DNA from: Planctomycetes bacterium GWF2_42_9
GTDB lineage: Bacteria > Planctomycetota > Phycisphaerae > Sedimentisphaerales > UBA12454
NCBI GenBank assembly: GCA_001825675.1
Contig: MHYA01000030.1
Location: 11,969 to 49,902 of the forward strand
DNA: 37,934 nt
Reading direction: 5' to 3'
A model generated the notes under the pieces. That model was not told the origin of the DNA and made no database searches. It worked only from the letters and a program-made list of their open reading frames with translations. Every line of letters starts with the position of its first letter. Position 1 is the first letter of the stretch. Position numbers and translations under genes: made by a program. Shown in pieces: positions 1 to 37,934 of this stretch.

Positions 1-672
1 GTCAACGGCGGCGCAAAAGGTTTATCTGACGATATTATGCAGTACACTAACCTCGGCGCACCGCCAATGCCTGACCCGCTTTGTCCCGGCTCTCAGTGCG
101 ATGGAAGCGTCGCAGCCGGCGGTTGTTTACCAACTCCTGATTTTGGAACTTTGCAGGATAATAAAAAAGTTGTCGTAAAATCGGGTGAGACCAAAGTTTT
201 ACAGCCAGGTTACTATCCCGGCGGAATAGAAATTACAACAAAAACAGGAACAGCCACACTCCAGCCGGGCATTTATGTTCTCGACGGCGTTGGTCTGAAC
301 ATTAATGGCGGCAATCTTATCGGCGACGGCGTAATGTTTTATATAACAGGAACCGGAAAAGTTGATCTTCGCGGCAATGGAAACATACAGCTAAATCAAA
401 ATTTTGAAATAGAGTCCGGCCCATTTACAGGTATGGCTATATATCAGGATAGAACGAATGCAAACACTGCCACTATCATTGGAACAGACAATATGGACAT
501 CAACGGAACATTATATTTCCCGCGCAACCACGTAGAACTTGGCGGCCAGGGCGATGGTTTTGGAACGCAATTAATCGCAGATACACTGAACGTTCACGGC
601 ACAGGGCTTTTGCAAATCAATTACGACGGCCGGAATCCATACCCTACTAATAAATCAATTTTAGTATTTTAG
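1..672 (+). CDS. TadG-like Flp pilus assembly protein, C-terminal part (5' truncated by window edge)
   Basis: The reading frame is open from base 1 and stops at 670-672, so only the last 223 or so residues are present; the ATG at 37 is internal. The sequence is glycine-rich and beta-rich, with phrases such as YYPGGI, PGIYVLDG and YFPRNHVELGG and a C-terminal YDGRNP. These resemble the C-terminal region of planctomycete TadE/TadG-like proteins, which carry an N-terminal membrane anchor and a long extracytoplasmic beta-rich tail. The anchor itself is outside the window, so the family call rests on recall of the tail. It could instead be another secreted beta-rich surface protein. No link to the sugar genes downstream is evident, and it is separated from them by 300 bp of non-coding DNA. 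Confidence 0.6.
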   Translation, partial: VNGGAKGLSDDIMQYTNLGAPPMPDPLCPGSQCDGSVAAGGCLPTPDFGTLQDNKKVVVKSGETKVLQPGYYPGGIEITTKTGTATLQPGIYVLDGVGLNINGGNLIGDGVMFYITGTGKVDLRGNGNIQLNQNFEIESGPFTGMAIYQDRTNANTATIIGTDNMDINGTLYFPRNHVELGGQGDGFGTQLIADTLNVHGTGLLQINYDGRNPYPTNKSILVF

Positions 673-972
673 AATAAATGTTATACCTGCGATTGCAGTA
701 AACCTTGCAGTTGAAAAAAGTGGATCATACCAGATACCAACATCCGGATATTTGTGCCGAATTCACATCTTTGTATTTGTGTAAATTAGCAATTGATTAT
801 GCAATAAACACCAATTTTCTGACAAAAGCCCAACGGAAGTCCGATAGCCACTTGTAAACATTCCAATTCTCAGATTAAGAAACTAGATTAATCTATTTAG
901 ATAAAATGATGGTGAACTATCTTTAACTACAACGATTTTGATTGAAATTCGCTGCTTTTTGGCTTGATTATT
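673..972. other. Intergenic stretch with no recognisable gene
   Basis: AT-rich spacer between the TadG-like gene (+) and the broken beta-helix gene (-), whose 3' ends face each other. I see no convincing ORF, no RNA gene and no copy of the 21-bp-spaced operator found elsewhere in the window. The only structure noticed is the inverted repeat that begins at 961. Confidence 0.6.
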
Positions 973-986
973 TTAATACTCAAGCC
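961..986. repeat. Short inverted repeat at the 3' end of the broken beta-helix gene
   Basis: GGCTTGA (961-967) and TCAAGCC (980-986) form a perfect 7-bp stem with a 12-nt AT-rich loop that contains the stop codon of the minus-strand gene. It may act as a transcription end or an mRNA 3' stabiliser. On the minus strand the stem is followed by A residues rather than a T-run, so it is not a canonical intrinsic terminator. Confidence 0.4.
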
Positions 987-3900
987 CTATAAATTCAAAA
1001 TTGGTATTCTGGAAACCGGAAATATTCAGGTACGCAGGAGAGTTTGACTGCAATTTTAAATTACGTTTAGTCTCATCAAGAAAATACGGGGCCTGGTTCG
1101 AAATATTATTTGATATGGAAACATACGCGAGCGCGCCAGACAAGCCGTTTGGCGAACAATACGAACCTTCTATTGTCCAGGAAGAATTCTGCCATCCAAT
1201 ATTTTTCTGAAGTGTATCATTGCCGGGATTCTTTGCATCTATGTATCCCTGCCCGCTGGTCGGGATTGCAGCAAGATTCGGATAGGCTGTACTCCAAGGC
1301 GAAGATTGGTAATTATACAACTGAATTTTCGCAAGCAGATTATGTAAATCATTTGGGGTTTCGTTTATATTGCAAACACCGCGTCTGTCTGCATAAAATG
1401 CCCCGCCACATTTCGCAAATACATTGTTTTCGATACAGTTATCGCGTCCACCGCCCATAAACACCGCAACACCGCTAACATTATAAAATGTGTTCGCGAA
1501 GATGTAAGTTCCCTTGAACATTCATCAAGATAAATTCCGTGAGCTACCTGATTGAAAATGTTAGTCGGAACATCGTGGATAAAATTGTATTGAATAATAT
1601 TACCCTGATTTCCCCAATCCAGACCAGAATAAATTATACCGGCATCGCCCGTTTCCTTGCAAACAGCCTCAATTTCATTGTATGCGATAACATTGTCATT
1701 CGCACCGTCTCTATATCCCTTAAAAGTCCAGTCATTAGTATCCCATAAATCGAGAAATTGAGCGGATTCAACTGACCACGTACCATAGACAATAGCTCCT
1801 CCTGGAGCATCGTGCATATAATTATGTGTAACAGTGTTTCCGCAGCCGTGTATCATAACAGCCGGCTGACCGCAATGTGTCCATCGTCCAAAATTATAAA
1901 TTTCATTGTTATTTATGAGATTGTAACTTTTTTGCAAAGTAGCACGATTTCCGCCGCATACATATACGCCCTGTTTGCCGGTATCGTAAATTGTACAGTT
2001 TTTCACCGTATGATAAGTATTGGCGACTGCATCCGACTCTGCGTTTATTGATACACCGGCATTACCAGTATATCGAATTGTAAAACCATCAAGAGTAATA
2101 TGGCTTCCGCATTTAATCCTGATTGCTTCGGCCCGGCACATCTCAAAAATGATATCCTTAAACGTGATGTATTGAGCCTCTACAGCATTTACTATTCTTT
2201 CACGATTTTCGCCGAGCGTCGAAACGATCGATTCGCCCGCTGCAACAGATGACGGAGGCCAGAAATAAAGCATATTGAAATTATTATTCCGCTCAATATA
2301 ATATTCTCCTGCCGAATCAAGTTCTATCAGCAAATTAATAGCACGATAAGGCATACCGGATGACGCGGTAAATGAATATTGAGGATTAAGAGTAATTGTT
2401 CTTGTTCCGGTATTAATATTTGATACATCTTCATAATAATCAGCATAATAAAACGAGAAATAACCAAATATCCACGGGTAAGTCGCGGAAGTCCATCGAG
2501 ATGGCCGTGTTTCACTTGACGGATATGTGAAAGAGTTTGTACCGCCCGTTGAAGTATATGCATAACCGCTGTTTGTCCATTGAGCCAATTTCATAATTTG
2601 ACCATTAAAACCTAATTCAAGCGGAGATATTTCGTAGGCATACGGCCCCCACGGACTCCGTTCTCGCAAACCGCCGACATTACTTACGCCGCAATTAGGC
2701 AAGTAAGCTTTATATACATAACCGCGCGCACTTGTATCAATCTGGCTCCAATAAGGATCAGAGCTGTCAACGAGTAACCACCCATTGCTCGGTAATTGCA
2801 CACCGCCGATAATTCGCACAGTTTCGCCCGGATAGGCGCGATATATAATTGGTTTTTGAGCAGTACCGCAATCCTGCGATGTAAGTGAAAATTCAGAGCT
2901 ACGAAAATATTTTCCACCTCGTATGAAAACAGTTACGCCGCCATCAGGCAGAGGCGAAAGATTGCGAATCGTATCCCTGGCTTTTTCAAGAGTGGCAAAA
3001 GGTTGAGAAATTGTACCTGGATTATTATCGTTCCCATTCGCATCAACATAATAAGGCCTTCCTGTTGCTGTTATAGTTGTTTTGTTTGAAGCTGAATTAT
3101 ATTCATAGAGTAAAATTCCATTGCCGTCATAAGCTGTTGCGCCATTGAGAGATGTAATATTACCAGTAAGGATTAATTTGCCGCCGCTAATATCGAGATT
3201 TACATTCGTGCCGCTGGCATCAAATGTTGTCCATCCCGGCCCGAAAAGATAACCTGCATTTATTGTTCCGCCATCAAGATAAATATCGGCAGAAGCTCCG
3301 GCATTTTCAGGCCAGAAAATAATTTCGCTAACATTTAATTCGCCGCCTGTCATATATATAACCGGATGCTCGTTTGGAGTAAGTCCCGCATCAATATTCC
3401 TGCAATTTACAGTACCGGAATTTATATCTAATATCCCTAGCTCGCCATAACCAAGCCAGATACTGTCGGTCGGAAGATTGACTGTACTATCACCATCGAC
3501 CTGCAAAACACCTTCTGTCGCGTTACCTACAACTAAATATGTGTAAGTCGAAGGCGCGGTAAGAGTTCCGCCTTGTACGCTCAAGGTGGCACTGCCTGCG
3601 GAAGACACTCCAATTTGACTTGCGGCCCCAATATATTGATTCCCGCTTGAAATTCGAGCTGTAAAGTCCGTTGATTTATCCAGATAAACAGGGTTATTTA
3701 TTGTTGGCACAAACCCCGGCGACCAATTTACACTATTTGTCCAGCTAATGGCGTCTCCGTTTCCTATCCACGTTCTTGTATTGGTAACACCGGTAATCGT
3801 AGTCTTATTCTGATTGGCGTCGTAAGCATAATTTAATGTTCCATTGCCGTGATCTGCCGTAGCACCTTTAAGGGACGTAATAATTCCATTAAGTAAGTGT

Positions 3901-4559
3901 TCCTCCGCTGATATCCAAATTAACTGTAGAACTGCTGGCATCAAATGTTGTCCAATTAGGGCCAAATAGATAACCTGCACTTATTATTCCTCCATCAAGA
4001 TGTATATCCGCTGACGCACCGGCATTTTCAGGCCAGAAAATAATTTCACTGACATTTATTTGTCCGCCTGTCATATTAATAATAGGATGGCCGTTGGCTG
4101 TAAGGCCTGCATCGATATTTCTGCAATTTATTGTACCGGAACTCATATTGATCGTGCCTGTTGCACCATATCCAAGCCAGATGCTGTCAGAAACCAGATT
4201 TACGGTGCCGCCGCTAACTTGTAAAACCCCTTGGGAAGCGTTGCCAACAACCAAATATGTATAATTAGATGGAGCGGTGAGCGTCCTGCCTGCGACATTT
4301 AACGTGGCCGTGCCGCCTGATGATATGCCAATTTGACTTGCTGGCCCCATATATCGATCTCCGCTTGAAATTATGACTGTAAAAGCAGTCGCTTTATCAA
4401 GCCAGACGGTATCACTGCTTGCCGGCACACCTGTTGGCGACCAGTTTGAAGAATCAGTCCAATTTGTCCCGTCTCCATTGCCTGTCCAAGATTTGGCAGC
4501 AAATACATTTTAAGTAAAAAGATAATAACCAGACTTGTAACAACAAATATACTTCTCAT
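973..4559 (-). pseudogene. Secreted right-handed parallel beta-helix protein (GH141-like), broken by three frameshifts
   Basis: Four fragments in different frames together make one protein of about 1195 residues. The likely start is the ATG at 4557-4559, preceded by AGGAG, giving a hydrophobic signal peptide (MRSIFVVTSLVIIFLL). The frame then breaks in an A4 run (4508-4511), again near 3889-3900, and a third time near 1519-1529. After the signal come two copies of a beta-rich module, then a region starting YYVDANGNDNNPG with GGVTVFIRGGKYF, and beta-helix repeats rich in NN and HNY motifs. The last fragment, downstream of the third break, lines up with the intact 1153-residue relative at 22508-25969 (GGGRDN, DRRGV, INET, PPWSTAYP-like stretches). 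Such proteins are often filed with GH141-like enzymes; the substrate is unknown. Three independent indels favour decay, though assembly error is possible. It has its own operator upstream (4668-4703). Confidence 0.8.
3053..4488 (-). repeat. Tandem duplication of a ~718-bp beta-rich module
   Basis: Two consecutive copies, roughly 3771-4488 and 3053-3770, encode the same ~237-residue module. Each begins with a W(T/I)GNGD motif and shares YLVVGNA, SDSIWLGYG or TDSIWLGYG, NCRNIDAGLT, VSEIIFWPENAGASADI and YLFGP(N/G)WTTFDAS. The copies are clearly related but diverged, so the duplication is not recent. Frameshift 2 of the pseudogene falls near the end of the first copy. The module resembles the autotransporter-like beta-solenoid segments that planctomycetes place in front of secreted enzymes. 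Confidence 0.85.
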
Positions 4560-4667
4560 AAAATCTCCTTTCAGAAAGTTATTGTTCCGAATAAACATTA
4601 TTTCCGTTCGATGTCTCCAGGGGGGGGTGCGACTATCTTATGCACCAAAAGCAAAAATAAGAAAACA

Positions 4668-4703
4668 CCATTATGCGTTAAAATATCTCCATAATGCGCA
4701 TTG
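4668..4703 (-). promoter_or_regulatory. Tandem operator, XylR/AraC-type, for the broken beta-helix gene
   Basis: Read on the coding (minus) strand, the two half-sites are CAATGCGCATTATGG (distal) and TTTAACGCATAATGG (proximal), with equivalent bases exactly 21 bp apart. A possible -10 (CATAAG) begins 25 nt after the proximal GG, and the start codon at 4559 is about 108 nt downstream. The spacing of two helical turns is that of AraC-family direct-repeat sites. The binding protein is inferred to be the XylR-like regulator at 30085-31239. Confidence 0.7.
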
Positions 4704-4709
4704 AACTTT

Positions 4710-4745
4710 GCTTGCGCATTTTGGTGAGTTTTTGACAAAAAATGG
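4710..4745 (+). promoter_or_regulatory. Tandem operator, XylR/AraC-type, for the large plus-strand operon
   Basis: The half-sites are GCTTGCGCATTTTGG (4710-4724) and TTTGACAAAAAATGG (4731-4745), 21 bp apart, in mirror orientation to the neighbouring operator at 4668-4703. The proximal half is the weakest of the set because it lacks the GCG core. A GATAAA element lies about 22 nt downstream and the first gene of the operon starts at 4839. Only 6 bp separate the two divergent operators. Confidence 0.65.
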
Positions 4746-4838
4746 TGTTGTTTTGCCTCGAATGTGTGATAAACTTTAGTATTCAAAAGCGTTGCCTAAA
4801 ACCTGTTTCTATCGTCATTTGGGAGTCGCAAAGCACCA

Positions 4839-5333
4839 ATGAGCAATATCTGGTTTATGAAAATAAATTTTTTTTCGCGGAAATTGTTTTTTTTATCTCT
4901 TCTCTGCGGAATATGCGTTTCTGTGCTGATAGGCTTTCAAATTCACAAACAAGCTCATCTAAATTTTAATACACGAACGGAAATAAAGGAATTTACAAAA
5001 AAACTAAATTCAATTAGTGAATTATCATCTGGTATTAATTTCGTAATCCAAGAGAACACCAGCGATTATAATAAAAAAATAGCTTATGCAAAATTGCTCA
5101 ACAAATTTAATCTTCGGGATTTCTCGAAAATTCAAAATCCAGACATCCTTAAATTAAAAGATAGTTATAAAATTTCAGCAGGCAAATCTTTTGCGGTAAA
5201 GGAATATGGAATTGTTATCATTGTTCTAACTGTAATATTCTCATTGGGGCTGACTATACCTTCTTTCTGGCTTTTTTTTAGCTTGGGGATGGCGGGTATC
5301 AACTATTTATCTAAGGATAGGGAAGCTGTTTGA
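4839..5333 (+). CDS. Small two-TM membrane protein of unknown function, first gene of the operon
   Basis: 164 residues; not a family I recognise. One hydrophobic segment lies at about residues 12-32 and another at about 124-150, with a polar, lysine- and asparagine-rich loop of about 90 residues between them that is probably outside the cytoplasm. The start at 4839 follows a GGGAG about 13 nt upstream. ATG 4857, residue 7, is a possible alternative. Its stop overlaps the next start (TTGA, 5330-5333), so it is very likely co-translated with the symporter. That coupling suggests a role in transport or membrane assembly, but nothing in the sequence proves it. It sits directly behind operator 4710-4745. 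Confidence 0.7.
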   Translation: MSNIWFMKINFFSRKLFFLSLLCGICVSVLIGFQIHKQAHLNFNTRTEIKEFTKKLNSISELSSGINFVIQENTSDYNKKIAYAKLLNKFNLRDFSKIQNPDILKLKDSYKISAGKSFAVKEYGIVIIVLTVIFSLGLTIPSFWLFFSLGMAGINYLSKDREAV

Positions 5334-6715
5334 AACCAAAACCTTTTGGACAATTAAATTTTCTTCAGATTTTAGCCTATAATCTGGGTATGTCGGCAGA
5401 AGTAATCACGCTAAGCACTGTCGGATTGCTGGCAATGCCAATCTACAGTATGGCTTTGGGTGTGAATCCCGCTATGGTAGGGATTATCTTTTTCATTCCG
5501 CGTTTTTTGGATGCAATTATTGACCCTTTAATGGGCTACTTATCCGATAACACAAGAACAAAATGGGGCAGACGCAGACCATACCTTGCTATCGGCGGAA
5601 TTTTAACAGGTTTATCTTATATGTTAATGTGGTGTCCGCCTCTGTTCTTAACCAAAACAGGATTGTTTGCTTATTTTCTTATATGGTCAATTATTTTTTA
5701 CATAAGTTTGACAGTATATATCGTTCCGTATTATGCGTTAGGCAATGAAATCACTTTCGATTCCCGAATACGCGCAAAAGTAATGGCGTGGCGAAATTTG
5801 ATATGGGGCGGCGTTACATTGCTTGCACCGTGGACTTACAGTCTTTGTTTTTCACCATATTTCGGTAAAAACGAACTCGAAGGCGTCAGAGTTGTGGGGT
5901 TAATTTTTGGTTCGTTCGTTGCATTATGCGCGTTAATACCGGCAATATTCAGCCGGGAAAACATGGAAATACAAAAACAACCAAGAATCAATTTCATTCC
6001 AGCATTGAAAGAGTCATTCAGCAATAAAGCATTTTTAATTTTATCCATAGTTCGTATGTGTGCCAATTTCGGAACTGGCCTGGTAGGACCGATGATAATT
6101 TATGTGATTACATATCACGTTTATAAAGGAGATAAATCAGCAACGGCAAGTTTGTGGGGCTTTGTCGGTATGTCATGGGGTATCGGAGCAATTGTATCGG
6201 CTCCGATAGTAGATTATCTAGTGAAATCTCTTGGCACAAAAATAACTTTATACATTTCATTGATTGCCGTCTGCGTCGGACAGGTATTGTCTCTGCCGCT
6301 TATCACACCGGCAAATCCTTACCTTTCGACGATTCCATTTTTGTTTGGCGCTCCGGGAATAATGGGACTCTTTGCGGTAACCTCAATATGGCTGGCGGAT
6401 GTATGCGACTATGATGAATACCTGTACGGTAAACGCAGAGAAGGAATGTTCAGCGCAGTAATCAGCCTGATATTTAAGATAGGAACCGCAATTGCAACCG
6501 GGCTTTCCGGTTTGCTTATCGCGATTGCCGGCATCAGCGCAGAACCCGGCGTTACGCAGACTGAACATGCCGTATCAATGCTGCGGTATCTTTACACTTT
6601 TGTACCAATAGGATTTGTAATCGTTTCAGCAGCGTTGGGGTGGTTCTATCCTCTCAACGAACAAACAATGAAAGAAATAAAAGCTGAATTGGATAAACGC
6701 AGCAGCAAAAAATAA
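5330..6715 (+). CDS. GPH-family (MelB-like) sugar:cation symporter
   Basis: 461 residues, about twelve hydrophobic segments, the usual length for glycoside-pentoside-hexuronide:cation symporters of the major facilitator superfamily. The stretch at residues 61-83 (DAIIDPLMGYLSDNTRTK then WGRRRP) is the family's signature loop between helices 2 and 3, with the cation-site aspartates and the arginine cluster. The start codon is TTG, overlapping the previous stop by 4 nt and preceded by GGGAAG. Known relatives carry melibiose, xylosides or glucuronides with Na+ or H+. Here it probably imports the oligosaccharides that the cytoplasmic GH2 and GH65 enzymes of this operon break down. The exact sugar cannot be read from sequence. 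Confidence 0.88.
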   Translation: MKPKPFGQLNFLQILAYNLGMSAEVITLSTVGLLAMPIYSMALGVNPAMVGIIFFIPRFLDAIIDPLMGYLSDNTRTKWGRRRPYLAIGGILTGLSYMLMWCPPLFLTKTGLFAYFLIWSIIFYISLTVYIVPYYALGNEITFDSRIRAKVMAWRNLIWGGVTLLAPWTYSLCFSPYFGKNELEGVRVVGLIFGSFVALCALIPAIFSRENMEIQKQPRINFIPALKESFSNKAFLILSIVRMCANFGTGLVGPMIIYVITYHVYKGDKSATASLWGFVGMSWGIGAIVSAPIVDYLVKSLGTKITLYISLIAVCVGQVLSLPLITPANPYLSTIPFLFGAPGIMGLFAVTSIWLADVCDYDEYLYGKRREGMFSAVISLIFKIGTAIATGLSGLLIAIAGISAEPGVTQTEHAVSMLRYLYTFVPIGFVIVSAALGWFYPLNEQTMKEIKAELDKRSSKK

Positions 6716-6741
6716 CCAGACAGAAATATTGGTTAGCAGAA

Positions 6742-9441
6742 ATGACAAAATTATTCATAAAACGTACAGTTCTTCTTTTTGCATCAATCTTCAGCTACAC
6801 AGCCGCTGTATATGGCGATATTAATATCTATGTATCAGTCAATACTGATGCTGATTGTAACGGTTCGTATGAAAAACCATTCGGCGCAATTGTTCAGGCA
6901 AAAGACTTTATACGAAAGCTGAAAGCTGACGGCCAATTTAATTCGCCGGTACATATTTTATTGGCTGACGGCATATATAATATGAATGAAACTATCGTTT
7001 TTGACGAGAATGACAGCGGTACAGAGGAAAACCCAATTTCCTACGAAGCGCAGTCAAACGCAAAGCCAATCCTGTCCGGCGGAAAAGTAATTACGGGCTT
7101 TAAAAAGAGCGATAATGGTATCTGGCAGGTTTATATCCCTGAAGCAAACGAGGGCAAATGGTATTTTGAGCAATTGTTTATCAACGGCAAACGAGCGGTT
7201 CGTGCGCGACATCCAAACAAATTTTATCATTATATTACCCAAAAAATTTCGGATTCTGAAAATAATACACGCTTCATTGCTGATCATAAAGATTCAGTAT
7301 TGATTAACAAAATAAATCGGAAGCATTTAAATGATGTTACAGCGGTCTTTTACCATTCTTGGACAATATCGCGAAATCGGATTGATTCGATTGATGAAAA
7401 TAATGATGTTTTTATTTTGACCGGACCGGCAGGAAGAAGATTTCTTGAGGCGCCATATCAACGGTATCATTTTGAAAATTTCATTGAGGCGTTGGACGAA
7501 TGCGGAGAATGGTTTTTAAGCAGAAATGGAATGTTATACTATAAACCATTTAAAAATGAAGATATGAACTCCGCCCAAGTAATTGCACCAGTCATCGGGA
7601 GATTTATAGAATTAAAAGGTAATGCACAAGAACAGAAATTTGTTGAACACATCAATTTCAAAAATATTTCATTCCAATACGGCCAATATATTTTGCCGCC
7701 CGAAGGACAAAAAGATACGCAAGCCGCTGCATCAATTATCGACGCCGCTGTAATGGCTGATTACGCAAAAGCCATAAGTTTCGAAAATTGTGAAATCGCA
7801 CACATCGGCACGACCGCGATATGGTTTAAATATGGATGCTCTGATTGCTCAATAAATAAATGTTATATCCACGATTTCGGCGCATCAGGTTTATGCATCG
7901 GCGGAGACGATTTATCGCTGCCAATTACAAGCCATATTGAAGCAGATAACAATATTATCCGTTCAGGTGGACAAATTCATTTTGGAGCTGTCGGTATTAA
8001 GATCGGACACAGCAGTGATAATAAAATTACACATAATGATATTTCAGATATGCGATATACCGGCATTTCAGTTGGTTGGAAATGGGATTATGGCAAAAGC
8101 CCTGCTGAAAGAAATAAAATAGAATACAATCATATTCATCATATTGGGCAAGGTGTCCTGAGTGATATGGGCGGAATTTATACGCTTGGTGAATCGCCCG
8201 GTACAACGATATGCAACAATGTAATACATGACATCTATTCTTATGATATGTACGGTCGAGGCGGCTGGGGTATTTATACAGATCAGGCAAGTTCGGCTAT
8301 GCTGATAGAAAATAATCTTATTTATAACACTAAGACCGGAAGCTATTCGTTGCATTACGGCAGCGATTTGATTGTCAGAAACAACATTTTCGCATTCGCA
8401 ATGGACGGCCAGCTTCAGCGTGTTCCTGCTGGGATATGGAATCGTGCGATACAAGGCCGTATCTGGTTTGAAAATAATATTATCTATTGGCAAAACGGCG
8501 ACCTTTATTACGGCGACAACTGGAATAACTGGAACGATGAAAATGTTTTATCATTTAATAATGTTTATTGGAACACATCAGGACAAAATATTGAGTTTGA
8601 TGACTCGCTCAATCTCGCACAAATTCAAAAATTTGGACGAGAAAACAATTCTATAAAAACAGACCCCTGCTTCATTGACGCAGAGCATTTCGATTTTAAT
8701 TTAAAGCCAAATTCACCAGCTATTAAATTAGGATTCAAACCGTTTGATTATACAAAGAGCGGAATATATGGTGATTCGCAATGGACAGTATTGGCAAATG
8801 ATTTTAATTATCCGAAAGTCGAATTTGCACCGGAACCCCCTGCCGGCAATACTTTAACAATTAATGAAGATTTTGAGTCGGTGCCGCTCGATTCGATACC
8901 TGATAACTCAAAAGCAGATGTCGAAAAATCAGGCGATTCAATTGCAGTAACTGATTTGTACGCAGCCCGTGGAAAAAATAGTCTTAAAATTACTGACGCA
9001 TTGGGGCTTAAGTTTACAGAAAATCCTAAATTTTATTACCAAACGTATTTTACAGAAGGCACTTCAATAGTTTCTTTTGATTTAAGGTTGGAACAAAACG
9101 CGGAAATTGAACATCTTTGGCGGGATGCTTTAAAATATCAGACCGGTCCAAAACTAAAAATTAAAAATAACTCACTAATCGTCAACGGCCGAAATCTTTT
9201 ATCACTGCCGACGCAGCAATGGATTCATTTTGAGATAACTGCAATGCAAGGCAAACACGCAAACGGTAAATGGACAATGGAAGTTACGCTACCAAATGGC
9301 GATAAACATTTTTTTGATGCACTAAAGACCAAAGCATCAGGATGGAACAGAACAACACAAATAGAATTCTCAAGTATGGCAGCACGACATGCTGAATTTT
9401 ATTTAGATAACATAAAAATTACTAATTCATCAAATGATTAA
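6742..9441 (+). CDS. Secreted right-handed parallel beta-helix protein with C-terminal jelly-roll domain
   Basis: 899 residues. An N-terminal signal peptide (to about residue 26, ending near VYGD) is followed by IYVSVNTDADCNGSYEKPFG, the typical lead-in of beta-helix carbohydrate enzymes, and by ADGIYNMNETIVF and SGGKVITGF. Residues of about 300-650 contain regular turns such as NKCYIHDFGASGLCIGG and ENNLIYN that form the helix. From about residue 705 a separate beta-rich domain starts (NEDFESV to YLDNIKIT), resembling concanavalin/LamG-type jelly rolls. The likely role is an extracytoplasmic glycosidase or lyase; GH141-like is my best guess and no catalytic residues can be named. It lies 26 bp after the symporter gene and 15 bp before a UroD-like gene. 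Confidence 0.75.
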   Translation: MTKLFIKRTVLLFASIFSYTAAVYGDINIYVSVNTDADCNGSYEKPFGAIVQAKDFIRKLKADGQFNSPVHILLADGIYNMNETIVFDENDSGTEENPISYEAQSNAKPILSGGKVITGFKKSDNGIWQVYIPEANEGKWYFEQLFINGKRAVRARHPNKFYHYITQKISDSENNTRFIADHKDSVLINKINRKHLNDVTAVFYHSWTISRNRIDSIDENNDVFILTGPAGRRFLEAPYQRYHFENFIEALDECGEWFLSRNGMLYYKPFKNEDMNSAQVIAPVIGRFIELKGNAQEQKFVEHINFKNISFQYGQYILPPEGQKDTQAAASIIDAAVMADYAKAISFENCEIAHIGTTAIWFKYGCSDCSINKCYIHDFGASGLCIGGDDLSLPITSHIEADNNIIRSGGQIHFGAVGIKIGHSSDNKITHNDISDMRYTGISVGWKWDYGKSPAERNKIEYNHIHHIGQGVLSDMGGIYTLGESPGTTICNNVIHDIYSYDMYGRGGWGIYTDQASSAMLIENNLIYNTKTGSYSLHYGSDLIVRNNIFAFAMDGQLQRVPAGIWNRAIQGRIWFENNIIYWQNGDLYYGDNWNNWNDENVLSFNNVYWNTSGQNIEFDDSLNLAQIQKFGRENNSIKTDPCFIDAEHFDFNLKPNSPAIKLGFKPFDYTKSGIYGDSQWTVLANDFNYPKVEFAPEPPAGNTLTINEDFESVPLDSIPDNSKADVEKSGDSIAVTDLYAARGKNSLKITDALGLKFTENPKFYYQTYFTEGTSIVSFDLRLEQNAEIEHLWRDALKYQTGPKLKIKNNSLIVNGRNLLSLPTQQWIHFEITAMQGKHANGKWTMEVTLPNGDKHFFDALKTKASGWNRTTQIEFSSMAARHAEFYLDNIKITNSSND

Positions 9442-9456
9442 GAAGGATACTCGATT

Positions 9457-10476
9457 ATGCGAAAACCTGATTTCCAAAACATTTTGAAGGTATTGAAAAG
9501 ACAAGTGCCGGACAGACCTACACTTTTTGAATTTTTTCTCAATGAACCATTATACCAAAAGCTCGCAGCTCCTGCGGGTCCATTTACCGATAAATGGACT
9601 TTCGGTTTATGCTGCCCGATGGTAATTAACGCTTATAAATACGCAGGCTATGATTATACGACTGTTCTTGGTTCCGAGTTTACTTTTCAGTTGCAGGAAA
9701 TAGAAAGCAAAGAAACCGTATCACTCAACGCAGGCAATGCGATTCGGGACAGAAAAAGTTTCGAGGCTTATAATTGGCCAGACCCTGAAAAATTTGATTA
9801 TTCGCGATTAGAGCAAGCACGAAATTGGCTGCCGGACGGTATGAAGCTGATTGTTTTCGGACCGCGGGGAGTGCTGGAAAATGTTCTCGTACTGGTTGGA
9901 TATGAAACATTATGTATGATGATGATCGATGATCCTGAACTTACACAGGCAATTTTTGATGGCGTCGGCAAACGCTTATTAAAATATTATGAGATTTGCG
10001 CAGCTTATGATACGGTTGGAGCGCTTATATCAAACGATGACTGGGGATTCAAAACCCAGACAATGCTGTCGCCTGCGGATATGCGAAAATATGTTTTCCC
10101 CTGGCACAAAAAAATTGTTGAAGCAATTCACAAAACAGGAAAACCCGCTATTCTGCATTCTTGCGGCAATCTCGACAAGGTAATAGGCGACTTAATTGAC
10201 GACATAAAATATGACGGCAAACATTCTTATGAAGATACTATTTTGCCAGTAGAAGATGCGTATGAAAAATGGGGTTCGCGCATTGCGATATTAGGCGGGA
10301 TAGATTTGGATTTCGTCTGCCAGTCAACGCCGCAGCAACTAACCAAAAGATGCAAAGCAATCCTGGAAAGAACTAAATCCCGCGGCGGTTACGCTCTCGG
10401 AACAGGCAACAGCGTTCCCGAATACGTCCCCGATGAAAACTTCTTTGCAATGATTAATTGCGTTCGCGGAGAGTAA
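9457..10476 (+). CDS. UroD-like (uroporphyrinogen decarboxylase superfamily) protein, probable methyltransferase type
   Basis: 339 residues, ATG preceded by AGGA. The protein spans a single UroD/MtaA-type TIM barrel. The motif HSCGN at residues 234-238 matches the H-x-C-G element that binds zinc in corrinoid-linked methyltransferases such as MtaA. The C-terminal GGYALGTGNSVPEYVP is the segment typical of sugar-cluster UroD relatives. True HemE has a different N-terminus and sits with haem genes, which are absent here. The gene is flanked by a beta-helix gene and GH65 with 3-nt spacing, so it must be made together with sugar enzymes. The reaction is unknown. Demethylation of O-methyl sugars or transfer to a corrinoid is possible, but no corrinoid protein is encoded in the window. 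Confidence 0.8.
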   Translation: MRKPDFQNILKVLKRQVPDRPTLFEFFLNEPLYQKLAAPAGPFTDKWTFGLCCPMVINAYKYAGYDYTTVLGSEFTFQLQEIESKETVSLNAGNAIRDRKSFEAYNWPDPEKFDYSRLEQARNWLPDGMKLIVFGPRGVLENVLVLVGYETLCMMMIDDPELTQAIFDGVGKRLLKYYEICAAYDTVGALISNDDWGFKTQTMLSPADMRKYVFPWHKKIVEAIHKTGKPAILHSCGNLDKVIGDLIDDIKYDGKHSYEDTILPVEDAYEKWGSRIAILGGIDLDFVCQSTPQQLTKRCKAILERTKSRGGYALGTGNSVPEYVPDENFFAMINCVRGE

Positions 10477-10479
10477 CAA

Positions 10480-12819
10480 ATGACCAAACAAGCAACTCGC
10501 TATCTTGAAGTTGATCCTTGGGTGATTGAAGAAAAAGATTTTTATCCAAAATACTCTATGGTCTCCGAATCTATATTTTCGCTCGCCAACGAATTTATGG
10601 GTGTGCGTGGATATTTTGATGAAGGATACACAGGCCAAACAATGGTCGGCAGTTATTTCAACGGCATCTTTGAAAGATTTTACATTGAGCATCCTTTTGC
10701 GCATCGTGGAATGGCATCGCAGGAACAAAAGATGCTAAATTCCGTTGACTGGCTCTACACAAGATTGATATTAGATGATGAAACGCTGGATATCGCGAAC
10801 TGCAAATTTACTGATTTCACTCGCAAACTCGATTTAAGAACCGGCGTATTGACTAGAGAATTTATCTGGCACAATAAAAAAGGTAAAAAACTGCGTCTTA
10901 AGTTCGAACGATTCTTAAGTATGGATTATCATCAGCTTGGTTTTCAACGAATTACTTTTGAGCCGTTGAATTTTTCCGGGATAATAAAAGTTGAATCAGG
11001 CCTTGATTTCAATCTTATTCATCATAACACAAGCGGATTCAAATCTAAACCTTTTGAAAGTTTATGGGTTTGCAGAAAAAAAGGCAGGCAAAACAATATC
11101 ACCGCTATATTAAGTCAAATACCGGTAAGTCAGCATACGGTTTTTTGCGCGTTCAAACTGGATTTGCCGGATAAAACTAAATGTAAACAAAATCAAGATG
11201 AAAAATTTATAAGCCAGTCTTTTGAAATAAAACTTCAGCAGGGACAAAAAACTCATTTTGATAAAACCGCAGTCGGCGTTACGGAGAAAAATCCGAATGT
11301 CCCGTATCGAACTTTGTGGAACATCGGCATAGAAAAAACTTCTAAACTAAGGGAAATAGATTTTGACAACGCACTTGAAAAACAAAAAAAATACTGGTCT
11401 GATGTTTGGGAAAAACTCGACATTAAAATAGAAGGCGACAGTCTCAATCAGCAAGGAATACGATTCTGCATCTTCAATCTTCATCAGACATATCACGGCG
11501 TTGATTCATCATTAAACGTGCCCGCAAAAGGTTTGAGCGGCGATGGTTATGATGGCAAAACATGGTGGGATACGGAAACGTACTGCCTGCCGTTTTATAT
11601 GTTCAATAATCCAAAGGCCGCGAAGAATCTGCTCGACTATCGTTATAAAACATTGCCACAGGCATGTGAACGCAGCAAAGAAGTTGATGGATGCAAAGGC
11701 GCACGCTACCCGATGTCGACCATTGACGGCATCGAAACGTGTTATGTCTGGCAGCACGGCGATTTGGAAATACACGTATCGGCTGCGGTAGTTTATGGTA
11801 TCTGGCATTATGATAAAATCATCGGCGACAAGGAATTTTTATATACTAAAGGCATTGAAATGCTTTTGGAGATTTGCCGGTATCACGCATCTCGCGGCAG
11901 TTTCAGCCAGAAAACAGGCGAGTTCGGTTTCTGGAATGTTATGGGGCCTGATGAATTTCACATGCAGGTAAATAACAACGCTTATACCAACTGTATGGCG
12001 AAAAAAATGTTTGAATACACGCTGGATGTCGTCAAAGAAATGCATGTAAAATCTCCGCAGCAGCTTCGGAAAGTTGCTAAGAAAATTAATCTTAACGAAT
12101 CAGAATTAAAAGGTTGGATTAATAAAGCTCGAAAGATGCGAACCAACTTTGACAAAAAGACAGAAATGTTCGAGCAGCACGATGGTTTCTTTGATTTGCC
12201 GCACATAGATTGTCGCAGCATTTCGCCCGAAGAATACCCGATTTACAGCCATTGGCCATATTTGAAAATATTCAGATATGATATGTGCAAACAGCCTGAT
12301 GCCCTGCTGCTGCTATTTTTCTTTGGCAATGATTATTCTAAACAATGCAAAAAAACAAATTATGAATATTATGAATCGCGATGCAGTCATGAGTCATCGC
12401 TTTCGCCGGCGATTCATTCCATTTTGGCCGCCGAACTGGGCAAGCATAAAGAAGCATATAAATTTTTTGCTCACGCAACACGCCTTGATTTAGACGATTA
12501 CAATCGCAACGCCTGGGCCGGTCTGCATATAACAAGTATGGCCGGGGCTTGGATGAATATTGTTCAGGGATTTGGAGGAATGCGAACAGACGGAAACACT
12601 CTGTCATTTGCTCCGTCAATCCCGGCAAAATGGAAAGCCTTTAGTTTCAAAATTTTATACAACGATACCGTTTTGGAAGTACGAATCGATAGGAAATATG
12701 CATATTTTATAACCTCCAATGAAAACACTATTCAAATACAGGTATTTAACAAAAAGTACAAAGTAAATAAATCCGGCATATCTGTGAAACTTCCCGCCGG
12801 AAGAATCGCAAAGGCATAA
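10480..12819 (+). CDS. Glycoside hydrolase family 65 protein, probable disaccharide phosphorylase
   Basis: 779 residues, standard length for GH65 and no signal peptide, so cytoplasmic. The N-terminal beta-sandwich begins around VDPWVIEEKDFYPKYS, a very typical GH65 opening with NEFMGVRGYFDEGY. In the (alpha/alpha)6 barrel, WWDTETY lies at residues 362-368 and GPDEFH carries the general-acid glutamate E492. The conserved Arg-His-Glu and AWAGLH stretches are also present. GH65 phosphorylases split alpha-glucosides (maltose, kojibiose, nigerose, trehalose) with inversion to give beta-glucose 1-phosphate. The next gene, 1 bp away, is beta-phosphoglucomutase, which uses exactly that product, so phosphorolysis is the likely activity. 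Which linkage is cut cannot be decided. A 3-nt gap joins it to the UroD-like gene upstream. Confidence 0.92.
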   Translation: MTKQATRYLEVDPWVIEEKDFYPKYSMVSESIFSLANEFMGVRGYFDEGYTGQTMVGSYFNGIFERFYIEHPFAHRGMASQEQKMLNSVDWLYTRLILDDETLDIANCKFTDFTRKLDLRTGVLTREFIWHNKKGKKLRLKFERFLSMDYHQLGFQRITFEPLNFSGIIKVESGLDFNLIHHNTSGFKSKPFESLWVCRKKGRQNNITAILSQIPVSQHTVFCAFKLDLPDKTKCKQNQDEKFISQSFEIKLQQGQKTHFDKTAVGVTEKNPNVPYRTLWNIGIEKTSKLREIDFDNALEKQKKYWSDVWEKLDIKIEGDSLNQQGIRFCIFNLHQTYHGVDSSLNVPAKGLSGDGYDGKTWWDTETYCLPFYMFNNPKAAKNLLDYRYKTLPQACERSKEVDGCKGARYPMSTIDGIETCYVWQHGDLEIHVSAAVVYGIWHYDKIIGDKEFLYTKGIEMLLEICRYHASRGSFSQKTGEFGFWNVMGPDEFHMQVNNNAYTNCMAKKMFEYTLDVVKEMHVKSPQQLRKVAKKINLNESELKGWINKARKMRTNFDKKTEMFEQHDGFFDLPHIDCRSISPEEYPIYSHWPYLKIFRYDMCKQPDALLLLFFFGNDYSKQCKKTNYEYYESRCSHESSLSPAIHSILAAELGKHKEAYKFFAHATRLDLDDYNRNAWAGLHITSMAGAWMNIVQGFGGMRTDGNTLSFAPSIPAKWKAFSFKILYNDTVLEVRIDRKYAYFITSNENTIQIQVFNKKYKVNKSGISVKLPAGRIAKA

Positions 12820-12820
12820 T

Positions 12821-13498
12821 GTGGAAATAAAAGCTGTTATATTTGATCTTGACGGCGTTATAGTATCAACGGATGAATTTCATTATCAAGCGTGGCAGAG
12901 TCTTGCTGATGGAGAAGGAATTTATTTTGACCGAAAGATAAACGACAATCTGCGAGGTATCAGCAGGATGGAAAGTCTGGAAATTATTCTTCGCAAAGCA
13001 ACAAAAAAATATTCAGATTCTCAAAAAGCTGAAATGGCAGCTCGTAAAAATAATTATTATTGCAAATTACTGGAAAAACTTAGCCCGGCAGACCTGCTTC
13101 CATCAGTTACTAACATCCTGAACGATTTGAGAACACGCGGAATTAAAATGGCGGTCGGCTCATCCAGTAAAAATTCGCCAGTAATATTGAACCGCATCGG
13201 ACTTGGTACATATTTCGATGCAACGGCCGATGGTAATGACATTAAAAAAAGCAAGCCAGACCCGGAAGTATTTTTGCTTGCGGCAGAAAGGCTAAAAATA
13301 GCTTCGCGGCATTGCCTTGTAATAGAAGACGCAACGGCAGGTGTTGAGGCAGCAATAAACGCCAAGATGTATGTACTCGCGATTGGTCAGGCAAAATCTG
13401 ATATGCGCGCACATTTACGTGCAAATGACCTAGCATCGGCGGATTTCGTTGAGATTTTTAAAAATCACGGAGAATATCAATGTCAAAATCAGGATTGA
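12821..13498 (+). CDS. pgmB: Beta-phosphoglucomutase (HAD superfamily)
   Basis: 225 residues, GTG start preceded by AAAGG. The HAD motif I DLDGV contains nucleophile D9 and acid/base D11. A helical cap follows (STDEFHYQAW), then motif II (GSSSKNS), the lysine motif KKSKPDPEVF and the acidic motif VIEDATAGVEAA. This set is typical of beta-PGM and interconverts beta-glucose 1-phosphate and glucose 6-phosphate. Its position immediately behind GH65 supports this role. The gene overlaps the next CDS by 19 nt, indicating translational coupling. Other HAD phosphatases share the fold, but the cap sequence and the neighbour favour beta-PGM. Confidence 0.92.
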   Translation: MEIKAVIFDLDGVIVSTDEFHYQAWQSLADGEGIYFDRKINDNLRGISRMESLEIILRKATKKYSDSQKAEMAARKNNYYCKLLEKLSPADLLPSVTNILNDLRTRGIKMAVGSSSKNSPVILNRIGLGTYFDATADGNDIKKSKPDPEVFLLAAERLKIASRHCLVIEDATAGVEAAINAKMYVLAIGQAKSDMRAHLRANDLASADFVEIFKNHGEYQCQNQD

Positions 13499-15843
13499 AA
13501 TTAGTAACGCTTTATTTAGCATTATCTTCATTCATTTCAACGATTGCAAAAGCTGAAGACGCATCGCAAATAATTTCAAAATACAATGTGGTATGGAACT
13601 CCCCAAGTACATGCTCAAATGGTTCAATGCCGATTGGAAACGGCGATATGGGGCTTAATGTATGGTTTGAGGAAAATGGCGATTTACTTGTTTATGTTTC
13701 AAAAGGCGACACGTGGAGTGAAAACGCGAGAATATTAAAATTAGGAAAGCTCCGCATTAGTTTTTCACCTAACCCATATAAAAACGGATGCTTTTTTCAT
13801 CAGGAACTTGAACTTTTAAAAGGCACTATTTCCATTCAAACAGGCAACAAGGAAAATGCCTTGAAAATTAAAATATGGGTCGATGCTTATAAGCCAGCAG
13901 CTTACATAGAATGCGACAGCAACTCACCAATCGAAATAATGGTACAAACTGAACCCTGGCGGACACAACCAAGAGAAGTAACCGGACAGGAACTGCATTC
14001 TTTCCTGGCATTATCAGGAGCACCACGGAAAATAATTGTCGAACCTGATACAATAGTCAAAAAGCAGGATTCTCTGCTTTGGTATCACAGAAATAATCGT
14101 TCTGTATGGGAAGAATGTTTCAAAGTGCAAGGTCTTGAGAGTATTCTAAGCAAAGAAAAAGACCCTCTGCTGAATCTCACATTCGGATGCAGCGTAAGCG
14201 GAGATAATTTAATATCCGTTGACGAAACACAACTCAAAACTTTTTCGCCGACAAAAAAAACTGTCATCGCTATAAAATCTCATACCGCACAGACTGATAC
14301 TATTGAGAAATGGATTGATGAATTAGAACAAGTCAAAATATATAAAAACCAAAACGAACTAAAATCAGCGTACAGTAAACACACAGAATGGTGGCAGAAT
14401 TTCTGGGATCGAAGCCGAATAATCGTAACAGGCAGCAAAGACGCCGATACCGTAACGCAGGGATGTCTGCTTGCCCGCTGGATGGACGCTTGCGCAGGCC
14501 GCGGCAACTTCCCGATTAAATTCAACGGTTCAATTTTCACTGTTGACGCGAACACATCCATAATCAATCCAGAGGGACATATTTATGATGCTGATTATCG
14601 TTTGTGGGGTTCGGCTTATTGGTGGCAGAACACACGACTGATTTATTGGCCGATGCTGAACTTCGGAGATTTCGATTTGATGCAGCCGTTGTTCAATATG
14701 TATATGAAGGCATTGCCTTTGGCGATGGAGCGTACAAAAATTTATTACAATCACAGCGGTGCGTTCTTCCCGGAAACAATGCAATTTTGGGGCACATACA
14801 CAAATGCAGATTTTGGATGGAACAGAGAAGGAAAACTATTGGGGGCGGTGGACAATCCCTGGATAAAATATTACTGGCAAGGCGGCATTGAACTGGTAAC
14901 AATGATGATTGCATATTATGAATATACAAATGATGATAATTTCGCCAGCACAAAACTGCTTCCAATGAGCGAACAGATATTATTATTTTATGCTCAACAC
15001 TGGCCAAAAGATGAATCATGTAAAATTCTTTTCAAGCCTTCAGCCTCACTGGAAACATGGCACATCGCGACAAATCCTTTGCCGGAGATTGCGGGATTGA
15101 AATATGTTTTGAATAAACTTATTGCATTAAAACCATCTCTTATAAAAAGTCATCGTAAACAATGGCAGCAAATGCTTGATTCACTTCCTCCAATTCCAAT
15201 GAAAGAGGAAAATGGAAAGAAATTTTTACTTCCGGCAGATTCTTTTGAATCAAAAAATAATATGGAGAATCCCGAATTGTACGCAATCTTTCCATATGGC
15301 CTGTATGGCGTTGGAAAACCCGACCTTGATATCGCTCGCGAAACATATTCACGCCGACTGATGAAAGCAAGCGGATGCTGGCATCAGGATGCGATTGATG
15401 CTGCGTGTCTCGGCCTTGCGGATGAGGCGTGGAAATATGTGGTTTATAATTTCAGCACAAAACACGCCGCTTATCTTGGAGCATCAGGCGAGAATCTCGC
15501 GGCTGCCATTAAAAGCTATGGGACACTGACAGACCCGAATGTACGTTTCCCCGGATTCTGGGGGCCGAATTATGATTGGATTCCAGACCAGGACCACCCC
15601 GGAGTTACGATGATCGCGCTGCAAAGAATGCTTATGCAAACCGATGGCGAAAAAATTATATTATTTCCGGCTTGGCCGAAAAATTTAGATGTGGAGTTTA
15701 AACTCAATGCTCCGCACAATACGGTTATCGAAGCAGCTCTCAAAAATGGAAAAATAATCAAACTTAATGTAAAACCAGCGTCTCGTAAAAAAGATATATC
15801 AATAATTTACAATAACATAACGAAAGGAAAATATGAAAACTAA
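13480..15843 (+). CDS. Secreted DUF5703/GH95-like protein, putative glycosidase
   Basis: 787 residues with a signal peptide ending near residue 25 (STIAKA then ED). The N-terminus has the hallmark of DUF5703 proteins: YNVVWNSP, GSMPIGNGDMGLNVW and YVSKGDTWSENARILKLG. The middle and C-terminal parts look like a six-hairpin (alpha/alpha)6 barrel related to GH95 fucosidases and GH65-type enzymes (FPIKFNGSIFT, WGSAYWWQNTRLIYWPML, YNHSGAFFPETMQFWG, PNYDWIPDQDHPG). The start follows GGAG and lies 19 nt inside the pgmB gene. A glycosidase acting outside the cytoplasm is inferred; an alpha-L-fucosidase or alpha-galactosidase type activity would fit GH95 relatives, but no specificity can be read. The 3' end overlaps the next gene by 11 nt. 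Confidence 0.8.
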   Translation: MSKSGLKLVTLYLALSSFISTIAKAEDASQIISKYNVVWNSPSTCSNGSMPIGNGDMGLNVWFEENGDLLVYVSKGDTWSENARILKLGKLRISFSPNPYKNGCFFHQELELLKGTISIQTGNKENALKIKIWVDAYKPAAYIECDSNSPIEIMVQTEPWRTQPREVTGQELHSFLALSGAPRKIIVEPDTIVKKQDSLLWYHRNNRSVWEECFKVQGLESILSKEKDPLLNLTFGCSVSGDNLISVDETQLKTFSPTKKTVIAIKSHTAQTDTIEKWIDELEQVKIYKNQNELKSAYSKHTEWWQNFWDRSRIIVTGSKDADTVTQGCLLARWMDACAGRGNFPIKFNGSIFTVDANTSIINPEGHIYDADYRLWGSAYWWQNTRLIYWPMLNFGDFDLMQPLFNMYMKALPLAMERTKIYYNHSGAFFPETMQFWGTYTNADFGWNREGKLLGAVDNPWIKYYWQGGIELVTMMIAYYEYTNDDNFASTKLLPMSEQILLFYAQHWPKDESCKILFKPSASLETWHIATNPLPEIAGLKYVLNKLIALKPSLIKSHRKQWQQMLDSLPPIPMKEENGKKFLLPADSFESKNNMENPELYAIFPYGLYGVGKPDLDIARETYSRRLMKASGCWHQDAIDAACLGLADEAWKYVVYNFSTKHAAYLGASGENLAAAIKSYGTLTDPNVRFPGFWGPNYDWIPDQDHPGVTMIALQRMLMQTDGEKIILFPAWPKNLDVEFKLNAPHNTVIEAALKNGKIIKLNVKPASRKKDISIIYNNITKGKYEN

Positions 15844-17935
15844 TGCTTTTTTAATCTTGTTATTCTGTATCCCTGCTTTTTCAGCTAACTACTATGTAGC
15901 ACCAAACGGCAATGACGCAAATCCCGGCACATTGCAAAAACCATTTCTTACACTTGAAGCGGCAAGAGACGCTGCACGCAAAGACAACGACACTGGCAAA
16001 ACGACTATCTGGCTTCGCGGCGGGACATATTATAGAGCAGCATCCTTTAAATTATCAAAAGAAGATTCAGGCACAAAGAAAAGCACAGTTGTTTACCGTT
16101 CTTTCAAAAATGAACAGGTTCGCATAACAGGCGGGAACAATCTCGCTGCAAAAGATTTTTCCATCGTCAATGATAATTCTATATTAGAGAGAGTGCGTCC
16201 CGGAGTCAGGGGCAAATTACTGCAAATAAACTTAACCGAAACCGGCATAACTGACTTAGGCAAAATCATACCAATCGGTTTTTATCAGCCTATTCTGCCA
16301 ACTGAACCAGAATTGTTTATTAATGACAAGCCAATGACTTTGGCAAGATGGCCGAATTCTGACTGGGCAAAAACAGGTTCAATAAAAGCCGATGGCCCGG
16401 CGCCAGGCCCGGCAGTGGAAGATAAAAATAAAAATACTAACGGTGCTGAAATTGCATTTGTTGAAGAAGAACCTTTTCGCTGGACAAACGCAGACGATTG
16501 CTGGCTGTTCGGATATTGGAATTGGGACTGGTGCGATTCAAGTTTGAAAATTGAAAACATCGATGTTGAAAAAAGATGTTTTAAAATTTCACAACAACCG
16601 GCATTCGGCATCGAAGCTGGCAGACGTTATTATGCATTTAACCTGCTCGAAGAAATTGATATGCCGGGCGAATACTACATCGACCGGAAAACAGGCATTT
16701 TATATTTACTTCCGCCGGAGGGCTTTCAGACCGGTACAATTGTCATATCATTGCTGTCAAATCCGCTGGTTGTTATGGAAGATGTTCAGTCTGTAACTTT
16801 GCAGGACATAACGTTTGAGTGCACACGCGGAACGGCGATTCAAATAATAAACGGTAATGATAATTTAATTTCTAATTGTATTGTAAGAAATTGCGGTAAT
16901 GCTGCTATCAATGTCGGCATCGGTGTTGAAACCGAGGTAGTTGGTAATTATTTAGGGTATCTATACGAAAACAGTATATGGAACCGCAATGCCGGCACAA
17001 ATAACGGCATCACAGGCTGCGAGATTTATAATATGGGTGAAGGTGGCATAATTTTAGGCGGCGGAGACAGGATTACACTGATACCTGGAAACAATTACGC
17101 AAAAGATAATCGGATTCACAATTTCAGCCGCAGAACTCAAACCTACCGCCCTGCAATCGCAATTGACGGCGTTGGAAATACAGCAGCTAATAATCTGATT
17201 TATGACGGCCCGCATAACGGAATTATGTTCTTCGGCAATGAACATTCGGTGATGTATAATGAATTGTATGATTTATGCAAGCAGACAGGCGATGTAGGTG
17301 TTATATACACCGGCCGCGATTATACTGGCCGTGGAAATAAAATAAATTATAATTATATTCACGACACTTCCGGGCCGGCAGGCAAAGATAGCGCTATTGC
17401 TATTTACCTTGATGATTTGGCAAGCGACATACAGGTTATTGGAAATGTTATTTATAACGTTCAAACCGGACTATTCATCGGCGGCGGACGGGATATTGTT
17501 TTGAAAGATAATATAATTGCAAAGACCGGAAAAACAATATGGTTCGACGAAAGAGGTCTTGAAGAATGGTTTAAACATCATACAAATATGAACGACGGAA
17601 TAATGATAAAACGTATTAAAGCAGTTCCATATAATCAGAAACCCTGGCTTTCAAAATATCCTGAATTAGCACCAATGCTCGATGACAATGAGATTTTCGC
17701 TCCAAAAGGAAACATTGTAACAAATAATATAGCTATCAATAGTTCTCTGCCGATCGAAGAAGAAATTGTCGCAAAAGTAAGAGAATATGGCAAGGTTGGA
17801 AATAATTTTGATGTTAAAAATTACAACATCAGCGATTGCGGTAAGTTCAAAGATTATTTGAGAAAAAACAAACAAATAAAAGAAGTTACGGGTTTTGATT
17901 ATAAATTTTTTGATACACTGGGGCCAAAGAATTAA
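15833..17935 (+). CDS. Secreted right-handed parallel beta-helix protein (GH141-like)
   Basis: 700 residues, signal peptide to about residue 18 (CIPAFSA then NYYVAPNG). The lead sequence NYYVAPNGNDANPGTLQKPF with WLRGGTYYRAASFKLSKEDSG and VRITGG is the classic opening of this family. The centre contains beta-helix coils with CTRGTAIQI, NCIVRNCGNAAINV, DVGVIYTGRD and GNKINYNYIHDTSG. GGGRDIVLKDNIIAK near the end matches the same block in the proteins at 973-4559 and 22508-25969, so the three are true relatives. Unlike those, this one has no dockerin or N-terminal beta-rich modules. GH141 members include an alpha-L-fucosidase and a xylanase; assignment to that family is from recall and the substrate is open. 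AGGA lies ahead of the ATG. Confidence 0.78.
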   Translation: MKTNAFLILLFCIPAFSANYYVAPNGNDANPGTLQKPFLTLEAARDAARKDNDTGKTTIWLRGGTYYRAASFKLSKEDSGTKKSTVVYRSFKNEQVRITGGNNLAAKDFSIVNDNSILERVRPGVRGKLLQINLTETGITDLGKIIPIGFYQPILPTEPELFINDKPMTLARWPNSDWAKTGSIKADGPAPGPAVEDKNKNTNGAEIAFVEEEPFRWTNADDCWLFGYWNWDWCDSSLKIENIDVEKRCFKISQQPAFGIEAGRRYYAFNLLEEIDMPGEYYIDRKTGILYLLPPEGFQTGTIVISLLSNPLVVMEDVQSVTLQDITFECTRGTAIQIINGNDNLISNCIVRNCGNAAINVGIGVETEVVGNYLGYLYENSIWNRNAGTNNGITGCEIYNMGEGGIILGGGDRITLIPGNNYAKDNRIHNFSRRTQTYRPAIAIDGVGNTAANNLIYDGPHNGIMFFGNEHSVMYNELYDLCKQTGDVGVIYTGRDYTGRGNKINYNYIHDTSGPAGKDSAIAIYLDDLASDIQVIGNVIYNVQTGLFIGGGRDIVLKDNIIAKTGKTIWFDERGLEEWFKHHTNMNDGIMIKRIKAVPYNQKPWLSKYPELAPMLDDNEIFAPKGNIVTNNIAINSSLPIEEEIVAKVREYGKVGNNFDVKNYNISDCGKFKDYLRKNKQIKEVTGFDYKFFDTLGPKN

Positions 17936-17944
17936 AGGAAATAT

Positions 17945-20092
17945 ATGCCAATCTGCAATACTTATGTTCAAAAAGTAACAAAGCTGAAAAACAGAACCGT
18001 CATAAATCTGGATGGCATTTGGGATATTGACGAAGGATTGATGAGTGAAATTCCTCGAAGGTTTAGTAACCAAAAATCTTTGGCGGAAGATATGTTCAAC
18101 ATTAGAACAGTTCAAGTGCCGGGACTTGTTGATTTATCAAATCCGCCTTTGCCGACTTACGGCTGGAACGCCAAACATCGAGAAGCGTTTTGGTATCACA
18201 GAAAATTTGACATCGCTCCGCCTTTCCCGGATTTAGTAATTCTTAAAGTCAATAAAGCCAGATTCGGCACAGAAGTATTTATAAACGGCAAATCCGCTGG
18301 CAGTCATTTGCCGAATTTTACTCCCGGATATTTTAATATACGCCATCTTCTTAATCAAACGGACGAAACAAACCACCTATTGATTCGCGTTGGCGCATTT
18401 CCTGATTCCGTACCCGATAATATCGTTCGTGGCGGCGACAGTGAAATGGTCAATTTTATACCGGGCATATATGACTCTGTCGAATTGATAATGTCCAACT
18501 CTCCCAACATTGTGAACATTCAAACCACACCGGATATTATTAATCAAAAAGTAAAAATTGCGGCAACTATCGGTAATCAAAAAAATATCGACATACAAAC
18601 TACCGTAAATTATCGCATACGAGAATGTATTTCTGGAAAAGAAGTTGCTTGTGGGCAAACAAATTCAATAACTATAAAGAAAAATTCCGTTCTTACAATC
18701 GAATCAGAAATAAAAATAGAAAATTGTCATTTATGGTCGCCTGAAGACCCGTTTTTATATGAGTTGGAAGCGGACACGGGAAGCGACACTGTATTGATTC
18801 GATTTGGGATGCGGACATTCAGGTTTGATAAGAAAACCAAAACCGCCCTGCTGAATGAAAAACCGTATTATATGCGAGGCGCGAATGTTTGCGCTCATAG
18901 GTTTTTCGAAGACCCGCTGCGAAGCAATTTGCCTTGGGACGAACAATGGGTGAGCAAGTTACATAATCAATTTCGCCAAATGCACTGGAATTCACTTCGA
19001 TACACTATCGGTTTTCCGCCGGAGAAATGGTATCAGATAGCCGATGAGGTCGGATTTTTAATCCAGGACGAATTTCCATTATGGTATTCTTCAGACGAGG
19101 GACTTGGCAAATGGCCCGAAACGTTAAAGGCTGAAAATCTCGCCGCCGAATACAAAGAATGGTTAACGGAAAGATGCAATCATCCTTGCGTTGTCATTTG
19201 GAACGCGGCAAATGAAACTCGAAGCAATGAAACAGGCAACGCGATAAAAATGGTAAAAAGTATGGATTTGAGCAACAGACCTTGGGGCAATAGTTGGGGC
19301 GCGTGGCAGGATCCAAACGGCTGTATTGATGCACATACTTATCTTTACATAGACCATATTGTCAACACACCGCCAAATGTTTTTAAATTATCCGATATGG
19401 CAAATATTTCACCAGTACCTCGCCGAGGTGTAGAGGCAGACCTTGTTACTCAAATCCCCTGTGATGAGGACAAACCTATATTTGTAAACGAATATGGTTG
19501 GTTGTGGTTAAACCGTGATGGAACTCCAACAACACTTACGGAAAAATTATACAATAATATATTAGGGCCAAATGCATTAAACGATGACAGGCGTTTGTGT
19601 TGTGCCAGAATTTTCGCGGCACAGACCGAATTTTGGCGATGTCACAGAAAAGCTGCCGCCATAATCGGGCCTTTCGGTTTATGCCATTCACGTCCTGACG
19701 GTAGAACTTGCGACCATTTCATAGATATACGCACTCTGGAGTTTGAGCCATATTTCCAGAAATATGTCGGTGATGCATTTTCGCCACTCGGAATTATGGT
19801 TGATGAATGGTCTGAAACTCTAAAGGCCGGTCAATCACGAAAAATAAAAATTTATTCCATAAACGACACTGATAAAGATTGGAGCGGTAAAATATCTTTC
19901 CAATGTATAGGTAATGGCAAAATTGTTATTGAAAGTAATCATCCCTGTAATTTACCTGCATACGAACAGAAAATTCTTACATTTGAATATACTGTTCCAT
20001 CCGAAACAGGTAAATATCAGTTGATCGGCTCACTTGAATATGGAAATTCAAAATCGGTTCGCAGTATTAGAGATATAACTGTTATCAAATAG
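17945..20092 (+). CDS. Glycoside hydrolase family 2 enzyme (beta-galactosidase/glucuronidase type)
   Basis: 715 residues, no signal peptide, so presumably cytoplasmic. A jelly-roll sugar-binding domain (LDGIWDIDEG, HREAFWYHRKFDI, VFINGKSAGSH) is followed by an immunoglobulin-like domain and a TIM barrel that starts near PYYMRGANVCAHRF. The acid/base glutamate is E424 in WNAANET and the likely nucleophile is E516 in FVNEYGWLW, both in canonical GH2 positions. Family members remove beta-galactose, beta-glucuronate, beta-mannose or arabinose from oligosaccharides with retention. The lack of signal peptide fits an enzyme acting on sugars brought in by the GPH symporter. The ATG is preceded by AAAGGAAA, 9 bp after the beta-helix gene. 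Confidence 0.88.
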   Translation: MPICNTYVQKVTKLKNRTVINLDGIWDIDEGLMSEIPRRFSNQKSLAEDMFNIRTVQVPGLVDLSNPPLPTYGWNAKHREAFWYHRKFDIAPPFPDLVILKVNKARFGTEVFINGKSAGSHLPNFTPGYFNIRHLLNQTDETNHLLIRVGAFPDSVPDNIVRGGDSEMVNFIPGIYDSVELIMSNSPNIVNIQTTPDIINQKVKIAATIGNQKNIDIQTTVNYRIRECISGKEVACGQTNSITIKKNSVLTIESEIKIENCHLWSPEDPFLYELEADTGSDTVLIRFGMRTFRFDKKTKTALLNEKPYYMRGANVCAHRFFEDPLRSNLPWDEQWVSKLHNQFRQMHWNSLRYTIGFPPEKWYQIADEVGFLIQDEFPLWYSSDEGLGKWPETLKAENLAAEYKEWLTERCNHPCVVIWNAANETRSNETGNAIKMVKSMDLSNRPWGNSWGAWQDPNGCIDAHTYLYIDHIVNTPPNVFKLSDMANISPVPRRGVEADLVTQIPCDEDKPIFVNEYGWLWLNRDGTPTTLTEKLYNNILGPNALNDDRRLCCARIFAAQTEFWRCHRKAAAIIGPFGLCHSRPDGRTCDHFIDIRTLEFEPYFQKYVGDAFSPLGIMVDEWSETLKAGQSRKIKIYSINDTDKDWSGKISFQCIGNGKIVIESNHPCNLPAYEQKILTFEYTVPSETGKYQLIGSLEYGNSKSVRSIRDITVIK

Positions 20093-20103
20093 GAGTATTA
20101 CGG

Positions 20104-21387
20104 ATGAAAAAAATATTAGTAGTTTGCATTTTATGTTTGTTCTCATTATCAGCAGCCGCACAGCAATCCGGCTGCAAAATTAATATGTCAACAGCTCACA
20201 AAGAAATTCCTTATGAAGTCAATGAACCAGTAACATTCAATATTTCTGTCATCGATGACAACAACGCATCAATAAAAGAAGGAATAATTTCTTATAAAGT
20301 AACACAAGATTTGGAAAAAGTGCTTTCAAGCGGACAATTAAATTTGAATTCCGATTCTTTAGCAATTACTGAAAAACTCAACAAGCCCGGCTTTCTAAAC
20401 TGCGAAGTGAGTTTGACTCGCAATGGCCAAACCACTGTAATTCGTGGAGGGGCAGCCATTGAACCTCTAAAAATCAAACCCGGCAGCCAAGCACCAAATG
20501 ATTTTGATGAGTTTTGGAGTTCACAACTGAATAGATTAAGAAAATATCCTGTTAAAGCATTCCTCACACCTGTTGAAACAAAAGAGCCGGGTGTTGAATT
20601 ATTTGAGGTCAGGATAGATTGTCTTGACTGGATGCCGGTTGCAGGGTATTTCGCAAGACCAACAGATGCTAAACCACAAAGTCATGCTGCGATTTTATTA
20701 TTACATGGCGCAGGAGCTTTCAGTGCAAACAAAGGTGGTGTTGAATATTGTGCTAAAAGTGGAATGTTAGCTATGGAGATTAACGCGCACGGTATTGCCA
20801 ACGGACAACCGAATGATTTTTATACTGATTTGGGAAACGGCTCTTTGAGTATGTCACGGTATCCTTATGCCGGCTCAAAAAATCGGGAAACCTGTTATTT
20901 TTTGGGAATGTTTTTGCGTTTAGTACGCGCAACAGATTTCCTTACTTCACAGCCGCAATGGGATCAAAAAAGACTTATCACTAAGGGATTTAGTCAGGGA
21001 GGATGTCAGGCAATCGTAGCTGCCGGCCTTGATCCGCGAGTTACAATGGTCGCTGCAAGTGCTCCTGCGATGTGCGATCATAATGATGAAGTTGTCGGCT
21101 GGCCGCATTTTATTACTCCGGGCCCTGACGGTAAGCCAGATGCTGAAATTTCCAAAACCGCAGGTTATTTCGATGTATGTAATTTTGCCGCAAGAACAAA
21201 CGCACGTGTAATGCTTAGTGTAGGGTATGTAGATTCTATATGCAGACCAACAAGCGTATATGCGGCATATAATTGTTTTAAAGGCGATAAACAGATAATC
21301 AACCTGCCATCCTCAGAGCATTCATCACCGCAAGAAGTTGAAGATGCCTATTGGAAAATGATTAACGATTATATTAAAGCAAACTAA
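20104..21387 (+). CDS. Secreted carbohydrate esterase, CE7 (acetyl xylan esterase) family
   Basis: 427 residues with a signal peptide ending around SAAAQQ. After an N-terminal beta-sandwich of about 120 residues, an alpha/beta-hydrolase domain of the AXE1/CE7 type follows: PNDFDEFWSSQLNRL, ILLLHGAGAFS, then the nucleophile S297 in GFSQGG, the acid D377 in GYVDSICRPTS, and H406 in SSEHSSPQE. CE7 enzymes remove acetyl groups from xylan-type oligosaccharides and cephalosporin C. As the last gene of the operon it would deacetylate the glycan or its fragments. The stop overlaps the end of the converging minus-strand gene by 4 nt (21384-21387), leaving no spacer for a dedicated terminator. Confidence 0.88.
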   Translation: MKKILVVCILCLFSLSAAAQQSGCKINMSTAHKEIPYEVNEPVTFNISVIDDNNASIKEGIISYKVTQDLEKVLSSGQLNLNSDSLAITEKLNKPGFLNCEVSLTRNGQTTVIRGGAAIEPLKIKPGSQAPNDFDEFWSSQLNRLRKYPVKAFLTPVETKEPGVELFEVRIDCLDWMPVAGYFARPTDAKPQSHAAILLLHGAGAFSANKGGVEYCAKSGMLAMEINAHGIANGQPNDFYTDLGNGSLSMSRYPYAGSKNRETCYFLGMFLRLVRATDFLTSQPQWDQKRLITKGFSQGGCQAIVAAGLDPRVTMVAASAPAMCDHNDEVVGWPHFITPGPDGKPDAEISKTAGYFDVCNFAARTNARVMLSVGYVDSICRPTSVYAAYNCFKGDKQIINLPSSEHSSPQEVEDAYWKMINDYIKAN

Positions 21388-22496
21388 ATATATCGCGCAA
21401 GTAAATCTTCTATTTGAGCTTGTGCTGAAATAGGCGCATTTATCATATAGATGATTCCACTTATATCTCCTATTTGCTCTTTTAATATTTGCAAAATGTT
21501 TCCTGTGCCTGTGTACTGAAAATCAAAAATCTGAATCAGTTTACCAGCCTTGTGAATTTTGCTATAGACTTCCGGCCATTGTGAAATATCCGGCTGGCCT
21601 GCACCGGGAATCCATTGAATACCTTTTATGGCATCTATCGAAAGTATATCATCAAGATGCTTGAGCTGTCCCGGCCCATCAAGATGATAAAAAGCATGCG
21701 AAAGCATTGCTGCCGACTCGTGCAAATCTGGTTTTATAAAATTTCTGAAAATTTTGTTATTTACCATATAACTGAAATCTGATTGAAGTATGCTATACTG
21801 TGATTCTGAGAAAATGCCTTCCCACGATGTATATCCCGGATTATATTCTTTGTAAATACTTTCAAATTCATTAAAACAATCAAACCATAATTTTTGAATT
21901 TGCATTGTCAATCTGCGGATATCTTCAGGAGCATCAATAATATCATATATAAGTTGTTCAGTTCCACGAAAAGACGCCAATACATCCATTATGCCGCCAA
22001 GGTCAGTAAGAGCTACCTGCACATTACCTTTCCACCTGTGAACCGCAACGGCAGCAATTTTTTTTACACGATTCAGCCAATAATTATGGGCATCTAAAAG
22101 TAGGTTTAAATCTTGTATTTTTTCTTTTTGAGTGTAATCAAACCATACTGTGTCAGGACTTGTATGCAGCTCCGCACCCATGAATGCTGCCAGAACTCCC
22201 GGCCCGAAATTCGGCCAAACAGATGGAAACGCATCTCCTAAAAATTTAGTACAGCATAGAGCATAATCCCACCTGTCAACAATTTGTTCTTCTGCAACAG
22301 ATTCTCCAAACGAACAAATAAAATCACTGAACCAATTTGCGTTGGCATCCCAAAGATTTAATAATGGTTTTTCTCTTTCCGGTTCCGCACCAAAAAGACG
22401 AGCTTGAATAAGAGGCCGTCCAAGTTTGCCTTCCCACCATTTGTTGGAATCATTTTTTATTCTATTCCATCTTGCTGAATCAAATTTGATTGCCAT
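21384..22496 (-). CDS. Divergent UroD/methyltransferase-superfamily protein
   Basis: 370 residues, not clearly HemE. WWEGKLGRPLIQARLF near the start and TDLGGIMDVLASFRG in the middle match a subgroup often annotated as uroporphyrinogen decarboxylase/cobalamin-independent methionine synthase-like. At the place where the other UroD relatives here have H-x-C-G, this one has YHLDGPG, so the zinc cysteine is missing; any chemistry must differ. It is the last gene of the minus-strand operon that starts with the PEP-CTERM gene, 11 bp after the multidomain beta-helix gene, and is preceded by only a weak ribosome binding site. Function unknown. Confidence 0.7.
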   Translation of the reverse strand: MAIKFDSARWNRIKNDSNKWWEGKLGRPLIQARLFGAEPEREKPLLNLWDANANWFSDFICSFGESVAEEQIVDRWDYALCCTKFLGDAFPSVWPNFGPGVLAAFMGAELHTSPDTVWFDYTQKEKIQDLNLLLDAHNYWLNRVKKIAAVAVHRWKGNVQVALTDLGGIMDVLASFRGTEQLIYDIIDAPEDIRRLTMQIQKLWFDCFNEFESIYKEYNPGYTSWEGIFSESQYSILQSDFSYMVNNKIFRNFIKPDLHESAAMLSHAFYHLDGPGQLKHLDDILSIDAIKGIQWIPGAGQPDISQWPEVYSKIHKAGKLIQIFDFQYTGTGNILQILKEQIGDISGIIYMINAPISAQAQIEDLLARYI

Positions 22497-22507
22497 AGAA
22501 CTTTAAA

Positions 22508-25500
22508 TCAGTAATTTGTTGTGAAATTCCAAATATCGCCGCTGCCGAGCAGATTACCATCACTATCATACTCATCAACACACCAATAATATATTGTGTG
22601 ATTTTGTAATGTACTTGAAACATAAGACGATTCAGCGAATTCACCCTTATAACCATCCGTTCTCGGATTTGGTGTTTGACTTAAATAAACTTTATGTGTT
22701 GCCGCTGTCAGCGCAGGCGCCCAGTATAATTTTGGCGATACCGGTGCAGAACCCCATCCTGTCGGCAGAATCGGCCTGCTCGCTTTATCCTGCAGAAGAT
22801 TGCCCATTTTTTCCCAAGGAACTCTCTGGAATCCATTTATTGTATATGCCGGTGAATACTCGTGCAACGCCATAATTAAATGCTCTTCGTCAATAAACAA
22901 CGGATTCTGATTTTGAATATTATTGGTAATAGCATAATACGACAAGCCGCCAGTTCCTCCCCAGCCACCTTCAACTAAATAATTTGAATTAGACCACGAA
23001 ATATTCTGCGTAAAGACACCATTTTCCGGATTTTTTACTTGTGCATACCTTGGGTCAGAATAACTACTAGGTATTGCAGACAATGCCGGGTATGCCGTAC
23101 TCCACGGAGGCTGCGTGAAGTTATATTGGCTTAACAACTCAAGCAGATTCCATGGGTCTGATGCTGTTTCATTTATAACAGCGACGCCTCTGCGGTCGGT
23201 AAAGAATGCAGAGCCGCATTTCGCAATGATATTGTTCTTAATGATATTATCCCTGCCGCCTCCGCACATCACAGCTTCTCCGGTTGCGGCATAGAGTATA
23301 TTGCCAAAAATATTATTTCCGCTGGAACAATCATCCATGTAGATTGCATGAACATAAGGCGTTTCAGAACTCACTATATTGTGAATAAAATTATAGCGAA
23401 CGATATTTCCTCTGTTGGCCCAGCTTCTGCCGGTGTACAGAGCACCCGCATCGCCCGACTCCTGACAAACATTAAAAATATTATTAAACTCAATCAGGTT
23501 GTTGTTGGCCGCGTATTCTGACCAATTATCCTGATTGCAAACTCCCCATATCAATGCGCTGTGCGGCGCATCATACATCAGATTATGTCTGACTTTCTGA
23601 CCAACGCCGTGCATATAAACACCCGGATTATATGTTCTGTTCCACCTGCCAAAACCGTGAATACTGCAATTCTGAACGGTGTTGTTACTCGGCGTAAGCG
23701 CGAATATATCGCCGCTTTTCATATATATACCCATATCTCCGACATCTGCAATTTCGGTATTCTGTATCAGGTGATTTGACCCGCCGAGAATATTTATTCC
23801 GATTGCGCCGGCATTGCGAATCACACAGTTATCAAAAACAACATTTGTTCCACCGCTGATTTGAATCGCATCATATCTGCACATTTCAAAAGTTATGCCT
23901 TTGAAGTTAACGAAACTCGCATTGCAGCAATTCACAAGTTTTTCGGAATTTTCACCAAGTGTTGAAACTATAATTTCTGCCGAGCTGATATTCGCGGGCG
24001 GCCACAAATAAAGTATTCCGGTTGCCCTGTCGAGATACCATTCACCGGGCGAATCCAGTTCTTCAAGAAGATTCAAGGCGTACCATGTACCATTATCACC
24101 AACACCATTTACCGGCCTGGAGCCTAAAGTAATTCGTTTATTTACAGTATCGATATTTGCAATAGCTTCGTATTGATCAGCATACTGAAACTGGAAATAT
24201 CCGAATGCCCAGGGGTCTGGTGCGCTTGTCCATCTTTCCGGCCGAGTCCCGCTATATGTGAAAGCGGTATCGCTTACGGCCGTGCCAATATCTTCAAGAC
24301 CGCTATTCGGCCATCGAGCAAGTTGAAGCAACTGCCCGTTAAAACTTATTTCCAGATGAGAACGCTGATGTCTGAAAAATCCTCGTTCACGCATCACACC
24401 ATAATCAGTAATTCCGTGCGCAGAAAGATTAACCTGCATAATATTGCCTTGCGCAGAATCATCAAGTCTGCCCCAAACCGGCGAGCTGATATTCACATAA
24501 GAAAACCAACTCGGCTGCAATTGAACCCCGCCGATGATCCTTACTTCTTCTCCGGGATATGCGGAATATGTAATTGGTTTTGAATCGGCGCCGGAATATA
24601 AATTCGTAAGATCGAATTCCGATGAACGGAAATATTTACCGCCTCTTAGAAATACGGTTACGCCCCCTTCTGCTAATCCGTTTGTGCGTATCATATCGCG
24701 GACTTTTTCCAAAGTTTTGAACGGCTGTTCAATCATACCAGCAGCTAAATCGCTGCCATCTGTCGAAACATAATATGTATCAGGTTCCAGGCCGGAACTG
24801 GTTGAAAAACTCCAAACCAAACCTTTATATGTTTGACCATTTTCGGTAACATCGATACGCCAATAATAAGTTACACCTTTGGTAAGCATACCCGGATTGT
24901 AAGTTGTTTGCGTCTGATGAACGCGAAAGATACTGTTTTTATTCCAGCGTGATGATAATTTCGAAAAATCTGCAAAATTTACTTTATTATCATTATTTAT
25001 ATCCGCATTATTGCCGGGCGGAACAGTACCAATTAACCATTGATCGCCAAGCAGTTTCAAATCCTCAAAATCAATCACACCATCATTTGTTATATCTTCT
25101 GCCAGAAATTCCGCGGAGGCATTTTTCACATCGTTACAATCTGTCCCAAAATATACGTCATAAGATTCAGAAGGATTTACTTTCGTCCAGCTAAGAATAA
25201 CCGACTGCGGAAGACTTATAGTACCATTTTCCGGCACAGGATTGTAAGGACAAACAGCAGAAAGAATATATTGATTATTGCTTACAGTACTTTCAAAACC
25301 AGCAAGGCCGGTAGCACCGTATGCAGTGATTTTTCCGGCAGCAATATAATTTTCCATTGTAGAGCCAAGTGTGTATGGAACCTTGAGCGTTCCACCTCTG
25401 ATATCCATACTGCTTACCTGTCCCTCGATGCCCATCCAGAAATTATTAGTAGCAGTCAGAGTTCCGCCATCGAGCTGGATATGACCGACGGCGCCCTCAA

Positions 25501-25969
25501 ACCACATCGTAACATATATATCACTTGCGGTAACAGTTCCACCTGTCATACGAAGTGTACCAGTTCCGCCTTGCCCTACTACAAGAGTTGTCGTAACATT
25601 TACTACGGCGTTGTCCATAACATTAACCGTTGCGGTTGTCAAATCATCAAACTGCGCTATAACAATACCTCTGGCAGTCAAGCTGCCAGTCTCCTTTACA
25701 TTAAGTGTAGTTGTAAACCCAGTGGTGTTGGCACTAACACAGTCCCGACAAACGACATTATCGCCAGACGCAATGTTACACACTTCGGGACTTCCGTTCC
25801 AGCCGTTGAAAGTCGCATCAATACTCGCAGTCGGAAGTCCAGAGTTAGCAATCCAGTTGGCAGAATTATTCCATCGATGGTCACCCGTATCAAAATAATA
25901 ATTGGCCGATGCTAAACTGCTGAAAATAAGTACTAAAACGGCAATTGAAACAAACTTTTTAATATACAT
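22508..25969 (-). CDS. Large secreted multidomain beta-helix protein with embedded dockerin
   Basis: 1153 residues. Signal peptide to about residue 22 (SSLASA). Residues 23-235 form a beta-rich module nearly the same as the PEP-CTERM protein at 27600-28379. Residues 241-391 are a fibronectin-III-like domain (SVILSWTKVNPSESYDVYFGTD, TYYWRID, WSFST) interrupted by two dockerin repeats at about 290-343 (DITNDGVIDFEDLKLLGDQW; NADINNDNKVNFADF). The catalytic-type beta-helix runs from about 398 (DTYYVSTDGSDLAAG) to about 1060. A second Fn3-like domain (YYWCVDEYDSDGNLLGSGDI) ends the protein. Dockerins normally bind cohesins; none is visible in the window. It is probably a polysaccharide-acting enzyme, GH141-like, anchored or scaffolded at the cell surface. 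It is the intact relative of the broken gene at 973-4559. Confidence 0.82.
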   Translation of the reverse strand: MYIKKFVSIAVLVLIFSSLASANYYFDTGDHRWNNSANWIANSGLPTASIDATFNGWNGSPEVCNIASGDNVVCRDCVSANTTGFTTTLNVKETGSLTARGIVIAQFDDLTTATVNVMDNAVVNVTTTLVVGQGGTGTLRMTGGTVTASDIYVTMWFEGAVGHIQLDGGTLTATNNFWMGIEGQVSSMDIRGGTLKVPYTLGSTMENYIAAGKITAYGATGLAGFESTVSNNQYILSAVCPYNPVPENGTISLPQSVILSWTKVNPSESYDVYFGTDCNDVKNASAEFLAEDITNDGVIDFEDLKLLGDQWLIGTVPPGNNADINNDNKVNFADFSKLSSRWNKNSIFRVHQTQTTYNPGMLTKGVTYYWRIDVTENGQTYKGLVWSFSTSSGLEPDTYYVSTDGSDLAAGMIEQPFKTLEKVRDMIRTNGLAEGGVTVFLRGGKYFRSSEFDLTNLYSGADSKPITYSAYPGEEVRIIGGVQLQPSWFSYVNISSPVWGRLDDSAQGNIMQVNLSAHGITDYGVMRERGFFRHQRSHLEISFNGQLLQLARWPNSGLEDIGTAVSDTAFTYSGTRPERWTSAPDPWAFGYFQFQYADQYEAIANIDTVNKRITLGSRPVNGVGDNGTWYALNLLEELDSPGEWYLDRATGILYLWPPANISSAEIIVSTLGENSEKLVNCCNASFVNFKGITFEMCRYDAIQISGGTNVVFDNCVIRNAGAIGINILGGSNHLIQNTEIADVGDMGIYMKSGDIFALTPSNNTVQNCSIHGFGRWNRTYNPGVYMHGVGQKVRHNLMYDAPHSALIWGVCNQDNWSEYAANNNLIEFNNIFNVCQESGDAGALYTGRSWANRGNIVRYNFIHNIVSSETPYVHAIYMDDCSSGNNIFGNILYAATGEAVMCGGGRDNIIKNNIIAKCGSAFFTDRRGVAVINETASDPWNLLELLSQYNFTQPPWSTAYPALSAIPSSYSDPRYAQVKNPENGVFTQNISWSNSNYLVEGGWGGTGGLSYYAITNNIQNQNPLFIDEEHLIMALHEYSPAYTINGFQRVPWEKMGNLLQDKASRPILPTGWGSAPVSPKLYWAPALTAATHKVYLSQTPNPRTDGYKGEFAESSYVSSTLQNHTIYYWCVDEYDSDGNLLGSGDIWNFTTNY

Positions 25970-25985
25970 TCTTTGTCTCTTTAAA

Positions 25986-27536
25986 TTAATTATTTTGACA
26001 TGAGCATAACCAATATTTCGCCATTAAACTCAAATCATATAAATCAACATTTGAATCATTATTAACATCTCCATCAATCGAAGAGCCGCTTTGCTGCCAA
26101 TTTTGGTTTAATTTGGCATAATCAACCATATTCACCAAATTGCTTCCGTCGATATCCGCCCGCTGACATTCCGTTGTAACTACGTTTGATAGTACATTAT
26201 ACCATTGTTGCGCCATTTTTAAATAGCCATTATCATTAGGGTGCAAAGTATCCGCCATATCAGTCGAATAATTAAGTGCGTGTTCTAAATCCACCATAGC
26301 CAGCAGGTCGCCATTGGCGATTCTGTTCTGAACTAATGTTTCAACGGCATTATTAAAAGCGTTTGTTTTAACATCCCCAACTTCAAGGACAATCCTCGCA
26401 ACAATAACAATCACTTGTCTGTTTTGTGATGATTCGTAAGAATCTATATTGTCAAGAATCTGTCCGATTATGGCCGGATCCTGTGTTCCCTGAACAATAT
26501 CATTAGTACCGATATGCAGCAGGACAATATCTGCAAGATTATTAACGAGCCAATTATAAACATTATCTCTGATTTGATATGAATACCAGCCCGGATAACC
26601 TTCGTGGTCGCAGTCGTTAAAATCACCATTGAACTGACTGCCGACAAATTCCACATTATAACCGTTCGTTGTCAGCATTTGATACAACGGTTTGCGATAA
26701 CCGTTAAGTCCGCTTGGCGTCGAACCTATACCATACGTTATTGAATCCCCCAAAGGCATTATTCTTGCATCTATGCTGGAAGGTTTATCCACAGCAGTCA
26801 ATGTCGCGGTATTGGCTAACGGATTCGGCGTTAGCACTACCTTTCCAGTTCCGCCGTTTGCAGTAATTATACCGCTATTTACATAGCCACGTGTATCTAC
26901 CTGTTGCGCATAAGGTGTAATAACTTTAGCCGCAGCGCCGGAGATATCCAAATGCGCATTGTCATACCCATAAGTGCTCCAATAATACTTGGAACCAAAT
27001 CCTGCCCATAATTTTGTTCGTACAGTAACAGTGGAATTGCCTGAAACATTCATTTGAGCGATTGCATCCGCATTGAATTGTGTCAGATATAATTGCGCAG
27101 TATTAATAGACGCATCTCGCACATTAAGTACATGTGAGCCTCCCGAACCTACGGTAAAAATACCACCGACATAAACATTCCCTGCATTTATATCGACCAC
27201 CCCTGTTGTATCATTATACACACCTAACACGAAATCTTTGCCCACAGTTAAATTACCTGTAATCTCGAAACCTGTTGTGGTTCCCGCGGTGTTGGAATAT
27301 GGGCAATAGAGATATTTGACGGTACTGCTGGTTGTTAATCTCGGATGCACATTGTTATTGATATTTATGGTATGAGTGCTGAAATCAGGCAAAACAGTCA
27401 GGCGTATCCATGAGCCATCACGCCAGTTGCCAGGCGTAGTCCACAAGTTATCACCAGACTCATTTGTAAAATACATATTTGCCGCAAAAAGGCTTACAGA
27501 AAAAAACAAAACAAAACAAATTGATGCTATACGCAT
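25986..27536 (-). CDS. Secreted SGNH/GDSL esterase with dockerin repeats
   Basis: 516 residues if started at the ATG 27534-27536, which is preceded by AGGGG. An upstream ATG at 27566 lies in a terminator hairpin and is unlikely. The signal peptide is MRIASICFVLFFSVSLFAA. Residues up to about 250 are a beta-rich module. The SGNH domain follows: block I GDSITYG with S265, block III GTND at 343-346, and block V DTLHPND with D429 and H432. Two dockerin-like repeats close the protein (ADIDGSNLVNMVDYAKL; GDVNNDSNVDLYDLSLMAKY). Such enzymes often remove acetyl or other ester groups from xylan or pectin. The N-terminal module (YLYCPY, GFGSKYYWSTYG, YDNAHLDI) matches that of the partial dockerin protein at 36588-37934. 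Confidence 0.85.
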   Translation of the reverse strand: MRIASICFVLFFSVSLFAANMYFTNESGDNLWTTPGNWRDGSWIRLTVLPDFSTHTININNNVHPRLTTSSTVKYLYCPYSNTAGTTTGFEITGNLTVGKDFVLGVYNDTTGVVDINAGNVYVGGIFTVGSGGSHVLNVRDASINTAQLYLTQFNADAIAQMNVSGNSTVTVRTKLWAGFGSKYYWSTYGYDNAHLDISGAAAKVITPYAQQVDTRGYVNSGIITANGGTGKVVLTPNPLANTATLTAVDKPSSIDARIMPLGDSITYGIGSTPSGLNGYRKPLYQMLTTNGYNVEFVGSQFNGDFNDCDHEGYPGWYSYQIRDNVYNWLVNNLADIVLLHIGTNDIVQGTQDPAIIGQILDNIDSYESSQNRQVIVIVARIVLEVGDVKTNAFNNAVETLVQNRIANGDLLAMVDLEHALNYSTDMADTLHPNDNGYLKMAQQWYNVLSNVVTTECQRADIDGSNLVNMVDYAKLNQNWQQSGSSIDGDVNNDSNVDLYDLSLMAKYWLCSCQNN

Positions 27537-27548
27537 AATACCCCTATA

Positions 27549-27580
27549 TAAAAAGAGGACAGACATAACGTCTGTCCTCT
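27549..27580 (-). terminator. Intrinsic terminator after the PEP-CTERM gene
   Basis: A perfect 11-bp stem (AGAGGACAGAC, 27554-27564, with GTCTGTCCTCT, 27570-27580) and a 5-nt loop is followed on the minus strand by TTTTTATA. It lies about 20 bp past the PEP-CTERM stop and only about 13-18 bp before the ATG of the SGNH esterase gene, with no room for a separate promoter in between. Partial read-through is therefore likely. Confidence 0.85.
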
Positions 27581-27599
27581 AATGCTCAAAACTAAATTT

Positions 27600-28379
27600 T
27601 TATTTTTTACGACGGAGGAAAAGACCGCCAAGACCCAGGAGCGACATTGTAATTGGTTCTGGAACAGCCTGGAAGGTCCAATATGTTGCGCCATCTGTAG
27701 CTTCGACAAAGTTACTCAAACCATTCAGACCGTTAGCAGTAATTTTGCCTGCAGCAATGTAAGCTTCAATTGTTGAACCAAGTGCGTATGGAACTTTCAG
27801 TGTTCCGCCGCTGATATCCGCACTGCTTACCTGACCATCAATGCCCATCCAGAAATTGTTTTTAGCAACAAGCACTCCGCCGTCAAGCTGGATATGTCCA
27901 ACAGCACCTTCAAACCACATTGTAACATATATGTCATTTGCTGTAACTGTTCCGCCTGTCATGTGGAGAGTACCAGTGCCGCCCTGACCAACTACAAGTG
28001 TAGCCGCGACATTCACAACGGCATTGTCCATAACATTGATAGTTGCGGTTGTCGCATCATCGAACTGTGCAATAACAACGTTGGTGGCAGTAAGGGTACC
28101 TGTACCTTTTACATTAAGCGTAGTTGTAAACCCATTGGTGTTAGCGCTGACAAGGTCGGAGCAAACAGCATTGTCACCAGATTCAATGTTGCACACTTCC
28201 GGACTTCCGTTCCAGCCATTAAAAGTTGCGCCAATAGTAGCGTCTGGGAGGCCGGAGTTATAAACCCAGTTGGAAGGATTAGTCCATTTGTGATCGCCTG
28301 TGTCAAAAAAATAATTGGCCGAGGCTAAACCACTGAAAGTAAGTAACAAAACAACAATTGGAATGATTTTTTTCAACAT
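27600..28379 (-). CDS. PEP-CTERM sorted secreted protein
   Basis: 259 residues, ATG with GGAG upstream. The signal peptide ends near residue 22 (SGLASA). The body is a beta-rich repeat module (VVIAQFDDATTATINVMDN, LVVGQGGTGTLHMTGG, YVTMWFEGAVGHIQLDGG) almost the same as residues 23-235 of the 1153-residue protein two genes downstream. The C-terminus has the PEP-CTERM signal: VPEP, a short hydrophobic stretch LGLGGLF and the basic tail LRRKK, recognised by an exosortase-type system for surface attachment. No enzyme motif is visible; it may be a glycan-binding or surface-layer protein. It is the first gene of the operon, directly behind operator 28525-28560, and a strong terminator follows it, suggesting it is made at higher level than its operon mates. 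Confidence 0.88.
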   Translation of the reverse strand: MLKKIIPIVVLLLTFSGLASANYFFDTGDHKWTNPSNWVYNSGLPDATIGATFNGWNGSPEVCNIESGDNAVCSDLVSANTNGFTTTLNVKGTGTLTATNVVIAQFDDATTATINVMDNAVVNVAATLVVGQGGTGTLHMTGGTVTANDIYVTMWFEGAVGHIQLDGGVLVAKNNFWMGIDGQVSSADISGGTLKVPYALGSTIEAYIAAGKITANGLNGLSNFVEATDGATYWTFQAVPEPITMSLLGLGGLFLRRKK

Positions 28380-28524
28380 CTTCGTTCTCCTTAAAAAAAA
28401 TAAAATTCAATAACTATTCATCACCATATAAAGACGTCTTACGGTGCCATTATTTTTATCTGCAGTTAAATACAGGCACATTAACCAACTTTAAATATAA
28501 CACTTAAACAGTTTCTTCGTATCT

Positions 28525-28560
28525 CCATTTTGCATAAAAACATAACCATATTGCGCAAAA
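28525..28560 (-). promoter_or_regulatory. Tandem operator and promoter of the PEP-CTERM operon
   Basis: On the coding (minus) strand the half-sites are TTTTGCGCAATATGG (distal) and TTTTATGCAAAATGG (proximal), 21 bp apart. TATATT, a good -10, starts exactly 25 nt beyond the proximal GG (28494-28499). The start codon is about 146 nt away, leaving a leader of about 110 nt. Confidence 0.78.
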
Positions 28561-28586
28561 CATTAAATAGATAATATTGCATTATT

Positions 28587-29957
28587 TCAAGCTTCCATCC
28601 TGCTGGGTTGAGCAACCTGTTCTTTAGTTTTACTGACATCTTTAATTGGAACAGGAACACGTCTCTGCACCATCCTGAATTGTCTTCCCAAAGCTGAAAA
28701 CATCGCTAAAACGTTATCTATCGGTGTATTAGCCTGGATATTATGTATTGTGTTAAAAACATAACCTGATTTTTGACCCAAAATATTCACTCGTTCAGCT
28801 ACTTCTTTATAAACTTCCTGCGGAGTTCCGAAAGGCAGAGTTTTTTGCGTATCCACGCCTCCGCCCCAGAATACAATTTTCCCGCCATATTTATCAACTA
28901 ACCCCTGCGGCTCCATTCCTTTGGCTGAACATTGAACAGGATTTAAAATGTCATAACCCGCATTGATGAAATTATTAATCAACGGTTCACAAGCTCCGCA
29001 GCAGTGTTTTATCGTTTTCCATTTGGTATGCGTATGAATCCAGTCATTAACTTTTTTCACATAAGGCAGATACAAATCATCATAAGCCTTAGGGCTGCAA
29101 AATAACGTATTCTGCGCGGCAAGATCAGTACCATCCATCCAGACCATCTGTATTTTGTCGCCAACGGCCTGATAAAGCATTTTCAGATTTTCGATCGCAA
29201 CCTCTGCCTGTGCCGCAAAAACTTCTTTTAAATAATCTTTGCGTAAAATTGTGCTTACATACCATTCTTCAATATCTCGAATACCTTTGGGATCTTTCAG
29301 AAATGGTGCAGGTACTAATGCCGCATCACCGAATGCAGTCCCCGGCACTGCCATTACAATAGCAAGGTTTGTATTAGTAAACAAATAATCAGCTCGTTTT
29401 TGATAGTAATTTAAATCCTCTTGTGAAAGCGTTGTAAATTCTTCAAGGTTATCAGTGGGATTAAGATCTGAATCATTAATCGGCTTTTGGCGAATTATTG
29501 TATCAAAATAAAAACCCTTTGAAGGCATTTTTCCAGAAGGCATCGCCGAAATATCGCCTTGCGGATACTGCATTATATTGCCGTCTTTGTCTGGTATTAT
29601 GTTGAATTTACCAGGAACCAAAACCTTCGTACCATCATGAAGCGTCCATGGTTTCCAATCGGAATTTTCAAATCCGAACATATTTTTCGGCGCTTCAAGC
29701 ATTGTTACATCTATTCCGAGAACTTCCTGCAGATCATACCCGATTTCTCCGAGCATTTGATATGGGTCGCTGACCTTTATTGGCTCATTAACATCGCTTA
29801 ATCCAAGAATCCGCCGAAGTTTAGATATAATACTTACATGCGCACCGCTGCAGCAGGTTCCACCTAAATCTACAGGTACACGGTCGGTTTGCTGGAAATT
29901 AATTGCCCCTACTACTCGCTCCCTGCTTGTCGTTCTATGTAGCGATTTCGAATTCAT
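28587..29957 (-). CDS. UroD-like protein, larger form with H-C-C-G-A-C motif
   Basis: 456 residues from the ATG at 29955-29957, chosen because RTTSRERVVGAINFQQTDRVPVD, just after it, is the usual UroD-like N-terminus; upstream ATG 30023 adds 22 unrelated residues. A UroD-type barrel is evident, with HCCGACEPL, LNPVQCSAKGM, FWGGGVDTQ and the C-terminal FNTIHNIQANTP. The extra cysteine after HCCG makes a possible three-residue metal site (H, C, C) as in zinc-dependent cobalamin methyltransferases. The gene stands alone with its own operator (30037-30072) between the PEP-CTERM operon and the regulator. A role in sugar use, possibly on a methylated sugar, is inferred from co-regulation only. A short tail of about 20 residues after the barrel is unusual. 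Confidence 0.8.
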   Translation of the reverse strand: MNSKSLHRTTSRERVVGAINFQQTDRVPVDLGGTCCSGAHVSIISKLRRILGLSDVNEPIKVSDPYQMLGEIGYDLQEVLGIDVTMLEAPKNMFGFENSDWKPWTLHDGTKVLVPGKFNIIPDKDGNIMQYPQGDISAMPSGKMPSKGFYFDTIIRQKPINDSDLNPTDNLEEFTTLSQEDLNYYQKRADYLFTNTNLAIVMAVPGTAFGDAALVPAPFLKDPKGIRDIEEWYVSTILRKDYLKEVFAAQAEVAIENLKMLYQAVGDKIQMVWMDGTDLAAQNTLFCSPKAYDDLYLPYVKKVNDWIHTHTKWKTIKHCCGACEPLINNFINAGYDILNPVQCSAKGMEPQGLVDKYGGKIVFWGGGVDTQKTLPFGTPQEVYKEVAERVNILGQKSGYVFNTIHNIQANTPIDNVLAMFSALGRQFRMVQRRVPVPIKDVSKTKEQVAQPSRMEA

Positions 29958-30036
29958 AAATATTACAATTCCTAAAATAAAAACCTGATTAATAGGATAA
30001 TAGTTATTATAATTCGAGTGCACTGCTACTTGATAA

Positions 30037-30072
30037 CCATTTTGCGTGAATATATCACCATTGTGCGCAAGT
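30037..30072 (-). promoter_or_regulatory. Tandem operator and promoter of the single UroD-like gene
   Basis: Coding-strand half-sites ACTTGCGCACAATGG and ATTCACGCAAAATGG, 21 bp apart. A consensus TATAAT begins exactly 25 nt after the proximal GG (30006-30011). The UroD-like start at 29957 is about 80 nt from the operator. The stop of the regulator gene (30085) is only 13 bp away on the other side. Confidence 0.8.
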
Positions 30073-30084
30073 TGCGGTTATTTG

Positions 30085-31239
30085 CTATTCCGGCTTTCTG
30101 TGTTGTCTGCGGAAATCACTTGGTGTAATACCCTTAAGTTCTTTGAAATAGCGTGAGATATGCGCAAAATCGGCATAACCTAATTTTGACGCGATTTGCG
30201 TTATTGTCATTGAATCATCTATAAGCAATTTTGTTATTTGCTCTATTCTCACTCGTTTGATTTCCTGATGAATCGAACGCTTAATTGCTTTTTGGAATCT
30301 CAATTCAAGGTTTCGCCTTGACATAGCGAGCGAATTCGCGACATCGCTGACCTGTATAACATGCTTGGAATCGCGAATGAACCTGACTGCATCCGCAACA
30401 ACCTTATCCTCTACGGCAAGTACGTCTGTTGATTGGCGTGTCAGGACGTGTGTCGGTTTTACGTAAATGTTATTATAATTTTTCGCACTTTTCCTGCTCA
30501 TCATCATTTTATGCAATAGTTCCGCCGCCGCATAACCCGCTGCCGGTGCGTCCAGTGCGACGCTTGATAATGGCGGATTACACAATTCACAAAACAATTC
30601 ATCGTTATCAACTCCGAGAACAGCGATTTCATCAGGCACATAAATTCCCGCGGCCTTGGCTGCTTCAGTAACATGCTGCCCGTGATCATCGTTACATGTA
30701 AATATTCCGATTGGCTTGGGCAAACTTTTAAGCCAGTTAATTAAAGATAATTGCTCTTTGTTCCAGTATCTTTCAAATCTGAATCGCGGTCGATTATATT
30801 GGTGCACATTAAAACCAGCCTGCGTAACACGTTCAACAAAACTTTTTTCACGATCGTCTGACCAGTGCATATCGTTGAACCCACAAAACGCATAATTCTT
30901 GAAACCTCTGTCTAAAAGGTGTTCGGCAGCCATTACCCCTATTGCAGAACAATCTCCCAGTATATTGGGGTATCCTGCTATAACTTCTTTTATTGCAATA
31001 GCTATGGCGGGCACTCCCGGCGGTATTAATTGGCTCACTGCTTTGGAAGATGGGATACGAGCTATTATGCCGTCAACTCCCCAGTTTGCCAGATTCGGCA
31101 AAGACCATGTCATTCCGCCCGGCTCAAGATAAAATGTCCACGGCCCGTGAAGCCGCGAATATTTCGTAATCCCATACAATAATTTGCGTCCATACGCACG
31201 AGAAGTCTCAATTAATAAAAGGACTTTAGGTTGTGCCAT
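30085..31239 (-). CDS. xylR: XylR-type transcription regulator (LacI-like sensor fused to AraC HTH)
   Basis: 384 residues from the ATG at 31237-31239, preferred over ATG 31254 because GGGATG stands 6 nt ahead. Residues up to about 270 form a periplasmic-binding-protein-like sugar sensor (VLLLIETSRAYGRKLLYGI, FTCNDDHGQHVTEAAKAAG, AVLGVDNDELFCELCNPPLS). The last 100 residues are an AraC-type double helix-turn-helix (SRRNLELRFQKAIKRSIHQE; ITQIASKLGYADFAHISRYF, KGITPSDFRRQHR). This is the architecture of E. coli XylR, which binds tandem direct repeats and activates transcription with xylose. Here the effector is unknown. The gene lies among five operators with 21-bp half-site spacing and is the best candidate to bind them. 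The symbol reflects architecture, not proven xylose response. Confidence 0.9.
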   Translation of the reverse strand: MAQPKVLLLIETSRAYGRKLLYGITKYSRLHGPWTFYLEPGGMTWSLPNLANWGVDGIIARIPSSKAVSQLIPPGVPAIAIAIKEVIAGYPNILGDCSAIGVMAAEHLLDRGFKNYAFCGFNDMHWSDDREKSFVERVTQAGFNVHQYNRPRFRFERYWNKEQLSLINWLKSLPKPIGIFTCNDDHGQHVTEAAKAAGIYVPDEIAVLGVDNDELFCELCNPPLSSVALDAPAAGYAAAELLHKMMMSRKSAKNYNNIYVKPTHVLTRQSTDVLAVEDKVVADAVRFIRDSKHVIQVSDVANSLAMSRRNLELRFQKAIKRSIHQEIKRVRIEQITKLLIDDSMTITQIASKLGYADFAHISRYFKELKGITPSDFRRQHRKPE

Positions 31240-31332
31240 TATATCATCCCGCAAAAAATTCTATTGTGTCTATATTAAAATTTCTTCTGGTTATGTTAAG
31301 AACAATTTCCTGCAAAAATTACATTATACTCT

Positions 31333-31368
31333 CTTTGCGCAATTTGGCGATATAAAAATGCAAAATGG
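31333..31368 (+). promoter_or_regulatory. Tandem operator of the symporter operon
   Basis: Half-sites CTTTGCGCAATTTGG (31333-31347) and AAAAATGCAAAATGG (31354-31368), 21 bp apart, oriented toward the plus-strand symporter gene. TATCCT at 31393-31398 is a possible -10, 24 nt after the proximal GG. The divergent regulator gene starts about 94 bp away on the other side, so this site could also affect the regulator's own expression. Confidence 0.75.
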
Positions 31369-31462
31369 CTTTTTATTTTTTAATTTGTTTATTATCCTAA
31401 TGATTTATATATCTACTTTTAATTAAATTTCTTAAGTATTTCAATGGCAGGTTAGAAAAAAT

Positions 31463-33076
31463 ATGATCGCATCCAGATTATCAATGCACCCTGTTGATAT
31501 AGCAATTATAATTTTATATTTTATTGGGATCGTTGTATTAGGATGCTGGGCCGGATGCAAAAAAAAACAAGGCACTGGAGAGAGTGGTTATTTTCTCGCC
31601 GGAAGAACATTAATCTGGCCAGTTATAGGATTATCGCTTTTTTCAACAAATATATCTACCGTCCATCTTGTGAGCCTTGCACAGGAAGGTTATGTAAACG
31701 GATTAGCATACGGCAGTTTTGAATGGATGGCAATTGTTCCGCTTTTAGCATTATCTTTGTTCTTCGCTCCTTTTTATATCAGAGCTAACATTGCAACATT
31801 ACCAGATTTCCTCGAAAAACGTTACAGCCGTCAATGCAGAGACTGGCTTGCAATCATATCTATAATATCGGCCATTTTTATACATATAGGGTTTTCGCTT
31901 TATACCGGCGCTGTAGTTTTACGAGGAATGTTTGGAGTTAATATAATCTTTAGTATTGTTGTCATTGCGATAGTAACTGGTTTATACACAGCTATCGGCG
32001 GTTTACTGGCTGTTGTGTTGACCGAATCAATCCAGACTATAATCCTGCTCGTGGGTGCGATTTGTATCACCGCCATAAGTTATTATCACGTCGGCGGCTG
32101 GTCGGGATTATCACAAAGCGTAGAACCCGTAAAACTTACTTTATTACGCTCATCTTCAGACCCCGCACAGCTTCCATGGTATTCTGTCTTTTTAGGTTAC
32201 CCTGTAATTGGATTGTGGTATTGGTGCGCTGACCAGACGATAGTGCAGAGAGTTTTAGGCGCAAAAGATGAAAACCATGCGCGTCTCGGCCCTCTTTTTG
32301 CCGGCTTTATAAAAATTTTGCCTGTATTTATTTTTGTATTGCCCGGACTTATTTGTCTGGCATTAATACGACAGGGTAAATTACCAAATACGCTTACAGA
32401 TTCAGGTGATACTTATGCATTTATGGTAAATAATCTCTTGCCTGTGGGGCTAAAAGGCCTTGTGGCCGCCGCTTTACTTGCAGCCCTTATGAGCACCGTC
32501 TCTGGAGCATTAAATTCAATCGCAACATTATTCAGTTATGATATTCTTAAACGTTATCATCCGAACGTTTCTGACAAAACGATGATTATGTCAGGGCGTA
32601 TCGTTACAGTTATCGCAATGATTGCCGCGATTATTTGGTCACCATTTGTAAGTCATTACAACAGTATCTTCCAGGGCATCACTGCAATTATCTGCTACAT
32701 AGCACCTCCCATCTCGGCTGTGTTTATTCTCGGCGTATTCTGGTCAAGGGCTTCTGCATCCGCGGCACTGGCTACTCTATGGAGCGGCTCTTTTTTAGGA
32801 ATTGTAGTTTTCATATTGGACTGGTTTAAAAATTCAACACACTGGTCAATACCGCCAATGATGTCAGCCTTCTATTTATTTGTGATTTGTCTGATTCTTA
32901 TGATTGTCGTTTCGCTATGCAGTCGTGAACAGCAGAAAAAAGGAAACGATATCCTTGTTTGGCGAAATCCTCTTGAAGCCTTTAAGAGCGACAAAAAGTT
33001 TAGCATATTTGATTATAGAATTGTCGCAGCATTATTAATTGCAATTTTTATTGGTTTATATATTGTCTTTAAATAA
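31463..33076 (+). CDS. Sodium:solute symporter (SSS/SGLT family)
   Basis: 537 residues with about 13-14 hydrophobic segments. Family features include GYFLAGRTLIWPVIGLSLFSTNIS near the N-terminus, the amphipathic TLPDFLEKRYSRQCRDW segment, LYTAIGGLLAVVLTESIQTIILL, WYWCADQTIVQRVLGAKDE and LAALMSTVSGALNS, which contains the conserved Na+-site serines. SGLT-type members carry sugars, and the WCADQ/QRVLGAK segment is typical of the sugar-transporting branch. The start at ATG 31463 has GCAGG about 11 nt upstream; ATG at residue 8 is an alternative. It heads an operon with two UroD-like genes and has its own operator at 31333-31368, so it probably imports the substrate those enzymes handle. Confidence 0.9.
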   Translation: MIASRLSMHPVDIAIIILYFIGIVVLGCWAGCKKKQGTGESGYFLAGRTLIWPVIGLSLFSTNISTVHLVSLAQEGYVNGLAYGSFEWMAIVPLLALSLFFAPFYIRANIATLPDFLEKRYSRQCRDWLAIISIISAIFIHIGFSLYTGAVVLRGMFGVNIIFSIVVIAIVTGLYTAIGGLLAVVLTESIQTIILLVGAICITAISYYHVGGWSGLSQSVEPVKLTLLRSSSDPAQLPWYSVFLGYPVIGLWYWCADQTIVQRVLGAKDENHARLGPLFAGFIKILPVFIFVLPGLICLALIRQGKLPNTLTDSGDTYAFMVNNLLPVGLKGLVAAALLAALMSTVSGALNSIATLFSYDILKRYHPNVSDKTMIMSGRIVTVIAMIAAIIWSPFVSHYNSIFQGITAIICYIAPPISAVFILGVFWSRASASAALATLWSGSFLGIVVFILDWFKNSTHWSIPPMMSAFYLFVICLILMIVVSLCSREQQKKGNDILVWRNPLEAFKSDKKFSIFDYRIVAALLIAIFIGLYIVFK

Positions 33077-33099
33077 TTATCTCTCGAGAAGAAACACTA

Positions 33100-34131
33100 A
33101 TGAACTCACGAGAACGAGTACTAACTGCTTTCGCTTATGAAGAACCTGACCGCGTGCCAATGTGGTGCGGTGCATCGGAGGAATTTTGGGCTAAGGCTCG
33201 GCAGGAACTTTCTTTGGACGATGAGGGACTTAGATTGCGTTTCCACGATGATTTTCGACGCGTATATGCAAAATACACCGGCCCATCACTAAAGCAAAAT
33301 TCAACTATCTTTGGAATTGAACGGGATGGAATGGGATATGGACAACCGCTCAATCACCCTCTTGCAAACGCTTCACTTACGCAAATACACGATTATCATT
33401 GGGCCACGCATAATCACATTGACGCCTCTGACATCGTAAAGCAGGCAAATAAATTTTCAAAACAGTATGCAATATTAGGCGGTGATTGGTCTCCATTCTG
33501 GCACGATGCTATCGATTTGCTTGGTATGGAAACGCTACTGATTAAAATGTACACCGAACCTCAAATCGTAGATGCCGTTCTGGAACACATTTCAGATTAT
33601 TATACAAATGTCAACATCAGGATTTTTGATATTGCCGCAAAGAGCATTGATATTTTCTTCATTGGTAATGATTTTGGCAGCCAAACAGGCCCCTTGGTCG
33701 GCGAACAGCTTTTTAGACGTTTTTTACTGCCTCATCTCAAAAAACTTATCGACGTTGGACATTCTTACAAATTAAAAGTAATGCTGCATTGCTGCGGAGG
33801 AATTTTCCCGCTCATCCCTTCTATGATAGAAGCAGGCCTTGATGGTTTACATGCCTTGCAGCCATCCTGCCACGGAATGGATATCGCCCAAATTAAGGCT
33901 AAATTTGGAAAAAAAATAGTTCTCAATGGCGCAATTGACTCTCATCATATCCTTATTGATGGAACAACTGATTTTGTGCGAACAAAAACAATAGAGACTT
34001 TGAAAATAATGAAACCCGGCGGCGGTTATATAGGCGGCGCAAGTCATGATACAATTTTAGAAGAAACTCCCCTCGAAAATGTATTGACAATGTTTGATAC
34101 TATTTTGAAAAATGGAACCTATAAAAAATGA
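33100..34131 (+). CDS. UroD-like protein, tandem pair member 1
   Basis: 343 residues. The N-terminus MNSRERVLTAFAYEEPDRVP is the standard opening of UroD-like methyltransferase relatives. The H-x-C-G motif appears as HCCGGIFPL, followed by ALQPSCHGMDI, with another cysteine that could complete a metal site, and NGAIDSHHIL. The gene begins 24 bp after the symporter and overlaps the next gene by 4 nt (ATGA), so the two UroD-like products are coupled. It has the usual length of the family and no signal peptide. A cytoplasmic sugar-modifying or methyl-transfer role is inferred from context only. Confidence 0.8.
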   Translation: MNSRERVLTAFAYEEPDRVPMWCGASEEFWAKARQELSLDDEGLRLRFHDDFRRVYAKYTGPSLKQNSTIFGIERDGMGYGQPLNHPLANASLTQIHDYHWATHNHIDASDIVKQANKFSKQYAILGGDWSPFWHDAIDLLGMETLLIKMYTEPQIVDAVLEHISDYYTNVNIRIFDIAAKSIDIFFIGNDFGSQTGPLVGEQLFRRFLLPHLKKLIDVGHSYKLKVMLHCCGGIFPLIPSMIEAGLDGLHALQPSCHGMDIAQIKAKFGKKIVLNGAIDSHHILIDGTTDFVRTKTIETLKIMKPGGGYIGGASHDTILEETPLENVLTMFDTILKNGTYKK

Positions 34132-35249
34132 ACTCAAAAGAAAGAATGCTGCGAGCTTTAAATCGTGAGAAACCAGACAGGCTTCCGGCAACCATTCATC
34201 AATGGCAGCAATACCATCTTGATACTTATATGGGCGGCGTTGATGCGTTAACAGCATTTAAACAGACAGGACTTGATGCGGCAATACAATATTTCGAGGC
34301 TATGGGACAATTTTGGATTCCGAACGCTGAAAAGTATATTGTTCAAACCGCGCAATGGCGCGAAGAGATTGAAGTTGTCAATGCCGACCCGCTTAATAAA
34401 CTTCTCTATCATACAATCAAAACGCCGGAAGGAGAATTGACTTACAAAACCGGCGGTAACCTGACAACAACATGGATTACGGAATATCTTGTAAAAAGAC
34501 ACGAAGATATTGATTTGATAAAAAAATATATGCCTGTGACAAAACTTAATAAAGAAAATGTAAAAAAAGTATACGATTCAATTGGCGATAACGGCATCCT
34601 GCGAGGCTTTGTTTGGGGCGACCAGGCCGGATGCTGGCAACACGCCTGCTGCTTGATGGACGTTAATCAGCTTATTTTGGAAGCTCTGGATAATCCTGAC
34701 TGGGTACATAAATTCCTTAAAATACTTCTCGACAAAAAACTTCATTTCATTGAAGTATCTCTAAAAGGAGCCAAATTCGACCTGATTGAAACCGGCGGCG
34801 GAGCAAGCAGCGATACGCTTATTTCCCCGAAAATGCACACCGAGTTTTGTATGCTTTATGACAAACAAATCCACCAGGCTCTCCATCGAATCGGCCATAA
34901 AAGCTCTTATCACACCTGCGGCGGAATGATGCACATTTTAGATAGTATTTTAAAAAATGAAACAGATGCTTCCGAAACGCTTTCGCCTCCGGGAGTCGGA
35001 GGGAATATAACAGAACCTGAAAAAGTAAGAGGCTTGTTCGGTGGAAAAGTTGCAATGATTGGCGGGATGGATCAGTTTAATATTCTCACTAACGGCACTA
35101 AACAAATGATTCGAAATGAAGTACGTCGTCTGTTTGAAGGTTTCGGCAAAAACGGCGGATATATTATGTCGGCAAGCGACCACTTTTTTGATGTACCGGC
35201 TGAAAATTTAAAAATATTCGCCGATGCTGCCAAAGAATGTACCTATTAA
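34128..35249 (+). CDS. UroD-like protein, tandem pair member 2
   Basis: 373 residues starting at an ATG that overlaps the previous stop (ATGA). MNSKERMLRALNREKPDRLP parallels the start of its upstream neighbour, pointing to an old tandem duplication, although the middles differ strongly. The H-x-C-G motif reads YHTCGGMMHI, and the second metal-type cysteine seen in the neighbour is replaced by LSPPGVGGNI. FGGKVAMIGGMDQFNIL and GGYIMSASDHFFDVP finish the barrel. The loss of that cysteine suggests the pair has split functions or works as a heteromer. It is the last gene of the symporter operon, with a weak bidirectional terminator just after it. Confidence 0.8.
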   Translation: MNSKERMLRALNREKPDRLPATIHQWQQYHLDTYMGGVDALTAFKQTGLDAAIQYFEAMGQFWIPNAEKYIVQTAQWREEIEVVNADPLNKLLYHTIKTPEGELTYKTGGNLTTTWITEYLVKRHEDIDLIKKYMPVTKLNKENVKKVYDSIGDNGILRGFVWGDQAGCWQHACCLMDVNQLILEALDNPDWVHKFLKILLDKKLHFIEVSLKGAKFDLIETGGGASSDTLISPKMHTEFCMLYDKQIHQALHRIGHKSSYHTCGGMMHILDSILKNETDASETLSPPGVGGNITEPEKVRGLFGGKVAMIGGMDQFNILTNGTKQMIRNEVRRLFEGFGKNGGYIMSASDHFFDVPAENLKIFADAAKECTY

Positions 35250-35254
35250 AAACT

Positions 35255-35275
35255 TCACAGCCGATGTGATTTTTT
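35255..35275. terminator. Weak bidirectional terminator between convergent genes
   Basis: TCACA (35255-35259), loop GCCGA and TGTGA (35265-35269) are followed by six T residues on the plus strand, with an A-run before the stem serving as the T-run on the other strand. It sits in the 29-bp gap between the UroD-like operon (+) and the mutarotase gene (-). The stem is only 5 bp, so efficiency is doubtful. Confidence 0.5.
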
Positions 35276-35278
35276 GTA

Positions 35279-35719
35279 TTAATCCTGATGAAAAACTTCT
35301 TCCATACCCGCCCACCACTCATCTTGCTTTCTCAAAGGCACAGGTGATTGGAGAGGATCGGTATGTGTCCACCATTCTTTTGTTTGGGGGTCAGCAGCCA
35401 TTTTTGCCATATCTGCTTTGAAATCATTACCTGCATATTCAAAGTAACTAAATAGATAATATTCATTTGGTTCAAGTTGTCCCAAATAAATAGAATAGTT
35501 TTGGATATGTACTTCTCTAATCTTTGCAAGAACTTCCGGCCAGACCGCCTCGTGAAGCCTTTTATATTCCGCTATATTTTCCTTCTTTATGCCAATTACA
35601 TTGCCGTATCTTTGAACCGGATGTCTAGTTGCACATCCAGTAGTAAAACAGATAAGCAAAAACAATAATAGGCTTAAGTATTTTCTTTGGTTCAAAAAGG
35701 AAAATTCCACATCTAACAA
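35279..35719 (-). CDS. L-rhamnose mutarotase-like putative lipoprotein
   Basis: Up to 146 residues. The C-terminal 100 residues match the L-rhamnose mutarotase (RhaM, former DUF718) family: RYGNVIGIKKENIAEYKRLHEAVWPEVL, with the catalytic-type histidine in LHEAVWP, then LFSYFEYAG and WWTHTDPLQSP. Such enzymes interconvert the alpha and beta forms of L-rhamnose. Unusually, a hydrophobic N-terminus ending in CFTTGC is attached, which looks like a lipoprotein signal with an imperfect lipobox (T at -3), so this copy may be placed outside the cytoplasm. The start is uncertain: TTG at 35719, GTG at 35710 and TTG near 35695 are all possible and none has a good ribosome binding site. It follows the pseudopilin gene by 4 bp. 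Confidence 0.75.
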   Translation of the reverse strand: MLDVEFSFLNQRKYLSLLLFLLICFTTGCATRHPVQRYGNVIGIKKENIAEYKRLHEAVWPEVLAKIREVHIQNYSIYLGQLEPNEYYLFSYFEYAGNDFKADMAKMAADPQTKEWWTHTDPLQSPVPLRKQDEWWAGMEEVFHQD

Positions 35720-35723
35720 TAGA

Positions 35724-36563
35724 TTAATAAAATATTTCTACAGAACCGCGAATTTGAGCACGACATCGAATTTCTGACTTTCTTGTCCACGAGACGTGGC
35801 CATCGGCATATCCGACAGGATTATCTTCTGATTTCATAAATGTTTGTACAGAAATACTCGGATTACCCATATAACTTCCGCCGTGAGCAACGTCCCATGT
35901 TGTTTCACCATTGTACTCCATTATGTGTGAAATAAACGCTTTTGCGCTTGAACATTCATCCATCTTATTTGGCCATGGAGGTTCACCGCTGACATTCGTT
36001 CCTACCATTCCGGCAGACATGGAAACAAAGGAATATAAAGGCGGATATCCCTGTGTCTTATTTGAAGTAGAACCCGTATGATAATTCGCGTACCAGTTAT
36101 AAGCACTCCCGACATACCATGGGTATGGCTGTGCACCTGAATTTGGATAGCCCCAAGTTACCCAAGGCGGACTTCCGCCGTCCGCCTTACTGAATACACC
36201 GTTGTCATACCTCTCTTGCCTGCAATCTATCGCGACTATTGGACAAACAAATATTTTAGGATCTTTTACATAAGACCTCAAACAGGAATATACCTGACTC
36301 CATTGATTACATGATGAAGTAGCAGAAGGCCAGTTTGTTACATAGTTCGGAAAAGAGTCTGTATGATATGGGAACTTTCCGCTATTGGCAGAGGCATATG
36401 TCAGTTGCAAAGTACTCTGCGACCTTATATTTGTTACACAAATGACTCGCATCGCACTTCTTCTGGCTTTGCTTAGTGCCGGCATCAAAACCGCAAGCAA
36501 CATCGCTATTATCGAAATTACAACCAGCAACTCTACAAGCGTAAATCCTTTGTTTTTATTCAC
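35724..36563 (-). CDS. Type II secretion pseudopilin-like protein (prepilin cleavage/methylation signal)
   Basis: 279 residues, GTG start with AAAGGGA upstream. KGFTLVELLVVISIIAMLLAVLMPALSKAR near the N-terminus is a class III signal peptide: a prepilin peptidase cuts after the glycine and methylates the phenylalanine. The remaining globular part has tryptophan- and tyrosine-rich loops and ends with VGYADGHVSWTRKSE, close to the H-x9-DG C-terminal motif of planctomycete pseudopilins. Planctomycetes carry many such genes, often next to secreted sugar enzymes, and their individual function is unknown. It lies 24 bp after the partial dockerin gene and 4 bp before the mutarotase-like gene, so all three are probably one transcript. 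Confidence 0.85.
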   Translation of the reverse strand: MNKNKGFTLVELLVVISIIAMLLAVLMPALSKARRSAMRVICVTNIRSQSTLQLTYASANSGKFPYHTDSFPNYVTNWPSATSSCNQWSQVYSCLRSYVKDPKIFVCPIVAIDCRQERYDNGVFSKADGGSPPWVTWGYPNSGAQPYPWYVGSAYNWYANYHTGSTSNKTQGYPPLYSFVSMSAGMVGTNVSGEPPWPNKMDECSSAKAFISHIMEYNGETTWDVAHGGSYMGNPSISVQTFMKSEDNPVGYADGHVSWTRKSEIRCRAQIRGSVEIFY

Positions 36564-36587
36564 AGCTTTGTCCCTTTGAGTAATTAT

Positions 36588-37934
36588 CTATTGATTTTCA
36601 ATAAATTCTTCTTCTGTCAGCAGCCAATCAGACGCTATTATTGCATAATCTTCAAAATTGGTCTCCAGGTCTTCATTGACATTGGCCGGATTTATTGCTT
36701 CAGATAGCCAATTCATTGCAAGAACTGTTATGTCGTCATAATCAACAAAGCAATCACCTGTAACATCGCCGGCAACGTCATCCATACATGCTGTTAATGT
36801 GCATGTATTAGAAGCGGCATCAGGTAAAATCTTTACAAATCCTTCACCGCCATACGCCTTGATTATTCCAAGATTTACATCCTCAACCATTTCAGGCCAC
36901 TGTGGATAAGGCACTACAAGTTTGCCGTCATTTCTAATATCCACATGGGCGTTATCATTGCCATAAGTATCGTAATATCTTTTAGACCCGAAACCATGAG
37001 CCCAAACAAGTTTGACATTGATTGTTCCGCCAAACAGATTGATATTACACTTCGGATTTGGAGTACCAGTAAATTGTGTGAGGTAAAATGAGTTGCAATC
37101 CAGCAAACCGCCGTTCATATTGACAGTCGCAGCACCACCTTGACCAGCGACGAAGTCATAACACTTAAGTACTGCATTATCGTTTATAGTCAGCTTGCCG
37201 GTTTCAGAACCGTCAATCATACTCATCGAGTAGCCGCCGTGTACAACTAATCGCCCATCGCCGCGAAGTACTACATTGGCGTCAGCATACTGCGCACCGG
37301 TTTCGGGGTCGGGTAAACCATAAGGAGCTATGAATAATGCACATTCAAGCAAACCATTATTGATATCGACGATCGCTTTGCCACCGTTGCCGGCACAAAA
37401 TGATGAACTGCAGGATAAATATGCATTTGCATCGGTTATATTTATTATTCCAGTGTGCGGATTGGCGAGAACACCTATATTTATATTTCTGACCTGAAAT
37501 TTCCCATCCCCTTTCACATTTAATGTACTGGGGCCATAGAAAACACCTTCAATATCAGGAAGTCCGTAGGAAACATATACATCTCTCGGGGAGGTAACTG
37601 TGCCTCTTACATTTAGAACACCTTCATTATCTACAGTCAATGCTACAGTGGCATTGACAGCGGTCAAATTAACCACACCTAAATCATTTACATCAATTAT
37701 TCCTTTAGATCCTGCTATGGTACAAATACCCCAACTTTTAGTGACCGTCAGAATACCGCCTTCGTTAATAATAAATTGCCCGCCTCTGCCATCATAAGGG
37801 CAGTACAAATATCTGATAGTTGTCGGCGTATCAAGGTAACATTTGAAATCCTTCCATGTAAAACTAGCGCTGTCTGTTGCGAGAGGAACCATATTCGATG
37901 GATTCAAATACGAATCCAGCCAATTCAAAGGATT
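36588..37934 (-). CDS. Secreted beta-rich protein with C-terminal dockerin (N-terminus outside window)
   Basis: About 448 residues are visible and the frame stays open to the window edge, so the start and signal peptide are missing; the in-frame TTG at 37928 is internal. Repeated beta-strand units such as NINDGVL-like turns and GGAATVNMNGGLLDCN form a solenoid. YLYCPYDGRGG, HGFGSKRYYDTYGNDNAHVDI and GGEGFVKILPDAASNTCTLTA match the N-terminal module of the SGNH esterase at 25986-27536. The C-terminus has one good dockerin repeat (GDVTGDCFVDYDDITVLAMN) and one degenerate repeat (NEDLETNFEDYAIIASDW). No catalytic domain is seen in the visible part. The role is presumed to be surface or glycan binding. 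Confidence 0.75.
   Translation of the reverse strand, partial: NPLNWLDSYLNPSNMVPLATDSASFTWKDFKCYLDTPTTIRYLYCPYDGRGGQFIINEGGILTVTKSWGICTIAGSKGIIDVNDLGVVNLTAVNATVALTVDNEGVLNVRGTVTSPRDVYVSYGLPDIEGVFYGPSTLNVKGDGKFQVRNINIGVLANPHTGIINITDANAYLSCSSSFCAGNGGKAIVDINNGLLECALFIAPYGLPDPETGAQYADANVVLRGDGRLVVHGGYSMSMIDGSETGKLTINDNAVLKCYDFVAGQGGAATVNMNGGLLDCNSFYLTQFTGTPNPKCNINLFGGTINVKLVWAHGFGSKRYYDTYGNDNAHVDIRNDGKLVVPYPQWPEMVEDVNLGIIKAYGGEGFVKILPDAASNTCTLTACMDDVAGDVTGDCFVDYDDITVLAMNWLSEAINPANVNEDLETNFEDYAIIASDWLLTEEEFIENQ

Follow-up and report, generated by a model that had tools for sequence, protein, structure and literature searches.

Judged by sequence, five tandem pairs of half-sites in a 37,934-nucleotide stretch of the Planctomycetes bacterium GWF2_42_9 genome (hereafter, the window) are real elements that lie just before predicted promoters of sugar-degradation genes. 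We consider it likely that XylR-type activators of the AraC family use these pairs as operators, on which a dimer would occupy two direct halves 21 bp apart and activate transcription in class II fashion on sugar binding, and that the XylR-type protein encoded in the window is their most likely reader. Spacing, positions, promoter geometry, conservation, and the residue–base association are seen in the sequences themselves; binding, activation, the sugar, and the reader are proposed.

Probable operator pairs and neighboring genes

The first pair, S1 (4668..4703, minus strand), faces the minus-strand genes that run from 4428 to 1365 and encode a 179-aa protein and a beta-helix protein. Back to back with S1, the pair S2 (4710..4745, plus strand) faces a plus-strand run from 4839 to 21387 that includes a GPH-type sugar symporter of the MFS_2 family (5330..6715) and a carbohydrate-degradation run (6742..21387) of GH141-like beta-helix, URO-D/MtaA-like, GH65, HAD, DUF5703/GH95-like, beta-helix, GH2, and AXE1 proteins. 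S3 (28525..28560, minus strand) faces the minus-strand genes from 28379 to 21384, which encode a PEP-CTERM protein, a GDSL/dockerin protein, a beta-helix/dockerin protein, and a 370-aa protein. S4 (30037..30072, minus strand) faces a gene for a URO-D/MtaA-like protein (28587..29957, minus strand), whose start is probably the ATG at 29957 and not the GTG at 30023. S5 (31333..31368, plus strand) occupies the gap between the xylR-type gene and a symporter gene and faces the latter, the first of a plus-strand set encoding an SSF symporter and two URO-D-family proteins (31463..35249). Operon membership of the downstream genes, about 20 in the preliminary description, is predicted from gene order.

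In coding orientation, a script check reads S1 as ATGCGCATTATGG-N8-TAACGCATAATGG, S2 as TTGCGCATTTTGG-N8-TGACAAAAAATGG, S3 as TTGCGCAATATGG-N8-TTATGCAAAATGG, S4 as TTGCGCACAATGG-N8-TCACGCAAAATGG, and S5 as TTGCGCAATTTGG-N8-AAATGCAAAATGG; the weakest proximal half is that of S2, GACAAAAAATGG. The check confirmed both the positions assigned by eye in the preliminary description and the 21-bp distance between equivalent bases, which holds in 5/5 pairs. Searching the window with the consensus at up to four mismatches returns S1 to S5 only, and the next matches have eight. With a matrix built from 36 sites in other genomes, the five pairs score 37.8, 36.0, 34.9, 32.8, and 26.8, and all other matches in the window score below 6; the top score over 20 block-shuffled windows, obtained with the full matrix, is 16.8. 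None of the 180 operator bases is coding by the list of 26 ORFs taken as genes, which leaves 3.8% of the window non-coding. The script check, the held-out matrix, and the non-coding check support each of S1 to S5. The distal halves had been said to keep GCGCA better than the proximal ones, which holds within the window (distal GCGCA in 5/5, proximal CGCA in 2/5) but not across the order: in the 43 sites collected there, conservation of the proximal half equals or exceeds that of the distal one, a comparison partly set by the search patterns. Conservation at the CGCA and TGG columns is likewise partly circular because the patterns used to find the training sites fix these letters.

The window regulator and its paralogs

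The regulator gene (30085..31239, minus strand) encodes XylR N-terminal and LacI-like sugar-binding domains followed by an AraC-type double helix-turn-helix (HTH). Its earlier assignment as XylR-type is supported by its Pfam domains (PBP1_XylR, Peripla_BP_3, and HTH_18) and by phmmer, which aligns residues 10–383 with Escherichia coli XylR (PDB 4fe4; E 7e-47), the xylose operon activator (PDB 4fe4/4fe7) whose architecture it shares. As described, the scan detected no second regulator; it covered 25 of the 32 listed ORFs, the other seven overlapping other ORFs. Neither xylA nor xylB occurs among the 25 scanned proteins, and by gene context the window protein is XylR-type without being the xylose operon regulator. 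The segments of its two HTHs that concern us are SRRNLELRF in HTH1, with Glu at the tracked position, and DFAHISRYF in HTH2, with His.

The preliminary description had defined a five-member regulon under one regulator, and neither limit is supported in that form. The genome encodes eight XylR-type paralogs, including the window regulator, and the genome scan proposed as a check finds eight sites at up to two mismatches, all of them (8/8) in gaps before genes: the five in the window, two in back-to-back arrangement on contig C52, and one on contig C119 between another xylR paralog and the xylose isomerase gene xylA. At three mismatches there are eight places, against two for a reversed control. 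Together with the presence of the motif in 22/148 genomes of the order, the own-genome, order-wide, and spacing scans rule out a motif confined to the window or to a single regulator; on this sequence evidence it represents a type of operator shared by a family of regulators.

It is possible, although we think it distinctly less probable than not, that the window sites are read mainly or equally by another XylR paralog, most notably the xylA-linked protein of C119, and that the window genes are part of a broader pentose/fucoside regulon subject to cross-talk. The C119 site is nearly identical to the window sites, and the window and C119 regulators both carry Glu and His at the tracked positions. 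Moreover, matrices built from eight sites of the xylA-linked type outscore those built from eight sites near the closest relatives of the window regulator (one of them a far site and one from a more distant relative) on S1 to S4 and both C52 sites, with S5 about equal. The placement of the sites speaks against this reading: S5 sits immediately upstream of the gene for the window regulator, and S4 lies just behind that gene. In relatives, furthermore, a site of its own frequently adjoins the XylR gene, in some cases with letters specific to the clade, such as CCGTATATTGG, which is common to the C72 paralog of this genome and three same-genus orthologs. For five of the eight paralogs (L002, L003, L006, L007, and L008), no site was found. 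We retain the window XylR as the likeliest protein to read the five sites; the xylA-linked paralog is a possible co-reader. The position of S5, in the gap upstream of the regulator gene but pointing away from that gene, suggests that it may additionally tune the regulator.

Promoter geometry and mode of action

Elements resembling −10 hexamers had been placed 22–25 nt past the sites. Two stand at exactly 25 nt, TATATT past S3 (28494..28499, minus strand) and TATAAT past S4 (30006..30011, minus strand), but the possible element of S5, TATTAT (31390..31395, plus strand), is at 21 nt, and no good −10 was found past S1 or S2, where the candidates match at only 4/6 positions (CATAAG at 25 nt and TAAGAT at 27 nt for S1; TAAACT at 24 nt for S2). 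Across 86 sites, −10 hexamers peak 24–25 nt past the site, with 37 seen versus 2.7 expected from shuffles, and 50 of the 86 have a −10-like hexamer at 21–27 nt. A T occupies position +3 in 77/86 sites and position +4 in 68/86, so that the proximal half ends 2 nt ahead of a −35-like TT, which by sequence is an activator position. The −10 peak also implies that the sites end before the −35 and leave the −10 uncovered.

This arrangement recalls araI1-I2, where AraC binds direct half-sites in tandem at a 21-bp spacing next to the −35. The sugar-binding domain of AraC is unrelated; AraC also loops to a distant site, and it both activates and represses. The double HTH of AraC (PDB 2k9s) is related to that of the window protein, which differs from AraC in having a LacI-like domain. 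We infer that a dimer would bind two direct half-sites two turns of DNA apart, the first HTH reading the CGCA end of each half and the second HTH the TGG end. With the proximal half ending 2 nt short of the −35 position, sugar binding by the LacI-like domain would then allow the regulator to recruit RNA polymerase in class II fashion.

A protein that acts at the window sites mainly as a repressor or by looping, as AraC does without arabinose, is improbable. The back-to-back pairs (S1/S2 and those on C52) and sites many kilobases apart could indeed loop; the −10 peak with its uncovered hexamer, present at 21–27 nt in more than half of the sites, argues instead for activation. The table in PMC7567609 gives E. 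coli XylR two sites each at xylA and xylF and lists it as an activator at both, yet as a repressor at araC. Among direct repeats of 15 bases with spacings of 18–24 bp in the gap between E. coli xylA and xylF, the best is at 21 bp (11/15), and the next best (10/15) are at 21 and 19 bp. The operator letters of E. coli XylR nevertheless differ from those of the window, and the HTH2 residue that is His in the window protein is Tyr in E. coli XylR; the order matrix finds no site in xylA-xylF, the best score being −2.7.

The proposed operator family and its candidate recognition residues

The 148 genomes of the order set the frame of this operator. When the gap between halves was allowed to vary, 34/40 matches fell at exactly 21 bp and six were spread across 30 other spacings, and a reversed-pattern control gave two matches. 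The motif, found in 22 genomes and often beside XylR genes, has no strict match in the other 126/148, and a XylR at E 1e-60 or better is present in 89/148; within the genus, only two of six relatives have a match. Among 110 non-redundant XylR genes, 27 have a site scoring at least 20 in the 490 bp scanned, 25 of the 27 facing away from xylR, and 83 have none in the scanned flank; at least six of the loci with a site had been fetched because the site was present, and some sites also trained the matrix. A listed XylR gene is found within 2 kb of at least 22/52 strict sites, a lower bound because the gene list is incomplete; the count of 52 omits three chance-like rows (G053:C4, G047:C104, and G011:C3) and six with other spacings. 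Chance or a compositional artefact, which has nothing in its favor but the small count of sites in a single window, has a negligible probability and is ruled out by the spacing peak, the held-out matrix, the controls, and the non-coding location.

Outside the order, the CGCAnnnTGG operator family is near background. The exact pattern CGCAnnnTGG-N10-ACGCAnnATGG, which has the 21-bp spacing, occurs at 20 places in 13/298 genomes of the class, 18 in members of the order and two elsewhere, and the reversed control also gives two. By the order matrix, four Verrucomicrobia XylR loci (L141–L144) have no site. A search with a TGA pattern returned many places with two mismatches, and a XylR-like frame was present at 31/88 pattern loci.

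Operator letters appear to change together with the DNA-reading residues of the regulators: TGG accompanies His and TGA accompanies Asn in HTH2, and a CG core accompanies Glu in HTH1, with none for His or Tyr. With the tested columns masked, HTH2 His occurs with G,G at the half ends in 23/23 cases, and Asn occurs with A in 7/7 first halves and 6/7 second halves. In a held-out set, composed mostly of other paralogs from the same genomes and including one row (R, L304) that counts the same site with a second reading frame, His occurs with G,G in 12/13; a Tyr protein had G,G, a Ser protein had G,T, and no Asn protein with a scored site was present. HTH1 Glu occurs with CG in 35/37 first halves and 32/37 second halves, and His, Tyr, Ala, or Asp occurs with non-CG in 10/10 for both halves. 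Exceptions to the His rule are the mixed TGA/TGG sites of L314, L315, L257 (two), and L254 (one) and a TGT/TGG site at L254; those of L314, L315, and L257 are downstream of the regulator gene. Fifteen of the 22 Asn-type XylRs lack a scored site. Fisher values are 1e-8 and 2.5e-7, which ignore relatedness and so are no proof; phylogenetic independence is weak, with one independent pair per residue on well-supported branches and five on the best tree. This analysis omits L004 (HTH1 masked) and counts Gln with Glu.

MarA, a monomer that binds a single site and has no ligand domain, offers a structural reference. Its Gln45 and Thr93 are located in the recognition helices. The two tracked residues align with these positions (PDB 1bl0; numbers counted from the alignment), and in the proposed mechanism Glu would track the CG and His the last G of each half. 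More tentatively, XylR-type regulators of this order may have multiplied within genomes under a two-position recognition code (Glu or another residue in HTH1 with CG or non-CG; His or Asn in HTH2 with TGG or TGA) on a fixed 21-bp frame, in which case the regulon of each uncultured paralog would be predictable from sequence and swappable by single residues.

Among the matches listed in a literature covered in part, no paper treats XylR operators in Planctomycetota, and the tracking of recognition-helix residues by operator letters appears to be new here. Overall, a motif noticed by eye becomes a searchable operator for the sugar regulators of polysaccharide-degrading bacteria that have received little study; the sites also supply an activator-type promoter geometry, and the residue–base association yields two concrete predictions for AraC-family recognition that single substitutions could test.

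Five operator pairs and the genes behind them

A script check confirmed all five proposed operator pairs (S1 to S5) at 4668-4703, 4710-4745, 28525-28560, 30037-30072, and 31333-31368, each formed by two direct half-sites with a spacing of 21 bp. The DNA of all five is entirely non-coding. A matrix built from 36 sites, all from other genomes, scores them at 26.8 to 37.8, whereas the rest of the window stays below 6 with it. The draft genome, whose contig C30 includes the window, amounts to 4.86 Mb over 214 contigs and is 92% complete with 7% contamination. S5 occupies the upstream gap of the XylR-type regulator gene (30085-31239, minus strand), whose product is homologous to Escherichia coli XylR across residues 10-383, and S4 lies directly behind that gene.

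Transport, glycoside-hydrolase, and URO-D/MtaA-like functions are found among the genes downstream of the pairs. Because the −10 element of S4 falls within the longest ORF, the gene facing S4 probably starts at ATG 29957. Four URO-D-family proteins are encoded under the operators (9457-10476, 28587-29957, 33100-34131, and 34128-35249). For the three compared with NCBIfam, the MtaA/CmuA-type methyltransferase matches are far under the cut-offs, so these proteins are possibly a separate family linked to glycan use. An L-rhamnose mutarotase-like gene at 35279-35719 (Pfam rhaM, under the NCBIfam cut-off) is without an operator of this type.

Distribution and placement of the operator

The preliminary description had tied the pairs to a single regulator, which is not supported as stated, and the motif is not a private one: the genome encodes eight XylR-type paralogues, and the two-half pattern occurs at 42 places in 22 of the 148 genomes of the order (reversed control, 0), with no match at the same strictness in the other 126. 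A XylR is found in 89 of the 148 at an E value of 1e-60 or better. When the gap was allowed to vary between 0 and 30, the spacing is exactly 21 bp in 34 of 40 places in these genomes (reversed control, 2). Across 298 genomes of the class, the exact pattern occurs at 20 places, two of them outside the order (reversed control, 2), so that beyond the order it is near background.

Within the source genome, eight places match with at most two mismatches, namely the five in the window, two on contig C52, and one on contig C119; exactly three mismatches add eight further places (reversed pattern, 2). The C52 sites stand back to back, flanked on one side by a beta-helix gene and on the other by a gene for alpha-L-fucosidase, and the C119 site lies in the gap between a XylR paralogue and a xylose isomerase gene. 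The latter (L046, 10027-11313) is broken across reading frames in the assembly, and the search covered its second piece. Nearly the C119 operator is carried by a xylR at L145, in a genome of the Sedimentisphaerales (Planctomycetota), probably the order of the window as well.

We scanned 490 bp around each XylR gene start (450 bp upstream and 40 bp inside the gene) and found a site scoring at least 20 for 27 of 110 non-redundant genes, a share biased upward by at least six loci fetched for having a site (L155, L158, L160, L161, L162, and L165). These sites are oriented toward the divergent neighbor in 25 of the 27 cases. Of the 52 strict sites, at least 22 have a listed XylR gene no more than 2 kb away. 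A set of 86 distinct sites gives 37 −10-like hexamers at 24 to 25 nt beyond the proximal, promoter-side half, against 2.7 expected by shuffling, and T occurs at +3 in 77 and at +4 in 68 of these sites. Given this peak and these T residues, a −35 element would start 2 nt past the operator, an operator position that would be that of a class II activator.

A survey of 88 sites yielded 75 adjoining ORFs, with 13 sites having none in reach. Pfam assigns some of these ORFs to FGGY sugar kinases (eight), GH127 (three), arabinose isomerase and aldose epimerase (two each), and one fucosidase and one symporter. The type IV pilin-like N_methyl signal (10) and the PEP-CTERM motif (seven) also occur, and their bearers are probably exported proteins under sugar control.

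Recognition-helix residues and operator letters

With the last base of both halves masked and the best site near each XylR taken (score of at least 10), 32 of the 110 XylRs in the discovery set have a scored site. Where the second helix-turn-helix (HTH2) carries His, both halves end in G (23/23); where it carries Asn, A ends the first half in 7/7 and the second in 6/7, and 15 of the 22 Asn-type XylRs in this set have no scored site. One Pro protein shows T then A, and one Tyr protein A then T. Another 69 XylRs, mostly other paralogues from the same genomes, served as a held-out set (24 duplicates removed). In it, His accompanies G,G in 12/13 and T,G in 1/13; G,G also occurs with a Tyr protein, and G,T with a Ser protein. 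No Asn-type XylR in this set has a scored site, so its support bears on His only.

A site-first search for halves ending in TGA (148 genomes; reversed control, 0) yielded TGA/TGA sites for two more Asn proteins (L317 and L341) and, for two His proteins (L314 and L315), mixed TGA/TGG sites that lie 3' of the regulator gene. Further mixed sites at His-protein loci came from the 86-site list, two at L257, downstream of the gene, and one at L254. A simple His-TGG rule does not explain these TGA-first, TGG-second sites. At a locus of genome G014 with an Asn-type regulator, all four top matrix sites end in TGA. Nine TGA-type pattern matches form two clusters on G014:C1 (2504706-2528291 and 3340003-3351522; L160 and L102), one of which contains an Asn-type XylR; they are possibly a larger sister regulon to that of the window.

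After masking of the CGC core, 52 sites exceeded the 99th percentile of shuffles, and at these the first helix-turn-helix (HTH1) was compared with the CG core. Glu accompanies CG in 35/37 first halves and 32/37 second halves, and Gln does so in 3/4; His, Tyr, Ala, or Asp accompanies non-CG in 10/10, in both halves. On quick trees from the sugar-binding part alone, each tracked residue changes five times, and five independent pairs emerge from the best tree, with well-supported branches under one only. The independent comparisons run mostly in the expected direction and never in the opposite one; their number is too small to test. In MarA, the counterparts of the two residues in the alignment are Gln45 and Thr93. 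The window XylR combines HTH1 Glu with HTH2 His, consistent with its adjacent TGCGCA...TGG sites. Judged from sequence, a recognition code in which operator letters follow the recognition-helix residues is plausible.

Other operator variants were also observed. Four same-genus orthologues (L004, on contig C72 of the source genome, L069, L077, and L080) share a variant about 160 bp from xylR, with second half CCGTATATTGG and a constant spacer. XylRs with HTH1 SRRNLHDKF (L070, L085, L187, and L206) accompany GCCTAAAATGG / GCAAAAAATGG-like halves, again at a spacing of 21 bp. Both halves end in ATCG instead of ATGG at L269 and L273, a candidate further variant near XylRs with HTH2 VHFGVA/VHFAVA.

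The reader of the operators and relation to known systems

By position, the window XylR is favored as the reader of S1 to S5, S4 and S5 adjoining its gene. The pairs may also be read by the xylA-linked paralogue on C119: it shares both tracked residues with the window XylR, its own site is near-identical to the window sites, and S1 to S4 are fitted less well by matrices built on sites near the closest relatives of the window XylR than by xylA-linked-type matrices. We therefore retain such cross-talk as a reading alongside the window XylR, the regulator favored by position.

AraC I1 and I2 half-sites are also spaced 21 bp apart. E. coli XylR is on record as having two sites each at xylA and xylF (PMC7567609). 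Its architecture is like that of the window XylR, and in the xylA-xylF gap the top-ranking direct repeat, at 21 bp, has the frame of the window operators, but the operator letters differ. Because architecture and frame are shared and the letters are not, the system would overall represent a XylR-type regulon with a new operator type and a plausible recognition code.
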